Source of the DNA: Eubacteriales bacterium
GTDB lineage: Bacteria > Bacillota > Clostridia > Oscillospirales > Oscillospiraceae
Direction of reading: 5' to 3'
DNA length: 64,000 nt
Assembly (NCBI GenBank): GCA_030533415.1
Contig: JAUNJE010000001.1
Span: 89,578 to 153,577, forward strand
Every line of letters starts with the position of its first letter. The stretch's first letter is position 1. Shown in pieces: positions 1-64,000 of this stretch. A model generated the notes under the pieces. That model did no database searches, was not told the origin of the DNA, and saw only the letters and a list, made by a program, of their open reading frames with translations. Position numbers and translations under genes: made by a program.

Positions 1-276
1 TACGGCGGAAATCACCGCAATATGAGCGTGGAAGAAGAAGCCGAGATTCTTGCGTCTTTCCGAGAAAGAGCAGAAAAAGGCGAACTTGTTGAGATCAGTG
101 AGATCAAGGCAGCGTATCAGGCGGCTGTCGACCATCCCATCAGCGACAGTCAGATTTACTTTGTACTGCATCGTCACGGTTGGCGCAAAGTCATGCCACG
201 CAGCAAGCACCCGAAAAAGGCCAGCGGTGAAGAAATTGCGGCCTCAAAAAAATTAAGTCCCGAGTCGAAGAACTGA
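1..276 (+). CDS. IS630 transposase OrfA, C-terminal part (5' end outside window)
   Basis: Frame 1 is open from the first base. It encodes the last 91 residues of the 170-residue OrfA seen complete at 42455-42967. This half carries the helix-turn-helix DNA-binding region of IS630/Tc1-mariner-type transposases; the visible part includes a winged-helix-like segment around the ISDSQIYFVLHRHGW motif. The frame ends at a TGA at 274-276, but a slippery run of seven A residues at 246-252 lies in the phase A AAA AAA. A -1 shift there leads straight into OrfB. OrfA alone would be a DNA-binding protein without catalytic residues. Confidence 0.85.
   Translation, partial: YGGNHRNMSVEEEAEILASFRERAEKGELVEISEIKAAYQAAVDHPISDSQIYFVLHRHGWRKVMPRSKHPKKASGEEIAASKKLSPESKN
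246..252 (+). other. Slippery heptamer for programmed -1 frameshift (A AAA AAA)
   Basis: Seven consecutive A residues are read TCA AAA AAA in the OrfA frame. Slipping back one base joins OrfA to an uninterrupted frame reading KIKSRVEELKV and on through KKIRLMFQDEAGFGR, which is the start of the DDE catalytic domain. Frameshifting at such heptamers is known for several IS families. The mirrored copy has the same T7 at 42479-42485. Confidence 0.75.
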
Positions 277-308
277 AAGTTATCCACAGCGGGAAGAAAA
301 TCCGCTTA

Positions 309-812
309 ATGTTCCAGGATGAAGCAGGCTTCGGTCGGATCAACAAGCCCAAATACTGCTGGTGCGGGGAGGGGGTACGACCTAGTGTGCCCTGCCACCA
401 TATCCGGGAGTATTACTATGCCTTTGGAGCAGTGGAACCACTGACGGGAGACAGCTTCTTTCTGGTGCTTCCCAAGTGCAACTCGGTCTGCATGAACGAA
501 TTTCTGCGAGATTTGTCCAGAACATACCCGAACGATACCATTCTGCTGTGCTGCGACGGAGCAGCATGGCACAAGTCTGGCGCATTGGAGATCCCGGAAA
601 ACATAGAACGATTCCATATCCCACCGTACACACCGGAGATGAACCCCATCGAACAGATTTGGAAAGAAATTCGCAAGAGAGGGTTCCGCAACGAAGTGTT
701 TGCGACGCTGAACAAAGTCATGGACCGCCTTTGCGACACCATCTGTTCCCTCTCGAACCAGACCATTTCTAGTATCACTGGTAGAGAGTGGATTCTTAAA
801 TGTTTTAATTAA
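309..812 (+). CDS. IS630 transposase OrfB, DDE catalytic domain
   Basis: This is the 167-residue catalytic half of the transposase. The DDE triad is visible: Asp in MFQDEAGFGR near the start, Asp in LLCCDGAAWHKS in the middle, and Glu in YTPEMNPIEQIWKEI near the end, which is the typical IS630 arrangement. The frame is already open upstream, through 276-308, so the ATG at 309 is probably not a true start. The functional product should be the OrfA-OrfB fusion made by -1 frameshifting at 246-252. The stop codon at 810-812 lies inside the AT-rich terminal inverted repeat. All copies in the window appear intact. Confidence 0.88.
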   Translation: MFQDEAGFGRINKPKYCWCGEGVRPSVPCHHIREYYYAFGAVEPLTGDSFFLVLPKCNSVCMNEFLRDLSRTYPNDTILLCCDGAAWHKSGALEIPENIERFHIPPYTPEMNPIEQIWKEIRKRGFRNEVFATLNKVMDRLCDTICSLSNQTISSITGREWILKCFN

Positions 813-987
813 AAATCAGTATGAAATTTCAAATTTTCTAACTCTCAAATGATTGGTTTCAAAAATCAATTCCATATGAACTACCTTTCAAATTTCAGAT
901 TGGAAACCTCTCCACATTGCATCATTCTATATTCTTTCTATCATTTCTTTGTTTTTATTCGCAGAAGAAGCGTACAATATGCATTTT

Positions 988-1015
988 TGCGGAGCGGCAG
1001 AAACGCCGCTCCGCA
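988..1015 (-). terminator. Inverted repeat downstream of the opp operon, possible terminator
   Basis: An 11-bp perfect stem (TGCGGAGCGGC with its complement, loop of six) lies 13 bp beyond the oppF stop codon. No U-tract follows the stem on the minus strand, so it may protect the 3' end rather than terminate by itself. The stretch 821-987 between it and the IS630 end is AT-rich and shows no gene. Confidence 0.45.
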
Positions 1016-1027
1016 TAAAAGGGAAGT

Positions 1028-2341
1028 CTATATGATTGCAATCAGCAATAGCAACAGGAATAACAAAATGATAACACCAATCGTCACAAATCCAATCAGG
1101 GCACCCTTACGGCATGCCTTATAGTTGCGGATATAGTTGAATTTTCTGAATACTACCGCTGCAATCAATCCAAGCAAAGGTAAGAAGAAGGACAAGATTG
1201 AATACCACTTACTTCCAGTATCGTGGACAGGAGCGGCCAAAATTGTCTCCGTGCTGGGGATCACCTCTTCCGCCGCTTTTCTCTCCTGCTCCGGAGCATT
1301 GGGATCCAGGATGGTAATGGACTTCAGTGGTTCCCCCCTATCCCGCAAAGCCTTGTATTCCTCAATTTCTTTCTTATTACCGTACACAAAATGATCATGT
1401 CCAATGTCCACCAGTTCAGGCTTATCTTCGCTATAATCATGAACAGAAGGATCATAGGTAAACAACACTTTATTTTTCTCAAGAGACGGATCCGGAATTG
1501 GAATTGCAGAAATCAGGCTGCGGGTGTAAGGATGCAGGGGGTAGTCGAATAATTCCTCCGCCTCGGCAACCTCTACAATGTCGCCCTTATAGATAACGCC
1601 GATCCGGTCAGAAATAAAGCGAACGATGGACAAGTCATGAGCGATGAACAGGTAGGTGGTTCCCTCTTCTCGCTGGAACTTCTTCAATAGGTTCAACACC
1701 TGGGCACGGATGGATACGTCCAAAGCGGAGATAGGCTCATCTGCTACAACCAGCTCTGGCCGCATGATCATTGCGCGGGCCAACCCAATGCGCTGCCTCT
1801 GGCCGCCGGAGAACTCATGGGGGTACCGGGTCAGATGCTCAGGCAACAGCCCCACTTCCTTGATCATGTTCTCAACCTTCTGCACCCGGTCAGCCTCATC
1901 CTTGTACAGATGGAAGTTGTACAGGCCCTCAGAGACAATGTAGTCAACCGTAGCCCGCTCGTTCAGGGACGCGGCAGGATCCTGGAATACCATTTGGATA
2001 TTTCGGATAACCTCACGGTCCAAAGACGCCGGGATTTTTCCGGAAATCCGCACGCCCTTATACAGGATTTCACCAGCTGCGCAGGAGTTGACCCGAATCA
2101 CGGCACGTCCAATGGTGGTCTTGCCAGAGCCAGACTCTCCTACTAAGGAGAAGGTTTCGCCTTTGTAAATGTCGAACGAAGCGTTCTTCACCGCCTTCAC
2201 CACATTGTCGCCCTTGCCAAAGGTGATATCCACATTCTTAACGGACAGCAGAATTTCCCTGCCCTTTTCATCCAGAGGTCCATGCTCCGGGAGATGCCGG
2301 GCGGTGGCATCGTTATTCATAGCATCTGTTTGTTTTGCCAC
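1028..2341 (-). CDS. oppF: Oligopeptide ABC transporter ATP-binding protein OppF with C-terminal membrane tail
   Basis: This is the second ATPase subunit of a peptide importer. The 437-residue protein has a Walker A motif (GESGSGKT, residues 68-75), a Q-loop (VFQDP, Gln120), a signature [10 protein letters not shown] near 177-186 and Walker B LVVADEP near 197-203, followed by the HPYT-containing oligopeptide-ATPase tail. The GTG start is preceded by GGAGATGA. Unusually, the C-terminus continues past the normal end: after about residue 345 there is a linker, then two strongly hydrophobic segments (about 380-398 and 413-437) that should be membrane helices. OppF proteins are normally peripheral, so this one looks self-anchored. 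It is the last gene of the opp operon. Confidence 0.88.
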
Positions 2342-2354
2342 AGCGTATCATCTC

Positions 2355-4103
2355 CTAAATATTGAATGCAGCCAGAAGCTTCTCATGGAGGTTCTGGATG
2401 GCCTCGGGTTTTTCAATCTTGGGTGCTCTGGGATCCAGCAGCCAGGTTTTGGCAAAGTGGGTCTGGCTCACCTGGAACATGGGTGCGTCCATCAGCGTGT
2501 CAATGGTCAGACAGTACGGATTTCGGGGAGCAAAGGGATCTCCCACAATCTTATTGTACAGAGACGGAGGCGTACCGGTGATGGAATACAACTCAGTATT
2601 GCGCTGAGCAAGCTGCGGCAGGCTGGAAAGCATTGCCCACGTATAGGGATGCCGCGGATCATAGAAGACCTCCTCCACTGTTCCCAGCTCCACAATCTGT
2701 CCGGCATACAGCACGGCCACCCGGTCAGCAATATTTGCCACAACGCCCAAGTCATGGGTGATAAAGACGATAGTATAGTGGAATTCCTTTTGCAGGTCCT
2801 TAATCAGCTGCAGAATCTGGGCCTGAATGGTCACATCCAGTGCGGTGGTTGGCTCGTCACAAATCAGGATCTTGGGACGGCAGGACAAGGCGATAGCAAT
2901 GACAATTCTCTGACGCATGCCGCCAGAATACTGGAAAGGGTAGTCATCAAAACGCTGCTCAGCATTGGGAATCCCCACTTTCTTCATCAGATTCAGAGCC
3001 TGCTGCCGGGCCTCGGCCTCCGAGCAGTTTTGATGCTTCAGAATGATGGAGGATATCTGTTTGCCGATGGTGATGATTGGGTTCAGGGAGGTCATAGGAT
3101 CCTGGAACACAGTCGCAATGCGGCTGCCTCGAATCTGAGACAAATCCTTGGCGTACTTGACATTCGCCAAATCGATGGCGCAGTTGCCATGGAGCTTGCT
3201 TTCCGTCTCGTCCAGAAGCTTTACCCGGAAGATCACATCGCTGAACACCTGATTGCGAACCGTGTCATCGTTTAAATCCACCCCCAGGCGCATGGCCTTT
3301 TTCATGCAGCCGAGAAGCTGGTAGATCATTCGGCTTCTGGCAATCACATTGTACCGGCCCACAGAAAGGTAGATCTCCTTGGCAATCTCTTCATTGCGCT
3401 TCGCGGTCTCCGGCGTAATGGGCTGTACAATCTCCTGGGCATAGGTCTGCTTCAAATTGTCCATTCGCTGCTTGAAGGACGTCAAGTAATCCATATCCTG
3501 TCGTGCAGCCGCCTTGTGTGCCTTGATGGTATCCTGACGTTTCTTTTCCAGCGTCTTAATCTGCTCATCCAATGCCTTAATTTGCGCCGCGGCATATTTA
3601 ATCTGTGCCTTCTCCTTAGCGGTATCGAAGGTCTGTTTCTGGTTAAACAACTCCGTGCGTTGGAACTGAAGGTCTCCAAGCTGTGTGGTAAAGGATTCAT
3701 CCTCTTCATCACTGAGGATTTCCTTCTTCCGCTTCTCAGACTCCAAATCCTTCATCTTTCGATAAGTCGCAGCACCATTTTCCAGCTTTGCATACTTATT
3801 CAGCGTGGATGCAATACTTTGAATGCTTCTGCGCTCCGCAGGGCCGAGATTTACTGTGGTATCAGCCAACTCCGGGTCATTAAACATGATGGATCCCTGA
3901 TCGATAAAGCCGTTGTCGTCCAGCATATTGGCAAAGGTCTTGGTAAAGACGGACTTACCGGACCCGGACTCACCCACAATGGCGATGGACTCATTTTCAT
4001 AGATATCCAGAGAAATACCCCGGATAGCGGTGAGGATTCTGCCCCGGACGTGGAACTTGACCACCAGGTCATGAACAGACAAAAGTACTTTCTTCTCTTC
4101 CAT
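2355..4103 (-). CDS. oppD: Oligopeptide ABC transporter ATP-binding protein OppD with large coiled-coil insertion
   Basis: This ATPase subunit pairs with OppF. It is 582 residues long, against roughly 320-350 for typical OppD. Walker A (GESGSGKS) is at 44-51, but the Q-loop VFQDPMTSLNP comes only at about 332, instead of some 50 residues after Walker A. The extra stretch, roughly 85-320, is rich in Lys, Glu, Gln and Ala with heptad-like spacing and is probably a coiled coil. Signature YSGGMRQRI (392-400), Walker B KILICDEP (411-418) and the H-loop Asp-rich segment are intact. In the C-terminal region, where many OppD/OppF proteins carry an iron-sulfur cysteine set (GCPF..RC), this protein reads GDPFAPRNPY, so that site is lost. 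Confidence 0.88.
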   Translation of the reverse strand: MEEKKVLLSVHDLVVKFHVRGRILTAIRGISLDIYENESIAIVGESGSGKSVFTKTFANMLDDNGFIDQGSIMFNDPELADTTVNLGPAERRSIQSIASTLNKYAKLENGAATYRKMKDLESEKRKKEILSDEEDESFTTQLGDLQFQRTELFNQKQTFDTAKEKAQIKYAAAQIKALDEQIKTLEKKRQDTIKAHKAAARQDMDYLTSFKQRMDNLKQTYAQEIVQPITPETAKRNEEIAKEIYLSVGRYNVIARSRMIYQLLGCMKKAMRLGVDLNDDTVRNQVFSDVIFRVKLLDETESKLHGNCAIDLANVKYAKDLSQIRGSRIATVFQDPMTSLNPIITIGKQISSIILKHQNCSEAEARQQALNLMKKVGIPNAEQRFDDYPFQYSGGMRQRIVIAIALSCRPKILICDEPTTALDVTIQAQILQLIKDLQKEFHYTIVFITHDLGVVANIADRVAVLYAGQIVELGTVEEVFYDPRHPYTWAMLSSLPQLAQRNTELYSITGTPPSLYNKIVGDPFAPRNPYCLTIDTLMDAPMFQVSQTHFAKTWLLDPRAPKIEKPEAIQNLHEKLLAAFNI

Positions 4104-4115
4104 ATTGCCCTCCCC

Positions 4116-5096
4116 TTACATCATGTGGGTTCTGGGGTCGGAAGCGTCGCCCAGATTCTGTCCGGCTACATATAGCACAATGGCGATAATAGATGCCAAG
4201 ATAACCGGGCTCCAGAATTCCATCTCCCAGCCGGGGGTGAGCATCGCGCTCTGGGCGTTGGTAATCAGCTTACCCAAAGTTGTGTCTGTCAGGCCCAGGC
4301 CGATAAAGGACAGGAAAACTTCCATGCTGATATAGCTGGGGATCTCCACTGCCGCCTGCGTAACAATCACAGAGGTCAGGAAAGGCAGCAAATTCTTGGT
4401 GGCAATCCGCAGCGTAGGGGTACCCAGGCAGCGGGAGGCCAGGTTATATTCCCGATCCCGAATGATCAGCACCTGGGTGCGGAAGAAATGGGCAATTCCA
4501 AGCCAGCCAGTGATGGTCAGAGCAAACACCATAGTCCAGAACTTTGGCCTGAAAATCAGCACAAGTACAGAGCAGAGCAGCTGGTAGGGGATGTTGCCAA
4601 CCACATTGTAGACCTCAAGCATAACCTTATCCGCCCGCTTTGAGTAACCCCACAGTGCGCCGACGATCACGCCAACTACCATGTTGATAAGAGCACAGAC
4701 CAGCGCCAGTGCAATGGAAATCCGCGCACCGGACCACACTGCGTCAAAGGTGGAGTTGCCGGAAGCGCCGCTACCCAGGATCCAATGGATATTGTGGCCA
4801 AACTTATCCATGGCCGCTGCGGGCGACAAATGCTTCGCGGTACCATCCATCAGGTTAGCGAACTCATCATAGCCGGAAAGGGGTGGATAAATAAATGCAA
4901 ACGCAACCACGAATACCAGCAGCACCAGCACAAAAATATTGATTTTCTTCCGGAAAAACACCCGGAAAACACTCTTCCAATAGGAATACCGAGGGGCGGT
5001 AATTTTCTCCGCCTCGGAATCATCATGGGGATGCAGAGAGAACAGCTGCTCCTCCGGCATTCCCAAATCGTCTAAATTGATCTTTTCGTTCATCAT
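4116..5096 (-). CDS. oppC: Oligopeptide ABC transporter permease OppC
   Basis: This is an inner-membrane permease of 326 residues with about six predicted membrane segments. It begins with a 45-residue cytoplasmic N-terminus typical of the OppC_N domain. The BPD_transp_1 core follows, including the EAA-like coupling loop in the segment LASRCLGTPTLRIATKNLLP, which contacts the ATPases. Two adjacent ATG codons exist at the start; the first follows GGTGAG. It is 6 bp downstream of oppB and 12 bp upstream of oppD, consistent with one transcript. Its length is normal, unlike its partners. Confidence 0.9.
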   Translation of the reverse strand: MMNEKINLDDLGMPEEQLFSLHPHDDSEAEKITAPRYSYWKSVFRVFFRKKINIFVLVLLVFVVAFAFIYPPLSGYDEFANLMDGTAKHLSPAAAMDKFGHNIHWILGSGASGNSTFDAVWSGARISIALALVCALINMVVGVIVGALWGYSKRADKVMLEVYNVVGNIPYQLLCSVLVLIFRPKFWTMVFALTITGWLGIAHFFRTQVLIIRDREYNLASRCLGTPTLRIATKNLLPFLTSVIVTQAAVEIPSYISMEVFLSFIGLGLTDTTLGKLITNAQSAMLTPGWEMEFWSPVILASIIAIVLYVAGQNLGDASDPRTHMM

Positions 5097-5102
5097 CGCG
5101 AC

Positions 5103-6674
5103 TCACCTGGCTTTCGTATTGAAGGAGATTCTGGGGTCTACCGCCGCCATCAGCACATCGCCCAGAACCAGGGACACCACGCTGAGCAAGCCATAGAACA
5201 GGCAGATACCAACGATCACGTTATTGTCGTAGGTCTGAATGGCCGTGACCATCAGGCCGCCAGTGCCGGGAATGGCGTAAACTTTTTCGGTGTAGAACGC
5301 GCCCACCAGACTGAACAGGATACTCGCGGGAATGCCCTGAACGATAGGCACAATAGCATTGCGCATAATATGCTTGCGGAAGATCTCTCCCTCCGTCAGT
5401 CCGTTGGACCGGGCGAAACGAACGTAGTCGGAATTCTTCTGGTCGATCATATATCGGCGCATCCACCGCATCAACCGGGCCACACTGGGCATAGCCAAGG
5501 AGATGATGGGCAGAATATACATCATCTTGCTAGTAGATTCCAGGTCAAAGGTTGTGGGAATCCCCAATGCATAGCCAATGGTTTTCACCATAAAGATATA
5601 AGACAAGCTGGGCACAGCGGTGATAAATACGATATAGAACGTGCCAACCTTATCCACAAGCTTGTCCGCCCGCAAAGCCATCCAAACGCCCAAGGGCAGG
5701 CCAAGCACATAGGCCAGCACGACCGCCAGAATGCCAAACAGGAAAGAATAGCCCATTTTGGACATGCCGCTCTTGAAGGTAAAAGTCTGGGTATAGTCAT
5801 CCTCATACCGGGGAGCATACAGCAGCTCACCAGTTTCCAAAGATCCGGCAACATATGTCGCTGTATGCAGATCATCCGCGCTGACCTCCGTCAGGCCGGT
5901 GGGATAGGTGATTTCGCTGGAAACATAAGCTCCCTGAGAGCGGGTCATTGTATCATACACATCGATGCCCTGGTTTACCACAAAGGATTTGCCCAGGTGG
6001 ATAGTGAGAAAATTCTGATGAATATAGGGGAATTTGCTATCACAGTACAGAAGATATTTATGGTAGGTTCCATTCCCCATGATCGCCGGAGAAAACTTTT
6101 TTCCGCCGTACATGGGATCGTAGAGAGTAAATGTCAGCTTTCGCTCGCCAACGTCCTCCTCTACTTTGTGAATATTGTCAAATTCAAGCAGGCCCGTAAA
6201 ATAGCTAATGGCCCGGTCAACGATCGGTTTATCCTTGGTAGCATACAAGGCTGCCTGGCCGCCGTTGGCTACCTTTCGCCCGTTCATAATTGTATCCAAA
6301 CGGGTCACGGCATAGCCTTTGGAGGTATAATATTCGTTAAATTTTTTGACATACTCCGCCGTCAAGTCTGAATCCTGCTCCGCTGTTTTGCCCAGCTTTA
6401 CAGCGCTCGCACGGGTCTCCTCGTCGATGGTTCCGTCCTTGGTCAGCTGAAGCAAATAGTCCGCATAGGTTACGTAGTCCAAATAGCCGTACTCTTCCCA
6501 CTTACTGTTCATATAGGTGGGTTTAGCATTATTGGTACGTTTACTAAATACAGGGTCCGCCGCAAAAATCAGTTCCCGATCCATAAGGGTGAAGATCATC
6601 ACCATGACGATGATCAGCATGATCGCAACCGAGAGGAAGCCGCGAATGAGTCTGTTTATTACATATTTCGTCAT
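5103..6674 (-). CDS. oppB: Oligopeptide ABC transporter permease OppB with enlarged external loop
   Basis: This is the OppB-type permease. I place the start at the ATG reading MTKYVINRLI (6674), because this matches the family N-terminus and an in-frame upstream ATG lacks support. The protein is 523 residues, about 200 more than usual. The first membrane helix (about 10-33) is followed by some 185 extra residues of hydrophilic sequence before the segment LTIHLGKSFVVNQGIDVYDT, which corresponds to the normal external loop. The core with the EAA loop (NGLTEGEIFRKHIMRNAIVP) and the C-terminal VDPRISF signature is intact. The added domain lies outside the membrane and may help dock the binding protein or substrate. 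Confidence 0.88.
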   Translation of the reverse strand: MTKYVINRLIRGFLSVAIMLIIVMVMIFTLMDRELIFAADPVFSKRTNNAKPTYMNSKWEEYGYLDYVTYADYLLQLTKDGTIDEETRASAVKLGKTAEQDSDLTAEYVKKFNEYYTSKGYAVTRLDTIMNGRKVANGGQAALYATKDKPIVDRAISYFTGLLEFDNIHKVEEDVGERKLTFTLYDPMYGGKKFSPAIMGNGTYHKYLLYCDSKFPYIHQNFLTIHLGKSFVVNQGIDVYDTMTRSQGAYVSSEITYPTGLTEVSADDLHTATYVAGSLETGELLYAPRYEDDYTQTFTFKSGMSKMGYSFLFGILAVVLAYVLGLPLGVWMALRADKLVDKVGTFYIVFITAVPSLSYIFMVKTIGYALGIPTTFDLESTSKMMYILPIISLAMPSVARLMRWMRRYMIDQKNSDYVRFARSNGLTEGEIFRKHIMRNAIVPIVQGIPASILFSLVGAFYTEKVYAIPGTGGLMVTAIQTYDNNVIVGICLFYGLLSVVSLVLGDVLMAAVDPRISFNTKAR

Positions 6675-6778
6675 AATACCACTCTCGCTTAATAGTTGGG
6701 AAAGGGGCCGGATCGATTGGGATCCGGCCCCCACCTTGCGTTAATTTTTGGCTTTCGCTTTTTCAGCGAAATCGCGGC

Positions 6779-8956
6779 TTAGAACAGGCCGAAGCTCTTG
6801 CACATACCGTTGCTGCCGGGGAGAATGGTATCCAGATAGCTCTTAGGATCACCATAGTCGGGGCCCCAGCCGCCGTTGGTACCGATGTCATAGTTCATCT
6901 CAGCGCCGGTGTTGGGATAGTAGGTAGCGTCGTACCAATCCTGAGCGGTATCGTAAGGAACGATGTCCACGATTACCAGGCCGCCCAGAGCGCTCTCGAT
7001 GCTCTGCTTGTAAGCCTGGCCCTCATTCTTGAAGGACTCAGCGCCATAGTAGTTGGCCAGATCCAGGTGGACAGGGTTCTCAGCGGAGATCTCATAGCCC
7101 TGTGCCTTCAGCTCTTCCACAGCGATAGCCATCTCAGCAGCAGCGACCTCGGGGTTGTACCAGCCGTCATAGCCGATGCCCAGGCCGGTTTCGGAATCAA
7201 AAGCCTTGATGTGGCTGCCGTCGGCCTCCAACTGGGCCTGACGGATCTCACCGTAGTAGGTACCGGCAGGGAAGGGGGTGGCAGTACCATTGATATCCAC
7301 AGTCACGTCATGCTCCAGCTTGACGAAATCGCCGGGGACATAGGCGTTGATCAGGTTGTTGTACTTCAGGTCTTCACCCACGCGCTGGGCATTGGCGGTA
7401 GCCCGGTCAATGGAGTAGTGGACCGCGTGACGGAAGTGGACGTTCAGCAGGGCGGCGTGAGCCAGTTCCTTCTGCTCATCGGTCTGTGCGGACACGCCCA
7501 GAGTGGCGTCGTTGTAGTTGGCAAAAGCCTTCCGGTTGACGTTCAGCCAGGCAACAAAGCTGGTGGCTTCGGTCTCAGTGGTGTAGGCATACTCATCAAA
7601 CAGCTCATCTGCCTTTGCCATCTCGATGGTGGAGGTGTTCAGGCCTGCGCCACTGACATCACCGGCCTTCATGTCGTTGTAGGACTTGGTGGTGTCGGTC
7701 CCGTCATTGTACTTCCAAGTCAAGGTATGAACACCCAGACGCTCGGGAGCATAGTAGGACTCGTTGGCGGAGAATACGATGGTGTTCTTCTCAGTGAAGC
7801 TGGTGATCACGAAGGGTCCGTTGTAAGCAATGGTGTCGGGGCCGGTACCGTAGGTGTAGGAGCTGCTGTCCTTCGCGGCAGCGAACTCATCAAGGCCAAA
7901 GGCGCCGCCCTGGCTCAGGAAGTAAGCCCGGTTCAGGGGAGCGAAAATGCTGTAGCCCAGCATGGTCAGGAAGTAGGGAGTGGATTCGGTCAGGGTGTAC
8001 TCCAGGGTGTAGTCATCCAGGGCCTTGACGCCCACCTCCGCAAAGTCAGTGGTCTCGCCGTTCATGTACTCGCTAGCGCCAACGAGCAGACCGTCAACCA
8101 GCCACTCCAGGCCGCCCTGGGCATCCAGCATGTGCTGCATACCGGCGAGCCAGTCGTCAGCGGTCACTTCGCCCAGCTCACGGCCCTGGGAATCGACCCA
8201 CTTCACGCCCTGACGGATTTTGAAGGTGAAGACGGTCATATCATCGTTGACCTCAACACTCTCAGCCAGAGCGGGGACCTGGTTGTTCTTTGCATCGTAC
8301 ATCATCAGTCCGTCATAGGTCTGCATGATGGGCTCGGCATCCGCCTGCAGGTAGGTAGCCAGCACGTCCCAGGTCTGGGGGTCCGCAGTGTTAATGTAGT
8401 CGTAGCTGTCCTTCATGGTGTAGCCATTGCTGGTCAGATACTCTTGCGCCTCGGTCATATAAGCAGCAGCGTCAGCGGCTTCCTCCCAAATCTTCTTCAG
8501 CTCGTCACGGTCAGCAGCCTTGATGAGCTCGTTGGTGACCATAACGGAGTACTGACGGTCAGCATCACTGCCATACAGGATGGTGCTGATGGACTTGGGT
8601 ACCACACGGCCGATGGCGTAGTTGCCGCCACGGGTGGTGGTGGGCTGCAGAACGCTGGCCTGCAGCAGCTTTGCCTCAGCGATAGCCTCCAGGGCATACC
8701 GCTCAGACATATCCATGCACTCCAGAGCCTCGCTGTAAGCCTCATAGAAGTCGCTCAGGATGTAGTCATACAGCTCCTCGTCGGTGGCGTCGGGGCCGGG
8801 GACCCCAGGAGCTTCCACATTGGACTCAGTAGGAGCCTCAGTGGTATTGGGGGCTGCAGCCACAGTCGTCTCGGCGGGCGTCGCGTTGTTGCCGCAGCCA
8901 GCAAAGATACCGGCAACCATTAGTACAGCCAGCATCAAAGCAAGTGTCTTTTTCAT
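6779..8956 (-). CDS. oppA: Oligopeptide-binding lipoprotein OppA (SBP family 5)
   Basis: This is the extracellular substrate-binding lipoprotein of the peptide importer, 725 residues. The N-terminal signal ends in the lipobox GIFAGC with Cys21, followed by a Thr/Ala/Glu/Pro-rich linker to about residue 60. The rest matches family-5 solute-binding proteins, for example TADDWLAGMQHMLDA and a C-terminal segment mentioning NGGWGPDYGDPKSYLDT, which is characteristic of OppA/DppA. The ribosome-binding site AAGGAGG precedes the ATG by the usual distance. It is the first gene of the operon, behind the promoter at 9192-9220 and a leader of about 230 nt. Its length is greater than the typical 550 residues, with about 100 extra residues at the N-terminus. 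Confidence 0.92.
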   Translation of the reverse strand: MKKTLALMLAVLMVAGIFAGCGNNATPAETTVAAAPNTTEAPTESNVEAPGVPGPDATDEELYDYILSDFYEAYSEALECMDMSERYALEAIAEAKLLQASVLQPTTTRGGNYAIGRVVPKSISTILYGSDADRQYSVMVTNELIKAADRDELKKIWEEAADAAAYMTEAQEYLTSNGYTMKDSYDYINTADPQTWDVLATYLQADAEPIMQTYDGLMMYDAKNNQVPALAESVEVNDDMTVFTFKIRQGVKWVDSQGRELGEVTADDWLAGMQHMLDAQGGLEWLVDGLLVGASEYMNGETTDFAEVGVKALDDYTLEYTLTESTPYFLTMLGYSIFAPLNRAYFLSQGGAFGLDEFAAAKDSSSYTYGTGPDTIAYNGPFVITSFTEKNTIVFSANESYYAPERLGVHTLTWKYNDGTDTTKSYNDMKAGDVSGAGLNTSTIEMAKADELFDEYAYTTETEATSFVAWLNVNRKAFANYNDATLGVSAQTDEQKELAHAALLNVHFRHAVHYSIDRATANAQRVGEDLKYNNLINAYVPGDFVKLEHDVTVDINGTATPFPAGTYYGEIRQAQLEADGSHIKAFDSETGLGIGYDGWYNPEVAAAEMAIAVEELKAQGYEISAENPVHLDLANYYGAESFKNEGQAYKQSIESALGGLVIVDIVPYDTAQDWYDATYYPNTGAEMNYDIGTNGGWGPDYGDPKSYLDTILPGSNGMCKSFGLF

Positions 8957-9000
8957 TAATCTTACCTCCTTGTAATTTTCTATGTTGTCGAGCCAAATCA

Positions 9001-9074
9001 GGTTCGCTACATAGCCTATCGGCGAACCGGCATCCCAGGCCCCAGGGCCCTCCGTGCCGCCGGCTGAGACACGG
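9001..9074 (-). promoter_or_regulatory. Structured opp leader RNA, class unknown
   Basis: Within the transcribed leader of oppA the minus strand can form several stacked stems. One pairs CCGTG (9052-9056) with CACGG (9070-9074). A second pairs GGTTCGC with GCGAACC (9001-9007 and 9022-9028) around a nested ATAG/CTAT stem. Two further hairpins lie at about 9098-9120 and 9124-9140. The arrangement and GC content stand out from the AT-rich surroundings. I could not match it to a riboswitch consensus; only a short GAACCTGATTTGG piece recalls the TPP aptamer, and the remainder does not fit. Confidence 0.4.
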
Positions 9075-9191
9075 AAAGATTTAACAGACTATGATTCTTT
9101 TCCCTGAAAGGGAAAAGACGTTTGGCGGCGCCGCCAAAAATCCTTTTGTGCACCCGGCCCGCGTTCATAATCAGTTAAAAAATATATTCTT

Positions 9192-9220
9192 ATTATGCAC
9201 TGTCCGCGACTGGATGTCAA
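9192..9220 (-). promoter_or_regulatory. Sigma-A promoter of the opp operon
   Basis: On the minus strand a perfect -35 box TTGACA (9215-9220) is followed after 17 bp by CATAAT (9192-9197). Transcription should start near 9185, giving a leader of roughly 230 nt ahead of oppA. Confidence 0.8.
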
Positions 9221-9730
9221 ATGTTTTTTTAGATTTCATCGTTTTTAACAAAGTGAAAAACTTTTGCTTTTATTTTTTGTACGCAAAGACGGATTTGATG
9301 GCCGAAAAAAATGCTTGCAGCCCGTTTTTTCCGGGTTTCTGTAAAAGTCAGGCAGATCCTTTGGCGCTTTTACCTGCGTTTGCCTGTCGAAAACAATCCG
9401 TTCCGTCCCTCTCCCCGCCGGATTCTGTGCCGCTATACATTATTATAATGTAAAGATTACAGGCCGCCTTAAATTTTCACCGATGCCGGGAATAAGTCCT
9501 GCCGGTTTTCAATCCGTGGGGTGGGAGCTTCTGCCAATCGGGGAATTGGGAGTGAACCTTAAACAGCCGATTTTTTATTCTATATTTATGCATATTATTC
9601 ATTTTCCCTTTCGATCATTCATTGTATATTCTTTTTGAATATCCGTATATTCCTGAGATTTTCGAATATTTTTGTGCTATTTTTATTATGAGCAGCCTGT
9701 ATTTTCCTGCATTGTTGTATAACAAACCAA
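9221..9730. other. Intergenic region, no gene recognised
   Basis: This AT-rich divergent spacer lies between the opp promoter and the amino-acid transporter promoter. The only longer open frame (9091-9453, plus) has no ribosome-binding site, low-complexity composition and no recognisable family. A TATAAT at 9444-9449 lacks a convincing -35 box. Confidence 0.6.
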
Positions 9731-9759
9731 TTGACGATGAATATTATTCGGAGTATAAT
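9731..9759 (+). promoter_or_regulatory. Promoter of the polar amino-acid ABC operon
   Basis: TTGACG (9731-9736) and TATAAT (9754-9759) are separated by exactly 17 bp. The start of transcription would be near 9766, some 57 nt ahead of the binding-protein start codon. A small CCTCC/GGAGG hairpin lies in the leader. Confidence 0.75.
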
Positions 9760-9822
9760 TCATTCATCAAGAACCTCCCGGTATTTGCCCGGAGGATAAA
9801 AGCAAAAAGGAGAGTAAGAACT

Positions 9823-10680
9823 ATGAAGAAGTTATTTGCCATTGCCCTGGCGGCCCTGATGATCGTGGGCATGTTCGCCGGCTGCTCCGGCAGCGCCGCG
9901 CCTGAAACCACTGCCGCAGCCACCACCGCTCCCGCCGCTGAGACCACTGCCCCCGCTTCCGAGACCACCGCGCCGGCCGCTGCCGCCCCCCTGACCATTG
10001 AGGATGGCAAGCTGGTCATGTCCACCAACGCCGCGTTCCCTCCCTATGAGATGACCACCGATGACGGCGGCTTTGAGGGCATCGACGTGGAAATCGCCGG
10101 CGCCATTGCTGAGAAGCTGGGCCTGGAGCTGGTGGTCGATGACATGGACTTTGACGCCGCGCTGCTGGCCGTTCAGCAGGGCAAGTCCGACATCGTGATG
10201 GCCGGCGTTTCCGTCACCGACGCCCGGCTGCTGGTTATGAATTTCTCTGACAGCTACGCCACCGGCGTGCAGGTCGTTATCGTCAAGGAAGGCTCCGATG
10301 TGACCATGGATAACCTGGGCGAAAAGATGATCGGATGCCAGCGCGGCACCACCGGTTATATCTACGCTTCCGATACCCCCGAGAATGGCGGCTATGGTGA
10401 AGACCATGTCACCGCTTATGACAACGGCGCTACCGCCGTTCAGGCCCTGATGAACGGCCAGGTGGACTGCGTCATCATCGACAGTGCCCCCGCACAGGAA
10501 TTCGTTGCCGCCAATCCCGGCCTGACGATCCTGGAAGGCAACTGGGTGGAGGAATCCTACGCCATCGGCATTAACAAGGAAAACACCGCCCTGGTGGATG
10601 CCGTAAACCAGGCGCTGGCCGAGCTGACTGCCGACGGCACCGTGCAGGCCATCATTGACAAGTACATTTCCGCCGAATAA
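9823..10680 (+). CDS. Polar amino-acid ABC transporter substrate-binding lipoprotein
   Basis: This is an extracellular binding protein of the PBPb/SBP family 3 type for polar amino acids (glutamine/cystine/arginine group), 285 residues. The start at 9823 is chosen because it follows AAAGGAGAG and opens a classic lipoprotein signal ending in MFAGC (Cys21); the frame is open further upstream without support. A repetitive Thr/Ala/Glu linker (about 25-57) precedes the domain, which shows the family landmarks AAFPPYEM, GFEGIDVEIAGAIAEKLG and the hinge region around QRGTTGYIYA. The substrate cannot be fixed from the sequence. It is the first gene of a three-gene import operon and is separated from the permease by a strong hairpin. 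Confidence 0.92.
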   Translation: MKKLFAIALAALMIVGMFAGCSGSAAPETTAAATTAPAAETTAPASETTAPAAAAPLTIEDGKLVMSTNAAFPPYEMTTDDGGFEGIDVEIAGAIAEKLGLELVVDDMDFDAALLAVQQGKSDIVMAGVSVTDARLLVMNFSDSYATGVQVVIVKEGSDVTMDNLGEKMIGCQRGTTGYIYASDTPENGGYGEDHVTAYDNGATAVQALMNGQVDCVIIDSAPAQEFVAANPGLTILEGNWVEESYAIGINKENTALVDAVNQALAELTADGTVQAIIDKYISAE

Positions 10681-10693
10681 TGTATGCAAAATT

Positions 10694-10723
10694 CCATAAG
10701 GGCGGCCTAAGCCGCCCTTATGG
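10694..10723 (+). terminator. Intercistronic hairpin between binding protein and permease
   Basis: A perfect 13-bp stem (CCATAAGGGCGGC and its complement, loop CTAA) lies 14 bp after the binding-protein stop. The following bases are only moderately T-rich (GTTTCCTGTTG), so read-through is likely. Such hairpins often give the binding protein more transcript than the membrane subunits. Confidence 0.65.
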
Positions 10724-10825
10724 CGTTTCCTGTTGTATTTGGAAAACTGTTTTTCCATCTCCGCCGGGCACCGGCAGGGAAAATGGTTTTCTGGATATAA
10801 CCCAAAACAAACAAGGAGTGAGTCT

Positions 10826-11590
10826 GTGGAACAATACGAAGCTTGGAAAGCCCTGCTCCGGCAAGGCACCGGTATCCCCTTCTGGCAGGAATTTTATGTA
10901 AAATTTTACCAGGCCTTTCTCGAGAATAGCCGCTGGCGGCAATACCTGGGGGGCGTGGGCACCACCCTTCTGGTCACCGCCATGGCCCTGTGTCTGGGCA
11001 TTGTGCTGGGCATTTTGGTGGCAATGGTCCGCACCGCCCACGACCAGCAGCGCCCCGGCAGGAAAAATCCCATCCTCGGTGTTCTCAACGGCATCTGCAA
11101 GATTTATGTCACCGTTATCCGCGGCACCCCCATGATGGTGCAGCTGCTGATCATGGGATTGGTAGTCTTCTCCAGCAGCCGGAATTTTACCGCCATCGGC
11201 GCCCTGACCCTGGGCATCAACTCCGGCGCCTATGTGGCGGAGATCATCCGGGGCGGCCTGATGGCACTGGATCCCGGCCAGGCGGAAGCAGGCCGCAGCC
11301 TGGGCTTAAATTACGCCGACACCATGCGCTTCATCGTCATCCCCCAGGCCTTCAAGGCCATTCTCCCCTCCCTGGGCAACGAGTTCATCATTCTTTTGAA
11401 GGACACCTCCCTGATCACCGTCATCGGCGGCAAGGAGCTGGTCTATGCCGCCCAGGGTATCTACGGCCGCACCTATGAGCAGATGTATCCCCTTTTGGGC
11501 ATCGCCTGCATTTATCTGGTGCTGGTCATCATCTTTAGCTGGCTGCTGGGCATTCTGGAAAGGAGGCTGCGTCAAAGTGATCGACGTTAA
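10826..11590 (+). CDS. Polar amino-acid ABC transporter permease (HisM/GlnP type)
   Basis: This is a membrane permease of 254 residues. The GTG at 10826 is taken as start, since it follows AAGGAGTG and gives a normal N-terminus. The HEQRO/HisMQ family features are present: [16 protein letters not shown] in the first helix, [12 protein letters not shown], and the EAA coupling loop [21 protein letters not shown]. About five membrane helices are predicted. The stop overlaps the next gene by 14 bp, indicating translational coupling with the ATPase. Confidence 0.92.
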
Positions 11591-12299
11591 GCATTTAAGC
11601 AAATCCTTTGGCGACCATCTGGTGCTGAAGGACATCTCCGAGCACATCTATCCCGGCGAGAAGGTGGTCATCATCGGTCCCTCCGGCTCCGGCAAGTCCA
11701 CCTTTCTGCGCAGTCTGAACCTGCTGGAGGTACCTTCCTCCGGTTCCATCTGTTTCGAAGGTGTGGAGATCACCGACCCCAAGACGGACATTGACCGGGT
11801 CCGCCGCCAGATGGGCATGGTGTTCCAGCATTTTAACCTGTTCCCCAATATGACCATCCGGCGCAACATCACCCTGGCCCCTGTGCGCACGGGACTGATG
11901 AAGCAGGAGCAGGCTGATGAGGCTGCCATGCAGCTGCTGCGCCGGGTTGGCCTGGAGGCCAAGGCCGACGCCTATCCCAATCAGCTTTCCGGCGGTCAGA
12001 AGCAGCGCATCGCCATCGTCCGCGCCCTGGCCATGAACCCCAAGGTGATGCTTTTTGACGAGCCGACCTCCGCTCTGGACCCGGAAATGGTAGGCGAGGT
12101 CCTGGCTGTCATGAAGGAGCTGGCAGCGGACGGTATGACCATGGTGGTGGTCACCCACGAAATGGGCTTTGCCCGGGAAGTCGGCAACCGTATTCTGTTC
12201 ATGGACGAGGGCCAAATTCTGGAACAGGGCTCGCCCGCGGAGGTCTTTGGCAATCCCAAGAATCTCCGGCTGCAGGATTTTCTGTCGAAAGTTTTATAA
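11577..12299 (+). CDS. Polar amino-acid ABC transporter ATP-binding protein (GlnQ type)
   Basis: This cytoplasmic ATPase is 240 residues, the usual size for GlnQ/HisP. The GTG at 11577 follows AAGGAGG and overlaps the permease. Walker [10 protein letters not shown] is at 34-42, the Q-loop is in [11 protein letters not shown], the signature is [15 protein letters not shown], Walker B is [14 protein letters not shown], and the H-loop is [10 protein letters not shown]. The conserved [10 protein letters not shown]-like segment supports an amino-acid rather than a peptide role. It is the last gene of the operon; a hairpin follows within 12 bp. Confidence 0.94.
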
Positions 12300-12311
12300 T
12301 TCCTTAAGTTT

Positions 12312-12344
12312 TTCCTCCGAATGCGGAAACTGCATTCGGAGGAA
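12312..12344 (+). terminator. Terminator of the amino-acid ABC operon
   Basis: A 13-bp stem (TTCCTCCGAATGC and complement, seven-base loop) begins 12 bp after the ATPase stop. The trailing sequence ATTGCGTTTATG is only weakly U-rich. Confidence 0.6.
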
Positions 12345-12434
12345 TTGCGTTTATGCCGGATTTGTGCTATAGTAATATCTGCCCCGCCGACCGTGCCGCC
12401 TTCCGCCGCCAGGCTGGTGATTCCATAAAAAATT

Positions 12435-12452
12435 CCCGGCCCTCCGGCCGGG
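12435..12452 (-). terminator. Terminator downstream of the ArsR gene
   Basis: A CCCGGCC/GGCCGGG stem with a four-base loop is followed on the minus strand by AATTTTTTATGG. It probably ends the arsR-type transcript after passing the mobile hairpin element at 12466-12539. Between 12345 and 12434 nothing else is recognised. Confidence 0.7.
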
Positions 12453-12465
12453 ATTTTCCAAATTA

Positions 12466-12539
12466 TACTGATATTCCATTAAAAAGTTTCATTCGCCAGA
12501 ATGGAAATTTTTAGAAACATTTTTATTAAAGAAACAGTC
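12466..12539. repeat. Short hairpin element of the IS630-linked MITE family, copy 1
   Basis: The sequence runs from TACTGATATTCC to GAAACAGT and contains the central CATTCGCCAGAATG hairpin. It is the reverse complement of the copy at 40897-40958 apart from a few differences and a small insertion. The right flank reads CT instead of AT, so that end has decayed. It abuts the stop codon of the ArsR-type gene. Confidence 0.8.
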
Positions 12540-12833
12540 TTACTCCAAAACGTGCTCCAAACCCGTCTGCAAAATGATCTTCACATGATCATCCGCCAAG
12601 GAATAGAGGATGTTTTTCCCCTCCCGGCGGAATTTGATCAGCTGCATCTGCTTCAAAATGCGCAGCTGATGGGAGATGGCGCTTTGGCTCAGCTCCACCG
12701 CTTCGGCAATATCCGTTACACACAGCTCCCGCTCCACCAGCAGTGACAGAATATGCACCCGGGTGGAATCGGCGAAGCCCTTAAACAGCTCCGCAATCGC
12801 ATCCAGCGTCTCTTTTTCGGGAATGGCCTGCAT
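12540..12833 (-). CDS. ArsR/SmtB-family metal-sensing repressor
   Basis: This is a 97-residue winged-helix repressor. The helix-turn-helix segment is VTDIAEAVELSQSAISHQLRIL-like (about 38-60) and the wing contains RREGKNILYSL. The last helix carries Asp-x-His...His-x2-Glu (in DDHVKIILQTGLEHVLE), which matches the alpha-5 zinc/cobalt site of CzrA and SmtB with Glu for the final His. The alpha-3 cysteine motif is only partial (ELCVTD instead of ELCVCD), so cadmium/lead sensing is unlikely. AAGGAGG precedes the ATG. No metal transporter is adjacent, so its target probably lies elsewhere. Confidence 0.88.
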   Translation of the reverse strand: MQAIPEKETLDAIAELFKGFADSTRVHILSLLVERELCVTDIAEAVELSQSAISHQLRILKQMQLIKFRREGKNILYSLADDHVKIILQTGLEHVLE

Positions 12834-12848
12834 CCGGGCACCTCCTTG

Positions 12849-13130
12849 ATTTTTGAAAGGCTTGCCTGCTAAAAGGCAAACCGGGCTTTGGGCGCTTCTG
12901 GCCTGTCAGCCAATTCGTGTTTTTATTATCTTAGCGTATTTTCCCGGAATTTGCAACCACTTTCTTCCGGCCTTTTTTGGGGCCGCAGCCGCCTGTCCCG
13001 GCGTCCAAGGCCCATGTCCACCTCGACATTTTCTTTTAAGATTTTACGAAAAGTCTATGCAAATGAAAAGAATTATGTTATAGTATAGTAAGTTTAATAT
13101 GTTAACTTATGCGCAAAATGAGAATGAGGC
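12849..13130. other. Divergent spacer between arsR-type gene and envelope operon
   Basis: This is about 280 bp without a supported gene. A TATAGT near 13079-13084 may be the -10 box for the plus-strand glycosyltransferase operon, but no good -35 box is seen. No palindrome resembling a metal-repressor operator was found by eye. Confidence 0.5.
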
Positions 13131-13136
13131 GATGAA

Positions 13137-14237
13137 ATGAAAGATTTATCTAAAATTTCGGTAGTCCTCCCCTCCCTCGACCCGGATGAGAAGCTGTCCG
13201 CCGTTATTGACGGTCTTTTGGAATACGGCTTCACGGACATCATTCTGGTCAACGACGGAAGCAAGCCCGAAAACCTCCCTTATTTCCTGGACGCCGCTGA
13301 CCGGCATCCGGAAATCCATCTGCTCCACCACGAAGTCAACAAGGGCAAGGGCGCTGCCCTGAAAAATGCCTTCCGTTGGTTTTTGGAAAACCGCCCCGAT
13401 GGCGTGGGGGTCGTCACGGTGGATGGCGATAACCAGCACCACCCGGAGGATACCCGGGCCTGCTGTGAACACATGCTGGAAACCGGCCACTGTGTCCTGG
13501 GCTGCCGGGACTTTACCTTGGAGCATGTCCCTCCCCGGAGCCGCTTCGGCAACCACGCCACCTCCCTGGTGTTCAAAATCTTCTGCGGAATGACCATTTC
13601 CGACACCCAGACCGGCCTGCGGGCGCTGCCCCGGGACGCGCTGGAAATCCTGGTAAACGTGGCCGGCGACCGATTTGAATACGAAACCAATATGCTGCTT
13701 GCCTTTAAGACCAACGCCATTCCCTTTGACGAGGTCAAGATCCGTACGGTATATATCGAAGAAAACAAAAGCTCCCACTTCCGGGTCATTCATGACTCCT
13801 GGCGGATCTATAAGCTGATTCTGGCCCATTTCTTCCGCTATACCCTCAGCTCCCTGGCCAGCGCTGTGGTGGATACGGTTTGTTTTTCCCTGCTGGACTG
13901 GCTCCTGGCCGGATTTTTGGGCGGCTTCGCCCTGACCGCCGCCGCAGGCGGAGGGGCGCGGATTCTCTCCTCCCTGCTGAATTTCTTTCTGAATAAGCAG
14001 CTGGTTTTCAAGGCCCATGTGGACACCGGGAAGGCCATGCTTCGCTATTACTGCCTGGCCCTGCCCCAGATGGCGGCACAGGTCCTGCTGACCCATGGCT
14101 TCTACGCCCTCTTCCGTATCAGCGACCGGGCTGTCGGCCTGCGCACCCTGATTTACACCATTGTCATGGTTGCGCTTTATTTCCTTAGCTACATGATCCA
14201 GCAGCGCTGGGTCTTTGCACCGCAAAAATCCAAATAA
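13137..14237 (+). CDS. Family 2 glycosyltransferase fused to a GtrA-like membrane domain
   Basis: This 366-residue protein has two parts. Residues 1-225 form a GT2 domain of the dolichyl/polyprenyl-phosphate mannosyl- or glucosyltransferase type, with the nucleotide-binding VNDGS (38-42), the metal-binding DGD (96-98) and the segment DTQTGLRALPRDAL. From about 235 to the end there are four hydrophobic helices with RILSSLLNFFLNKQLVF, the hallmark of GtrA proteins that flip or accept polyprenyl-linked sugars. Such fusions load a sugar onto undecaprenyl phosphate for envelope glycosylation. It starts a four-gene operon with a phosphodiester glycosidase and a PAP2 phosphatase, so a cell-surface polymer role is likely. 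The sugar is unknown. Confidence 0.88.
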   Translation: MKDLSKISVVLPSLDPDEKLSAVIDGLLEYGFTDIILVNDGSKPENLPYFLDAADRHPEIHLLHHEVNKGKGAALKNAFRWFLENRPDGVGVVTVDGDNQHHPEDTRACCEHMLETGHCVLGCRDFTLEHVPPRSRFGNHATSLVFKIFCGMTISDTQTGLRALPRDALEILVNVAGDRFEYETNMLLAFKTNAIPFDEVKIRTVYIEENKSSHFRVIHDSWRIYKLILAHFFRYTLSSLASAVVDTVCFSLLDWLLAGFLGGFALTAAAGGGARILSSLLNFFLNKQLVFKAHVDTGKAMLRYYCLALPQMAAQVLLTHGFYALFRISDRAVGLRTLIYTIVMVALYFLSYMIQQRWVFAPQKSK

Positions 14238-14249
14238 GAGGTTGAAAAA

Positions 14250-15416
14250 ATGAGCAAAAAGAATGTCCCGGATTATGCCGCTTCCATGGAGTCAGGAGCC
14301 GGCATGGCTGCCAAGCAGCCTAAGAAAAAGAAGAAGGGCGGCGGCCTTTTGGGCCGTATCATCCGCCGGTTTTTCCTGCTGCTGTTCACCGTTATCATCC
14401 TAGTCGTCGCGGCGCTGTGCCTGGCGGCGAACCTGGTGTTCAACGGCCCCTCCCCCGCTGCCCGCAGCGTGCTGACCATGACACTGCTGGAGCCAAGCGC
14501 CACCAAATGGATCCCCGCCCTGTTCATCGGGGAGGATGGTGTGAACGCCATTCTCGACAGTGCCAATGGCGCTGGACTGACTGACGATATCAGCAGCACC
14601 TCTCAGGTGGTCATCAAAAAGGTTGGCGCCATCACCTCTGAGGATCATGAATGGGACAACTATCCCGACGGCATCCGTATTGAAAGCTATGCCGGCGATA
14701 CCTATAATGCCCATATTATGATCATCCGCGACCCCTCCCTGGTCTACATGGCCACCTCCACCGACTCCTTCTCCACCAGCACCCCCGGCAAACGGATCAA
14801 TCAGGCCATTGCGGACGAGGGCGCCGTTGCCGCCATCAACGCCGGTGCCTTCAACGACGACGGTACCGCCAGCAGCTATGTCGGCAGCTGCCCCCTGGGC
14901 CTGGTCATGTCCAAGGGCAATTGTGTCTGGACCAGCGGCAAGCAGCCGGGTCTGGAAGGCTTCGCGGGCTTCAATACGGACAACATCCTGGTGGTGTCCA
15001 AAACCAACCTGACCAAAGCCCAGGCGGAAGAGCTGAACATCCGCGATGGCTGCTGCTTCGGCCCTGTTCTGATTATGAACGGGGAGGTCAACATGGAAGC
15101 CTACGCTGTTTCCGGCTGGAATCCCCGTACTGCCATCGGCCAGCGGGCAGACGGCGCCGTGATCTTCGTGTGTATCGACGGACGCCAGGCTGGCTCCATT
15201 GGCGGAACCTACGCCGATGTCATCAACATCATGGTGGAATATGGCGCGGTCAACGCCTGCAATATGGACGGCGGCTCCTCCTCCGTCATGATGTACCTGG
15301 ATAGCTACGGCCTGTACGGAGAAGCGGGCCAGTATCAGATGATCAACAATTACTCTCTGCTTCAGTCCCAGCCGAGACGTATGCCGAACTTCTGGATGGT
15401 TCGGCCTGCTGAGTAA
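14250..15416 (+). CDS. Membrane-anchored phosphodiester glycosidase (NAGPA domain)
   Basis: This 388-residue protein has a Lys-rich cytoplasmic start and one membrane helix (about 38-62), with the remainder outside. From about residue 150 it matches the NAGPA/DUF2233 domain, known from the lysosomal uncovering enzyme and from bacterial exopolysaccharide proteins. Landmarks are AAINAGAFND, GFNTDN, GWNPRTAIGQRADG and the terminal CNMDGGSSSVM loop. The family cleaves or forms sugar-phosphodiester bonds. The ribosome-binding site AGAGGTTG precedes the ATG, 12 bp after the glycosyltransferase stop. It probably trims or transfers sugar phosphates on the surface polymer made by its neighbours. Confidence 0.87.
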   Translation: MSKKNVPDYAASMESGAGMAAKQPKKKKKGGGLLGRIIRRFFLLLFTVIILVVAALCLAANLVFNGPSPAARSVLTMTLLEPSATKWIPALFIGEDGVNAILDSANGAGLTDDISSTSQVVIKKVGAITSEDHEWDNYPDGIRIESYAGDTYNAHIMIIRDPSLVYMATSTDSFSTSTPGKRINQAIADEGAVAAINAGAFNDDGTASSYVGSCPLGLVMSKGNCVWTSGKQPGLEGFAGFNTDNILVVSKTNLTKAQAEELNIRDGCCFGPVLIMNGEVNMEAYAVSGWNPRTAIGQRADGAVIFVCIDGRQAGSIGGTYADVINIMVEYGAVNACNMDGGSSSVMMYLDSYGLYGEAGQYQMINNYSLLQSQPRRMPNFWMVRPAE

Positions 15417-15430
15417 GGGAGGTGTAAGCT

Positions 15431-17131
15431 ATGTATAAAGGAAAATTTGACCAGAAAAACAAACAGGCATCCACGGATGTGCAGGAGCTTCTTTCCCAGC
15501 GCAGCAGCGCCGCCGCGGAAAAGCCCGCTTCCCGGAAGCCCGCCCCGTCCGCACAGCCCGCCGCGAAAAAGGAGGCCCCCACCCGGAGCACCGCGCCAAA
15601 GGCTCCCGCAAAGAATCCCACTGCCATGCCTCCCGTACGGGACACCGCCAAAACTCCGGCCGCCAGACAGCCTCAGCCTGCCAAACGGCCCGCCCCCCAG
15701 CCTGCAAAGCCCCAGAAACAGGGTCCCCGCCTGGGCGGTGTGATTTTCTATACCCTGTATTTCATGTTCATCCTGGTGTTCTTTATCGCCACCTTTGTGG
15801 GTCTGCTGTGGCTCCGCGGATGGCTTACCGACTACGAGCTTGCCCAGCCCACCACAAAGGCGGAACAGGTCTTTACCCAGCTGTTTACCGATCCCGACTG
15901 GGATGCGCTGTATGACGCCTCCGGTGTTCAGGATACCGCCTTCGAAGGCAAAACAGAATTTGTTGCCTACATGAGCAGCAAGGTTGGCAACAGCCAGCTG
16001 ACCTATATGGAGACTTCCACGGGATTGTCCCAGGACAAAAAGTATATCGTCCGTCTGGGCAGTGAGAAGGTCGCCTCTTTCACTCTGGTTGACAAGAACA
16101 ATGTCGGCGACACCACCTTGGAGAACATCAGTCAGCTTCCCGACTGGCAGCTGGGCGCCGTGGAGGTATTCTTCTCCCGGGATTACAGCTACCGGGTGGT
16201 AAAGGTGAACGGCCATACCGCCTACGTCAACGACGTCCCATTGGATGACACCTATACCATCCAGATCGCCACCACCATCGCGGAGAACTACCTGCCTGAG
16301 GGAACCACCGGTGTCAGTATGTGCACCCAGGAGGTTTCCGGCCTTGTAACGCTGCCTACGGTCACCGTGTTCGACGACAAGGGCAACCAGATGGAGGTCA
16401 CCTATGACGAATCCACCCGCACCTTCACCGAGCGCACGGAAAGCAACACGATCTCCCCGGAGGAACAGGAGGCCGTTCTGAACGCCGCCAGAACCGAATG
16501 TAAGTGGATGATCGCAGAAATCACGGACCGGGGCACCGTGGCCAAGTATTTCGACTCCTCCTATACGCCCTACAGCAACATTGTCAAAACTACCGAGCTG
16601 TGGATGCAGAGCCACATGGGTTATGAATTCGTAGATGAAAGCGTCACCGATTACTGCCGCTACACCGACGAGCTGTTCTCCGTCCGTGTTTCCCTGACCC
16701 TGAACGTTACCCGTACCGATGGTACCGTCAAGCAATGGCCCTATGTCAAGTCCATGTTCTTCCACAAGAGCGCCAGCGGCAGCTGGCTGTGCTTCGAGGA
16801 AACCAACGTGGATATCACCACGCCTGTGGGTAAGGTCCGCCTGACCTTCATGAGCGGTGATACGGAGCTGACCAGCAATTTCTATCAGACCGACGCTTCC
16901 GAGATCATCACTCCCCTGACCACCATTCCCGATGGCATGGTATTCTCCGGCTGGGCCACCCTGTCCGAGGATGAATCCGGCAACACCGTCTACAACCTGA
17001 TCTTCCAGCCGGATTCCACCGGTAAGGTTTCCATCCCCGAATCCACCACACTGGAACCCATGACGCTGTACGCCGTATTTGAAAACGCCGATACCGCCGC
17101 CGCAGCTCCCGAAACTACGGAAGGAGAATGA
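15431..17131 (+). CDS. Membrane-anchored protein of unknown function, Ala/Pro-rich N-terminus
   Basis: I do not recognise this 566-residue protein as a named family. Residues 1-100 are rich in Ala, Pro and Lys and should be disordered in the cytoplasm. A single membrane helix lies at about 103-128. The outside part contains two NTF2-like or repeated alpha/beta stretches, and near the end a segment FSGWATLSED...YAVFEN that resembles a listeria-type B repeat of surface proteins. The last residues are acidic and low-complexity. GGGAGGTG precedes the ATG, and it sits between the phosphodiester glycosidase and the PAP2 gene in the same operon. A structural or assembly role at the cell surface is an inference. 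Confidence 0.8.
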   Translation: MYKGKFDQKNKQASTDVQELLSQRSSAAAEKPASRKPAPSAQPAAKKEAPTRSTAPKAPAKNPTAMPPVRDTAKTPAARQPQPAKRPAPQPAKPQKQGPRLGGVIFYTLYFMFILVFFIATFVGLLWLRGWLTDYELAQPTTKAEQVFTQLFTDPDWDALYDASGVQDTAFEGKTEFVAYMSSKVGNSQLTYMETSTGLSQDKKYIVRLGSEKVASFTLVDKNNVGDTTLENISQLPDWQLGAVEVFFSRDYSYRVVKVNGHTAYVNDVPLDDTYTIQIATTIAENYLPEGTTGVSMCTQEVSGLVTLPTVTVFDDKGNQMEVTYDESTRTFTERTESNTISPEEQEAVLNAARTECKWMIAEITDRGTVAKYFDSSYTPYSNIVKTTELWMQSHMGYEFVDESVTDYCRYTDELFSVRVSLTLNVTRTDGTVKQWPYVKSMFFHKSASGSWLCFEETNVDITTPVGKVRLTFMSGDTELTSNFYQTDASEIITPLTTIPDGMVFSGWATLSEDESGNTVYNLIFQPDSTGKVSIPESTTLEPMTLYAVFENADTAAAAPETTEGE

Positions 17132-17134
17132 TCC

Positions 17135-17728
17135 ATGCTGGCTATTCTGAACCAACTGGCAGTGTCCTTTGACCTGCCGATCCTGGACTGGATCCAGGCG
17201 AACCTGCACTCCGATTTCCTGGATGTTATCATGCCCATCATCACCCTCTTTGGCGACGGCGGCATCTTCTGGATTGCCGTGTCCGTCCTGCTGCTGTGCA
17301 TTCCAAAAACCCGGGAAACGGGCCTGGGCATGATCTTCGCCCTGCTTCTGGGGGTAATCGTGTGCAACGCGACGCTGAAACCGCTGGTTGCCCGTATCCG
17401 TCCCTATGACTTCCAGTGGCAGAATTTCGGAATTGAAATTCCGCTGCTGGTGGAGGGGCTGCACGATTACTCCTTCCCCTCCGGCCACACCATTGCTTCG
17501 TTTGAAGCTGCCACGGTGCTCTTAAAGCACAGCAAAAAGATGGGCATTCCCGCCATGATCCTGGCGGTGCTCATCGCCCTGTCCCGGCTGTACCTGTATG
17601 TCCACTACCCTACCGACGTTATTTTCTCTGTCTTTGCCGGCATCCTGTTTGCCTTCATCGGCGACGCCCTGGCCGCCAAAGTCGCCCCCAAGCTGCCCAG
17701 CAAGAAAAGGGGCAAATACGAAGCATAA
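17135..17728 (+). CDS. PAP2-family membrane phosphatase
   Basis: This integral membrane protein has 197 residues and about five helices. All three PAP2 signatures are visible: KPLVARIRP (82-90), the PSGH loop in SFPSGHT (114-119), and SRLYLYVHYPTD (150-161). Enzymes of this type dephosphorylate undecaprenyl pyrophosphate or other lipid phosphates on the outer membrane face. GGAGAATG precedes the start, 3 bp after the upstream stop. In this operon it could recycle the lipid carrier used by the GT2-GtrA enzyme. Confidence 0.9.
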   Translation: MLAILNQLAVSFDLPILDWIQANLHSDFLDVIMPIITLFGDGGIFWIAVSVLLLCIPKTRETGLGMIFALLLGVIVCNATLKPLVARIRPYDFQWQNFGIEIPLLVEGLHDYSFPSGHTIASFEAATVLLKHSKKMGIPAMILAVLIALSRLYLYVHYPTDVIFSVFAGILFAFIGDALAAKVAPKLPSKKRGKYEA

Positions 17729-17731
17729 TCC

Positions 17732-17766
17732 AAAAGCGCCGCAGTTCCCAAAACTGCGGCGCTTTT
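17732..17766 (+). terminator. Terminator of the envelope operon
   Basis: A perfect 15-bp stem (AAAAGCGCCGCAGTT with complement, five-base loop) begins just after the PAP2 stop and ends in CGCTTTTCATTAT. It can act on both strands. Confidence 0.85.
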
Positions 17767-17811
17767 CATTATATACTTATCGGGACTACGCAGCAAATAC
17801 GCCTGTCATGC

Positions 17812-17880
17812 ACTGGCGCTTAGAGCGCTTAAGGCTCCCTTGCGGAAAGGGAGGCTTGGGTGCGCTGAAATTCGGTAGAT
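17812..17880. repeat. Foldback repeat fragment (GGCTCCCTTG...GGGAGGCTTGGGTGCGCTG)
   Basis: A piece of the dispersed foldback repeat found again at 18134-18185, 18250-18500, 41145-41345 and 43545-43610. The shared core is an inverted CTCCCTT/AAGGGAG pair followed by CTTGGGTGCGCTG. The following 17881-18130 contains a GC-rich stretch with its own short inverted repeats (GTCCCTTTCTT/AAGAAAGGGAC near 17915-17945) but no gene. Confidence 0.6.
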
Positions 17881-18133
17881 TGTACGGTTTTGTTATCTTC
17901 TCAAAGAGACGGGGGTGTCCCTTTCTTGTTTCGGCAAGAAAGGGACGGAAAGAAGCCGACCAAAGGGGCGCTAGGTGCAAACGCGCCCCCTTTGGAAACC
18001 CCCGCCGCCTCGCCGTAGCTGCCTGTCAAGGACGAACAAATCAACTGGGAACATTGATTGCGCTGGTGTAGGAAGGCCTAGGCCCCCCCCGCATAAAGGC
18101 TGCCTGACTTTGCTATAATAGAAGAATGCCGTT

Positions 18134-18185
18134 GAGCACAAGGGAGGCTTGGGTGCGCTGCAAATCGGGCTTGCCAAGCGTAGCC
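18134..18185. repeat. Foldback repeat, half copy
   Basis: GCACAAGGGAGGCTTGGGTG plus CGCTG and a tail ending in AAGCGTAGCCGATAA repeats the right arm of the copy at 18250-18500. Confidence 0.55.
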
Positions 18186-18249
18186 GATAAACATCGAACC
18201 AATATTCATTGTCAATCAATACTTATTAACGGGCCAATCTTCCCTCAAC

Positions 18250-18500
18250 GTACTGGCGCGGGAGCGCCCAGGCTCCCTTGTGCAAAGGGAGCTGTCAAAA
18301 ATCTCTGATTTTTGACTGAGGGATTGTGCGGTAGGGGGGTGGGAATTCGCCGAAACTTGTGCGAAGCCGTAAGATGTTACCGCACAATCCCTCCGAGCCG
18401 CCTTACGGCGGCCCACCTCAGCGCAAGGCACTCCCTTCGGTCGCCTTTGCACAAGGGAGGCTTGGGTGCGCTGCATATCGGGCCTGCTAAGCGAAGCCGG
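18250..18500. repeat. Foldback repeat, complete copy of about 250 bp
   Basis: The left arm contains GGCTCCCTTGTGCAAAGGGA and GGGATTGTGCGG (18321-18331); the right arm contains CCGCACAATCCC (18381-18392) and CTTTGCACAAGGGAGGCT in inverted order, centred near 18356. The whole stretch could fold on itself. No coding capacity is supported. The second complete copy is split by an IS30 element at 41.3/43.5 kb. Confidence 0.65.
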
Positions 18501-18528
18501 TAAGCAGATTTTCTTATCATTCTGTTTT

Positions 18529-18969
18529 TTATTCTATGTAGTTCTTATGCGTCACATACACATGTCCCACGGCGAACACGGCCCCGGACAGCACCAGCAG
18601 CCAGTGGCCCAACGTCAGGCCGCTGAGCAGGAAAATACAGGCAGGAACCACTGCCAGCGTCAGCGCCCTGTTCCGGCTCACCTTCCGGAAATACAGCGCC
18701 CAAACGGTCCAGTAGCATACCAGCAGAGCGCCGTTACCAATCAGATATGCCAGCATGGCACCCACGCCGGGAAAGCCGAACTCCCGCACCCCGATGGGAA
18801 AAACCATCAGCGCCATGGAAGCGTACCGTCCAATTTGTTCCAGAAGATTCATCAGCCGGTTTCCGCACCGGTTCTCCCCTCCGGGGCATCTCAGGGCGTA
18901 CAGGATATTGGGTGCCAGAAGCAGACAGACGATGACGCCGCCTGCGGCGTTGATCCAGCCAAATTCCAC
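18529..18969 (-). CDS. Small integral membrane protein, unknown function
   Basis: This 146-residue protein has four predicted membrane helices and no family I can name. The GTG at 18969 follows GGAGGGATAAGG. A cysteine pair and basic residues (RCPGGENRCGNRLMN) lie in the first cytoplasmic loop. It is the last gene of a three-gene operon after the DUF554 protein and the PfkB kinase; only 2 bp separate it from the kinase stop. Its job is unknown, possibly membrane association or transport linked to the kinase substrate. Confidence 0.75.
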   Translation of the reverse strand: MEFGWINAAGGVIVCLLLAPNILYALRCPGGENRCGNRLMNLLEQIGRYASMALMVFPIGVREFGFPGVGAMLAYLIGNGALLVCYWTVWALYFRKVSRNRALTLAVVPACIFLLSGLTLGHWLLVLSGAVFAVGHVYVTHKNYIE

Positions 18970-18971
18970 CC

Positions 18972-19901
18972 TTATCCCTCCTTCAGCAGCCCTTTCATGT
19001 CCTGCGCATACCGTTCGTAAAGCGCTTCAAGCTCCCCTTCGGTCACAAAGCCCTCCGCCGCTCCGCTGCATCTGATTTTTGCAGAGGCAAACAGTTCCCC
19101 CCGGATCAGCGCCTCCAGCGGTGAACATCCCTTCGCGTAATAGTGGACAAAGCCGCTGAACAGGGCATCGCCGGCTCCCACGGTATTGACGATATCCCCC
19201 ACACGAACAGCAGGCAGCTCCAAAATCCGGTTCTCCTCCCGCAGGTACATCGCGGCTCCCTTTGCGCCCCGGCCCAAAACAAGGATCCGGTTCCCGTAGG
19301 TCCAGGCCAGCTCCGTCAGGAACGGGCGGTAATCACCGCCGATGCCCTCGTCACTCAGGAACAGAATGTCCGCATAGCGCATGAAGTCCCGGTTGTAATC
19401 ATCCTGAATCTGGGTCAGAACATGGACATCCGTGGCAATGGTCTTTCCGGCCGCCTTCGCAAGCCGAAGCAGCGGCCGGTTGAAATTGGTGTTGCAGGCC
19501 GCCACGATATCCGCGCTTTCACAAATATTTTCATCAAAGCCGTAGCCGGTTTCCTGGATATCCTTCAAATCGCAGTAGATTTGCCGCCTTCCCCCACCGT
19601 CATAGAGGACAACGGAGCTGGGCGTTTCCCGCAGCTTCGGTTTTACATGCTCCGTGGATAATCCCACGGCCTTCAGCTGGCTTTGGATGTATTCCGCCGG
19701 AAAATCCTGTCCCGTCATCGTCAGAAGGGTGACAGAATCCTCCAGCGTATGCAGCGCCTTCGCGATATTATAGGCGACGCCGGAGACGGTGGTTTGCACC
19801 CCGAAAAAGGGATAGTCGATGGGATAATAGTTGACCGGGAACTGGCGGACCCGCACCGTGGTCTCGGTGTTCACCAACCCGGAAATCAGAATCCGTTTCA
19901 T
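18972..19901 (-). CDS. PfkB-family carbohydrate/nucleoside kinase
   Basis: This is a ribokinase-like sugar or nucleoside kinase of 309 residues. The start at 19901 follows GGAAGGAGGAGCG; the frame is open further upstream but overlaps the DUF554 gene. The C-terminal PfkB signature is VGDIVNTVGAGDALFSGF, with the catalytic Asp in GAGD, and the N-terminal glycine-rich substrate region reads GVQTTVSGVAYNIAKAL. The substrate is not evident. It is cotranscribed with DUF554 upstream and a small membrane protein downstream. Confidence 0.88.
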   Translation of the reverse strand: MKRILISGLVNTETTVRVRQFPVNYYPIDYPFFGVQTTVSGVAYNIAKALHTLEDSVTLLTMTGQDFPAEYIQSQLKAVGLSTEHVKPKLRETPSSVVLYDGGGRRQIYCDLKDIQETGYGFDENICESADIVAACNTNFNRPLLRLAKAAGKTIATDVHVLTQIQDDYNRDFMRYADILFLSDEGIGGDYRPFLTELAWTYGNRILVLGRGAKGAAMYLREENRILELPAVRVGDIVNTVGAGDALFSGFVHYYAKGCSPLEALIRGELFASAKIRCSGAAEGFVTEGELEALYERYAQDMKGLLKEG

Positions 19902-19918
19902 ATCGCTCCTCCTTCCGG

Positions 19919-20641
19919 TCAATTCAGGGGAAGAAACGCCGCGACAACGGCGACAACAATGGCAGGAAGCAGATTCGCCACCTTCACCTTCTTGCCCCAA
20001 ACCAGGTTGATCCCCACACAGAAAATCAGGATATTTCCCACCAGGGACAGGTTGGCAAGGGCCGTCTCGGTCATCAGGGGCCGTACAAGCCCCGCCAGGG
20101 CGGTAATGCTGCCCTGAAAAACCGCAACGGGAATCGCGGAGAAAACCGCCCCCTTGCCCAAAGAACAGCTCATGACCATAATGATAATCAGATCCAGCAC
20201 CGCCTTGGTGGCCAGGATGGAATAGTCCCCCAGAATGCCATCCTGGATGGATCCGACAATGGCCATGGCCCCGATGCAGACCGTCAGCGACGCGGTGACG
20301 AAGGCATGGACAAAGCCCTGGTCTTTCGCGTTTCCGGACTTGACCTTCAGCCACTGCCCAAAGCGCTCAAAGGCATTTTCGATATTCAGCAGTTCCCCAA
20401 TCACGGCGCCGATAGCAAGGCAGCCAATGACCAGCATGGTGCCGCCGCTGACCACACGGCCGTCCTCTGTCCGCAGCATCTGCTCCAGCGCCCCGGTGAT
20501 GGCGATGAACAGGGTGCTGACGCCGCAGACCTTGGTCAGCGTATCCTGGGCGCTGCTGCTCAGGAAGCGCCCGAACAGCGCCCCGCACACGCCCCCCGCC
20601 ACAATCGCGGCGGTATTGATGACCGTTCCAAGACCAACCAT
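19919..20641 (-). CDS. DUF554 family membrane protein
   Basis: This is a 240-residue hydrophobic protein with about seven membrane helices. It begins GLGTVINTAAIVAGGVCGAL, the conserved opening of DUF554 (YdfK/YqgA-type) transporters, and contains GSIQDGILGDYSILATKAVLDL, also typical. The function of the family is not established; a transport role is assumed. GGAGAGGGTAAA precedes the ATG. It is the first gene of the operon leading into a PfkB kinase, so import of a compound that the kinase phosphorylates is plausible but unproven. Confidence 0.88.
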   Translation of the reverse strand: MVGLGTVINTAAIVAGGVCGALFGRFLSSSAQDTLTKVCGVSTLFIAITGALEQMLRTEDGRVVSGGTMLVIGCLAIGAVIGELLNIENAFERFGQWLKVKSGNAKDQGFVHAFVTASLTVCIGAMAIVGSIQDGILGDYSILATKAVLDLIIIMVMSCSLGKGAVFSAIPVAVFQGSITALAGLVRPLMTETALANLSLVGNILIFCVGINLVWGKKVKVANLLPAIVVAVVAAFLPLN

Positions 20642-20758
20642 TTTACCCTCTCCTCAATCGGACTTTGGTTGCATCTTACCGCAAAGGGCGAAAAATGTCA
20701 ATCCAAAAGTCCTGCCAAGGTTTCAAAAAAGGGAGATTTTCGATACGGCGTCAACGTA

Positions 20759-20790
20759 AGCCGGACGGCGGGAGATCCCGCCGTCCGGCT
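20759..20790 (-). terminator. Terminator of the ECF sigma operon
   Basis: A perfect 15-bp stem (AGCCGGACGGCGGGA with its complement, two-base loop) starts 7 bp downstream of the 20798 gene stop on the minus strand. The tail TACGTTGACG is not U-rich. Confidence 0.65.
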
Positions 20791-20797
20791 CTGTTCT

Positions 20798-22576
20798 TTA
20801 TTGGGCCGCGCCTTCCGGCACCGTCAGCTTCGTGCCGTCCACCAGCTGGATATAGTCCACCTGATCCAGGTCGATGGGCGTATCCGCTTCCAGACTGCTC
20901 CCTCCGCTGAATGAAACCTGGCTTCCATCCTTCATCACCGCGTACATTCTCTTGCGATTCATAACCGTAAAATCAAAATAGCTTTCCCCGTTATGCTCAA
21001 TAGTAGCGCCAAACCTGCGGAGCTTAAAGGATGTGATTTCCACATCTTCCTCAGCATCTGTGCCATCCTCATACCATCCTCCGGCGGCCTTGGTGGCAAC
21101 CGGTTCCTGAATCAGCTCCACTTCCCGGTAATCGCCGTCGGCTGCATCGAAGGTGACGGGGATGAACCACTCGCCCTCCACCAGAAGCCTCTCTCCCTTC
21201 CGGTACTTGTTTACCCATAGATCCACAATATGCAATTTCCACTCAGCCCCTACCGCAAAGGGCATGCTGCCGTCCTCCATAGACGGATTCGCCACCATCA
21301 GCAGGTCCTTGGTATTTGCCAAACCATCTCCATCCGGAACATCATTGAACCCAGCAATGCCCCATGTTTGGCCGGATGCAGACGCAAACTCGTCGAAAGA
21401 CCTGCCTGTTCCAATATTAAGGCTTTCTATATCCGTACCTTCCGGGGCAGTTACACCTACCAGGATACGGGCAACATAGCCGTCTGTCTCCACGGATTTC
21501 AGGGTCAGGGTATAGCCATTGTGGGTTCCGGCGGTTGTTGCTCCCGGCTGATTGTCCACATCTTCCTGCGTGGCCACGCTTGGCTGGACACCAAAATCTA
21601 TCATGTCCGCCACAAGTTCGATCTGCTTATCTGTCATATGCAGATACTCCGCAGTGGTTATGCCGTTCTCTTCGCTGAGGATTTCGGGATTCATATCCAA
21701 CTGCAGGCTCATAAGAGCCTCCCCACGGTCGCAAATAATATATCCCCGCTCCTGGCTGGGAGATTGGAGGATCAGCACTTCACGGCCGGAAGCGGTGGTA
21801 TAGTTTCGCTCTGTCCAGTCGCCGCTTTCGACAATTGTCACATAATCCGTGCTGAAGCAATCTGTACGGTTCCAGCGAAGAACACCAAACACAGACGGTA
21901 CCTCGTAGCCCTGATCCTCGGGAAAATTCAATTTCACATATAGCCAGAAGTTTCCGCTTTCATAGCAGCTGCCACCATCTATGACTGCGCTTATGCGCCC
22001 AGAATCGTCCAGGAGGCGTTCAATGCCCAGTGCATCACACATATTTCGCGTCGTTCGGAAATTCAGCCTTTCTCCCAATGGCTTCAGGCCGTACTGCTCT
22101 GTAAGTTCCGCGGCTTTTTCCGCCATGGCCTTGTTGTAGTTATCAAAAAATCCCTCCGGTACGGCATCCTGCTCGATCATATCCTCCAAATCCGGGGCAT
22201 ATTCTTCCTGGAAGGCATAGTAGTCCGCACAGGCCTGGTACGCGGCTGTCCCCTTAATGCCCGCAAGCGTCAGCACATTCTGGCTGATTTCATGGGGATC
22301 TTTTACATAGGTTCCATCCACGAGGCGGTAGTCCCGGGTTTGCGTTGTTTCTCCGATTTTCAAATCCTGCATTTTCAGCGCATACACCACGGCGCAGCCC
22401 ACCAGCAGAAGCGTGACCGCAACCGCTGCCGCGATCAGCAGGCCCTTTTTCAGGGTTAGGCTGCTTTTCGCTGGCTGTCCGCGCTTTTCTAACCCGGAGA
22501 AACCGCAGTTTTCCGCTTCCTCAACGAGATTCCCGTTTATGAAGTTCAGTCCCATCAGCAAATCTTTTCCCGTCAT
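20798..22576 (-). CDS. Membrane-anchored partner of the ECF sigma factor (DUF4179-like, putative anti-sigma)
   Basis: The start at 22576 overlaps the sigma-factor stop (ATGA), so the two are translationally coupled; the frame is open further upstream inside the sigma gene. The 592-residue protein has a short cytoplasmic N-terminus of about 43 residues, one membrane helix (44-66), and a long outside domain. This topology and linkage match DUF4179-type anti-sigma or sensor proteins of Firmicutes. No zinc-binding HxxxCxxC motif of classic anti-sigma domains is visible. The exterior domain has two halves; I could not assign the ligand. It likely controls the adjacent sigma factor in response to a cell-surface signal. 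Confidence 0.78.
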   Translation of the reverse strand: MTGKDLLMGLNFINGNLVEEAENCGFSGLEKRGQPAKSSLTLKKGLLIAAAVAVTLLLVGCAVVYALKMQDLKIGETTQTRDYRLVDGTYVKDPHEISQNVLTLAGIKGTAAYQACADYYAFQEEYAPDLEDMIEQDAVPEGFFDNYNKAMAEKAAELTEQYGLKPLGERLNFRTTRNMCDALGIERLLDDSGRISAVIDGGSCYESGNFWLYVKLNFPEDQGYEVPSVFGVLRWNRTDCFSTDYVTIVESGDWTERNYTTASGREVLILQSPSQERGYIICDRGEALMSLQLDMNPEILSEENGITTAEYLHMTDKQIELVADMIDFGVQPSVATQEDVDNQPGATTAGTHNGYTLTLKSVETDGYVARILVGVTAPEGTDIESLNIGTGRSFDEFASASGQTWGIAGFNDVPDGDGLANTKDLLMVANPSMEDGSMPFAVGAEWKLHIVDLWVNKYRKGERLLVEGEWFIPVTFDAADGDYREVELIQEPVATKAAGGWYEDGTDAEEDVEITSFKLRRFGATIEHNGESYFDFTVMNRKRMYAVMKDGSQVSFSGGSSLEADTPIDLDQVDYIQLVDGTKLTVPEGAAQ

Positions 22577-23127
22577 ACGGCAATTCCCTCCTTTTCCAGA
22601 TATACCCGCAGCTGTCCCCGAATCCGGTGGAGCCGGGTTTTGACCTTGCTTTCGCTGATATGATACCGCCCGGCGATCTCCGCAACGGTATCGCAGTACC
22701 AATAGCGGCGCAGAAAAATCAGCCTGCTTTCCAGGGGAAGGCTCAGCAGGAAGCTGTTCAGCGCCCTGCCCACGTCCCTGCTCTCCGCCTCCCGGTCCTG
22801 GCTTTCATCGGGAATGCACGCCGCCAGCTCATCGGTCAGCGCCACCATTTCCGCGCCGCGCTTGGCAGCGTTTTTCCAGTCCAGTTTTCCCAGGGCGAAA
22901 TACCGGCATATTTTCGCAAGATACGCGAAAAAGTAGGTAGGCTGCTGGGGAGGAATCGTATCCCAGGCCTTCCAATAAGTATCATTCAGGCATTCCTGCG
23001 CGTCCTCAAAGCACTGCACGATCCGTTCCGCCAATCCATGCAGCTTTGACCCATAAGCACGGTCCGTTTCCAAAATCGCATTTTCACTCCTCTGCCAATA
23101 CAGTTCTATAATCTTTTCGTCCTCCAC
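22573..23127 (-). CDS. ECF-type RNA polymerase sigma factor
   Basis: This sigma-70 family regulator has 184 residues. I choose the GTG at 23127 (protein VEDEKIIELYWQRSE...), because the SD GGAGGTGAT lies 7 bp upstream; the GTG four codons earlier overlaps that SD. Region 2 is near the N-terminus (CFEDAQECLNDTYWKAWDTIPP, typical of the SigX/SigV-like group), and region 4 near the C-terminus (DTVAEIAGRYHISESKVKTRLHRIR) binds the -35 box. It leads a two-gene operon with a membrane-anchored partner, consistent with extracytoplasmic stress signalling. The window gives no clear target promoter motif. Confidence 0.9.
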   Translation of the reverse strand: MEDEKIIELYWQRSENAILETDRAYGSKLHGLAERIVQCFEDAQECLNDTYWKAWDTIPPQQPTYFFAYLAKICRYFALGKLDWKNAAKRGAEMVALTDELAACIPDESQDREAESRDVGRALNSFLLSLPLESRLIFLRRYWYCDTVAEIAGRYHISESKVKTRLHRIRGQLRVYLEKEGIAV

Positions 23128-23404
23128 TTGGGGGATCACCTCCGATCAAGATTGGTTCCTCACTTATATAGAGGGATTTTCTGCCGGAAAGGTTACAGAA
23201 ATTTCGGCCTTTTTTGAAAAAATCCGCCGAAGCCCTTTTCTTCCCTTTTTTCGCCTTATCTGCGCAATTATACCATATTATAAGAGAAATGACCAGACCG
23301 GAGGGCCATAGAACACGGCATTTTGTCCTGTGTTCCGCCGGACCCGGCTTTTCTTACTGGCCCCCAAAACGCACTTGCAATTTACGGAAAAAATGTTATA
23401 TTGA

Positions 23405-23612
23405 TACTGATATTCCATTAAAAAGTTTCATTCGAGAAGGGAACTTTTTAATAGGAAGATCATTATGAGACGGGTTTTCGTGATTTTCCATCTCAAAAAT
23501 CACGAAAACGGCACACCCACCGCAGTGGGCGTACATAGCGCCTTAGCGCGGAGTAACGCCGCCAGGCGGTGCCTTCTTTATAAAAATAAAACATTTTTAT
23601 AAAGAAGCAGTA
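23405..23612. repeat. Composite modular hairpin element (MITE family), copy 2
   Basis: About 208 bp bounded by ATACTG and CAGTAT. The left module is the TACTGATATTCC hairpin type; the middle holds a long palindrome (TTTTCGTGATTTT with its complement) plus GC-rich stems including GCCGCCAGGCGGTGCC; the right module is TTCTTTATAAAAATAAAACA ending in AAAGAAGCAGT. The middle palindrome and GCCTGGCGG module reappear in copy 3 in inverse order. Between 23128 and 23404 there is only AT-rich spacer with the sigma-operon promoter region. Confidence 0.8.
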
Positions 23613-23673
23613 TGAAACCAGAAAAACCATATTGTTGTATTGCGCCCGCCCCACAACCCCAAAGGAAGAAGGT

Positions 23674-24237
23674 ATGAATATGGCCGGCCTTACCAAGAAA
23701 GCAATTCGGAGCTCTTTCATAAAGCTATTGAACGAGCGGCCTCTCAGTCAAATTTCCGTCCGGGATATCGTAGACGATTGCGGCGTCAACCGCAACACCT
23801 TCTATTACTATTTTCAGGACATCCCCCAATTGCTGGAGAGCATTGTGAACGAAGATGTGCAGAGAATCATCCGGGAGTATCCCACCACCAGCTCCATAGA
23901 GGAATGCCTGGACGCTATGATCGGCTTTGCGCTGGAAAATCGAAAAGCGGTCATGCACATTTACCATTCCGTAAACCGGGACATCTATGAGCAGTACCAA
24001 TGGCGGGTATGCACGCATACGGTTACCACCTATGTGGACAGCATTCTGGCCGGCCATAATGTGGCTGCTCCAGACCGGGAGCTGATCATTGATTATCTGA
24101 GATGTGTGTTCTTCGGCCTTCTCATCGGCTGGCTGGAAGCGGGGATGCAGAAAGATATTCAAACCCGTTTCCACCGGATCTGCGAACTGAAGCAAGGCGA
24201 TTTGGAGCAGATGATCTCCCGGTGTGAAGGACAGTAA
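23674..24237 (+). CDS. TetR/AcrR-family transcriptional regulator
   Basis: This is a 187-residue repressor. The ATG at 23674 follows AGGAAGAAGG; another ATG lies two codons later. The N-terminal helix-turn-helix is SQISVRDIVDDCGVNRNTFYYYF, the typical TetR recognition region. The C-terminal ligand domain is of the TetR_C type seen in dihydroxyacetone-kinase-linked and YvdT-like regulators. It precedes the oleate hydratase gene in the same direction with a terminator hairpin in between, so it probably senses fatty acids or related lipids and controls that gene and the island behind it. Confidence 0.88.
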   Translation: MNMAGLTKKAIRSSFIKLLNERPLSQISVRDIVDDCGVNRNTFYYYFQDIPQLLESIVNEDVQRIIREYPTTSSIEECLDAMIGFALENRKAVMHIYHSVNRDIYEQYQWRVCTHTVTTYVDSILAGHNVAAPDRELIIDYLRCVFFGLLIGWLEAGMQKDIQTRFHRICELKQGDLEQMISRCEGQ

Positions 24238-24341
24238 TACTGTTTCTTTATAAAAATGTTTCCTTTTTATAAAGAAGGCACCGCCTGGCGGTTTTCGTGA
24301 TTTTCGAGATAGAAAATCACGAAAACCCGTCTCATTCAGTA
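24238..24341. repeat. Composite modular hairpin element (MITE family), copy 3
   Basis: 104 bp from TACTGTTTCTTTATAAAA to CTCATTCAGTA, directly abutting the TetR stop codon (TAA then TACTG). Modules in order: an A/T-rich hairpin, CACCGCCTGGCGG, a palindrome GTTTTCGTGATTTT with its complement, then CCGTCTCATTCAGT. The order is the reverse of copy 2. Confidence 0.85.
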
Positions 24342-24414
24342 TAAAAGACGCATCCGGCAAACAAGCCCCGTGTCCCAAAACCGGACAATCCGGACTTTGT
24401 GTCCCAAAAACAGG

Positions 24415-24460
24415 CAAAACAGCTCCAATGCCCAAAAACCGGGCATTGGGGCTTGTTTTG
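24415..24460 (+). terminator. Terminator between tetR-type gene and ohyA
   Basis: The arms CAAAACAGCTCCAATGCCC and GGGCATTGGGGCTTGTTTTG pair over about 19 bp with one extra base, followed by TCCGTTTTTTC. It lies upstream of the ohyA promoter region, so it could terminate the regulator transcript. Confidence 0.8.
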
Positions 24461-24487
24461 TCCGTTTTTTCTTTTGGATTATTTTGA

Positions 24488-24493
24488 TATAGT
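24488..24493 (+). promoter_or_regulatory. Probable -10 box for ohyA
   Basis: TATAGT lies 34 bp before the start codon, in an A/T-rich stretch directly after the terminator. The -35 region is only a T-run (24465-24470), so activity may need help or derepression. Confidence 0.4.
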
Positions 24494-24526
24494 TTAGCTA
24501 CAAAATAAATCAAGGAGGCACACAAT

Positions 24527-26302
24527 ATGTATTATGCAAGTGGAAACTATGAAGCGTTCGCACGTCCCCGTAAGCCGGAGGGTGTCGACAACAAGTCGGC
24601 TTACATCATCGGCACCGGCCTGGCCGCTCTGACAGCGGCCTGCTATCTGGTGCGGGACGGCCAGATGAAGGGCAGCAATGTCCACATCTTTGAGAAGGAC
24701 CCCATCCCCGGCGGCGCCTGTGACGGCTATGAATACCCCGGTGTGGGCTACGTCATGCGCGGCGGCCGGGAGATGGATAACCATTTTGAGGTCATGTGGG
24801 ATTTGTTCCGCTCCATCCCCTCCATCGAAACCGAGGGCGTCAGCGTGCTGGATGAATATTACTGGCTGAACAAGGAGGACCCCAACTATTCCCTGTGCCG
24901 GGCCACGGTGAACCAGGGTCAGGACGCCCACACCGACGGCAAGTTCGGCCTGTCCGACAAAGGCGCCATGGAGATCATGAAGCTCTTCTTCACCCCGGAC
25001 GAGGACCTGTACGACAAGCGCATCACGGATTTCTTTGACGACGAGGTGCTGAACTCCAACTTCTGGCTGTACTGGCGCACCATGTTCGCCTTCGAAAACT
25101 GGCACTCCGCGCTGGAGATGAAGCTGTACATCAAGCGCTTTATCCATCATGTGGGCGGCCTGCCGGATTTCACCGCCCTGCGGTTTACCAAATATAACCA
25201 GTACGAGTCCATGATTCTGCCCATGGTCAAGTATCTGGAGGGCTTCGGCGTGCAGTTCCACTACAACACCAAGGTCGTCAATGTGGAATTTGACATCCGC
25301 GGAAGCAGGAAGGCGGCCAAGCGCATTGAACTGCTGGCAGACGGCGGGAGTAAGTTCGTTGACCTGACGGAAAACGACCTGGTATTCATCACCAACGGCG
25401 GCTGCGTGGAAAATTCCACCCTGGGTTCCCAGAACACCCCCGCCCCCTTCCATCCCGAGATCAAGCCCGGCGGCGGCTGGGATATGTGGCGGAAAATCGC
25501 CGCCCAGGACCCCGCCTTCGGCCATCCCGACAAGTTCTGCTATGACCCGGAGCAGTCCAACTGGATGAGTGCCACCGTCACCACCCTGGACCAGAAGATC
25601 ATTCCCTATATCCAGAATATCTGCAAGCGGGACCCCTTCTCCGGCAAAGTGGTCACCGGCGGCATCGTCACGGTGAAGGACTCCTCCTGGCTGCTGTCCT
25701 GGACCATCAACCGGCAGCCCCAGTTCCACAGCCAGCCTGAGGGCCAGTGCCTGGTGTGGGTCTACGGCCTGTTCTCCGACAAGCCCGGCGACTATGTGAA
25801 GAAGTCCATGCGGGAGTGCTCCGGCAAGGAGATCTGCATGGAGTGGCTGTACCACATCGGCGTACCCGTTGACCAGATCGAGGAGCTGGCCGCCAATTCC
25901 GCCAACACCGTGCCCTGCATGATGCCCTACATCACCGCTTTCTTTATGCCCCGCGCGGCTGGCGACCGCCCTGACGTGGTGCCCGAGGGTGCTGTCAACT
26001 TTGCCTTCCTGGGCCAGTTCGCGGAAACCAAGCGCGATACCATCTTCACCACCGAGTATTCCATGCGTACCGGCATGGAGGCCGTATATACCCTACTGAA
26101 CATCGACCGGGGCGTCCCGGAGGTCTGGGGCAGCACCTACGATATCCGGGACCTGCTGAATGCCACCATTCAAATGCGCGACGGCAAGCCCCTGACGGAA
26201 ATGAACCTGGGCTTTAAGGAGCGGATGGTGGTCAAGAAGCTGCTGGAAAAGATCCGGGGAACCGACATTGAAAAGCTGCTGAAGGAATATCATGTGATCT
26301 GA
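24527..26302 (+). CDS. ohyA: Oleate hydratase (myosin cross-reactive antigen family)
   Basis: This is an FAD-dependent hydratase that adds water across the cis-9 double bond of oleic, linoleic or palmitoleic acid to give 10-hydroxy fatty acids. Its length of 591 residues is normal. The dinucleotide-binding motif is YIIGTGLAALTAACYL (27-41), then IFEKDPIPGGACDGYE. The catalytic Glu82 sits in the conserved RGGREMDNHFEVMW segment, and the C-terminal FLGQFAETKRDTIFTTEYS is characteristic. The start is supported by CAAGGAGGC. In gut bacteria the enzyme detoxifies unsaturated fatty acids. It stands behind a TetR regulator and ahead of a membrane lipid-transporter operon. Confidence 0.95.
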   Translation: MYYASGNYEAFARPRKPEGVDNKSAYIIGTGLAALTAACYLVRDGQMKGSNVHIFEKDPIPGGACDGYEYPGVGYVMRGGREMDNHFEVMWDLFRSIPSIETEGVSVLDEYYWLNKEDPNYSLCRATVNQGQDAHTDGKFGLSDKGAMEIMKLFFTPDEDLYDKRITDFFDDEVLNSNFWLYWRTMFAFENWHSALEMKLYIKRFIHHVGGLPDFTALRFTKYNQYESMILPMVKYLEGFGVQFHYNTKVVNVEFDIRGSRKAAKRIELLADGGSKFVDLTENDLVFITNGGCVENSTLGSQNTPAPFHPEIKPGGGWDMWRKIAAQDPAFGHPDKFCYDPEQSNWMSATVTTLDQKIIPYIQNICKRDPFSGKVVTGGIVTVKDSSWLLSWTINRQPQFHSQPEGQCLVWVYGLFSDKPGDYVKKSMRECSGKEICMEWLYHIGVPVDQIEELAANSANTVPCMMPYITAFFMPRAAGDRPDVVPEGAVNFAFLGQFAETKRDTIFTTEYSMRTGMEAVYTLLNIDRGVPEVWGSTYDIRDLLNATIQMRDGKPLTEMNLGFKERMVVKKLLEKIRGTDIEKLLKEYHVI

Positions 26303-26459
26303 TACGGATTCTTCCTAAAACCTAACGGTTTTAGAAAGAAGGAACCGCCTAACGGCGCTTCCGGTTTGTGGCGAATCGCCACAAACGTCGTCCCATACAG
26401 TTCTTAACGCACCTGCGGTGCTATAAAAAGGTTTTCAGCCTTTTTCATAAGAGCTAGTA
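26303..26459. repeat. Composite modular hairpin element (MITE family), copy 4
   Basis: 157 bp immediately after the ohyA stop codon, from TACGGATTCTTCC to AGAGCTAGTAT. It contains a CTAAAACC/GGTTTTAG hairpin, ACCGCCTAACGGCGCTTCC, the palindrome TTTGTGGCGAATCGCCACAAA, and a GTTCTTAACGCACCTGCGGTGC module. The same modules in inverse order form copy 8 at 49789-49946. Confidence 0.85.
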
Positions 26460-26490
26460 TGAACCACACATTTTGGCTGCGCATAAGGTC

Positions 26491-26543
26491 TCCCACACGC
26501 TTAAGCGTGTGGGAGCACTCCCGCCGCTGCGTTTGCAGCGGCG
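26491..26543 (+). other. Two adjacent hairpins in the leader of the HdeD-like gene
   Basis: TCCCACACGC/GCGTGTGGGA (loop TTAA, 26491-26514) is followed by CGCCGCTGC/GCAGCGGCG (26522-26543). Neither has a U-tract. They lie 45-97 bp ahead of the GTG start and may affect stability or read-through from ohyA. Confidence 0.55.
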
Positions 26544-26587
26544 AATCCCTGCATAAACAGGATTTTAACGCAAAGGAGGTACTGCTT

Positions 26588-27187
26588 GTGAATACAAATA
26601 ACCGTATCAAGGCCGCAAAGCTCGGCTACATCATCGTTTCTCTTCTGCTCTGTGCGCTGGGGATCGTGTTGATCGCGGTTCCGGATTTCTCGGCTTCCCT
26701 GCTTTGCTGGGTTGGCGGGCTGCTTCTGGTTTTGTTCGGCCTTATCAAAATTGCCGGCTATTGCTCAAAGGATTTATACCGTCTGGCGTTTCAATATGAC
26801 CTGGCCTTCGGCATTCTGCTGATTGCCCTTGGCGCGATTCTCATATTCCGCACGGAAACAATGGTAAATGTGATTTGGGTTCTCCTGGGGATCAGCATCT
26901 TGGCCGATGCCCTGCTGAAAATACAAATCGCGATCGATTCCAAGATATTTGGCATCCATCAATGGTGGCTGATTTTTTCCATGGCCATTCTTACGGGCAT
27001 TGTCGGTTTTCTGCTGGTTTTGCGCCCGTCGGAAAGCGCGCAGGCCGTCATGGTGCTTCTTGGGATCTCCCTGCTGTCTGAGGGGATTCTGAACCTGGTG
27101 ACGATTCTGACAGCCGTCAAAATTATCCGCGATCAAAAGCCGGTTGTAATTGATGCCGAATTCTGTGGAGCAGAGCGCGACTTGTAA
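26588..27187 (+). CDS. HdeD-like membrane protein (DUF308)
   Basis: This 199-residue protein has six predicted helices arranged as three similar pairs, each with the (G)xxLLxxGILxI-type pattern of DUF308/HdeD proteins (for example LLLVLFGLIKIAGY, FGILLIALGAILIF, FLLVLRPSESAQAVMVLLGIS). HdeD is an acid-resistance protein in Escherichia coli; the family role elsewhere is unclear. GTG at 26588 follows AAAGGAGGT. It ends at a TAA that touches a short MITE derivative, with the MMPL gene 64 bp further on. Confidence 0.82.
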   Translation: MNTNNRIKAAKLGYIIVSLLLCALGIVLIAVPDFSASLLCWVGGLLLVLFGLIKIAGYCSKDLYRLAFQYDLAFGILLIALGAILIFRTETMVNVIWVLLGISILADALLKIQIAIDSKIFGIHQWWLIFSMAILTGIVGFLLVLRPSESAQAVMVLLGISLLSEGILNLVTILTAVKIIRDQKPVVIDAEFCGAERDL

Positions 27188-27211
27188 TACTGTTTCTTTA
27201 TAATATCAGTA
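27188..27211. repeat. Minimal MITE derivative, 24 bp, copy 5
   Basis: TACTGTTTCTTTATAATATC followed by AGTA: one end is the TACTGTTTC type and the other the GATATCAGTA type, joined with nothing between. It looks like an internal deletion of the 62-74 bp form and abuts the stop codon of the HdeD-like gene. Confidence 0.7.
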
Positions 27212-27250
27212 TCATTTCCGCAACATCGTAGGAAGGGTGTTCAATCGAAT

Positions 27251-29356
27251 ATGTTTTTTTCAAAAGCGGTAGTAAAGTACCGCATCCCGATTTTAATCCT
27301 CACTGTTCTGCTGATGATTCCGGCCGTGATTGGCATGGTAAACACGCGCATCAATTACGATATGCTGACCTACCTGCCGGAAGATATGGACACTGTTATC
27401 GGGCAGAACGAGTTGATGGCGGACTTCGGGAAAGGCGCGTTTTCCTTTATCATTATGGAAGACATGTCCAACGAGGATGTAGCCGCTCTCAAAGCACAGA
27501 TCGAACAGGTCGGCCATGTGGAAGCGGTGATCTGGTATGACTCTATTTTTGACCTGTCCGTCCCCATGGAGCTTTTGCCGGATGAAATCTACGCGGAATT
27601 CAATACAGACCATTCCACAATGATGGCCGTATTCTTTGACAGCTCCACCTCTGCGGATATTACAATGGATGCCATTCGGGAAATCCGTTCCATCTGCGGA
27701 AAACAGTGCTTTGTTTCCGGCATGTCCGCGTTGGTTACCGATCTGAAGGATCTTTGTGAGCAGGAAGAGCCGATTTATGTCGGCATCGCTGTGGCGCTGG
27801 CCTGCGCCGCTATGCTGGTATTTCTGGACAGCTGGCTGGTGCCCTTCGTGTTCCTGGCCAGCATCGGCATGATGATCCTGCTGAATCTTGGCACAAACTT
27901 TTTCCTCGGCGAGATTTCTTACATTACAAAAGCCCTGTCCGCCGTTTTGCAGCTTGCCGTTACCATGGACTACTCTATTTTCCTGTGGGAAAGCTACAAT
28001 GAGCAGCGCGGGAAATGCGCTGACCACAAAGAAGCCATGGCGGTCGCCATTCAGGAGACACTGACCAGTGTCGTCGGCAGCTCCATTACCACCGTCGCCG
28101 GATTCATCGCCCTGTGCTTTATGACCTTCACCATGGGCCGGGATCTGGGAATCGTCATGGCAAAGGGCGTATTGCTGGGTGTACTCGGCTGCGTGACCGT
28201 TTTGCCCGCCTTGATTTTGATTCTGGATACGCCCCTGCAAAAAACGAAGCACAAAGCGCTGCTTCCCAATATGGGCGGCTTTGCCAAGGGAGTTGTAAAG
28301 GTCTTTCCGGTATTTCTCGTGATTTTCGCCCTGCTCATTCCGCCTGCCTATTATGGATACAGCAAGACAAACGGCGAAGTTTACTACGATATGGGCGAGT
28401 GCTTGCCCCAGGACATGGCGTATGTCATTGCCAACAGCAAGCTGGCGGAGGATTTCCACATTGCCTCGACCCATATGCTGCTGGTGGACGCGGACGTTCC
28501 ATCCGGGGATATCCGCCAGATGATTGACGAAATGGAGCAGGTCGACGGCGTCAAATATGTGCTTGGCCTGGAATCCGTTGTAGGCTCCCGGGTACCCATC
28601 GAGGTTTTGCCGGAGTCCATCGTCAGCATTCTGAAAAGCGACAAATGGGAGCTGCTGCTCATCAATTCTGAATACAAGGTGGCAAGCGACAACGTAAACG
28701 CCCAGCTGGACGGTCTGAACGCCATTCTCAAAAAATACGATGAGGGCGGTATGCTGATCGGCGAGGCTCCCTGCATGAAGGATATGATCGAAACCACGTC
28801 CCATGACTTCCAAGTCGTCAATACGGTGTCGATCCTGGCGATTTTTGTCATTATTGCTTTGGTTGAAAAGAGCATTTCCCTGCCCTTTATTCTGATTGCC
28901 GTCATTGAATTCGCGATCTTCATCAATCTGGGCCTGCCCCATTATCTTGGCCAGAGCCTGCCCTTCATCGCGCCTATCTGCATCAGCACGATCCAGCTTG
29001 GCGCCACCGTTGACTACGCCATTTTGATGACGACCCGGTATAAATCCGAGCGGATTCGGGGCGCGCAGAAAAAGGACGCCGTATGGATCGCCCTTTCTAC
29101 GTCAATCCCATCCATCATCGTCTCCGGCATGGGGCTTTTTGCCGCCACTTTCGGCGTTGCGCTTTACTCGAATATCGATATCATCAGCGCTATGTGTATG
29201 CTGATGGCACGGGGCGCCGTGGTCAGTATGCTTTCCGTTATCCTGATCCTGCCCGCGCTGCTCCTGCTCTGTGACGGATTGATCTGCGCCACAACTGCGG
29301 GTATGCGGCAAATCAAAAAGTCTTCGAACAAATCCATGGAGGTAACAGCAAAATGA
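27251..29356 (+). CDS. MMPL/RND superfamily transporter
   Basis: This 701-residue membrane protein has a twofold structure: one helix at the N-terminus, a soluble outside domain, then five helices, all repeated in the second half (about 345-690). Conserved features of the MMPL/hydrophobe-amphiphile exporters are AVTMDYSIFLWE in the first half and GATVDYAILMTTRYKSE in the second half, with the intramembrane Asp-Tyr pairs used for proton coupling. In actinobacteria the family moves lipids to the envelope; in Firmicutes it often protects against fatty acids or amphiphiles. Its stop overlaps the next start (ATGA), so it is coupled to the YhgE-like protein. Confidence 0.9.
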   Translation: MFFSKAVVKYRIPILILTVLLMIPAVIGMVNTRINYDMLTYLPEDMDTVIGQNELMADFGKGAFSFIIMEDMSNEDVAALKAQIEQVGHVEAVIWYDSIFDLSVPMELLPDEIYAEFNTDHSTMMAVFFDSSTSADITMDAIREIRSICGKQCFVSGMSALVTDLKDLCEQEEPIYVGIAVALACAAMLVFLDSWLVPFVFLASIGMMILLNLGTNFFLGEISYITKALSAVLQLAVTMDYSIFLWESYNEQRGKCADHKEAMAVAIQETLTSVVGSSITTVAGFIALCFMTFTMGRDLGIVMAKGVLLGVLGCVTVLPALILILDTPLQKTKHKALLPNMGGFAKGVVKVFPVFLVIFALLIPPAYYGYSKTNGEVYYDMGECLPQDMAYVIANSKLAEDFHIASTHMLLVDADVPSGDIRQMIDEMEQVDGVKYVLGLESVVGSRVPIEVLPESIVSILKSDKWELLLINSEYKVASDNVNAQLDGLNAILKKYDEGGMLIGEAPCMKDMIETTSHDFQVVNTVSILAIFVIIALVEKSISLPFILIAVIEFAIFINLGLPHYLGQSLPFIAPICISTIQLGATVDYAILMTTRYKSERIRGAQKKDAVWIALSTSIPSIIVSGMGLFAATFGVALYSNIDIISAMCMLMARGAVVSMLSVILILPALLLLCDGLICATTAGMRQIKKSSNKSMEVTAK

Positions 29357-31539
29357 ACAGGAAAGGAATTCGTCTTATCGCCATTGGCCTGTGTGCTATG
29401 TTTCTCTTTGCCGCTGTACGTCCGGTGATATTCGCCCAAGCCGCCGGCGGTTCCAGTGGGGCGCGCAGTGCATTGGAGGAATTGCAGGGTGCCCAGGAGG
29501 AGACCCTCTACATTCTGACCGGCGCTGACGGCGCACCGCGCAAAGTCATTTCTAGCGGTCAGCTCACAAAGAAAGACGGCACTGTTCCGTCCGAGGCAGA
29601 TCTGGAAAAGGAACTGCCCATCGGTCTGGATATTACATACCGGCTGAACGGGAAAACCGTCACCGCCGGGGAGCTGGCAGGAAAAAGCGGCCGCGTCACC
29701 GTCCGCTTTGACTATACCAACCAACAGTCCCGTGACGTGACCATCGACGGGAAAAAGGAGAGCATCTATGTTCCCTTTACCGTCATGACCGGTATGCTGC
29801 TGGACAACAAGAAATTTCAGAACATTGAAATCTCCAACGGCAAGCTGATCGACGACGGCGGCCACACCGCTGTCATCGGAATCGCGTTCCCCGGCCTCCA
29901 GGAAAACCTGGCAGCCGACCCCGGGAAGCTGGAGATCCCCAGCTTTGTGGAAATGACGGCAGATGTCCAGGATTTCTCCATGGACATGACCATCACCATT
30001 GTGACCAACGCCCTGTTCCAGGAGCTGGACACCGGTGAGCTGGATTCCATCGGGGATCTGAGTGAATCCCTCAACGATCTGACAGACGCCATGGATCAGC
30101 TGATGGGCGGTTCCAACCAGCTGTATGATGGACTGAACACGCTGCTGAACAAATCGGGCGACTTGGTGAGCGGGATCAATCAGCTGGCCACCGGAGCCAA
30201 AGAGCTGAAGGCAGGCGCCGGAAGCTTGGACGAAGGCGCTGCGGCGCTGCAGGCGGGTGCGGCCCAGCTGCAGACCGGATTGGATACCGTGGTTTCCAAC
30301 AACAGCTCCCTGATTAACGGCGCGGCGCAGGTGTTCAATACCCTGCTGTCCACCGCCAACACCCAGCTCGCCGCCGCTGGCCTTGACGTTCCGGCCATGT
30401 CCATCGGAAATTACGCGGATGTCCTAAACGGCGTCATTGCCTCCCTGGATGAAACTGCCGCATATCAGCAGGCGCTTGCCACAGTCACCGCCCAGGTGGA
30501 GGAGCAGCGGGACTACATTACGGAGCAGGTAACCGCGGCGGTTCGTGGAACAGTCACGCAGCAGGTCACATCTGGCGTAGAGGCAGAGGTTAGAAACGCT
30601 GTAAAGGAGCAGGTGGTGGCCGAATCGGAGGAGCGGATCAGAGCCGCAGTCACCGAAGCCGTAAGGGAAAGCGTCACCGACGCAGTGATCCAGGCGCTCG
30701 GTATAGAAGGCATTACGACTAAAGCGGAGTATGATTCCGCTGTGGCAAGCGGACAGGTGGCCGAAGAGACACAGGCGGAGGTTTCCGCCGCGATTGAAGC
30801 GCAGATGCAAAGCGAGGAAGTTTTGCAGGAAATCGAAGAACAGACCCAAAGCCAGATTGCGCAGATTGAGCAGAAGGTCGATGAGCTGGTCAGCGCGAAG
30901 ATGCAGACCGAGGAAATTCAGGGTATCATCACCGCAAAGACAGAGGAGCAGATGCAGACCGACGAGGTACAGGATCAGATCACCCTCAACACGGAAGCCC
31001 AGGTGCAAAAGGCCATCGCCGACGCCATGGAAAGCGACGCCGTGCAGTCCCAGCTCGCGGCGGCGTCGGAAGGCGCCAAATCGGTCATTGCGCTGAAAAC
31101 CTCCCTGGACAGCTATAACGCTTTCTACCTTGGCCTTAAGAGCTACACAGCGGGCGTCGCCCAGGCGGCCTCCGGTGCGGGAGAATTGAAGGCAGGCCTG
31201 GACAGCCTGCGGGATGGTTCTGAGAAACTGTCCAGCGGTGCGGATGCACTTTGCGACGGTGTTCTAACGCTGAATAACGGCGCACCCGCTCTGGTGGATG
31301 GCGTTACCCAACTGCGCGACGGCGCGCTGCGGCTCTCCGACGGTCTGAAGGAATTTGACGAAAAGGGCGTGCAGGCCCTGGTGGACGCCGTGGATGGCGA
31401 TGTGGATCATCTGCTGGAACGGGTCCGCGCAACGGCCGACGTATCCAAGGAATACCAAGCCTTCCCGGAAATGAAAGAAGAACTGGACAGCCAGGTGAAG
31501 TTCATTTACCGCACGGATCCAGTAAAAAAAGAGAAATAA
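29353..31539 (+). CDS. Secreted/anchored YhgE-Pip-like protein with LxxG repeats
   Basis: This 728-residue protein begins with a signal or anchor sequence (about 8-30). Two regions (about 250-310 and 590-660) contain runs of the pattern LxxGxxxLxxGAxxLxxG, seen in YhgE/Pip domain proteins and phage-infection proteins. Between them lies a Gln/Glu/Ala-rich segment (about 375-580) with spacing expected for a long coiled coil. Unlike most YhgE proteins it shows no C-terminal membrane helices, ending in KFIYRTDPVKKEK. It overlaps the MMPL gene by 4 bp, so the two probably form an export complex. Confidence 0.8.
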   Translation: MNRKGIRLIAIGLCAMFLFAAVRPVIFAQAAGGSSGARSALEELQGAQEETLYILTGADGAPRKVISSGQLTKKDGTVPSEADLEKELPIGLDITYRLNGKTVTAGELAGKSGRVTVRFDYTNQQSRDVTIDGKKESIYVPFTVMTGMLLDNKKFQNIEISNGKLIDDGGHTAVIGIAFPGLQENLAADPGKLEIPSFVEMTADVQDFSMDMTITIVTNALFQELDTGELDSIGDLSESLNDLTDAMDQLMGGSNQLYDGLNTLLNKSGDLVSGINQLATGAKELKAGAGSLDEGAAALQAGAAQLQTGLDTVVSNNSSLINGAAQVFNTLLSTANTQLAAAGLDVPAMSIGNYADVLNGVIASLDETAAYQQALATVTAQVEEQRDYITEQVTAAVRGTVTQQVTSGVEAEVRNAVKEQVVAESEERIRAAVTEAVRESVTDAVIQALGIEGITTKAEYDSAVASGQVAEETQAEVSAAIEAQMQSEEVLQEIEEQTQSQIAQIEQKVDELVSAKMQTEEIQGIITAKTEEQMQTDEVQDQITLNTEAQVQKAIADAMESDAVQSQLAAASEGAKSVIALKTSLDSYNAFYLGLKSYTAGVAQAASGAGELKAGLDSLRDGSEKLSSGADALCDGVLTLNNGAPALVDGVTQLRDGALRLSDGLKEFDEKGVQALVDAVDGDVDHLLERVRATADVSKEYQAFPEMKEELDSQVKFIYRTDPVKKEK

Positions 31540-31554
31540 AAAAGGAGCATTACC

Positions 31555-32925
31555 ATGGACTTTTCTACCGCAATGAAAAAATTTGGAATGGAGCAGGCGC
31601 TGAACTACGCCATCAAGGACCCGGAAAGAAACCTGCTCAAGCTGCTGGGCTGGGTGGATAAGCTGGCGGGAGACGGTCCCAACAGCTTCCCTACCCAGCG
31701 TGAAGTCTTCCGCAAGGTGCTGTCCGATCCGGAAAACAACATGTACCAGCTCACCATGAGCGTGCTGAAGGACATTGACCAGGATGTCCTAAAGGCCACC
31801 TTTGAAAACTTCTTCCTGAATGCCAACATCATCGGCTGGCCGAAGCAGGAGGAGTACCGGCAGAAGTACGGCTGCAACATCCCCTGGGCGATTTTGCTGG
31901 ACCCCACCTCTGCCTGCAACCTGCACTGCACCGGCTGCTGGGCGGCGGAATACGGAAACCGTCTCAACCTGAGCTTTGACGAGATCGATTCCATCATCAC
32001 CCAGGGCAAGGAAATGGGCGTGTACATGTACATCTACACTGGCGGCGAGCCGCTGGTACGCAAGAAGGATTTGATCGCCCTGTGCGAAAAGCACAGCGAC
32101 TGCCAGTTCCTGAGCTTCACCAACGCGACGCTGATCGACGAGGCCTTCGCCGACGAAATGCTCCGGGTGAAGAACTTCATCCCCGCCATCAGCCTGGAGG
32201 GCTTTGAGGCCGCCACCGATGGCCGCCGGGGTGATGGTGTCTATCAGAAGGTGGTCAAGGCCATGTCGATTCTGAACGAAAAGCACCTGCCCTTCGGCAT
32301 GTCCTGCTGCTACACCAGCGCCAACCTGGATTCCATCAGCTCCTATGAATTCATCGACCACATTGTGGGGCTGGGCGCCAAGTTTGTGTGGTACTTCCAC
32401 TACATGCCCGTAGGCAATGACGCGGTGCCGGAGCTGCTGCCCACCCCTGAGCAGCGGGAATTCATGTACCACCGCATCCGGGACATCCGCGCGACGAAGC
32501 CCATTTTTGCCATGGATTTCCAGAACGACGGCGAGTATGTGGGCGGCTGCATTGCCGGCGGCCGGCGCTATCTGCACATCAATGCCAACGGCGACTGCGA
32601 TCCCTGCGTGTTCATCCACTATTCCGATTCCAACATCCGGGAAAAGACGCTGCTGGAATGCCTGCGCTCTCCCATGTTCATGGCCTATCATGACGGCCAG
32701 CCCTTCAACGACAACCACCTGCGCCCCTGCCCCATGCTGGAAAACCCGGAGCTGCTGCGCCGGATGGTGGAAAAAACCGGTGCCAAGTCCACCGACATGC
32801 AGTCCCCGGAAAGCGCGGAGCACCTGTGCGCCAAGTGCGATGCCTATGCGGCCAACTGGAAGCCTACCGCGGAGAAGCTTTGGCAGTGCAGCTGTGCCTG
32901 CAGGGCGGAGAAGAAGGAGAACTGA
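31555..32925 (+). CDS. Radical SAM enzyme with SPASM-like C-terminal cysteines
   Basis: This 456-residue enzyme has an unusual 110-residue N-terminal extension before the radical SAM core. The cluster motif is CNLHCTGCW (Cys121, Cys125, Cys128), followed by the TGGEP SAM-binding motif. The C-terminal quarter is cysteine-rich ([24 protein letters not shown]), which suggests auxiliary iron-sulfur clusters of the SPASM/twitch type. The core resembles HpnH-like and other lipid- or small-molecule-acting radical SAM proteins, but I cannot name the substrate. No precursor peptide is visible nearby. It lies 15 bp after the YhgE-like gene and 1 bp before metK, so all may be one operon. Confidence 0.87.
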
Positions 32926-32926
32926 T

Positions 32927-34078
32927 ATGATTTCCTTATTCACATCCGAGAGCGTCACCGCTGGCCATCCGGATAAGGTGTGCGACCAGATCGCAGACGC
33001 GGTTCTGGACGCGCTTTTGGCAGGGGACCCCAATTCCCATGTGGCCTGTGAAGTTACGGCCATTCCCGATGGCGTTCACATTTTTGGAGAGATCACCTCC
33101 CGTACCCACGTGGACTATGCCGCCATTGCCCGCCAGGTGATCCGGGAGATCGGCTACGACAAGCCCGGCCATGGCTTTGACGCGGACAGCTGTAAAATTA
33201 CAGTCGATATCCATGAACAGTCCCCGGACATCAACATGGGCGTCACCAAGGCCGATGTTTTGGAGAACGGCGCAGGTGACCAAGGTATGATGTTCGGCTA
33301 TGCCTGCCGGGAAACCGAAAGCCTGATGCCCTTGCCCATTGAGCTTGCCCATGCCCTGACAAAGCGCCTGGCCCTTGTCCGCCAGGAGGGGATCCTGCCC
33401 TATCTGCTGCCGGATGGGAAAGCCCAGGTCACCGTGGAATACCATGACGGTATCCCGGCAAGGATCCAGGCTGTTGTGGTCTCCTCCCAGCATGAGGATA
33501 CGGTGGACATGGAGCAGCTGCGGGAGGACATTGTCCGCCATGTTATCCGCCCGGTGCTGCCGGAATCCATGCTGGATGACGGCACCCAGTATTTCATCAA
33601 TCCCACCGGGCGCTTCACCATCGGCGGCCCCGCCGGTGACAGCGGCCTGACGGGGCGGAAGCTCATTGTGGACACCTACGGCGGCTACGCCCGGCATGGC
33701 GGCGGTGCGTTCTCCGGCAAGGACCCGTCGAAGGTTGACCGCAGTGGGGCCTACATGGCCCGGTATCTGGCAAAGAACGTGGTTGCGGCAGGACTGGCAG
33801 AGCGCTGCGAGATTCAAATCAGCTACGCCATCGGCGTTGCCGAGCCGGTATCGCTGCTGGTGGATACCTACGGGACGGGAAAAATCCCCTCCGGTCAAAT
33901 CGAATCTCTGATCCTTCAAACCGTTGATTTGCGGCCGTCGGCCATCATCCGGCGCCTTTCCCTTCGGACGCCCTTCTACAGACAAACGGCCAGCTACGGT
34001 CATTTGGGTTCCAATGCTTCCCAATTGCCTTGGGAACAGACGGATTTGGCACATTTCTGGCTGGACAAATTATCATAG
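32927..34078 (+). CDS. metK: S-adenosylmethionine synthetase
   Basis: MetK forms S-adenosylmethionine from methionine and ATP. The start at 32927 gives the usual N-terminus [20 protein letters not shown], with the catalytic GHPDK. The protein is 383 residues. The [12 protein letters not shown] and [19 protein letters not shown] motifs are intact, so all three domains appear functional. The gene begins 1 bp after the radical SAM stop, using AGAAGGAGA as ribosome-binding site. A metK placed inside such an operon rather than behind a SAM riboswitch suggests dedicated supply for the radical SAM enzyme; whether this is the only metK of the genome cannot be told. Confidence 0.95.
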
Positions 34079-34084
34079 CACAGC

Positions 34085-34128
34085 AATAACCGGATTGTTC
34101 CGCACACACTGGGAACAATCCGGTTATT
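34085..34128. terminator. Bidirectional terminator after metK
   Basis: The arms AATAACCGGATTGTTCC and GGAACAATCCGGTTATT form a perfect 17-bp stem around a ten-base loop, followed by TGTATC on the plus strand and a mirrored A/T tail on the minus strand. It sits between metK and the converging methyltransferase gene. Confidence 0.85.
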
Positions 34129-34155
34129 TGTATCATCAGCGGGAAACTGCGCGCC

Positions 34156-34890
34156 TTACGCCCGGGCCGAAATGGCAAAAACCGGCACCGGGTTGTAAAA
34201 CGCATCGATATCATGGTAGATACGCTGCCAAACCGATGTGTCTATCTGAACCTCCCGAAAACCTGCCGCCTTCAGCAGCTCCAGGTCCCAGGCGGGCCTT
34301 GCCTGTTGGCAGGGACGGAGCATCCCCTTGATAGATTCATACTCTTTCAGAAGGCCCGCGCCAATCTCCTTGTGGGCATGATTTTCAGGAAGCACCTGCT
34401 GGGTGTCCTCCCGGCAATAATCCGCGTCAAAATTCAGCAGGATTCCACCGGGCCTGAGAAGGCCGTGCCAGCTGCAGTAGGCCCTCTGCAAATTCGGCAA
34501 AGACCAGGTCAGATTCCGGGTGATGACCATATCAAAGCTTGCCGCGCCGAAGTCAGGACATTCCGCATCCATCACCGAAAAACTGGCGGGAAGGCCCAAA
34601 CGGGCGGCGGTTTTCCGCGCCTCGCAGATCATGTTCTCACTCAGGTCAATGCCGGTGACCCGGTGGCCCCGGCCCGCAAGCAGCAGGGCGAAAAAGCCTG
34701 TACCGGTGCCCACGTCCAGAATATCCAGTGGCCCGTCTCCTGGCATATACGTTTGAAATTCCGCCAGCCACAGTCCATGCTTTTCACTGTCCCATTCCCG
34801 CAGGCGCAGGGAGGAGAACTGCTCCGCCCGTTGGTCCCAGTATTGTCTCACCTTCGTTTTAATTGCGTCCATAGATGCCAAAACCCGCAA
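34156..34890 (-). CDS. Class I SAM-dependent methyltransferase
   Basis: This 244-residue methyltransferase carries motif I as LDILDVGTGTGFFALLLA, motif II around GIDLSENMI, and a post-motif FDMVITRNLTWSLPN of the Methyltransf_11/25 type. The substrate is not recognisable. The start is uncertain: a TTG at 34890 lies 14 bp after AAAGGAGA, while the first ATG at 34872 lacks a Shine-Dalgarno sequence. It converges on metK across a shared terminator, so the two are not cotranscribed, although the product of one is the cofactor of the other. Confidence 0.85.
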   Translation of the reverse strand: MRVLASMDAIKTKVRQYWDQRAEQFSSLRLREWDSEKHGLWLAEFQTYMPGDGPLDILDVGTGTGFFALLLAGRGHRVTGIDLSENMICEARKTAARLGLPASFSVMDAECPDFGAASFDMVITRNLTWSLPNLQRAYCSWHGLLRPGGILLNFDADYCREDTQQVLPENHAHKEIGAGLLKEYESIKGMLRPCQQARPAWDLELLKAAGFREVQIDTSVWQRIYHDIDAFYNPVPVFAISARA

Positions 34891-35081
34891 ATGCTTACGG
34901 GTATCTCCTTTTGTTGTGCACTTCCGATTATCTTGAAAATAGCGGAAATGACTGTGCCGGTATGGCGATGTCTAGTTTACCATCTGTCCCCCACTGGGAC
35001 AACCCCTGTGGGGGGATATTTTTTGCAGTTTTTTCCCGAATAACGGCCCTTGCATCAGGCCATATATGGAATGGCATTTTC

Positions 35082-35114
35082 AAAAAACGGCGGCCCTGCC
35101 AAAGCAGGGCCGCC
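35082..35114 (-). terminator. Terminator of the small membrane-protein operon
   Basis: GGCGGCCCTGC/GCAGGGCCGCC (11-bp perfect stem, loop CAAA) is followed on the minus strand by GTTTTTTG, a canonical rho-independent terminator 12 bp after the gene at 35126. Confidence 0.9.
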
Positions 35115-35125
35115 CAAACCCGCAG

Positions 35126-35440
35126 TTACTTTTTCTTACTCAGGGACGCCCGCACAACGCCCTTGGGATCCTTCACCAGCAGGCAAACCAGCCAGATGAC
35201 CAGGCCCAGCGCAACGACAGACAGTCCCAGGAAAAAGTCGTTGAGCATATCCGCAGGAGCGGGTGTAAAATACTCCGCCCCCAGCTCTGCATACGCAAAC
35301 ACCGCGTCAACCATCCACATCAGCGAGGCTCCCCAGTACAGATAGCACAGCACATGCAGGTTCATCTCATTTTTCGGAGCCCCCTTGTACCACGCGACGG
35401 TGCATAGGATCGCCGCGAACAGGCAGGTAAGCAACGTCAT
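35126..35440 (-). CDS. Small three-helix membrane protein, unknown function
   Basis: I start this 104-residue protein at the ATG 35440 (MTLLTCLFAAIL...), preceded by GGGAGG, rather than an upstream ATG in the preceding gene's end. Three hydrophobic helices alternate with short loops; the tail is basic (RASLSKKK). I do not recognise a family. It is the second gene of a two-gene operon whose partner is also a small membrane protein. Co-expression and matched topology suggest a hetero-oligomeric membrane complex, which is inference. Confidence 0.72.
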   Translation of the reverse strand: MTLLTCLFAAILCTVAWYKGAPKNEMNLHVLCYLYWGASLMWMVDAVFAYAELGAEYFTPAPADMLNDFFLGLSVVALGLVIWLVCLLVKDPKGVVRASLSKKK

Positions 35441-35453
35441 AAGGGAAACCTCC

Positions 35454-35816
35454 CTATGCGTGCACCTGCTCAACGGCAGGACGCTTCATCAGGTTGTCGG
35501 CAACCAGGACCATACCCGCCCACACAACCGTAAGCCAGACAGCCATGGTGCCGCCCACGGAGGCCATCTCGCTGAGCATCACCGCGGTTTCCTCCGGGTC
35601 GCTCATTGCCGTCAGGAACGGGAAGAAGGGCACCACCTCGCCGTGCCAAATATGCTCAAAGCACAAAAGTGCGCTGCCGCCCCACAGCAGCTTGGACAGC
35701 CAGCCCAGCTTCCGGGAGAAGGATATCCTCTCTTCGGACGCCGCAGCCTTCTTCATTCCCTTTGAAACGACCGTAGTGGCGACCGCCTCAGCCGCCGGAA
35801 CCAGAAAACAAGCCAT
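35454..35816 (-). CDS. Small membrane protein, unknown function
   Basis: This protein has 120 residues. The ATG at 35816 follows AAAGGAGAT and is preferred over upstream in-frame ATG codons without ribosome-binding sites. An amphipathic N-terminus (residues 1-35, Ala/Val/Lys-rich) is followed by a tryptophan-containing helix (WLSKLLWGGSALLCFEHIWHG) and a C-terminal membrane segment (GGTMAVWLTVVWAGMVLVADN). No family recognised. It is first in a two-gene operon with a clear promoter and a canonical terminator, so expression is probably real. Confidence 0.72.
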   Translation of the reverse strand: MACFLVPAAEAVATTVVSKGMKKAAASEERISFSRKLGWLSKLLWGGSALLCFEHIWHGEVVPFFPFLTAMSDPEETAVMLSEMASVGGTMAVWLTVVWAGMVLVADNLMKRPAVEQVHA

Positions 35817-35868
35817 AATCAATATCTCCTTTCTGCCTGGAGCGCATATCCGCGCTCCCATTGCAGAT

Positions 35869-35897
35869 ATTATAAATCCCCCGGTTGCTCCGCGCAA
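35869..35897 (-). promoter_or_regulatory. Promoter with overlapping palindrome for the two-gene membrane operon
   Basis: On the minus strand TTGCGC (35892-35897) and TATAAT (35869-35874) are 17 bp apart. The -35 box lies within the inverted repeat GGTTGC-TCCGC-GCAACC (about 35883-35899), a plausible operator. Confidence 0.6.
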
Positions 35898-35899
35898 CC

Positions 35900-36190
35900 C
35901 GGGGCGGGGGATCGTTTTCGGAGCCTGCCAAATCCCCTGTCCGGGGTTTATTTGGTGAACCTTCACAAGTTTCTGCCCCCAGGAAATCAGAAAGCCTGCC
36001 TGCTCCGGGATAAACCCCGGGAAAGTGGTTTTGAATTTTGGCCGTTTTTACAAAAAAACCGGGCACATCCCCCACGGGAGGGCCGTTCCGAAGAAAAAAT
36101 GTATCCCCCACCGGGGCTTCCGCCACCGCAAAAATTCCAGTATAATGTATTTGCACACATGTGATTTCCTATCCAAAACAAAAGGAAACT
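35900..36190. other. Intergenic region, possible small-RNA promoter
   Basis: No supported gene. On the plus strand a TATAAT (36141-36146) lies about 45 bp ahead of the hairpin at 36191-36218, but its -35 region is poor. Confidence 0.35.
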
Positions 36191-36225
36191 GCCGTACTTT
36201 TTGGGGAAAAAGTACGGCGGCTTTC
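36191..36225. terminator. Hairpin with T-rich tail
   Basis: GCCGTACTTTTT/AAAAAGTACGGC, a 12-bp stem with a GGGG loop, is followed by GGCTTTCTT on the plus strand. It could end a short plus-strand transcript from the TATAAT at 36141. Confidence 0.6.
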
Positions 36226-36297
36226 TTATGTGATTTTTCCCTTGCTGCCTCACTGTAGTCTCATACTATTCCGGCGCTGCGATACGCATTTTTGCCA

Positions 36298-36525
36298 TCA
36301 CCCATCTCCACTAATTTTCCTGATTACTTTACATGGATTTCCCGCCGCCACACAATTTGCCGGAATATCTTTCGTAACGACACTGCCTGCACCGATCACG
36401 GTACCACTTCCTATGGTGATTCCCGGAAGGAGGATACAACCGCCTCTATCCAGCATCCATCTCCGATTACAATGGGAAGTGCGTAGGTCCGGCAAAAATA
36501 CGCCTCCCCTGCCGGATTCCAACCG
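36298..36525 (-). pseudogene. Sugar O-acetyltransferase remnant (left-handed beta-helix), frameshifted and truncated
   Basis: The minus strand carries the C-terminal hexapeptide-repeat part of a maltose/galactoside acetyltransferase: one frame reads [13 protein letters not shown], and the next frame continues [20 protein letters not shown] to the usual [12 protein letters not shown] end. Loss of one base near 36445 separates the two frames. The N-terminal two thirds are missing; the break falls near the IS3 transposase fragment. Confidence 0.7.
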
Positions 36526-36555
36526 AACCTTCTACAACAAGCTGAAAAAGGCAAA

Positions 36556-36690
36556 GAGGATGCAAAGTATATCCAGCTGCCAAGTGCATGATAATGGACC
36601 CATGGAAGGGTCCTGGGGCATTCTAAAGCGGGAACGGTACTATGGCAGACGGTTCACAAGCCACGAAGAACTTGTGCAAAAGCGATGCAG
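36556..36690 (+). mobile_element. IS3-family transposase fragment
   Basis: About 45 residues in one plus-strand frame (HDNGPMEGSWGILKRERYYG then RRFTSHEELV) match the C-terminal DDE region of IS3/IS150-type OrfB, in which an Asp-Asn-x-Pro-Met-Glu motif precedes the LK(T/R)E segment. Everything else of the element is gone. Confidence 0.65.
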
Positions 36691-36884
36691 CGCAACGCTT
36701 TTTACAAACAACAACTCCGCTTCATCGAACACACAGTTCAAAGCCTCCGCAATGGCTGTCGGAGCGGGATTCCGCCGCCATTTTCCCGCTGAACCTCCCG
36801 CAAAAAGCCGGTCAGCGCACTTTGGTCCCCAGGCGCCCCCTGAGTCCGGTAATAGGCAATGGCCTCCTCTAAGCTCCAAGACAT
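36690..36884 (-). pseudogene. Remnant of a small NuoE/HymA-like N-terminal protein
   Basis: Reading starts at an ATG (36884) with GGAGGGGGAGAG upstream and gives SLEEAIAYYRTQGAPGDQSA then LTGFLREVQRENGG. A one-base loss then shifts the frame; the neighbouring frame continues PTAIAEALNCVFDEAELLFV before meeting the IS3 fragment. The first part resembles the N-terminal helical segment of 24-kDa NADH-dehydrogenase/hydrogenase subunits, but the identification is tentative. Confidence 0.45.
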
Positions 36885-36932
36885 GTTCTCTCCCCCTCCC
36901 GCTTTGGCGCTGCTTTGCTATTGTGGGAATTT

Positions 36933-38918
36933 TTATCCATTTAACACCCAGGCTTCCGGATATTCCAGAACCGCCACGCCCCAGCCGGGCACCGTGAGCA
37001 CATCGCCCTCACGATATATATTTCCAGAGAGCAGCTCCCTGCAGTCCGCCGGAACCGGATATCCCGACTCCTGCCCGGCATAATTCAATACATAGCGCAC
37101 CCGCATGCCAAAGTCGTTTTTCCCTTCCTTGATGACCAGCGGCCAGCATACCCCGGGCCGCTGGATATTCATTTTAGAGAGCAGGGCCAGCAGCACGTCT
37201 TGCAGGACACTTTCCTCCAGCATGGTGCCGAGATACGCCGCACTGCCCTTCCCATATGGGTGCCAGGTTACGGCGGCATAATCATGATAGGCCCTATGGC
37301 CATAGCGAAGCAGAATTTCCGCGTCCCCGTCCGGGCGCAGAAGCTCCATCCATTCCCGTGCCCCGGGAACATCCACGGGGATGGTGAAGGTATCATAGGT
37401 CATACCAAATACATCCGTCAGACCGCCGGGCTGCGGTTTTGTCCGAATTTTCAGGTTTTCATCGCAGAAAAAGCTGCGGAAGGTGGCCAGCAAATTGCCG
37501 CCGCCGGCAACATAGCGCCGCAGGGCGTCCAGCAGGGAATCCTCCGCACAGTATATTCCCGGCGCGACCACCAACTCGTAGTCTGAAAAATCCCGAACGG
37601 TATCATCGACGATGTCGCATGGCACATTCAGCCGGAACAGGCCGTCGTAAACCCAGCGCAGAATATCCCCGTAATTGGGACCGGCAAAGGCCGCGCTGTG
37701 CTTCAGCCCTGTCAGGCTGCGGTTGGATACCATCACCGCCGCTTTGCTTTTCCGCTTCAGATTCACCAGATGCGGACCCAGCCGGGCAAACTCCGCCCCG
37801 ATGTCCGCCGCTTCCCGGTAAACCGCCCCCGGGGTAAAGTCGTGGCTGAGGACTCCCTTCCAATGGGACTCAATGCCATTGTGAATGGAATGCCAATGCC
37901 AGTATTCCACCATATTCGCGCCATTGGCGAGATGGGCAAACGCCTGGAGCCGCAGCTGTCCCGGCCAGGGCAGGCAGCCGACAAGCCCCTGGGCCTGGGT
38001 TTCCAGCACAAAGAAATTCTGCCCGTTTTTCAGCCCGCGGGCCAGATCCCCGCCGAAGCTGATTTCCGCTCCCGTCAGCCTGCCCGCCGTGGGATGGTAA
38101 ATATCACAGCCTGCCACCGTGACCGCCGCCGCTTCCCGGAACTGATCCGCGTCCGGCTGCAGGGCGTGGGAGTAGTCCCGCCACTCATAGTCAAAGTTGT
38201 GGGTCACGAACTGTTCCGGACGTCGGTACTCATCCACAATGGAACGCTGCCACAGCAGAAAATCCGTCACAAGCTGGCGCTGGAAGGCCTCGTACTCCGC
38301 AGCCAGGCTGCCGTTGATGGTTCCCCGCACATCCGGCAGGTCCTCCCAGCTTCCCAGGGAATTGCTCCAATAGGCAAGCCCAAAGGCCTGGTTCAGGTTT
38401 TCCACCGTGCCGAATTTCCGGGCCAGCCATTGCCTGAAAAGCTTCTGGGCACGTTCCCCGCAGGTATCATAGTGCTTCGTTTCATTGTCCAGCTGGAAGC
38501 CGATGACATTGTCATAGGGCTGCACCTCCGCCATCAGCCGGCGGATGATCCGCTCGCAGTGGAAGCGGTAGCCCGGATGGGTAATGTCCATATTCTGGCG
38601 GTGGCCGTAACGGCTGGGGCCGTCGTGGGTTTCCGCCAGAATGTCCGGGTATTTTCCCGCCATCCAAGGGGGAATGGCATAGGTCGGCGTGCCCACGATG
38701 ACGCTTATGCCATACTTCTGCGCTCCCCGCAGCATCCGGTGCAGGCTGGTAAAGTCAAACTCCCCATCCCGCGGCTCCCAGGTGCTCCAGGTGGATTCCG
38801 CGATCCGGATCACATTCATGCCCGCCGCCCGCATGAGGCGCATATCCTCATCCACCCGGCTGACAGGCATATATTCGTCATAATAGGCCGCGCCGAAATA
38901 AAGCTTGTCTGTTCTCAT
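36933..38918 (-). CDS. Family 42 beta-galactosidase
   Basis: This cytoplasmic glycosidase of 661 residues removes terminal beta-galactose. It has a TIM barrel, a trimerisation domain (about 390-590) and a small C-terminal domain, as usual for GH42. The acid/base Glu is in FQLDNE (Glu146) and the nucleophile in FFVLET (Glu306). No signal peptide is present. GGAGGGACC precedes the ATG. It sits downstream of a TraX-like gene and a GH53 galactanase on the same strand, which points to degradation of beta-1,4-galactan or galacto-oligosaccharides. Confidence 0.93.
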   Translation of the reverse strand: MRTDKLYFGAAYYDEYMPVSRVDEDMRLMRAAGMNVIRIAESTWSTWEPRDGEFDFTSLHRMLRGAQKYGISVIVGTPTYAIPPWMAGKYPDILAETHDGPSRYGHRQNMDITHPGYRFHCERIIRRLMAEVQPYDNVIGFQLDNETKHYDTCGERAQKLFRQWLARKFGTVENLNQAFGLAYWSNSLGSWEDLPDVRGTINGSLAAEYEAFQRQLVTDFLLWQRSIVDEYRRPEQFVTHNFDYEWRDYSHALQPDADQFREAAAVTVAGCDIYHPTAGRLTGAEISFGGDLARGLKNGQNFFVLETQAQGLVGCLPWPGQLRLQAFAHLANGANMVEYWHWHSIHNGIESHWKGVLSHDFTPGAVYREAADIGAEFARLGPHLVNLKRKSKAAVMVSNRSLTGLKHSAAFAGPNYGDILRWVYDGLFRLNVPCDIVDDTVRDFSDYELVVAPGIYCAEDSLLDALRRYVAGGGNLLATFRSFFCDENLKIRTKPQPGGLTDVFGMTYDTFTIPVDVPGAREWMELLRPDGDAEILLRYGHRAYHDYAAVTWHPYGKGSAAYLGTMLEESVLQDVLLALLSKMNIQRPGVCWPLVIKEGKNDFGMRVRYVLNYAGQESGYPVPADCRELLSGNIYREGDVLTVPGWGVAVLEYPEAWVLNG

Positions 38919-38940
38919 AACGGTCCCTCCTATGAGATTT

Positions 38941-38973
38941 GCGGCAAACCCGGCTGACGATCGGGTTTGCCGC
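38941..38973 (-). terminator. Intercistronic hairpin between traX-like and GH42 genes
   Basis: GCGGCAAACCCG/CGGGTTTGCCGC forms a 12-bp stem with a nine-base loop. It lacks a U-tract on the minus strand, so it may stabilise transcript ends or reduce expression of the downstream gene. Confidence 0.55.
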
Positions 38974-38995
38974 CTTCAAAACGATACCACTGCTC

Positions 38996-39757
38996 TCAGG
39001 CGATCCAATGGGCAATCAAACCCAGGACCAGCAGATGCGCCGGATAGAGGATATAAAAAATGTACTTATTCCAGTGATCTCCCCGCTGGCCGTTATAGCG
39101 GCTCAGGGCAAAGGTGGAAATGGGGCCGGTAACATACATCAGGCTGATGAGGCTTCCCACGGTCAGCTTTGCCTTGGGCTTGTCCCGCAGCAGGTAGTAG
39201 GCCGCGGCCAGCAGCACCTCGCACAGGCCAAAGCCGGACCGCATCAGCCCGCTCCACAAAACCGCCGCGACGACAATCAGCACCTGCATGCCCCGGCTGG
39301 CAGAGAACAGCCTCAGCCCATACAGCATCACAAGGCATACGGTTAGGGTAAACAGCAGGTTTTGGCTGTTCCAGTCAAACCATTGGCCGGTCATGGCAAA
39401 ATCATAGGGGATTTCACTGATTACCGCAAAGATAAGCATCCGCAGAAGGTAGGCCCGGTAGTTCTGGGTATGGACAAAGCCCTCCACCAGCAGGAACGCG
39501 AACACAGGGACTGCCAGGCCCCCCAGCAGCTGGAACACCGCCGCCCAGCTGGACAGAATCATCATCTCCGGGTCGGCGGACAGGATCTCCTGCAGCTGGC
39601 CGTTTGAAAGCAGGCTCATATGGAGCATACCGTTTTGGATCACGGACATGCTGAAGGAGTAAAACAGCATCGTAAGGCAGCCGTACAGCTTCAGGTTCAT
39701 TCCCGTCATGGGAATCCGGGGCAGCCGCCTGCGGCTGCGAAGATCATTATGGGTCAT
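38996..39757 (-). CDS. TraX-family membrane protein
   Basis: This 253-residue protein has about eight membrane helices and the TraX signature region (GLAVPVFAFLLVEGFVHTQN, then LLRMLIFAVISEIPYD, and the C-terminal KYIFYILYPAHLLVL). TraX acetylates F-pilin in Escherichia coli; chromosomal homologues in Firmicutes belong to the membrane acyltransferase type and often lie beside glycosidase genes, without known role. It overlaps the GH53 gene by 4 bp (ATGA), so it is cotranscribed with the galactan enzymes. Acetylation of a sugar or surface polymer is an inference. Confidence 0.85.
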   Translation of the reverse strand: MTHNDLRSRRRLPRIPMTGMNLKLYGCLTMLFYSFSMSVIQNGMLHMSLLSNGQLQEILSADPEMMILSSWAAVFQLLGGLAVPVFAFLLVEGFVHTQNYRAYLLRMLIFAVISEIPYDFAMTGQWFDWNSQNLLFTLTVCLVMLYGLRLFSASRGMQVLIVVAAVLWSGLMRSGFGLCEVLLAAAYYLLRDKPKAKLTVGSLISLMYVTGPISTFALSRYNGQRGDHWNKYIFYILYPAHLLVLGLIAHWIA

Positions 39758-40884
39758 ATTGTACTCCTTCCTGTAAAGTCACGAATGGTTTCCAGACCGG
39801 GCAAAGCATTTCCCCGGTAATCGAACAGGGCTTGGTTTGCCCATTCATTGCCACCGGGGCCTTTTTCTCCGGTGTAGGCCAGGGCGGCATCGTTTGCCCA
39901 CTGGCTTCCGGGAACGGGAATCCAGGCCGCCTCCCAGTAGATAAAGCCCTTGCCCCGCTGCTCCGGGACGGAGCGGATCAGCTCCATCAGGTCCTTCAAA
40001 AACAGGCTCTGGCCCTCCCGGCTCATGGGGTACGGAACGGACTCCGCCAGGCGCCGGTTCGCGGCCATGCCCTTTCGCTCTGAGGCTGTAAGCTTTTCAA
40101 AGCCGGCGTAATCCTCCAGTGTATAGCCCATGGAGGTCTCTGCTACGATCATGTCCTTTCGGTAGCGAAGGGCCAAATCGTTCATATTTTCGCGCAGCTG
40201 GTCCATGGAACCATGCCAGAAGGGATAATAGCTCAGCCCCAGATAGTCGAAGTCCGCTCCGCCTCCGGCGAAATACCGGTCAAACCAGTCCCGGTACACT
40301 TCGTTGTTCCCGCCGTTGTCCAGATGTAGCATGACCTTGGCTTCCGGCGCCGCCTGCCGCACAGCACAAATCCCCGCATTCAGAAAAGCGGTGATCGCGT
40401 CAAAATTGGGATACCGGCCATAGGGCCAGAGCAGGCCCTTGGTGATCTCATTTCCCACAGCCACGATCCGGGGCGCCACGCCCTCCTGTACCAGCGTGCG
40501 CATGACGGAAAGGGTGTAGTCATAGACTGCCCGGACCACCTGCTCCTGAGAAAGCCCCTGCCAGGCCTTCGGCATGGTCTGCTTTCCGGGGTCTGCCCAG
40601 AAATCGCTGTAGTGAAAATCCAGCAGCCAATCCACCCCGGCCTTTTTCAGCCGTTTTGCCATTTGGATGGTACGGGGTAGGTCATTGCTCCCGGCGCCGT
40701 AAGGTTCTCCGTTGGGGGCATAGGGGTCGTTCCACAGCCGCAGCCGCACCAGATTCATTCCATAGCGCTGCAATATCTCAACAGGGTCCCCCGGCCGGCC
40801 CCGGTCATAGAATTTCCCGCCGCAGTTTTCCACTTCCATCAGGGAGGACAGGTCCATTCCCTTGATCCAATCGTTCATAGTCAT
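39754..40884 (-). CDS. Family 53 endo-beta-1,4-galactanase, cytoplasmic form
   Basis: This enzyme of 376 residues hydrolyses beta-1,4-linked galactose chains of pectic galactan. The GH53 signatures are present: acid/base Glu146 in VAVGNEITKGLLWP, nucleophile Glu249 in IVAETSMGY, and the opening KGMDLSSLMEVE. Most GH53 enzymes are secreted, but this one has no signal peptide, so it should act on imported oligosaccharides together with the GH42 enzyme. No transporter is encoded in the window. A MITE copy lies 13 bp upstream of the start, between gene and promoter region. Confidence 0.92.
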   Translation of the reverse strand: MTMNDWIKGMDLSSLMEVENCGGKFYDRGRPGDPVEILQRYGMNLVRLRLWNDPYAPNGEPYGAGSNDLPRTIQMAKRLKKAGVDWLLDFHYSDFWADPGKQTMPKAWQGLSQEQVVRAVYDYTLSVMRTLVQEGVAPRIVAVGNEITKGLLWPYGRYPNFDAITAFLNAGICAVRQAAPEAKVMLHLDNGGNNEVYRDWFDRYFAGGGADFDYLGLSYYPFWHGSMDQLRENMNDLALRYRKDMIVAETSMGYTLEDYAGFEKLTASERKGMAANRRLAESVPYPMSREGQSLFLKDLMELIRSVPEQRGKGFIYWEAAWIPVPGSQWANDAALAYTGEKGPGGNEWANQALFDYRGNALPGLETIRDFTGRSTI

Positions 40885-40896
40885 TCCTCGTTTTCA

Positions 40897-40958
40897 TACT
40901 GTTTCTTTATAAAAATGTTCCATTCTGGCGAATGAAGCTTTTTAATTGAATATCAGTA
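40897..40958. repeat. Short hairpin element of the MITE family, copy 6
   Basis: 62 bp from TACTGTTTCTTTATAAAAAT to GAATATCAGTA, with a CATTCTGGCGAATG centre. It is the inverse of copy 1 and is flanked by AT on both sides. It lies directly upstream of the GH53 gene. Confidence 0.85.
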
Positions 40959-41144
40959 TCCGCTTTGGTCACCGGATTCACAGGCAATCTGCATCCAAAT
41001 ATTGTATTCCTTATCATACCCGTTCTGCCCGCCGCAGTCAACATCCACTTTTCCGGAAGCAGAAATTTTCCCTGCCGCCGTACAGGGTAGAACAGGTCGG
41101 AAAATAACGGCGGCTGACGCTGTCAGCCGCCGTTCAGACTGTCG

Positions 41145-41345
41145 ATAAACCCTCTGGCGCGGGAGCGCCCAAGGCTCCCTTGTGCAAAGGCGACCGAAGG
41201 GAGTGCCTTGCGCTGAGCTGTCACGCGAACAGCGTGACTGAGGGATTGACGCGGTAAAATGTTTCCTTTTCGCCGAAGTCCAATGCGAATTCGTAACATT
41301 CCACTGCACAATCCCTCCGAGGCGGCTTACGCCGCCCCACGGCAG
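41145..41345. repeat. Foldback repeat, left portion (split by IS30)
   Basis: CTGGCGCGGGAGCGCCCAAG then GCTCCCTTGTGCAAAGG, a GTCACGCGAACAGCGTGAC hairpin, GAGGGATT and further on GCACAATCCCTCCGAGGCGG repeat the arrangement of 18250-18500. The remaining arm appears at 43545-43610 on the other side of the IS30 element. Confidence 0.7.
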
Positions 41346-41349
41346 ATTG

Positions 41350-41910
41350 TCAAGCAAGTGCAACACTTTCGAGTAAAATTTCAGCCGGAGTTTTCCAGCC
41401 GAGACATTTTCTGGGACGGTTGTTGATGATGTTTTCAACGCGTTGAATATCATCGTCGGTCACTGTCCTGAAATCAAACCCTTTCGGAAAGAAAAATCTG
41501 ATAATGTCGTTCGCGTTCTCGTTTGTTCCCCGCTGCCACGGTTTATGCGGCTCGGCAAAGTAGACAAGTGTATGTAGGTTCGCTTCTAACTTCCGGAACT
41601 CAGAGAATTCTGACCCATTATCTAAATTTATACTCTTGACAGGCAGCCCAGCCAACAGCTTCTCAATAACCAACCGGGTGCATTCCGCTGTCCGGTTCCT
41701 GAGCAGACCTATTTTCAAAAACCGGCTCCTTCTGTCCACCAGACTCACCAACAACCCTTTCCCAATACCGCCATAAACCGTATCGCCTTCCCAGTCGCCG
41801 ATCCTGGTTCGACAGCGGATCTCCTCCGGCCACTCAGGGATGATACGGTCAGGCTGGATGGTATTATAGTTGGAGTTCCTGGGAAGATTCCTCTTCCCAC
41901 GACGTCTGAT
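41350..41910 (-). pseudogene. IS30 transposase, C-terminal catalytic part
   Basis: The frame reads RRRGKRNLPRNSN..., RIGDWEGDTVYGG, VSLVDRRSRFLKIG, then NLDNGSEFSEF and EPHKPWQRGTNENANDIIR, i.e. the three acidic positions of the IS30 DDE core (in DWEGD, LDNGSEF and GTNENAN). It ends at 41350 within the terminal repeat. It is separated from its N-terminal half by the IS630 insertion. Confidence 0.85.
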
Positions 41911-41918
41911 ACTGATTT

Positions 41919-42422
41919 TTAATTAAAACATTTAAGAATCCACTCTCTACCAGTGATACTAGAAATGGTCTGGTTCGAGAGGGAACAGATGGTGTCGCAA
42001 AGGCGGTCCATGACTTTGTTCAGCGTCGCAAACACTTCGTTGCGGAACCCTCTCTTGCGAATTTCTTTCCAAATCTGTTCGATGGGGTTCATCTCCGGTG
42101 TGTACGGTGGGATATGGAATCGTTCTATGTTTTCCGGGATCTCCAATGCGCCAGACTTGTGCCATGCTGCTCCGTCGCAGCACAGCAGAATGGTATCGTT
42201 CGGGTATGTTCTGGACAAATCTCGCAGAAATTCGTTCATGCAGACCGAGTTGCACTTGGGAAGCACCAGAAAGAAGCTGTCTCCCGTCAGTGGTTCCACT
42301 GCTCCAAAGGCATAGTAATACTCCCGGATATGGTGGCAGGGCACACTAGGTCGTACCCCCTCCCCGCACCAGCAGTATTTGGGCTTGTTGATCCGACCGA
42401 AGCCTGCTTCATCCTGGAACAT
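41919..42422 (-). CDS. IS630 transposase OrfB, DDE catalytic domain
   Basis: This is identical in sequence to the copy at 309-812. It carries the catalytic residues in MFQDEAGFGR, LLCCDGAAWHKS and YTPEMNPIEQIWKEI. Translation is expected as a fusion from OrfA through -1 slippage at the run of seven (T7 on the plus strand at 42479-42485), since the OrfB frame is open well upstream of its first ATG and has no ribosome-binding site. With its partner intact, this copy should be active and could also act on the short elements that share its ends. Confidence 0.9.
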   Translation of the reverse strand: MFQDEAGFGRINKPKYCWCGEGVRPSVPCHHIREYYYAFGAVEPLTGDSFFLVLPKCNSVCMNEFLRDLSRTYPNDTILLCCDGAAWHKSGALEIPENIERFHIPPYTPEMNPIEQIWKEIRKRGFRNEVFATLNKVMDRLCDTICSLSNQTISSITGREWILKCFN

Positions 42423-42454
42423 TAAGCGGATTTTCTTCCCGCTGTGGATAACTT

Positions 42455-42967
42455 TCAGTTCTTCGACTCGGGACTTAATTTTTTTGAGGCCGCAATTTCT
42501 TCACCGCTGGCCTTTTTCGGGTGCTTGCTGCGTGGCATGACTTTGCGCCAACCGTGACGATGCAGTACAAAGTAAATCTGACTGTCGCTGATGGGATGGT
42601 CGACAGCCGCCTGATACGCTGCCTTGATCTCACTGATCTCAACAAGTTCGCCTTTTTCTGCTCTTTCTCGGAAAGACGCAAGAATCTCGGCTTCTTCTTC
42701 CACGCTCATATTGCGGTGATTTCCGCCGTAATGGTTGCCAGCAATCGCTTCAATACCGCCCTTTTTGTATTTCGCTGCCAATTGAGCGGCATAGGCAGAA
42801 TGAAAACCGGTTGCTGCCGCAATTTCCTTACCCTTTGCTCCTTTGGCGCGCATTTCCAATGCTTTCAATCTCGCCTCAGCTCGCTTGTCCTTATTCTCTC
42901 TGCGAGCTTGTGCTATCTCTTCAATTTCTTTTTCACTAAATTTGTATACCTGTGCCATTGTTATCAC
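42455..42967 (-). CDS. IS630 transposase OrfA, DNA-binding domain
   Basis: Complete 170-residue N-terminal half. Residues 1-60 form a first helix-turn-helix (ALEMRAKGAKGKEIAAATGF), followed by a second, winged-type helix-turn-helix around residues 95-150, the standard architecture for IS630/Tc1 transposases. It starts close to the terminal inverted repeat. The C-terminal KKLSPESKN part beyond the A7 run is read only when no frameshift occurs. Confidence 0.9.
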   Translation of the reverse strand: MITMAQVYKFSEKEIEEIAQARRENKDKRAEARLKALEMRAKGAKGKEIAAATGFHSAYAAQLAAKYKKGGIEAIAGNHYGGNHRNMSVEEEAEILASFRERAEKGELVEISEIKAAYQAAVDHPISDSQIYFVLHRHGWRKVMPRSKHPKKASGEEIAASKKLSPESKN

Positions 42968-43025
42968 CCAGATATATTATAGCACATCTTAGTGTAAATG
43001 TTAAATTGTTTTATTAAAAAATAGT

Positions 43026-43453
43026 ATGAGATGGGTTCTTTCGGTGATCTCCGGGAATTTTCCTAACTTTATGTACCGGTAAATGGTAGATACACAAAGC
43101 TGCTTTCTTCCTGGAAACATCTTGTGCCAGCGTTCGCGGATCGTCTCCGGTGACCAGTAACGCTTCAGTCCGGCAACAATATAGTCCCATTCCGGCGTGT
43201 CGGGCTTCAGGGCTTGGCGGTTCTGCTCCCGACGGCGGCGGATATAGAGATTATTCGCCCGCCAGTGATTATACAGGTATTTGTTGTCCGGCTTCTTATG
43301 AGGTTTGTACTTGGCTTTGTTGCGCCTGACCTCCCGGCTGATGGTAGACGGACTGCGTTCCAAAATGGCCGCAATTTCCCGAAAAGATTTCTTCTCTGCC
43401 AAAAGTTTTTGTAGATATTTTCTTTCTTCTAGTGTAAAATGTGTGTAGGACAA
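43026..43453 (-). pseudogene. IS30 transposase, N-terminal part
   Basis: Starting at a TTG (43453) after GAGGTGAG, the frame gives SYTHFTLEERKYLQKLLAEK, a helix-turn-helix (SFREIAAILERSPSTISREV) and WSPETIRERWHKMFPGRKQL, matching the IS30 N-terminal region. After EITERTHL it runs into the IS630 end. Joined across one AT dinucleotide to the fragment at 41350-41910 it reads HLIRRRGKR, an uninterrupted transposase. Confidence 0.85.
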
Positions 43454-43544
43454 TATGCTCACCTCGTGTAATTTGGTTGTGTGGTAACTACATTTTACAC
43501 CATGGTCTGCATATTGTCTCTTTTTATTTCCTGTGTTGCACTTC

Positions 43545-43610
43545 AAATTATAACCTGCCCACCTCCCTTTGCACAAGGGAGGCTTTGGTGCAATGCTAAT
43601 TGGTAAACTT
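43545..43610. repeat. Foldback repeat, right portion (split by IS30)
   Basis: CCACCTCCCTTTGCACAAGG then GAGGCTTTGGTGCAATGC is the outer right arm corresponding to 18440-18475. Together with 41145-41345 it rebuilds one repeat copy if the IS30 is removed. Confidence 0.6.
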
Positions 43611-43673
43611 CTACGTTTCAACTTACTTTTTCGACACTCAGAAAGCCGCAGCATTCCGCTGCGGCCCCGTTTC

Positions 43674-44681
43674 TTATTTGGTGGAATCCCGGAGAATCAT
43701 CTGGTATCCCGGCAAAACAATGTTTTTGCTCTGGTTTCCCTCCAGCTTGTTGATCAATTCCCGGCAGGCGATTTTCCCCAGCTCCGCCGCATCAAAGCGG
43801 AGGCTGGTGACAGGCGGGATGTTGCTTTCCAGCAGAACATTGTCATAAAAACTGGCTACCTTCATATCTTCCGGGATCCGGACGCCGCAGCTGCGCAGGC
43901 GAACCAGCGCCATATTACAGATATGGTCGTCCATGCACACGATACAGTCCACCTTTTGCGGAATGACCACATCCAGTGCCGCGGTAAGGCGGTAATCCTG
44001 GTGGACATTCAAATAGACCAGCTGCTCCTCCCGTTTCACACCAGCCAGATCGCAGGCATCATAAAAGCCCTTCAGGCGGCTGTGCGTGACACAGTTGTTG
44101 TCGTCGCCCCCCAACAGGGCCATCCTCCGTGCGCCCCGGGCAATCAAAAGGGTGGTCAAATCCCGACAAGCGCTCTGATTATCGTTGTCCACGCTGATAA
44201 CCTCCGGGTCGGAGGTGGGGCCGATCAGCACAAAGGGCACCTGTTTTTCTTTCAGGAATCCCACGATGGGGGAATTGACCAGGTTCCGCATGGCGATCAC
44301 ACCGTCTACCTTCCGGTTGTCGATCAGGCGCGCGATCTGCTCCACCGGCGGTTCACCGCTCATGGCCATGAGGACATCATAGCCGTTTTCGGCCGCAACC
44401 TTGCAAACTCCTTGCAGACAGTCCCGGAAAAATGCCACATCGAACACTCCGGTATCCCCCGGCATCATCAGGCCGATATTATAGGTCCGGTTCCGGGCCA
44501 GGCTCTGGGCCACAGCGTTGGGCCGGTATCCGCATTTGTCGATAAACTCCAAAATCCTCGCCCTGGTTTCCGCGCTCAAATTGCCCTTGCCGGAGATTGC
44601 CTTGGAAACGGTGGCCTTGTTTACCCCCAGTTCCTTCGCAATGTCATTCAGGGTATATCCTTTTTTCTCATTGCGCTCCAT
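43674..44681 (-). CDS. LacI-family transcriptional regulator
   Basis: This sugar-responsive repressor has 335 residues from the ATG at 44681; a GTG at 44696 is an alternative. The N-terminal helix-turn-helix is YTLNDIAKELGVNKATVSKA with the hinge GYRPNAVAQSLA, and the remainder is a periplasmic-binding-protein-type effector domain. It is encoded upstream of the GH53/TraX/GH42 genes on the same strand but is separated from them by 2.8 kb of MITE, repeat and IS DNA. A perfect GGCAAC-TG-GTTGCC palindrome between its promoter and start suggests autorepression. A galactan-derived effector is likely. Confidence 0.88.
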   Translation of the reverse strand: MERNEKKGYTLNDIAKELGVNKATVSKAISGKGNLSAETRARILEFIDKCGYRPNAVAQSLARNRTYNIGLMMPGDTGVFDVAFFRDCLQGVCKVAAENGYDVLMAMSGEPPVEQIARLIDNRKVDGVIAMRNLVNSPIVGFLKEKQVPFVLIGPTSDPEVISVDNDNQSACRDLTTLLIARGARRMALLGGDDNNCVTHSRLKGFYDACDLAGVKREEQLVYLNVHQDYRLTAALDVVIPQKVDCIVCMDDHICNMALVRLRSCGVRIPEDMKVASFYDNVLLESNIPPVTSLRFDAAELGKIACRELINKLEGNQSKNIVLPGYQMILRDSTK

Positions 44682-44710
44682 AAACAGCGCCCCCACTTTC
44701 TCCGGCCGAC

Positions 44711-44724
44711 GGCAACTGGTTGCC
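44711..44724 (-). promoter_or_regulatory. Putative LacI-type operator
   Basis: The 14-bp palindrome GGCAACTGGTTGCC lies just downstream of the promoter -10 box and 30-43 bp upstream of the LacI start, the usual place for an autoregulatory operator. I did not find a second copy before the GH42 or GH53 genes. Confidence 0.6.
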
Positions 44725-44738
44725 AGAAAACTGAGTCT

Positions 44739-44767
44739 ATTTTAACAGCGAAAGATTCCCATGTCAA
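44739..44767 (-). promoter_or_regulatory. Promoter of the LacI-type regulator gene
   Basis: Minus-strand TTGACA (44762-44767) and TAAAAT (44739-44744) with a 17-bp spacer. Confidence 0.8.
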
Positions 44768-44920
44768 GCATTCACGGCAAACATCTCCGTCCACATTTAG
44801 ACGCGTTTTTCCTGCGCAAAATCTTCACAACAGAAATCGTAATGCTTTCACTGTTTTAACTCTTGATTCACATTATAAAATGTATTCTAGCATCCATAAA
44901 ATATCCCTCTTTTCAGGAAA

Positions 44921-44951
44921 TAAAAAAGCCAGTCCATATTTCAGGACTGGC
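44921..44951 (-). terminator. Terminator of the gshA/tcdA operon
   Basis: GCCAGTCC/GGACTGGC with an eight-base loop is followed on the minus strand by TTTTTTATTTCC. Almost the same 35-bp sequence, including the flanking TTTCAGGAAATAAAAA, recurs at 58430-58466. The rest of 44768-44920 is AT-rich spacer. Confidence 0.85.
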
Positions 44952-44991
44952 AGGCAACGCTGTATTTCCCTTTTACACAGATAACACCAAA

Positions 44992-45756
44992 TCAGTATGA
45001 TACTCCCCAAGCCAGATCCTTGATAACCTCACCAGCCAATATCAGTCCGGCTACAGACGGGACAAAGGCAGTGCTGCCTGGAATATCCCGGCGGTCCGTA
45101 CAATGCCGCTTCGTACCTGGCGGGCAGATACAGTGGGCACGGCAGCTGATTGCCATATCTTCTATGGGGCGAATCGGCTGTTCTTCCGAATAGACCACCT
45201 TCAGCTTTCGGATTCCCCGTTTCTTCAGCTCCCGCCGCATCACTCTTGCCAGCGGATCCACCCGGGTATGATAAATATCCGCCACCCGGAACGCGGATGC
45301 GTCCAGTTTGTTTCCCGCACCCATGCAGCTAATAATCGGTGTTCCCGTTTGAGCGCATTTTGTTACCAGTGCCAGCTTGGCGGATACCGTATCGACAGCG
45401 TCTACCACATAGTCATATTCTTCAAAAGGAAATTCCTCTGCCGTCTCCGGGAGAAAAAAGCAGGTATGTTCCCGCACGTCCGCATGGGGATTGATCTCCA
45501 GGATTCGCTCCTTCATCACTTCCGTTTTCAGTCTGCCCACGGTTTTCCGGGTGGCAATGATTTGACGGTTCAGATTGGTCAGGCATACCCGGTCATCATC
45601 GATCAGGTCAAAAGCACCCACGCCGCTGCGCACCAGTGCCTCACAGACATAACCGCCCACACCGCCAATACCAAATACGGCCACCCGCGCGGCAGCGAGG
45701 CGTTCCATAGCCTCCTTCCCAAATAGCAATTCTGTTCTGGAAAATTGGTTCAGCAT
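44992..45756 (-). CDS. tcdA: TcdA-like tRNA threonylcarbamoyladenosine dehydratase (ThiF/E1 family)
   Basis: This E1-like adenylating enzyme has 254 residues. The ATG at 45756 follows AGAGGAAAC. The nucleotide-binding GIGGVGGYVCEALVRSG (29-45) and the DDDRVCLTNLNRQ segment are intact. The C-terminal region with CRAHCICPPG and IPGSTAFVPSVAGLI fits the TcdA/CsdL branch in Firmicutes, which cyclises t6A in tRNA to ct6A. It is the last gene of the operon after the class II amidotransferase (11 bp gap), so an additional role in the pathway cannot be excluded, but the sequence favours the tRNA function. Confidence 0.85.
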   Translation of the reverse strand: MLNQFSRTELLFGKEAMERLAAARVAVFGIGGVGGYVCEALVRSGVGAFDLIDDDRVCLTNLNRQIIATRKTVGRLKTEVMKERILEINPHADVREHTCFFLPETAEEFPFEEYDYVVDAVDTVSAKLALVTKCAQTGTPIISCMGAGNKLDASAFRVADIYHTRVDPLARVMRRELKKRGIRKLKVVYSEEQPIRPIEDMAISCRAHCICPPGTKRHCTDRRDIPGSTAFVPSVAGLILAGEVIKDLAWGVSY

Positions 45757-45767
45757 ATTGTTTCCTC

Positions 45768-46535
45768 TCAAATACCGGAACAGATATTATCATCAACAGG
45801 TGAATCCGGTTTTACATATTCAAAAGTATGGCGGGACCCTTCAAACGCCAGCTGCCCATCCCTAAAGCCAAGCAGCTGCATCATGGGAACCGGTTCCCAG
45901 GGGGACTCATCCAAAGGGACTGTAGCAAACAGAACCGTATCCCCCCGCTTTGTCCGGTAGAGCGTATGCCGCAAATTGGTATGCACATAAAGCAGCTCTC
46001 CGTCATATACCAGAAGATTCAGTTTGTTATGCTCCGCGATCTCCAAAATGATTTCATCCATCAGGCGAAACCGCTGCTGTGCCGTGAGGCTGCACCGGGA
46101 CACTGGCATTTTCTCATTAACCCTGCGGATGATATGGCAGAGAATTCGTTCCGAGTCTGTTGCCCCGGCCTGAATATCCCGGTAAGCGTCCAGAATTTCA
46201 GACTGGAAAATTGTCCCGTTGTGTGCCAGTGTCCAGGCCCGTCCCGCGGCGTCCCGGTCCACAAAGGGATGGCAGTTTTCGTAATCCATACTGCCCCGGG
46301 TGGCAAAGCGGATGTGGGCGATCATATTCTGAACTTCCATAGGATACCGCAGGCGGCTTTGCAGATAGTCGCTGACCCAAGCGGGCTTCGGCTCCTTTTC
46401 CAGACTGACGGCGTTCCCATAGAACACGGCGATTCCCCAGCCATGGGGGTGGTCCACGCTGTGGGACATCAGCGTTTTCAGATACGGATTTACCGTCATC
46501 CTCTTTGCCGAGGATACGCCAAACAATTCACACAT
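45768..46535 (-). CDS. Class II glutamine amidotransferase (YafJ/EgtC type)
   Basis: This Ntn-hydrolase has 255 residues. I start at 46535 because processing of Met1 exposes the catalytic Cys2 (MCELFGVSS), with GGAGAGAGC upstream; the frame continues open into the neighbour without reason. The glutaminase residues are present: HGWGIAVFY, AHIRFATRGS and AHNGTIF. Stand-alone proteins of this type include EgtC, which removes a gamma-glutamyl group in ergothioneine synthesis. The gene overlaps the glutamate-cysteine ligase by 8 bp, so a gamma-glutamyl substrate made by that enzyme is a reasonable guess. Confidence 0.88.
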   Translation of the reverse strand: MCELFGVSSAKRMTVNPYLKTLMSHSVDHPHGWGIAVFYGNAVSLEKEPKPAWVSDYLQSRLRYPMEVQNMIAHIRFATRGSMDYENCHPFVDRDAAGRAWTLAHNGTIFQSEILDAYRDIQAGATDSERILCHIIRRVNEKMPVSRCSLTAQQRFRLMDEIILEIAEHNKLNLLVYDGELLYVHTNLRHTLYRTKRGDTVLFATVPLDESPWEPVPMMQLLGFRDGQLAFEGSRHTFEYVKPDSPVDDNICSGI

Positions 46536-47808
46536 GATTCGCTCTCTCCTGATAGTCCATTGCCAGGGAAAGACCGCCCTTAACAAATCCGTCAGCAAAC
46601 TGTCTGCGAACTTTCCATGCATAGCGGCATTCCGGGTCAATGAACTTCTGTTCCTCAAAGTCAAGAATGGAGGTGATTTCCCCTGGGAAGTCCTGATAGA
46701 ATTCCCGCATAAAGCCGATGACCTTTCTTCCGGCTCCCGCCACGGAATACACTTCTCCGTTGGGCACTACGATTTTGACCGTTTTTAGGTCGTAATGGGC
46801 CGCGTTTTTGAAATTCTGGGCTGATTGCACCTGGTCCCTGGGCGTAAAGGGCTGCACAGCGGTTCCCGCCAAATACACCAGCAGAAGCTGCGTGAATTTC
46901 AGATCCCGTACATCGATGCCTTCCGGGCAAAGGGGATTCAAGTCAAACATACGCAGTTCAATATGGTCAACACCTTCACTGCGCAGCCTGGCTAGATCAT
47001 TGTTTCCTGTAGGTTTCAGCCGCACGGGGTAGTAAAGCTCCGTCGGTGCCGCAATCAGCCCCAAATCCACATAATTGCGGATGCTGTCCGCATAGTTTCG
47101 GATGTTGGTGTAATCAAAAATCGGCGTAAAATAGTTCCAGTAGCCCAGTTCGCTGCACCGGGTAGAAGCCATTCCATTAAATTCATTTTCCCCGAAGCGG
47201 CCTTTCTCCACAAAGGAGCTGTCCAGCAGAGGGCTTGCAGCGGTTACTGCCGTCAGAATCCATCCATAGGCGGCAGTCCGTTCCGCCAAGTCCAGATAAA
47301 CCCGGTTCCTGTACTCTGTATAGTCCGTCTCTTCGCTGAGTTCGAAATCCTTCTGAAGCAGTTCCTCGGCAAAGGAGAAATTCACATGGATGCCACAGAA
47401 GGTCATCTTATACCGTCCATACCGGTCGGAAAGATATTCCCGGTAGCTGGTCTTGGATGCCTTTCCCCCTTCAAAGCGGGCAATGGGGATGTCCGCCTCA
47501 TTGATAATAAACGGCGGATTAGAGAAAGGCCACAGCAGCTCTGGCTGGGGAAGCTGAGATATCTTGTTCTGAATTTCCCGGGTATAGGAATACAGGCTTT
47601 CCACTGCCGCCTCCGGCGTAGAGCATACCGGGGTATTGATCTCCGTCTGGTTCTCACAGAAGTCCCGAACAATATGCTTATGCTCCGGGAACGGATGGGG
47701 CGTATGGGCCAGATTGCCCTCCCGGGTAATGCGCAGGCTCTCCTTTTCCAGGCCAAAATTCCCCAGAAGCAGCAGCCGTTTGACTGTTTCGTTTTCTACA
47801 TGGAACAT
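46528..47808 (-). CDS. gshA: Glutamate-cysteine ligase (GshA, GshF-type N-terminal domain)
   Basis: This ligase makes gamma-glutamylcysteine from glutamate, cysteine and ATP. It has 426 residues, starting at 47808 behind GGAGGGATC. The signature GNFGLEKESLRIT near the N-terminus and DRYGRYKMTFCGIHVNFSF resemble the GshA half of bifunctional GshF enzymes of Gram-positive bacteria, and the metal-binding Glu-rich first segment is complete. The glutathione-synthetase half is absent, but an ATP-grasp protein is encoded two genes upstream. It is translationally coupled to the class II amidotransferase. Confidence 0.9.
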   Translation of the reverse strand: MFHVENETVKRLLLLGNFGLEKESLRITREGNLAHTPHPFPEHKHIVRDFCENQTEINTPVCSTPEAAVESLYSYTREIQNKISQLPQPELLWPFSNPPFIINEADIPIARFEGGKASKTSYREYLSDRYGRYKMTFCGIHVNFSFAEELLQKDFELSEETDYTEYRNRVYLDLAERTAAYGWILTAVTAASPLLDSSFVEKGRFGENEFNGMASTRCSELGYWNYFTPIFDYTNIRNYADSIRNYVDLGLIAAPTELYYPVRLKPTGNNDLARLRSEGVDHIELRMFDLNPLCPEGIDVRDLKFTQLLLVYLAGTAVQPFTPRDQVQSAQNFKNAAHYDLKTVKIVVPNGEVYSVAGAGRKVIGFMREFYQDFPGEITSILDFEEQKFIDPECRYAWKVRRQFADGFVKGGLSLAMDYQERANHV

Positions 47809-47822
47809 TACGATCCCTCCGT

Positions 47823-48566
47823 TTACCCTTCCAGCAGCCGGGGCAAATGGTAGCGCATCTGCTTTTTCCACCAGGGCCAGTCATGGTCAACATCATAGCC
47901 CCACAGATCAACCCAGCCATGGATGCCCTTCTGCTCAAAAATCCGCTTCATTTCTATCGTAACAGGCAGACAAGCCCCTTCCCAGCGCCCTTGGCCCACG
48001 CAAAGGACAATTTTTTTCTGATTATACAAATCAATATAAGGATGATCCTCTGGCATATTCCGCAAAAAATCCAGGGGGGAATTGTCATACAGGGTACCGT
48101 TGCACCAGCCATCCCAGAAGTGGGGCGCGCTGTAGCAGCCGGAACAGGCGATGATTCCCCGGAACAGCTCCGGTCTGCGGAAAAATAGAATCGACGCATG
48201 AACAGCCCCCAGGCTGAAGCCTGTAACAATGGGAAGGTTCCAGGTGCCGTTGATGGAGCGAATCATTAGGACCGCTTCCTCGGCAATATAGCGGTAATAC
48301 TGTTCCTGCATCCAGGCACGGTGTTCTTTGTCCCCACCTTTATCTGACCAGCTTTCGGCATCTACCGTGTCCACAACGAACAGCTGAAGCTGTCCCGCTT
48401 CGATATAGCCGGATAACTCCTCCGGCATCTGAAAGCCCTCCCAGTTATCGCACATACCATCCTGGCAAGGAAACGCCAGCATGGGGACCCCAGTGTCCCC
48501 GTACACCAGCATGTGCATCTCCCGGTTCAGAAAATGACTGTACTGACCGATATATTCTCTTTTCAC
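47823..48566 (-). CDS. Esterase-D-like alpha/beta hydrolase
   Basis: This 247-residue cytoplasmic hydrolase has the nucleophile elbow GFSLG (Ser118) within PIVTGFSLGAVHASILFF and a probable catalytic His in YDVDHDW near residue 229. It resembles the esterase D/feruloyl esterase group, members of which include S-formylglutathione hydrolases. There is no signal peptide. It overlaps the ATP-grasp gene by 4 bp and precedes gshA by 14 bp. In this thiol-linked operon it could hydrolyse a thioester or ester of the product, which is inference. Confidence 0.85.
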   Translation of the reverse strand: MKREYIGQYSHFLNREMHMLVYGDTGVPMLAFPCQDGMCDNWEGFQMPEELSGYIEAGQLQLFVVDTVDAESWSDKGGDKEHRAWMQEQYYRYIAEEAVLMIRSINGTWNLPIVTGFSLGAVHASILFFRRPELFRGIIACSGCYSAPHFWDGWCNGTLYDNSPLDFLRNMPEDHPYIDLYNQKKIVLCVGQGRWEGACLPVTIEMKRIFEQKGIHGWVDLWGYDVDHDWPWWKKQMRYHLPRLLEG

Positions 48567-49750
48567 GCTTTTCTCTCCAATATGTAATGTATCTGATATT
48601 CCCAGCTTTCCCGGCTGTCCGCACGGAGCAGGAAAGCGTGATCGCCCATATCCGGCGCCAATGTCTCGTCCACTTCAAAGTCCTCGATGATCTGGTCCCC
48701 AAACGCTGACCGGATTTCCGCGTCAGAACGGACATAGGCGATTGCGTTCCGTCTGCCGATGTGGGTGATATAATGCCGGAAGGTGCCCTCCAGAAAACAG
48801 CGGTCGTAAATCAGGCTGTCCGCCCAGATGGTATACACATCGGTTTCAAAGGCGTAATTCATCTTGTCCGGAATTCGTCCACCGGGAGCACGCATATTCA
48901 CTTCCAGCCCGACGATGCCGCCCTCCCTTCCGAGTCCTTCCCTGTCTGCATCCAGACGGAAAAATTCAAAATGGAAGAAGCGGTTTTTCGTGTTGAATTC
49001 TTTCAGGAGCCGGGTCCCCGCCTGCCGCAGATCCTCCGGAACATCCTGACAGTAGCTGATGATGTCATCACCGTGAGCGGCATCCATGAGGCTCTTGGGC
49101 AGCACCTGACTGGCAGCAAAAAGCACATTGCAGCTGCTGTCCGTAATGCCGTCAAAGGTTTCCACATGGCCGGGAACGCATTCTTCCTCGATGTATGCAG
49201 TGGCAGCATTCCTGCTTTCCCAGAAAGAAATCAGATCGTCACCGTTTTTCAGCTTGTGTGTATCACTGGCACCCATGCCATGGTCTGGCTTGATGATGAT
49301 GGGATAACCCACATCCTTTGCAAAAGCCAGTGCCTGCTCCAGATTCTGGGGCAGAAGCCAGCGGGCTGCGGGAATCCCCGCCCTGGCATAGGCCGCTTTC
49401 ATTTCCGATTTCCGGTTCATAGCGGCAAGCTCCGCCAGATTGGGGCCGGAGGTGATGTGAAAATCCGTTCGGATACGGGCATCAAGCTCCAGCCAGTATT
49501 CATTCTGACTTTCCACGAAATCAATCCTCCCATACAGGAAGATGAATTCCGCCACACAGCGGTATACCGCCTCATAATCGGCAAGGCTTTGAACAGAGCG
49601 GTAGTCATTGAGGGCGTTTCTGCACTCTTGGCTTAAGCATTCCCAGGGCGTGTCGCCAATACCAAGCACGTGGACGCCACGGGTCTTCAACCTGTCACAG
49701 AATTGATAAAAATGTTTGGGATAACCCGGTGAAATGAAAATGACGTTCAT
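48563..49750 (-). CDS. ATP-grasp ligase (carboxylate-amine ligase), substrate unknown
   Basis: This 395-residue protein of the ATP-grasp superfamily has an N-terminal Rossmann-like part (NVIFISPGYPKHFYQF), the ATP-binding YPIIIKPDHGMGASDTHKLK and the Mg-binding VGLEVNMRAPGGRIPDKMN. The last motif is typical of ATP-grasp enzymes joining amino acids or peptides (carnosine-synthase, L-amino-acid ligase and biotin-carboxylase-like groups). It is the first gene of the operon, with AGGGAGGAG before the ATG. Coupled to gshA, it may add a second amino acid to gamma-glutamylcysteine in place of GshB, but the family covers many substrates. Confidence 0.85.
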   Translation of the reverse strand: MNVIFISPGYPKHFYQFCDRLKTRGVHVLGIGDTPWECLSQECRNALNDYRSVQSLADYEAVYRCVAEFIFLYGRIDFVESQNEYWLELDARIRTDFHITSGPNLAELAAMNRKSEMKAAYARAGIPAARWLLPQNLEQALAFAKDVGYPIIIKPDHGMGASDTHKLKNGDDLISFWESRNAATAYIEEECVPGHVETFDGITDSSCNVLFAASQVLPKSLMDAAHGDDIISYCQDVPEDLRQAGTRLLKEFNTKNRFFHFEFFRLDADREGLGREGGIVGLEVNMRAPGGRIPDKMNYAFETDVYTIWADSLIYDRCFLEGTFRHYITHIGRRNAIAYVRSDAEIRSAFGDQIIEDFEVDETLAPDMGDHAFLLRADSRESWEYQIHYILERKA

Positions 49751-49788
49751 AATACTCCTCCCTACTTGTTCAAAGTGTCATGCTGTTA

Positions 49789-49946
49789 TACTAGTTCTTA
49801 TGAAAAAGGTTGAAAACCTTTTTATAGCACCGCAGGTGCGTTAAGAACTGTATGAGACGACTTTTGTGGCGAATCACCACAAACCGGAAGCGCCGTCAGG
49901 CGGTGCCTTCTTTATAAAAATGAAACATTTTTATAAAGAAACAGTA
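49789..49946. repeat. Composite modular hairpin element (MITE family), copy 7
   Basis: 158 bp, AT-flanked, from TACTAGTTCTTATG to AAAGAAACAGTA. Left module: AAAAAGGTTGAAAACCTTTTT with GCACCGCAGGTGCGTTAAGAAC; middle: TTTGTGGCGAATCACCACAAA and GAAGCGCCGTCAGGCGGTGCC; right: TTCTTTATAAAAATGAAACA with its complement. It has the same modules as copy 4 in reverse order. It lies upstream of the five-gene operon. Confidence 0.85.
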
Positions 49947-49956
49947 TTACACGGCA

Positions 49957-49988
49957 AGGGTGCAGCGGTTTCACTGCACCCTGTTTTT
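49957..49988 (+). terminator. Rho-independent terminator or attenuator ahead of the sulfhydrylase gene
   Basis: AGGGTGCAG/CTGCACCCT with an eight-base loop is followed by GTTTTTTTC. No plus-strand gene precedes it, so it either blocks read-through from the MITE or acts as an attenuator in the long 5' region of the gene at 50341. Confidence 0.8.
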
Positions 49989-49999
49989 TTCTTACCTTT

Positions 50000-50047
50000 A
50001 GCTAAAATGAAAAACCTTTTTATGGCACCGCAGGTGCGTTAAGAACT
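50000..50047. repeat. Truncated MITE module
   Basis: GAAAAACCTTTTTATGGCAC then CGCAGGTGCGTTAAGAACTGTATGAAACGG repeats the left module of copy 7 without its outer end. The remainder of 50048-50267 is AT-rich and probably contains the promoter and LysR-binding sites of the next gene; I found no certain -35/-10 pair. Confidence 0.6.
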
Positions 50048-50267
50048 GTATGAAACGGCTTTTATGGCGGTTTTCTGAATACGGGTTACGAAATTCGTCA
50101 TTTCCGTTGCGCCCTAATTTGCTGATAGCTGAATTATATCCTTATTAAAATACTATGTCAATAGGAATTTATGTAAATAAGTTATAGGCGTTCGGATTAG
50201 CTGGTTATAAAAAATAACGAATACTGGAGAGCCATTTGTTCGTTGACAGCGCAAATCAGGTATTTTA

Positions 50268-50325
50268 TACTGATATTCAATCAAAATGTTTCATCCGAGG
50301 GATTGAACATTATCTGAAAAAATTG
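50268..50325. repeat. Degenerate MITE copy in the leader of the sulfhydrylase gene
   Basis: TACTGATATTCAATC and the hairpin TGTTTCATCC/GGATTGAACA match the element remnant at 51577-51628, but the right end has decayed. It lies 15 bp upstream of the start codon region, so it is part of the messenger leader. Confidence 0.6.
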
Positions 50326-50340
50326 CGAGGTATCGTCAGC

Positions 50341-51537
50341 ATGGCTAAAAAGGAAAACAAATTTAAGGATTATGACATTACGACACAGGCAATCCATACC
50401 GGAAACGACTATGATGCAGAAACCGGAGCAGTGCGGCGTCCGCTTCACATGGCAAATAGTTATAAGCTTCCGGATGACTTGTCTCAGGTGAATTACTCAT
50501 CAACGGATCTTCTGATGTATGCCAGAAACGGAAACGCAAACCAGCACTGGCTCGAACAGAAGGTAGCAGCCCTATATGGCGCAGAGGATGCCATTGTACT
50601 GGCCAGCGGTGTGGCAGCGCTTCATGCTTTGTTCTGGACGCTGCTGCAATCGGGAGACCGGGTGGTCTACCCAAAGGTCAGTTATATGGCTGTTTACCGT
50701 ATGTTCCATGAATTGTTCAATCGAAAGTTTGGCGTGGAAACCGTTATGGTGGACATGACCGATTTGGAAGCTGTGAAAAAAGCCATCACGCCCAGAACAA
50801 AGCTGGTACATATTGAGACCCCGGATAATCCAACCGTAGGCGTCACCGACATTGCCGCGGTTGCGGAAATCGCCCACAAAAACGGGGCCATTCTTTCCGT
50901 GGATAATACATTTGCCTCTCCGCTGAACCAGCGTCCTCTGGCGTTGGGCGCTGACTTTGTGGTGGATGCCCTGACCAAGTTTATCAACGGCCACGGCGAT
51001 GCCCAGGGAGGCGCGATCTTGTCAAACGATCTGGAAACCATGGACAGAATCCGTTATGAGGCCCAAGTAAACGTGGGCAGCGTAATCAGCCCCTTCAATG
51101 CCTGGCAGATATTCCGTGGCAGCGTCACGTTTCCTCTCCGAATGCAGCGAATCAATGAATCCTCCCTGAAAATTGCGCAGTGGCTGGAACAAAGAAAAAA
51201 CGTGACCTTCGTTTCGTACCCTGGCCTCCCCAGCAACCCGGGATACCAGACTGCCAAAAAGCAAATGACCAACGGATTCGGGGGTGTTATCTCCTTTGGT
51301 GTGAACACGGATGACAAATCTGTGGAGTCGTTTTGCGCCGCTCTGAAGGTGGTCACCTTTGCCGTCTCCCTGGGGCATGATGAGAGTCTGATTTTTCCGC
51401 AGCCAAGCTATGACGAGCGGATCCATCTGTACCCGGAAACGTTCCGTAACGGATTCATTCGGTTCAGTGTCGGCCTGGAAGATCCGGATGACATCATCCG
51501 GGACATTGACCAGGCGCTTCATTCCATTGGATTGTAA
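50341..51537 (+). CDS. Trans-sulfuration PLP enzyme (cystathionine gamma-synthase/lyase or O-acyl-homoserine sulfhydrylase family)
   Basis: This fold-type I PLP enzyme has 398 residues from the ATG 50341 (AKKENKFKDYDITTQAIHTG), behind GCGAGGT. The pyridoxal Lys is probably Lys213 in VVDALTKFINGHGDAQGG, Asp188 lies in SVDNTFASP, and the phosphate-contact Tyr-Arg pair is in LMYARNGN. The family acts on cystathionine, methionine or O-acylhomoserine; the exact reaction cannot be read from the sequence (the segment is less typical of MetB/CGS). It lies divergent to the gshA operon and immediately before a LysR regulator, so cysteine or homocysteine supply for thiol synthesis is likely. Confidence 0.88.
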   Translation: MAKKENKFKDYDITTQAIHTGNDYDAETGAVRRPLHMANSYKLPDDLSQVNYSSTDLLMYARNGNANQHWLEQKVAALYGAEDAIVLASGVAALHALFWTLLQSGDRVVYPKVSYMAVYRMFHELFNRKFGVETVMVDMTDLEAVKKAITPRTKLVHIETPDNPTVGVTDIAAVAEIAHKNGAILSVDNTFASPLNQRPLALGADFVVDALTKFINGHGDAQGGAILSNDLETMDRIRYEAQVNVGSVISPFNAWQIFRGSVTFPLRMQRINESSLKIAQWLEQRKNVTFVSYPGLPSNPGYQTAKKQMTNGFGGVISFGVNTDDKSVESFCAALKVVTFAVSLGHDESLIFPQPSYDERIHLYPETFRNGFIRFSVGLEDPDDIIRDIDQALHSIGL

Positions 51538-51576
51538 TACTGATTCTTGATTCAACTTTTTAATCAAGAATCAGTA
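51538..51576. repeat. Perfect palindromic MITE derivative, copy 8
   Basis: 39 bp: TACTGATTCTTGATT, nine-base loop, AATCAAGAATCAGTA. It touches the stop codon of the sulfhydrylase gene (TAA then TACTG) and carries both MITE termini with nothing else. Confidence 0.8.
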
Positions 51577-51597
51577 TTAATTGAATATCCGTATAAA

Positions 51598-51628
51598 ATG
51601 TTTCATCCAGAGGATGGAACATTTTTTT
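51598..51628 (+). terminator. Terminator after the sulfhydrylase gene
   Basis: ATGTTTCATCC/GGATGGAACAT (11-bp stem, loop AGA) followed by TTTTTT. The hairpin is itself a piece of the MITE family (compare 50290-50315), so a mobile repeat appears to supply the terminator. Confidence 0.8.
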
Positions 51629-51726
51629 GCCAAAATCATACAAATCCCATTGATTTGATGGGTAAATGTGCTATACTTTATAGGAAACGCATAGAATCCA
51701 TTTTCCATCCGAAAGGAGACATCCCC

Positions 51727-52662
51727 ATGACATTGCAGCAGATTCATTATGCCTTGGTCGTTGCCGAAACCGGTTCCATGAACCGTGCGGCGGAAAAGCT
51801 CTATGTGACCCAGCCCACGCTGACCACAGCGATTCAGGAATTGGAAACCGAAATCCACGCCCCCATTTTCAACCGCACCAACCGGGGCGTAAATCTTACC
51901 AGCCAGGGAACCCGATTCCTGCATTATGCCCGGCAGGTATACCAGCAGTATGAGATTCTGGAGCGGGAATATGGAAATTCCCCCACGGTAAAACGGGTTT
52001 TCAGCGTATCGTCCCAGCATTATTCTTTCGTGACAAAAGCCTTTGTGGAAACGGTGAAGCAGTATGATGCCAGCCGGTTTGATTTTTCTATCCGGGAAAC
52101 ACGGACAATGGATGTAATCCGGGACGTTGCCCAGCAGCGCAGCAATTTGGGCATTCTGTTTCGGTCCCGGCATAACAAAAAGGTTCTGTCCCGGCTGTTT
52201 GCGGAATACCGGCTGGAATTTACCAGGCTCATCGACTGCAATGCCTATGTCTATCTCTGGAAGGGACATCCTCTAGCCGGGGAAGCTGCCATATCCATGG
52301 AACAGCTGAAGAATTATCCCTGTCTTTCCTTTGAACAGGGAGATCAGAGTTCTTCCTATTTCGCAGAGGAAATCTTAAGTGAACGGGAATACCCCCAATC
52401 CATTCACGCCACCGACCGGGCAACCATGCTGAATCTGATGATTGGCCTGAACGGCTTCACCCTCTGCTCCGGCATTATTTGTGAAGAGCTGAACGGGACT
52501 GACTATATCGCGGTTCCCTATCAGGAGGACCGGGATCACCAGAACGCCCTGATGGAGATCGGATATATCACCCGGAAGGACACGTCTCTGGACGAAGTGG
52601 CAGAAACCTTTCTGCAGGAGATCCGAAACTATCTGGGATTGGACAGCCGTCCCCAAGCCTGA
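51727..52662 (+). CDS. LysR-family transcriptional regulator
   Basis: This regulator has 311 residues. ATG 51727 follows GAAAGGAGA; upstream ATG codons lie in the MITE region and lack ribosome-binding sites. The N-terminal winged helix-turn-helix is typical (GSMNRAAEKLYVTQPTLTTA), and the remainder is a two-lobed effector domain. It resembles CysB/CysL-like regulators in general layout, but effector specificity is not readable. Its place behind a trans-sulfuration enzyme and opposite the gshA operon suggests control of sulfur-amino-acid or thiol genes. Confidence 0.9.
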   Translation: MTLQQIHYALVVAETGSMNRAAEKLYVTQPTLTTAIQELETEIHAPIFNRTNRGVNLTSQGTRFLHYARQVYQQYEILEREYGNSPTVKRVFSVSSQHYSFVTKAFVETVKQYDASRFDFSIRETRTMDVIRDVAQQRSNLGILFRSRHNKKVLSRLFAEYRLEFTRLIDCNAYVYLWKGHPLAGEAAISMEQLKNYPCLSFEQGDQSSSYFAEEILSEREYPQSIHATDRATMLNLMIGLNGFTLCSGIICEELNGTDYIAVPYQEDRDHQNALMEIGYITRKDTSLDEVAETFLQEIRNYLGLDSRPQA

Positions 52663-52683
52663 CCGGATAACACGACCACAGAA

Positions 52684-52839
52684 TTACCCGTCCTCTGTTC
52701 GTTCCGAGGACGGGCATTTTTCACCTATATTTATTCCATTATAACAAAGCAAAATTAATTTGCGGTATCTGTTGGCGTCAAAAAGTTCTGTCAATGCCGC
52801 CCGGTTTCCCGCTGCGGCCTTCTGAATAATGGTTGCCAT
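52684..52839 (-). pseudogene. Truncated sigma-factor-like gene start (51 codons)
   Basis: A minus-strand ATG at 52839 with AAAAGGAGACGG upstream opens MATIIQKAAAGNRAALTELF, which closely resembles the first helix of ECF sigma factors. The similarity fades after about 23 residues and the frame ends in the LysR terminator hairpin at 52684. It looks like the surviving 5' end of a deleted sigma gene, although a functional micro-protein cannot be excluded. Confidence 0.55.
52687..52720 (+). terminator. Terminator after the LysR gene
   Basis: CCCGTCCTC/GAGGACGGG with a ten-base loop, followed by CATTTTTC. On the minus strand it also forms the 3' end of the small open frame at 52684-52839. Confidence 0.8.
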
Positions 52840-52878
52840 GTTCCGTCTCCTTTTTCGGGGGGTGGTATGTGTATTGAC

Positions 52879-52904
52879 AATGGGGGCAGCATCCTACCCC
52901 CATT
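52879..52904 (-). terminator. Terminator of the Gld-like exporter operon
   Basis: AATGGGGG/CCCCCATT around a ten-base loop lies 13 bp beyond the DUF4340 stop. The tail on the minus strand is GTCAATACAC, not U-rich, so termination may be partial. Confidence 0.55.
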
Positions 52905-52916
52905 GGTTCCGCGCCG

Positions 52917-54383
52917 TCAGTTCAGCACAATTACCTGAACCGCTTCAACAAGCTCCATCACAGAAGAACGTGCAACCAGCGACACACTTTCGCCGTCCAC
53001 AACCGCAAGACAATAGGTGCCGTCGTAGCGGTACAGGCCGATTTGAACTTTCGGGAAATTCTCATTGTCCAGATATACGGTCAGACTGATTTCTTCCTTT
53101 TCAGTGGGCGTTTCACTGGTGAAGCTATCCGCACTCAGGGCTTCCAGCGCGCTTTGAAGGCCGGTGATGTCCAAAGCCTCCTGCTGCTCTTCTTCCGTAT
53201 CCTCAGTCAGTGTCTCATCTGTGGCTTCTGCTTCTTCCGATTCCCCGTTCGAAACTTCCTCTGCTTTCACTCCGTAGTACCAGGCGCGTTCGCCGTCCTG
53301 TGTCACTGCGGTGAGCGTGTGCTGGGTTCCCTCCAGTGTAATATCCAGCTGATACACATCGTCAAAATCCGCCCAGAACACTTCCTGATGACGCAGGTCA
53401 TCATAGGATACCGCCATCAGTGCCTGCCGGTCATCGGAAGAAACGCGATACACGATTTGGGATTCTCCCACCCGGACATAGGCGGAGATATCCCCGTCTT
53501 CGCCTTCTTCCGCAGCGGCAAGCTCCTCCGGATCCCGGCTGATATTCAGGGCAAAGGTATCGGGAACCGATTCCCCATCCTCATTTTCATAGGTGTAATC
53601 CACAGTCACCGTCAGTTCGGGGGCATTCAGACCGTATGCCTGCAATTCCTCTTCCGTGGCATTGTAGGTCACATAGTCCGTTGCATCCAGGGAACTGAGT
53701 GCCTTTAAGTAGCTCTCAACACGGGAAGTGTCCAGCGGATTGCCCTCCTGGGTGAAATACACATCGTCAGCACTGTAGCTTCCATTGCTTTCTTCTTCAT
53801 AGGAAATACTGTAAGATTCGGTGCCTGTGAAGCGGATCTGCGTCACCTGATCAAAAATGGGCATCTCATCATGGTCAATCAGATCGCTGAGGGCAACATC
53901 AAATTGATCCAATGGATCGTTTGATACAAGATAGACATTTTCGTCACCGATGTCCACATAACGCTTAGAATCCATCTTACTGAAATCCCCCAGTTTGATT
54001 TCATAAGAGGTATCTTCTGTGGACAGATGGATGGTACAGACAGGCTCCGCCAGACCATACTGGCTGTAGTCCTCCACCTCTTCGATTACGAAAGACACGC
54101 CAAAGGCTTCAAACTGCTCCAGCAATTCATTTACCTTTTCTTCATCTACCGGGAAGGCCTCATCCTCATCATAGAGCCAGGTTTCCTCCTTGTGAAAAGC
54201 GAGGGATTCGGATTCATACTCCCAGGACAGGGATTGAACGGAATCTGTGGGGATCTCCAGAATGACCTCATCGCTGTTGCTGATCTGCTCTTTCTTTTCT
54301 TCGTACCGGGTCAACGCAAAGGTGGCAATGCAGGCAATCACCAGCACCCCTACCAGGATCCCGAGTCTTTTATACCGTTTCAT
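52917..54383 (-). CDS. DUF4340 domain protein of an ABC exporter
   Basis: This 488-residue protein has one N-terminal membrane helix (about 7-25) and a large outside region containing two DUF4340-type units (for example YGLAEPVCTIHLSTEDTSYEIKLGDFS and YGLNAPELTVTV). A very acidic insert (SEEAEATDETLTEDTEEEQQ) lies at about 385-405. Such proteins are found behind Gld-like ABC transporters. It overlaps the GldG-like gene by 14 bp. Function of the family is not established; it probably works outside the membrane with the exporter. Confidence 0.82.
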   Translation of the reverse strand: MKRYKRLGILVGVLVIACIATFALTRYEEKKEQISNSDEVILEIPTDSVQSLSWEYESESLAFHKEETWLYDEDEAFPVDEEKVNELLEQFEAFGVSFVIEEVEDYSQYGLAEPVCTIHLSTEDTSYEIKLGDFSKMDSKRYVDIGDENVYLVSNDPLDQFDVALSDLIDHDEMPIFDQVTQIRFTGTESYSISYEEESNGSYSADDVYFTQEGNPLDTSRVESYLKALSSLDATDYVTYNATEEELQAYGLNAPELTVTVDYTYENEDGESVPDTFALNISRDPEELAAAEEGEDGDISAYVRVGESQIVYRVSSDDRQALMAVSYDDLRHQEVFWADFDDVYQLDITLEGTQHTLTAVTQDGERAWYYGVKAEEVSNGESEEAEATDETLTEDTEEEQQEALDITGLQSALEALSADSFTSETPTEKEEISLTVYLDNENFPKVQIGLYRYDGTYCLAVVDGESVSLVARSSVMELVEAVQVIVLN

Positions 54384-55812
54384 TTTGCACCTTCCTCTTT
54401 CTCAAAATAACACAAATGCCAATTCCAAGATACACCAGGGGGAACGCGCCGATCATCAGGGTTTTCAGCAGGGAGGAAGTGGACTCACTGATGGTCAGAT
54501 AGTTATAGTTCAGGGATTTGCTTCGGATGGCAATGGCTTCGCGCTCTCCGGCCAGGAAGGACAGAGCGTTCATACCCATATCCACATTGGCACCGGAGGA
54601 ATAGGCGTTGTACATATTATCCAGGAAGTTGGAAGACGCGAACCAGACGATTTGGCCGCCGCTGTTGTCTTCAATGGAAACCGCGACCGCGAAGCCGCCA
54701 TCAATGTCGTCTTCTTCCTTCTCATAAGTGGAAAGGCTGTAGCCTGCGATTTTACTGAACGCAGTGTCGGAGGTGGTCAGCAGTTCCGTAACGGTCCCCT
54801 TGCTGGCGGAACCGGAAACCGTCAGGCCCTGGGCAATGGGCATAATGGGGAAGTAATTCGCTTCCATCAGAGAATCCGTGATCTCATGGCTTATCATATC
54901 CGGCATCAGGATATAGGGGGAACCGAAAGCGTAGTGCTCCCGGTCGCTTTCAATGACGATGCCCTCAGCGGCTTCCACACCGTAGTCAGAAAGCAGGCCA
55001 TACAGATTTTCCAGCGTGCCGTCCTCAGTGGGGCCGGCCATGACCAGAAGCTTTCCGCCGCCGGTCACATAGTCCGCAAGCATTTGTTCTTCCTCTTCGG
55101 AAATGTCACTGGACGGCGCATAGATCACGATGCAGGCGGCGTCTTCCGGGATCTCGTCCACCGTCAGCAGGGACAGGGTGTTGATTTCATAGTTTTCCTT
55201 CTCAATCTGATCGCTGAATGTGGAGGGAAGCTCCGCTTCCCCGTGGCCCTCCAGAATATACAGCTGGGGCAGATCCTCTGTCACCACATAGTCGATGGCG
55301 GAGGTGATGGCACCTTCCCCGTCAAAGGAGGTGGTGTAGGAATAGGAATAGACATCCGCTTCCGTCACATAAATGTCGTTATAGCTGATATACCGGCTGC
55401 GTTCTCCGGATTCCACGATCAAACTGTTATTGGGGACGGTCTCATCGGTGTACTGCTCGGTAAAGGTGGGGAAAACATCAGGATTCTTTTTTACCACCTC
55501 AATATGGTCAGACAGGCTTTCATATTTTCCCAGCAGGTTCTCGATTACGTCATCCTCTTCCCCGGACTGCACCACCCAATAGATCGTCACATCCTGCCGC
55601 AGTGCGTTTACAACAACCTTTGTGTTGCTGGTAATGGAGTAGAGTTTGGTGGAGCTGATATCGTATTTGGTCAGCGTGGTGGGCATTGCGCATACGAAAA
55701 TATTCGCCACGATCAGCAAGGCCAGCACCACAACGGTAATCACCAGAGAGTAGGAACCACCCTTGAAAGCGGTCTGGCTGCGTACAGTCCGTCTAGGATT
55801 TGTATTTTTCAT
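54370..55812 (-). CDS. GldG-like ABC exporter auxiliary protein
   Basis: This 480-residue protein has a helix near the N-terminus (about 22-43) and another at the C-terminus (about 448-470). The outside part between them matches the ABC-type auxiliary/intraflagellar-transport-like domain found in GldG (YITSNTKVVVNALRQDVTIYWVVQ, then LPQLYILEGHGEAELPSTFSD and PEDAACIVIYAPSSDISEEE). In Bacteroidota GldA-F-G is needed for gliding; in Clostridia the same set exists without gliding and its cargo is unknown. It is encoded between the permease and the DUF4340 gene. Confidence 0.85.
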   Translation of the reverse strand: MKNTNPRRTVRSQTAFKGGSYSLVITVVVLALLIVANIFVCAMPTTLTKYDISSTKLYSITSNTKVVVNALRQDVTIYWVVQSGEEDDVIENLLGKYESLSDHIEVVKKNPDVFPTFTEQYTDETVPNNSLIVESGERSRYISYNDIYVTEADVYSYSYTTSFDGEGAITSAIDYVVTEDLPQLYILEGHGEAELPSTFSDQIEKENYEINTLSLLTVDEIPEDAACIVIYAPSSDISEEEEQMLADYVTGGGKLLVMAGPTEDGTLENLYGLLSDYGVEAAEGIVIESDREHYAFGSPYILMPDMISHEITDSLMEANYFPIMPIAQGLTVSGSASKGTVTELLTTSDTAFSKIAGYSLSTYEKEEDDIDGGFAVAVSIEDNSGGQIVWFASSNFLDNMYNAYSSGANVDMGMNALSFLAGEREAIAIRSKSLNYNYLTISESTSSLLKTLMIGAFPLVYLGIGICVILRKRKVQNETV

Positions 55813-56675
55813 CAGTTATACCTCCGCTTTTCCATAGACTGTACAGACAGGAACAGGAAGAAAATAATGACAGACAAATAGTAAACAACAGCTGTCATGT
55901 CGAAAATACCATTGACAAATACATCCAGCCGCTCAAACAGGGACAGCTTTGCCATAATGCCGGGGAGCAATCCCTCAAATTTGGAACTGTCAAGAAGATA
56001 AAAAGCAGTGATGCCAGCCATCAGGACCAGACTGGTTCCATAGGCCAGGTTTTCATTTTTGGTCAGCTGATAGATCAGTACGCCCAGCATGATACTCAGC
56101 ACAAACAGCGCAATGGCGGATCCCAGCGCGGTGGAGGAAACATATTCCGAAAGGCTGACACTGAAATAATTCAGCAGGATCACCGCAATGCCGATGCCTG
56201 CGGCAAAGCCCTGGTTGTCCGTCAGAGAGGAAATGAAGATGCCCACAGCAATCAGTGCCGCCCCCATGATGAAGAAGGCCGCGAGGGAGCCATAGGATGT
56301 CAGCAGATAAACGTCTCCGAACTGGGAGAAGATCAGCGGATAGAACGCAATGACACACAGGGGAATCAGGTAAACCACCAGCAGCGCCAGATACTTACCC
56401 AGGATCACCTTCGCGGTGGAGATGGGCAGAGAATACAGCAGCTGATCCGTTTTCTGCTTCCGCTCCTCCGCAATGACGCGCATAGTCAGGATTGGCACAA
56501 TCACCACAAAAACCAGGCTCGAAAAGCTCAGCACAAATTCAAAATTGCTGACCGCCGCCTGCAGGTTATACAGCATAGCGCCGATGCCCACAAAGGCCAG
56601 CAGAAAAGCACCGAATACGTAGGCGGTCAGGGAGTGGAAATAAAGCCTCAATTCATGTTTTAAAACCGCGATCAT
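55812..56675 (-). CDS. ABC-2 type permease (GldF-like)
   Basis: This integral membrane protein has 287 residues and six helices. It opens AVLKHELRLYFHSLTAYVFG, the usual GldF/ABC-2 start, and contains ILTMRVIAEERKQKTDQLLYSLPIS, the conserved cytoplasmic segment that contacts the ATPase. It overlaps the ATPase gene by 4 bp (ATGA) and adjoins the GldG-like gene, so stoichiometric production is likely. Confidence 0.88.
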   Translation of the reverse strand: MIAVLKHELRLYFHSLTAYVFGAFLLAFVGIGAMLYNLQAAVSNFEFVLSFSSLVFVVIVPILTMRVIAEERKQKTDQLLYSLPISTAKVILGKYLALLVVYLIPLCVIAFYPLIFSQFGDVYLLTSYGSLAAFFIMGAALIAVGIFISSLTDNQGFAAGIGIAVILLNYFSVSLSEYVSSTALGSAIALFVLSIMLGVLIYQLTKNENLAYGTSLVLMAGITAFYLLDSSKFEGLLPGIMAKLSLFERLDVFVNGIFDMTAVVYYLSVIIFFLFLSVQSMEKRRYN

Positions 56676-57667
56676 GCTTCTTCCTCCTTATTTTCCACAG
56701 GATCCTCTTCAGCTGGCTCCGCTGCCTCCGCTCCGTTTTCCGTCAACTCAATAAAGACATCCTCCAGGCTGCCCTTCTTCAAGGTCATTTCCAAAATCAC
56801 CTTTTCGCTTCCGGCAAACGCCAGGAATATGGCACGGGACAGATCGTAAATATTGTCGTGATCCGTTTTGATATGTACGGTCGTAAATTCAGACTCCGGC
56901 TTTTCCGCGGTCAGTTCCGTGATGTAACTCACATTGGAAAGAATCTCCTCCAACTCCGAATCCACTGCATCGGTGGTCAGGATAATTTCGTTGGGTGCCA
57001 GAAGCTGCTTTTCCAGATTGGCAGGTTCATCGAAGGCCACCAGTTTTCCCTTCGCGATCATCAGGATCTGGTCACAGATGGTCTGGACTTCGGAAAGAAT
57101 GTGGGAGCTGAAAATGACCGTGTGTGTTTTGCCCAGTTCTTTGATCAGATCGCGGATTTCAATGATCTGAATAGGGTCCAGGCCAACGGTCGGTTCGTCC
57201 AGGATGATGACCTTCGGGTTGCCCAGCAGTGCCTGGGCAATGCCGACACGCTGCTTATAGCCCTTGGACAATGCACAGATGCGGCGGTTTTTTACACCCG
57301 CAATCCCCGTTTTTTCAATCACTTCCTCTACCTGCTGCGTAAGCTGGACGCCGTGCAGGCCCTTTGCTTCACCAACGAAGCGTAGATATTCCTGCGGCGA
57401 TTCGCTCATATACAGCGGGGGATGCTCCGGGAGATAACCGATCCGCTTTTTTGCCTGATCCGGTTCGTCAAAAATATCATGGCCATCGATTCGGATATGT
57501 CCCGATGTTGCCGAAAGGCACCCGGTCATGATGTTCATGGTAGTGGACTTGCCTGCGCCGTTGGGCCCCAGGAAACCGTAGACATGTCCTTCGTCGATCT
57601 CAAAGGAAATGTCATCTACCGCCAGGAAATCTCCGTAGTACTTCGTCAGATGTTCAACGGATATCAT
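56672..57667 (-). CDS. ABC exporter ATP-binding protein (GldA-like)
   Basis: This ATPase has 331 residues, with Walker A GPNGAGKST (34-42), a signature reading LSKGYKQRVGIAQALLG, Walker B KVIILDEPTVGLDP and the H-loop FSSHILSEVQTICD. After the ATPase domain (about 1-220) comes a small alpha/beta domain of about 80 residues common in ABC-2 ATPases, and a Glu/Pro-rich acidic tail (AEPAEEDPVENKEEEA). GGAGGGGTC precedes the ATG. It is first in the four-gene operon. Confidence 0.92.
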   Translation of the reverse strand: MISVEHLTKYYGDFLAVDDISFEIDEGHVYGFLGPNGAGKSTTMNIMTGCLSATSGHIRIDGHDIFDEPDQAKKRIGYLPEHPPLYMSESPQEYLRFVGEAKGLHGVQLTQQVEEVIEKTGIAGVKNRRICALSKGYKQRVGIAQALLGNPKVIILDEPTVGLDPIQIIEIRDLIKELGKTHTVIFSSHILSEVQTICDQILMIAKGKLVAFDEPANLEKQLLAPNEIILTTDAVDSELEEILSNVSYITELTAEKPESEFTTVHIKTDHDNIYDLSRAIFLAFAGSEKVILEMTLKKGSLEDVFIELTENGAEAAEPAEEDPVENKEEEA

Positions 57668-57985
57668 ACGACCCCTCCTGCTCCAGCCTGTTCTTGTTCA
57701 TGCAATCATATCCTTTCTTTCATATCAAACGGATGTGTCTTGTGCGTTTCCCCCCGGTCATACCTGCGCGGCCAGAATCCGAAACATCGTATACACGGCC
57801 GTTTCATATATTTCTATTACAGCGTATCATTCCTCGCTGAAAATGAGTTGAAAAAGTCGATAAACAATTTGTTAATTTCCTAAGAACAAAACAAGAACTT
57901 AGCAATGGCAAAGGAAATCGTAGGCATAATCGGGGCAACAAAAATGGTGTTTTGCACCAATTGCGGTTACCCGTTTTATTGGATA
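57668..57985. other. Spacer upstream of the exporter operon
   Basis: AT-rich with no supported gene; it should hold the exporter promoter on the minus strand, but I could not settle on a -35/-10 pair. Confidence 0.4.
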
Positions 57986-58189
57986 TTAGGGATGATACAA
58001 TCTCTGCAGGCGTCCGTTATTCCATTTCATAAGCAGCTGACCCGCATCGTCCACTGCCAACACTTTACTACGCGTCCCCGGTGGAATAGCCTGGAGATCA
58101 TCTGCCATCCGTTTCAGCTCCACTTGTGTCCCAGGCGGATACTGCTGGCAAAACAATTCCACCTGCTTCCCTATTGGAAATCCTTTCAT
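57986..58189 (-). CDS. DUF4314 domain protein
   Basis: This 67-residue protein is preceded by AAGGAGAAA. The body matches DUF4314, small proteins commonly encoded in conjugative and integrative elements of Firmicutes: a hydrophilic start, YPPGTQVELKRMADDLQAIP, then PGTRSKVLAVDDAGQLLMKW and WNNGRLQ. The family usually ends with a further IPG-type tail, so the last residues may be altered. Function unknown. No integrase or conjugation genes are nearby, so it is probably a leftover of such an element. Confidence 0.65.
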   Translation of the reverse strand: MKGFPIGKQVELFCQQYPPGTQVELKRMADDLQAIPPGTRSKVLAVDDAGQLLMKWNNGRLQRLYHP

Positions 58190-58364
58190 TTTTCTCCTTG
58201 TCCCGCAATTTTTCCAATCCGGTTTTCATACATTCGCCGTCCTCACCCCAGCATATGAAACCACTGGCGGGAAAGGGGCAGCCAGCGCACTCCAGTGACC
58301 GGGTTGCATACAGCAGGCTCCGATGAAGCAGGCGGTGCAAAGCTCCGCCGGTGCTCTGGGCCAA
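58098..58364 (-). pseudogene. Possible gene fragment with cysteine motif, unknown
   Basis: The frame upstream of the DUF4314 gene reads LECAGCPFPASGFICWGEDG then ECMKTGLEKLRDKEK, with spaced cysteines as in small zinc-binding proteins, then overlaps the DUF4314 gene by 92 bp. Overlap on this scale and the non-standard start suggest a truncated or frameshifted gene whose true end was near 58190. Confidence 0.3.
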
Positions 58365-58429
58365 ATTTCCTGCGTTTTATCTCAGTGCCCTTTTTGATTC
58401 CGCATCCATAGAATATTCCTCCTCCTTTC

Positions 58430-58466
58430 AGGAAATAAAAAGCCAGTCCACATTTCAGGACTGGCA
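58430..58466 (-). terminator. Terminator-like repeat (second copy)
   Basis: GCCAGTCC/GGACTGGC with an eight-base loop and TTTTTATTTCCTGAAA on the minus strand duplicates the operon terminator at 44921-44951, including its flank. Confidence 0.7.
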
Positions 58467-58507
58467 GATAAAACTATACAACAGGGTCTGGTGCCCTTTT
58501 TGACAAC

Positions 58508-58555
58508 AAAAAAGGCCGGATACTTAAAGAGCATCATGCTCTCAAATACCCGGCC
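58508..58555 (-). terminator. Strong terminator hairpin ending a possible non-coding transcript
   Basis: GGCCGG...CCGGCC enclosing AGAGCAT/ATGCTCT, followed on the minus strand by TTTTTTGTTG. No coding gene precedes it on that strand down from the tRNA terminator. Confidence 0.75.
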
Positions 58556-58596
58556 CAAATAAAATTGATAAATTTCTGAAAACTCGCAAAAATTGT

Positions 58597-58638
58597 AGCG
58601 CCCTTTTTCAAAATATCCCAGAAATCAAAAAGGGCGCT
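58597..58638. other. Long-armed hairpin between tRNA-Thr and DUF4314 region
   Basis: AGCGCCCTTTTT/AAAAAGGGCGCT, 12-bp perfect stem with an 18-base loop, located inside the possible non-coding transcript. Confidence 0.6.
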
Positions 58639-58794
58639 GCCATTCTGAGAGAGAACCCCGTGTATCTACCGTGACCGTCCTCCTGGGGCTTCCCTACGAA
58701 AAAAAATATCTATGAAAACGCAGAAAATTGTGTTAACATTTTACCCTAAAAGTCTCAACTTTTTTCCATCAAAAGTGACGCAAAAATATAAAAA

Positions 58795-58838
58795 GTACAC
58801 TTTAGATATTACTTTTTCAAGAAATATCTAAAGTGTAC
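58795..58838 (-). terminator. Terminator of tRNA-Thr
   Basis: GTACACTTTAGATATT pairs perfectly with AATATCTAAAGTGTAC over 16 bp; the minus strand then reads TTTTTATATTTTT. It starts 9 bp downstream of the tRNA 3' end. Confidence 0.85.
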
Positions 58839-58846
58839 ATAAATAA

Positions 58847-58922
<76 letters not shown>

Positions 58923-58953
58923 ATTTGAAATTGTTTTGTCAGACAGCTTTGCT

Positions 58954-58982
58954 ATTATATAACAGCTTTCTGTAGTTGTCAA
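58954..58982 (-). promoter_or_regulatory. Promoter of tRNA-Thr
   Basis: Minus-strand TTGACA (58977-58982) and TATAAT (58954-58959) with a 17-bp spacer, both perfect consensus boxes, about 32 bp before the tRNA. Confidence 0.9.
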
Positions 58983-59010
58983 GCTTTTTTTAGAATTTTT
59001 TCATTTTTTG

Positions 59011-59053
59011 CCGCCTCGGCGGAAAAGGCCTGCCGCCCGGAAAGACAGCAGGC
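59011..59053 (-). terminator. Terminator of the ribosomal operon
   Basis: Two hairpins downstream of rplQ: GCCTGC...GCAGGC followed by CTTTTCC, then CCGCC/GGCGG followed by CAAAAAATG on the minus strand. Confidence 0.65.
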
Positions 59054-59078
59054 GCTTATTCCACTTGATGAAGCGCAA

Positions 59079-59420
59079 TTACACCAGCTCGATGACTGCC
59101 AGCTCAGCGGCATCACCGCGGCGGGGGCCGGTACGGGTCACTCTCGTATAGCCGCCGTTACGGTCAGCATACTTCGGAGCAATCTCCTTGAACAGCTTGT
59201 GGGCCACGTCTTCCTTGGTGATGAAAGACAGAGCGCGGCGGTAAGCTGCCAGGTCGCCCTTCTTGCCCAGGGTGATCATCTTCTCAACCACGGGCTGCAC
59301 TTCTTTGGCACGATAGAAGGTGGTCTCCATCTTGCCATTCTCCAGCAGGTCGGTGACCTGCTGACGCAGCAGGGCCTTTCTCTGTGCGCTGGTTTTTCCC
59401 AGCTTACGAGTGCCGAACAT
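59079..59420 (-). CDS. rplQ: 50S ribosomal protein L17
   Basis: This 113-residue protein opens [20 protein letters not shown], a close match to the L17 N-terminus, and ends in the conserved [23 protein letters not shown]. It belongs to the large subunit near the peptide exit tunnel. It is last in the operon after rpoA, the standard alpha-operon order in Firmicutes. RBS AAAGGAGGAAAC. Confidence 0.98.
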
Positions 59421-59454
59421 GAACGTTTCCTCCTTTTTGAAAGGTTAAACTCAA

Positions 59455-60414
59455 TTAGTTGTTGCTGCCAGAATCTTCGCTGGCCAGGGACAGGCCCATC
59501 ATTTCCAGCTTCTTCTGAACCTCGTCCAGGGACTTCTTGCCCATGTTGCGGACCTTCATCATGTCCTCGCCGGTCTTGTTGATCAGGTCGGCAACGGTGT
59601 TGATGTTGGCACGCTTCAGGCAGTTGAAGCTGCGGACAGACAGATCCAGCTCATCAATGGTCATGGACAGCTTAGCATCGGGGCGGTCAGCGGTCTTCTC
59701 CACCACAGTGGAGGAGGTGCTGACGGAATCAGACAGGTTGGTAAACACCGTCAGATGATCGGAAAGGATCTTGGCGCCCAGGGACACAGCGTCCTTCGCA
59801 GTGATGGTGGAATCCGTCCAGACCTCAAGGGTCAGCTTGTCGAAATCGGTCTTATCACCGACTCGCGTAGGCTCCACCGTGTAATTCACCTTGGTAACAG
59901 GAGAATAGATGGAGTCAATGGGAATCACGCCGATCACGGTCTGTGCGGTCTTGTTCCGGTCAGAGGAAACATAGCCGCGACCCTGAGACAGGGTGATCTC
60001 CATGTTGAAAGTGGCATCCTCGCCCAGCGTGCAGATATGCAGCTCCGGGTTCAGGATCTCAACCTCGGCATCGGCCTTGATATCGCCAGCCGTGACCTCA
60101 CAGGGGCCGACAGCGTCGATATGAACGGTCTTGACACCGGCGCAGTGCAGCTTGGGGGTAATCCGCTTGACGTTCAGAACGATTTCCGTCACATCCTCAG
60201 TAACGCCGGGGATGGTGGAGAACTCGTGCTGAACCCCCTGGATCTTCACAGAAGTCGCAGCATAACCGGGCAGGCTGCTGAGCAGGATACGGCGCAGGGA
60301 GTTACCCAGGGTCATACCGTAGCCCCGCTCCAGAGGCTCCACGACATACTTGCCGTAGGAGAGGTCCTCGGGCGTGTCAAGACAGGTGATGCGAGGCTTT
60401 TCAATTTCTACCAT
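59455..60414 (-). CDS. rpoA: RNA polymerase subunit alpha
   Basis: This 319-residue protein has an N-terminal dimerisation domain ([20 protein letters not shown] is the family signature, about 30-50) and a C-terminal domain with helix-hairpin-helix motifs ([22 protein letters not shown]) that binds UP elements and activators. It lies between rpsD and rplQ. The N-terminus [17 protein letters not shown] fits Firmicutes. RBS AAGGAGGG. Confidence 0.98.
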
Positions 60415-60491
60415 GAATCAAAACCCTCCTTAATAGTGTGGGGAGCAAGGTCCCCACCAGACAAACATGCGTACGGACAGGGGGGAGATCA

Positions 60492-61088
60492 TTACTTGGA
60501 GTACAACTCGACGATGAGGTGCACAGCGATATCGAAGTCGATATCCGCCTTGGTGGGCATTGCAATAACCTTACCCTGGAGGGTATTCTTATCACGGTCC
60601 AGCCACTTGGGAGCAGCAACAAATGCGTCATCTTCCTTCAGCTTCTTAAAGAAGCTGTTGGAGGAAGCCTTCTCGGAAACAGCGACTACATCGCCCACTT
60701 TGATCAAATAGCTGGGAATGTTGACACGGTTGCCGTTAACGGTGAAATGACCATGGTTCACCAGCTGGCGGGCCTGACGGCGGGTGTTGGCGAAGCCCAG
60801 ACGGTACACGACATTGTCCAGACGGCGCTCGCAGTAGGTCAGCAGGGTCTCACCGGTGTTGCCGCCGGCACGGGCAGCCTTGTCGTAGTAGTTCCTAAAC
60901 TGCTTCTCCTGGATGCCGTAAACAAACTTGACCTTCTGCTTCTCGGTCAGCTGAGTGGCGTACTCAGACTTCTTCGCTCTTCTCTGGCCGCCGGGGTTCT
61001 TGTTGGAAGTCTTGTTGTAACCCATTGCGGCAGGAGAAACGCCCAGCGTTCTGCAACGCTTCAGCACGGGCTGCATATTCTTAGCCAT
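60492..61088 (-). CDS. rpsD: 30S ribosomal protein S4
   Basis: This primary 16S-binding protein has 198 residues. The S4 RNA-binding domain begins at about residue 90 (RRLDNVVYRLGFANTRRQAR), followed by LVNHGHFTVNGNRVNIPSY. The N-terminal segment lacks the four zinc-binding cysteines except one, i.e. it is the zinc-free form. The clustered position upstream of rpoA is usual in Firmicutes outside Bacillus. RBS AGGAGG. Confidence 0.97.
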   Translation of the reverse strand: MAKNMQPVLKRCRTLGVSPAAMGYNKTSNKNPGGQRRAKKSEYATQLTEKQKVKFVYGIQEKQFRNYYDKAARAGGNTGETLLTYCERRLDNVVYRLGFANTRRQARQLVNHGHFTVNGNRVNIPSYLIKVGDVVAVSEKASSNSFFKKLKEDDAFVAAPKWLDRDKNTLQGKVIAMPTKADIDFDIAVHLIVELYSK

Positions 61089-61114
61089 AACGCAAAATTC
61101 CTCCTATTGCTTTC

Positions 61115-61513
61115 TCAGACACGGCGTCTCTTGGGAGGACGGCAGCCATTGTGGGGAATGGGAGTCACGTCCTTGATCATAACGACTTCCAGGCCAGCGG
61201 TCTGCAGGGCGCGAATCGCGGCCTCACGTCCCTGGCCGGGACCCTTTACATAGACCTCAACGGTCTTCAGGCCATGCTCCATCGCAGCCTTTGCCGCAGT
61301 CTCAGCGGCAGTCTGGGCAGCGAAGGGAGTGGATTTCCGGGAGCCACGGAAGCCCAGTCCGCCGGAAGATGCCCAAGACAGAGCATTGCCTTCCAGATCG
61401 GTGATGGTAACCATGGTGTTGTTGAACGAGGAGCGGATATGAGCCGCGCCCTTTTCTACGTTTTTGCGCTCACGACGGCGCTTGACGACCTTCTTAGCAG
61501 CTTTTGCAGCCAT
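61115..61513 (-). CDS. rpsK: 30S ribosomal protein S11
   Basis: This 132-residue platform protein has the conserved core [20 protein letters not shown] and the C-terminal [18 protein letters not shown]. It sits 14 bp after rpsM and 26 bp before rpsD on the same transcript. RBS GGAGGGATATG. Confidence 0.98.
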
Positions 61514-61527
61514 TTACATATCCCTCC

Positions 61528-61896
61528 TTACTTCTTCTTGTTGGCAATGGTCTTCTTGGGACCCTTGCGGGTACGGGCATTGGTCTTGGTCCGCTGGCCA
61601 TGCACAGGCAGGCCGCGGCGGTGACGCAGGCCGCGGTAGCAGCCGATCTCGGACAGCCGCTTGATGTTCATAGCGGTCTCACGGCGCAGGTCACCTTCGA
61701 TGATATAGTGATGCTCAATGGCCTCACGCAGCAGCGACTCCTGCTCCTCGGTCAGGTCCTTCACCCGGGTATCGGGGTTGATACCGGTTTTGGCCAGAAC
61801 CTCAGACGCGCGGGTGGGTCCGATGCCGTAGATATAGGTCAGAGCAACTTCGATCCGCTTATCGCGGGGAAGATCGATACCAGAAATACGTGCCAT
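61528..61896 (-). CDS. rpsM: 30S ribosomal protein S13
   Basis: This 122-residue head protein contacts tRNA and the 50S subunit. It begins [20 protein letters not shown] and contains [20 protein letters not shown], the universal signature. The basic tail ends KKTIANKKK. It lies between rpmJ and rpsK, with AGGAGGTGC ahead of the ATG. Confidence 0.98.
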
Positions 61897-61915
61897 ATTT
61901 TTTCAGCACCTCCTA

Positions 61916-62029
61916 TTAGCCTTGTCTCTGCTTGTGCTTGGGGTTTTCGCAAATTACCATTACGCGACCCTTGCGCTTGATGATCTTACACTTTTCGCAC
62001 ATGGGTTTAACGGACGGTCTTACCTTCAT
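61916..62029 (-). CDS. rpmJ: 50S ribosomal protein L36
   Basis: This is a very short gene of 37 codons, easily missed. It reads [20 protein letters not shown] and ends [13 protein letters not shown]. The zinc ligands Cys-x2-Cys...Cys...His (CEKC, C in VICEN, H in KHKQ) are present, so it is the C+ (zinc-containing) form. It follows infA and precedes rpsM, the canonical order. Confidence 0.97.
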
Positions 62030-62068
62030 ACTGTTTAACCTCCATATGAGAACGGTGTTCTCGGAATA

Positions 62069-62287
62069 TTACTTGCTTCTCCAGGTGATCCGGCCTTGGG
62101 TCAGATCATAGGGAGACATTTGAACGGTTACTTTGTCACCGGGCAAGATCTTAATGAAATTCATTCTGAGCTTGCCGGAAATGTGTGCCAGAATGGTGTG
62201 TCCGCTGCCAATGTCGACTTTGAACATAGCATTCGGCAGTGCATCGGTTACGATGCCCTCAATCTCGATTACGTCGTCTTTCGCCAA
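62069..62287 (-). CDS. infA: Translation initiation factor IF-1
   Basis: This 72-residue S1-fold factor blocks the ribosomal A site during initiation. The sequence [20 protein letters not shown] and ITWRSK at the end are standard. The start codon is TTG (62287), with GGAGGGTAATAAC upstream, a rare start that could lower expression. It lies between a KOW protein and rpmJ. Confidence 0.97.
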
Positions 62288-62304
62288 GTTATTACCCTCC
62301 CAGG

Positions 62305-62595
62305 TTATTCGCTTGCATTTTCTCTGGCGAGAAACACCAGATCTCTTCGTAATTCGCCGTTGAGCACTTTGTCACCGGAAAGGATTTTCGCGGCGACTCT
62401 GGTCTCAGAGCGAAGGACCTTTTGTACATGCTTACGCTTTTTGCGCTTGGGCTTCTCCAGTCTTCGGTCCTTTCCATTCGCCAGTATCAGGTAGTCCGGT
62501 TCTTCCGCGATAACGTAGAACCATTCTCCCCGGTCCCGGCCTGCGGTGGAAACTACCACATCCGAAATTCGTATATCCGGTTTCGCTGGGTCCAT
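62305..62595 (-). CDS. KOW-domain RNA-binding protein of the spc operon
   Basis: This 96-residue basic protein has an N-terminal KOW-like beta segment ([20 protein letters not shown], followed by [19 protein letters not shown]). Proteins of this kind occur between map and infA in many Clostridia and resemble the L14e/YbcI-like group. Its molecular role is unsettled, most likely ribosome- or rRNA-associated. It begins 3 bp after the map stop. Confidence 0.85.
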
Positions 62596-62598
62596 AAT

Positions 62599-63354
62599 TC
62601 AAAGTCCTTCGGTGACGGTGAGTATTTCCGGCTCGCCGTCGGTGATGAGTACAGTATTTTCATAGTGGGCCGCGAGTTTGCCGTCGGCGGTCACCGTGGT
62701 CCAGCCGTCTTTGAGAATGCGGACTTCATAAGTACCGACATTCACCATAGGCTCCACCGCGATGGTCATACCGGGCAGCAGTCTCGGTCCCCGGCCGGGT
62801 TTTCCGAAATTCGGAACCTCCGGCTCCTCATGCAGCTGCCGTCCAACGCCGTGACCTACGAAGGAACGCACAACTGAAAAACCGTTAGACTCCACATACG
62901 TCTGAATGGCGTGGGAGATATCTTGCACGCGTTTGCCCTTAGTGGCAAAGCGGATGCCTTCAAAAAAGCTCTGCTTTGTCACATCAATGAGCCTTTGCGC
63001 TTCGGTGCTGATGGCACCACAGGCATAGGTTGCAGCACAATCGCCATGAAACCCCTTATAGAACGCGCCCACGTCCACGGACACGATATCCCCTTCTTTC
63101 AGGATGTAATCACCCGGGATTCCGTGGATAATGGTGCTGTTGACGCTGATGCACACACTTGCAGGGAAGCCGTTATAGTTCAGGAACGACGGTTTCGCGC
63201 CCTGCCTCACGATAAAATCGTAAACGGCCCGATCTATTGCCTTCGTCGATACGCCGGGCCTTACCATTTCCCCTGCCAAAGCACGGGCTGCCGCGGTAAT
63301 TTTACAGGCCTGACGCATGGATTCCAGCTCATGTTCATTTTTGATCGTGATCAT
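62599..63354 (-). CDS. map: Methionine aminopeptidase, type I
   Basis: This metalloprotease of 251 residues removes N-terminal methionine. The metal ligands can be seen: Asp in IVSVDVGAFYKGFHGDCAA (two Asp), His in FVGHGVGRQLHEEPEVPN, Glu in MTIAVEPMVN and Glu in AAHYENTVLIT. The protein has the compact type Ia architecture with no N-terminal zinc domain. It overlaps adk by 4 bp (ATGA). Confidence 0.97.
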   Translation of the reverse strand: MITIKNEHELESMRQACKITAAARALAGEMVRPGVSTKAIDRAVYDFIVRQGAKPSFLNYNGFPASVCISVNSTIIHGIPGDYILKEGDIVSVDVGAFYKGFHGDCAATYACGAISTEAQRLIDVTKQSFFEGIRFATKGKRVQDISHAIQTYVESNGFSVVRSFVGHGVGRQLHEEPEVPNFGKPGRGPRLLPGMTIAVEPMVNVGTYEVRILKDGWTTVTADGKLAAHYENTVLITDGEPEILTVTEGL

Positions 63355-63989
63355 ACCTTAGCCCCTATTGCCTTGAGGATATCCTCATTGGCTCCCTCAA
63401 TGGACTGGCTGCCATTGACCGTACGAAGCCTGCCCAGCTTTGCATAGAAGTCCTTCAGGACCTCCGTAGAAGCGTGGTAGACCTCCAGGCGGTGACGGAC
63501 GGTTTCGGGAGCATCATCCTTGCGGATCATCAGCTCGCCGCCGCAGGCGTCACACTGGCCCTGTGTCCTGGGGGGATTTGCAACGACGTGATAGCTGGCG
63601 CCGCACTTGGCGCAGACACGGCGGCCGGTCATGCGGCCCTCGATCTCACTGTCGTCAACTTCAATGGAAACAACATGGTCGATTTTGACTCCCTTTGCCT
63701 CCAGGGCTTCCGCCTGGGCCAGCGTGCGGGGCACCCCGTCCAGAATGAAGCCGTTGCGGCAATCGGGCTGGGCCACCCGGTCCGCGACGATGCCGAGGAT
63801 CAGCTCGTCGGGGACAAGGGCGCCTTCGTCCATGTATTCTTTGGCTTTTTTGCCAAGCTCCGTACCATTGGCAATCGCCTCGCGGAGCATATTCCCGGTA
63901 GAAATGGCGGGAATGGAGAGTTTCTCAACCAGAAGCTCTGCCTGGGTTCCCTTTCCGGCGCCGGGCGCGCCCAGTAGAATGAGATTCAT
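63351..63989 (-). CDS. adk: Adenylate kinase
   Basis: This enzyme interconverts AMP, ADP and ATP; 212 residues. It opens MNLILLGAPGAGKGTQAELL with the P-loop GAPGAGKGT; the NMP-binding region is intact, and the LID carries a four-cysteine zinc site (CAKC...CDAC), as in Gram-positive long-form enzymes. Its start lies 11 bp from the window edge; secY would be expected next upstream. Confidence 0.97.
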   Translation of the reverse strand: MNLILLGAPGAGKGTQAELLVEKLSIPAISTGNMLREAIANGTELGKKAKEYMDEGALVPDELILGIVADRVAQPDCRNGFILDGVPRTLAQAEALEAKGVKIDHVVSIEVDDSEIEGRMTGRRVCAKCGASYHVVANPPRTQGQCDACGGELMIRKDDAPETVRHRLEVYHASTEVLKDFYAKLGRLRTVNGSQSIEGANEDILKAIGAKV

Positions 63990-64000
63990 CCTGCCATACC

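Follow-up and report, generated by a model that had tools for sequence, protein, structure and literature searches.

Why do so many short repeats in the genome of a gut bacterium begin and end like its resident IS630-type insertion sequence (IS)? Could they depend on that IS for their movement? We analysed a 64,000-nucleotide stretch, here called the window, of contig JAUNJE010000001.1 (positions 89,578 to 153,577; assembly GCA_030533415.1, Eubacteriales bacterium, Oscillospiraceae), together with the remainder of the source genome and related genomes, many of which likewise carry numerous copies. The original prediction, made from the letters of the window, was that at least nine short elements form a non-autonomous family sharing its ends with the IS. 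This idea held up: end similarity continues past the terminal hexamer, empty sites exist, and elements and IS co-occur. Judging from sequence, we consider it probable that the elements belong to the miniature non-autonomous transposons (MITEs) and that a two-ORF IS630-type transposase most likely moves them in trans.

Results

Elements in the window

All nine listed places proved real, each being either an element or an end of one; the coordinates needed correction, the true starts lying one base lower (Table 1). Two copies, at 26302 and 49788, had been thought to carry their modules in opposite order. Both are of the A-E-C type and lie in opposite orientation, with the module order unchanged. 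At the minimal elements at 27187, 40896 and 51537 the flanking triplets do not match, which counts against the interpretation given above.

Table 1. Insertion sequences, elements and element ends in the window.
Feature	Coordinates	Strand	Flanks and remarks
IS630-type insertion sequence, complete, 1119 bp	41909..43027	-	TGA on both sides; ORFA 42455-42967, ORFB 41919-42422
Second IS630 copy, cut by window start	1..822	+	full copy C73:89281-90399, identical; ORFB 309-812, DDE_3
Short B-to-A element	12465..12540	-	TTA/TTA
A-F-D-B element with extra F insert	23404..23613	-	TGA/TGA
A-D element without hairpin 4	24237..24342	+	TAA/TAA; left TAA is stop codon of ORF 23632-24237
A-E-C element	26302..26460	+	TGA/TGA; left TGA is stop codon of ORF 24527-26302; linker GTCCCAT
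Minimal 26-bp element, two inverted ends only	27187..27212	+	left TAA is stop codon of ORF 26459-27187; right TCA
Minimal A-B element	40896..40959	+	left TCA, right TCC
A-E-C element	49788..49947	-	TTA/TTA
C-type end fragment	50011..50069	-	93% to 49813-49871
One-sided B-type end	50267..50311	.	end coordinate approximate
Stand-alone palindrome, two inverted ends only, 41 bp	51537..51577	.	left TAA is stop codon of ORF 50236-51537; right TTA

Abundance, architecture and spread

Genome-wide, the A-end pattern (22 bases) has 73 matches, the B-end pattern (25 bases) 55 and the C module 12. With up to 3 mismatches allowed in the end patterns, the reversed patterns that served as control gave 0, and the abundance of the end patterns is far beyond chance. 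The elements are thus short, multi-copy and bounded by terminal inverted repeats (TIRs), as MITEs are. Coding capacity for a transposase is absent: 92 of 106 copies lack any frame open throughout, and the longest stop-free run is 63 codons.

The common architecture comprises a left TIR, hairpin 1, a GC-rich hairpin 2, hairpin 3, an unpaired GTCTCAT linker, hairpin 4 and a right TIR, over a length of about 160-170 bp. Most copies, in whatever species, share the hairpin order and a total length of about 168-170 bp, and the linker is the most conserved part of the element; in the A-E-C rows it reads GTCCCAT in 5/7. Two covariance models recovered the same design in 41/136 genomes of the genus; the family is larger than first described. 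One of the two models gave matches in 0/294 other genomes of the order. Searches of viral contigs with one exact pattern, and of plasmids with one element, returned no match. The four covarying hairpins, the GTCTCAT linker, the genus-wide spread and the frequent stop-codon targets are features seen in the sequence beyond those named in the original prediction.

Boundaries and empty sites

Elements and IS had been assigned the common ends ATACTG/ATACTA and CAGTAT/TAGTAT. The sharing is correct, but the outermost A and T are part of the target, because the duplication is TNA and not TA. The element proper is therefore TACTG...CAGTA, enclosed in a 3-bp TNA duplication. TNA stands at 128 of the 137 recognised ends in the source genome, and the triplet is identical on both sides in 75/87 elements from 27 relatives. 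We rejected a TA duplication around an element CTG...CAG: it would require that the target be TNATATNA, with N identical at both its positions, and it is also countered by the empty sites upstream of uvrB, which include the stop codon TAA directly followed by the ribosome-binding site.

As to such empty sites, whose presence in relatives had been proposed as a check, the place upstream of uvrB (identified by Pfam) is unoccupied in all 27 relative loci that have both flanks (29 examined). Two sites of the window (26302..26460 and 27187..27212) are likewise unoccupied at the corresponding syntenic position in the relative G100. Both a target site duplication and empty sites, as expected of a MITE, are hence found. 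Other repeats within the source genome were also searched for empty sites, which yielded no clear case. When insertion sites were compared, 13 pairs had some flank in common and two pairs had both. The members of the pair L261/L263 come from almost identical stretches of two assemblies, perhaps owing to contamination; in the pair C32:57773/L326 the immediate contexts differ.

Stop codons as landing sites

The TNA target accommodates the stop codons TAA and TGA; insertion there would regenerate the stop and leave the gene intact. Are such sites preferred? Their use somewhat exceeds expectation. Against a per-gap null, 32 of 70 sites were at stop codons versus 21.0 expected. In the source genome, with a simpler control, the excess is weak (two-ended elements, 8/32, p = 0.025; one-ended, 7/73, p = 0.13). 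An early count had placed 24/137 ends at stop codons. The notion of strong targeting was weakened by a stricter gene caller, which in the source genome put 15/105 elements at stop codons versus 235/2044 control sites; the per-gap null refers to a different set.

The partner insertion sequence

The genome holds two transposase copies, both within the window and identical, and therefore probably recent. Both IS copies measure 1119 bp in the contig, are flanked by TGA/TGA, and begin and end with the hexamers predicted for them. ORFA encodes winged-HTH domains and ORFB a DDE_3 domain (Pfam), with an A7 run between the two. A DDE_3 transposase with HTH domains agrees with IS630 membership. The TA target with 2-bp duplication was not found; the IS clade has TNA triplets, identical on both sides in 32 of the 43 copies with a left-end TNA (55 copies had both ends picked). 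The IS is IS630-like by sequence and departs from the family description by its target. An IS5-type mover, first suggested by the TNA repeat, was rejected on the Pfam DDE_3 match.

How far does the likeness between element and IS ends reach? Its restriction to the short ATACTG string had been named as a refuting observation. Over positions 7-28 the mean identity is 57-67%, compared with 35-37% for position-shuffled IS ends; in three pairings out of four no shuffle among 1000 reached the observed similarity, and in the fourth a single one did. The A ends are about equally like the right and the left IS end. Elements are present in 11 of 13 genomes with an IS match, versus 30 of 123 without (Fisher p = 3e-5).

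Mobilisation by the IS is what we infer from these sequences. Another transposase might instead move the elements, the shared ends reflecting an older kinship with the resident IS630. An end identity of only 57-67% would suit this explanation, as would the detection of elements but no IS in 30 genomes, some of them nearly complete (e.g. G019, 100%, 14 matches), but incomplete assemblies can hide an IS. We regard it as unlikely in view of the unusual TNA repeat common to IS clade and elements, the excess over shuffled ends, the co-occurrence, and the identity of the presumably recent IS copies in the source genome.

Hairpins constrained as DNA or as RNA

The stems vary in sequence and keep their pairing. 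Changes on both sides were seen in 52/64 stem pairs, far above both controls, with a covariation of 0.350 versus 0.121 for shuffled and 0.03-0.08 for slid alignments; these figures lean upward because A3, which consists of related rows, had been fitted to its own model. Could the elements be conserved as transcribed structured RNA downstream of genes, acting as terminator, mRNA stabiliser or regulator? The fold is strong in both species examined, and many copies lie where genes end (at the stop codon in 34 of 102). However, tandem placement is sense in 25 and antisense in 23 cases, and among intermediate mismatches G.T (42 cells) is not in excess over A.C (59 cells). Rfam 15 at gathering score returned tRNA only, in the window and 10 relative loci. 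The absence of a G.T excess and the equal orientations favour a DNA-level structure over a one-strand RNA, and we hold the RNA explanation to be very unlikely.

A more serious contender, to which we would still give somewhat less than an even chance, is that the covariation does not reflect selection. Near-perfect palindromes could be corrected arm to arm by template switching in replication, pairing being passive, so that both sides would change in one mutational step. The 723 cells changed on both sides indeed far outnumber the intermediates, and a wobble preference is absent. Arm correction leaves unexplained why hairpin order and length are kept across species, and why an unpaired linker is the most conserved part.

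Discussion

The elements are of a known kind, the MITE, here in a new variant. In the mechanism that we propose, the transposase would bind the outer ~28 bp, and the element would be pasted into TNA with a 3-bp stagger, duplicating the target. Less certainly, pairing may be a property kept in the DNA of both strands, either because folding helps movement, for instance if it draws the two ends close in single-stranded DNA, or because the arms of a palindrome correct one another. Equally tentatively, the terminal hairpins may be former stand-alone minimal elements that were later built into composites as their ends, and the exchange of modules would follow from this. A broader proposal, possible but on balance doubtful, is a class of mini-transposons whose mobility depends on their own DNA folding: four hairpins drifting in sequence while pairing, a nearly invariant unpaired GTCTCAT recognition motif, an IS630-clade transposase inserting at TNA with 3-bp duplication, and stop codons as harmless landing sites.

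The parallel first drawn with RUP of Streptococcus pneumoniae stands as an analogy in kind. Together with IS630-Spn1, RUP is described as a short, intergenic, multi-copy element with ends resembling a resident IS630, of one simple form, 107 bp long, with a 9-bp TIR and TA-containing targets (PMC3049150, PMC2229807). By that description the present elements would not be classed as RUP, having TNA targets, about 160-170 bp, four hairpins and several subfamilies. BOX elements of streptococci, as portrayed in PMC3049150, also combine modules variably and have terminal inverted repeats, target duplications and strong folding. In BOX the variation lies in how many boxB modules are present, and the link is to ISSpn2 (PMC3049150), whereas our elements exchange end and core modules and have IS630-like ends; the comparison is at the level of the modular plan.

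ISY100, an IS630 family member, resembles the partner IS in its DDE_3-type transposase, HTH domains and short TIRs, but is reported to insert almost exclusively at TA with TA duplication (PMC2170065), unlike the TNA of the present clade. For eukaryotic Fot elements, which belong to the related pogo group, duplication of TAA has been reported (PMC7386202). Our results would broaden the range of targets used by IS630-type elements, from TA to TNA, and a 3-bp duplication would let a transposon settle on stop codons with the gene undamaged.

Correia/NEMIS and other bacterial MITEs are described as similarly small elements that have TIRs, duplicate their target and form stable hairpins (PMC2229807); the descriptions consulted give no comparable covariation record. 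The present family has diverged copies in sufficient number to distinguish structural constraint on DNA from that on RNA, which is usually hard for bacterial repeats. Being multi-copy repeats, the elements are also places where contigs can end, as in two contigs of G153.

A modular family of hairpin elements

At least nine short elements had been predicted in the window, and the motifs described for them are present at all nine listed places. Two of them (26302-26460, + strand; 49788-49947, - strand) had been read as carrying the same modules in opposite order; both are instead of the A-E-C type and differ in orientation only. In the assembly of the source genome, G000 (2.72 Mb, 80 contigs, 88% complete; the window is C73:89578-153577), the A end (ATACTGTTTCTTTATAAAAATG, up to three mismatches) occurs at 73 places, the B end (ATACTGATATTCAATTAAAAAGTTT) at 55 and the C module at 12, and the reversed pattern of each at none. 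Module matches form 109 clusters in 92 stretches (303 kb), a count that takes in IS630 ends and a few weak single matches. The coding capacity is small, with no frame open throughout in 92 of 106 copies.

Recurrent forms and positions of features. Bare coordinates are window positions; C-numbers are contigs, L-numbers fetched loci.
Feature	Position	Length	Remark
A-D-B form		170 bp	recurrent
A-E-C form		159 bp	recurrent
Form with F insert		longer	recurrent
Minimal forms		roughly 25-67 bp	recurrent
One-sided copies			recurrent
Element upstream of uvrB	C32:74119-74288		gene by Pfam UvrB_inter
IS630 copy, complete	41909-43027	1119 bp	
Second IS630 copy	cut by window start		
Second dispersed repeat (AAGGGAGGCTTGGGTGCGCTG and related)	17838-18506, 18360-18421, 41284-41345, 43566-43603		repeat finder
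GTTGTCATCCTGAGCGAGCGGAGCGAGTCGAAGGATCTT... repeat	L017, L098, L102, L019		G000 contigs C28, C46, C49, C31

How might such modules have come together? The inner arm of hairpin 4 repeats the outer end in degenerate form (TATGAT... versus TACTGAT...), and a stand-alone palindrome of two ends exists at 51537-51577; hairpin 4 therefore looks like a formerly stand-alone palindromic element. Adjacent minimal elements would then have been mobilised jointly as composites. An A-D-C-like copy in the relative G050 (L374/L391) lends support to an exchange of modules.

Within the genus, a covariance model built from 14 G000 copies and one copy of the relative G037 (R1) matches 34 of 136 genomes at E <= 1e-3, G000 counted, while the A-end sequence itself (up to two mismatches) turned up in G000 and, of 98 relatives, in G037 alone. 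A second model from seven A-E-C copies (R2) matches 39 of the 136, recognises R1-type copies as well, and brings the union to 41; copy numbers per genome are lower bounds, about 20 candidates having been scored in each. R2 also retrieved distant forms (L386, L402, L387, L389) that keep the plan with unlike stems. R1 at 1e-5 matched none of 294 other sampled genomes of the order, with 9 candidates scored per genome and two of the 294 being genus members. Two contigs of the relative G153 (C20 and C80; L403, L404) stop within hairpin 4 of an element; draft assemblies therefore probably understate the number of copies.

Target duplication, empty sites and stop codons

Of the 137 ends recognised in G000 (four of them IS ends), 128 have the triplet TNA, and 26 of 32 two-ended elements show one and the same base N left and right, including two (C43:20931, C62:43861) with one end not cleanly placed. 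Elements of relatives have TNA on both sides in 78 of 87 cases and identical triplets in 75: with the A end left, TAA 40, TGA 16, TCA 15 and TTA 4. In the IS clade, the right end was recognised in 68 of 80 loci and is followed by TNA in all 68. A simple rule picked both ends in 55 loci, of which 43 have a left TNA, the other 12 including contig starts and probable mis-picks; triplets are identical in 32 of the 43. Published reports describe insertion almost exclusively at TA for ISY100, a studied IS630 member (PMC2170065), and TAA duplications for eukaryotic Fot elements (PMC7386202). A literature search that missed most subscription journals recognised no description of IS630 duplicating 3 bp or TNA, a weak indication that none exists.

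Empty sites, which the original prediction had suggested looking for in close relatives, are present in relatives. For the element upstream of uvrB, the query matched in 129 of 136 genus genomes; best matches gave 29 relative loci, and the element is absent from all 27 with both flanks. In several of these a TAA stop is followed at once by AGGAG or GGAG, and subtracting the element and one TAA from the G000 site likewise leaves a TAA stop directly before AGGAG/GGAG. Elements are also absent from the syntenic places of 26302-26460 and 27187-27212 in the relative G100, where the spacer has diverged.

One locus pair among the compared elements shares both flanks almost exactly, L261/L263 (99.6-100% identity over 500 bases each side). 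L261, L263 and L264, from three genus assemblies, carry the same element in nearly identical flanks (L264 by element plus flanks); shared contamination and recent transfer are the alternatives.

TAA and TGA both fit TNA, so insertion at a stop codon duplicates that codon. Four window elements (24237, 26302, 27187, 51537) start at the stop codon of the preceding ORF, as do 34 of a 102-element set (26 via the A end, 8 via the B end). Among 70 elements, a set that omits non-identical triplets, elements lacking gene calls, divergent gaps and the duplicate L263, 32 occupy stop-codon sites versus 21.0 expected from TNA sites per intergenic gap (simulation P = 1e-4). A cruder control in G000 alone gave 8/32 (p = 0.025) and 7/73 (p = 0.13). 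We read the excess as a moderate preference or a survival effect.

Conserved hairpins: DNA or RNA?

From the R1 matches we aligned 87 copies of 27 relatives (27 fetched loci, 60 by place) with three from G000; the 91st row is a second match in L259, weak and overlapping the first. In this alignment 95.8% of cells are paired, both sides change in 52 of 64 pairs (723 cells), and the covariation score is 0.350 versus 0.121 after shuffling (0/500 as high) and 0.03-0.08 when the structure is slid, figures biased upward because the alignment was fitted to its own model and its rows are related. In 12 copies of pairwise identity below 80%, mean identity is 52-53% in hairpin-1 arms, 70% in hairpin-4, 79-81% in hairpin-3 and 79-83% in hairpin-2 arms, 86% and 94% in the TIR hexamers, and 100% in the unpaired linker GTCTCAT. 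An unaltered linker is present in 98 of 106 copies, but five of seven A-E-C rows read GTCCCAT and L387 reads GGCTCAT, so the motif is nearly invariant and no more. The motif is absent from the IS itself.

A one-strand transcript under selection should favour G.U, which appears as A.C on the opposite strand. Outside the TIR stem and a 3-bp helix, which the count omits, non-Watson-Crick cells comprise 42 G.T, 59 A.C and 95 other, or 22, 27 and 49 as distinct events. Relative to neighbouring genes, 102 elements (four of 106 dropped for want of a gene call; L264 omitted as a near copy of L263) lie tandem sense in 25 cases, tandem antisense in 23, convergent in 34 and divergent in 20. Given these mismatch counts and the sense/antisense placement, we consider DNA-level hairpins, or correction of one arm by the other, more likely than an mRNA element.

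The probable partner IS630

G000 has two DDE_3 matches, both inside the window, and its two IS copies are identical. The DDE_3 domain lies in ORFB, and ORFA has winged-HTH domains; frameshifting could occur at the A7 run between them. A short ORF adjoining one copy (41350-41754) weakly resembles rve (integrase core), scoring under the Pfam cut-off. Among GTDB contigs a scan gave 263 IS-related stretches; the best 80 of these mostly carry titles such as Oscillospiraceae, Clostridia or Ruminococcus, apart from a few MAGs under other titles. The relative G101 and a record of Candidatus Faecousia faecipullorum have identical IS ends.

As predicted, the identity between element and IS termini runs past the short ATACTG string: at positions 7-28 it averages 57-67% (10 A, 8 B, 4 left and 9 right IS ends) versus 35-37% for position-shuffled IS ends. 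Within G000, B matches the right IS end at 73%. The match is not clearly end-specific, because A is 68% identical to the left and 64% to the right IS end.

An IS match is present in 13 of 136 genus genomes, several as fragments only. Elements occur in 11 of these 13 versus 30 of the 123 others. The chief weakness in the argument that the IS moves the elements is these 30, for which assemblies may be incomplete, IS copies lost or a different mover at work. Two element-rich genomes hold decayed IS copies, with an internal stop codon in the transposase (G160:C57, G153:C3).

Other dispersed repeats

The second dispersed repeat is unrelated to the hairpin elements, and another (GTTGTCATCCTGAGCGAGCGGAGCGAGTCGAAGGATCTT...) directly adjoins several of them.
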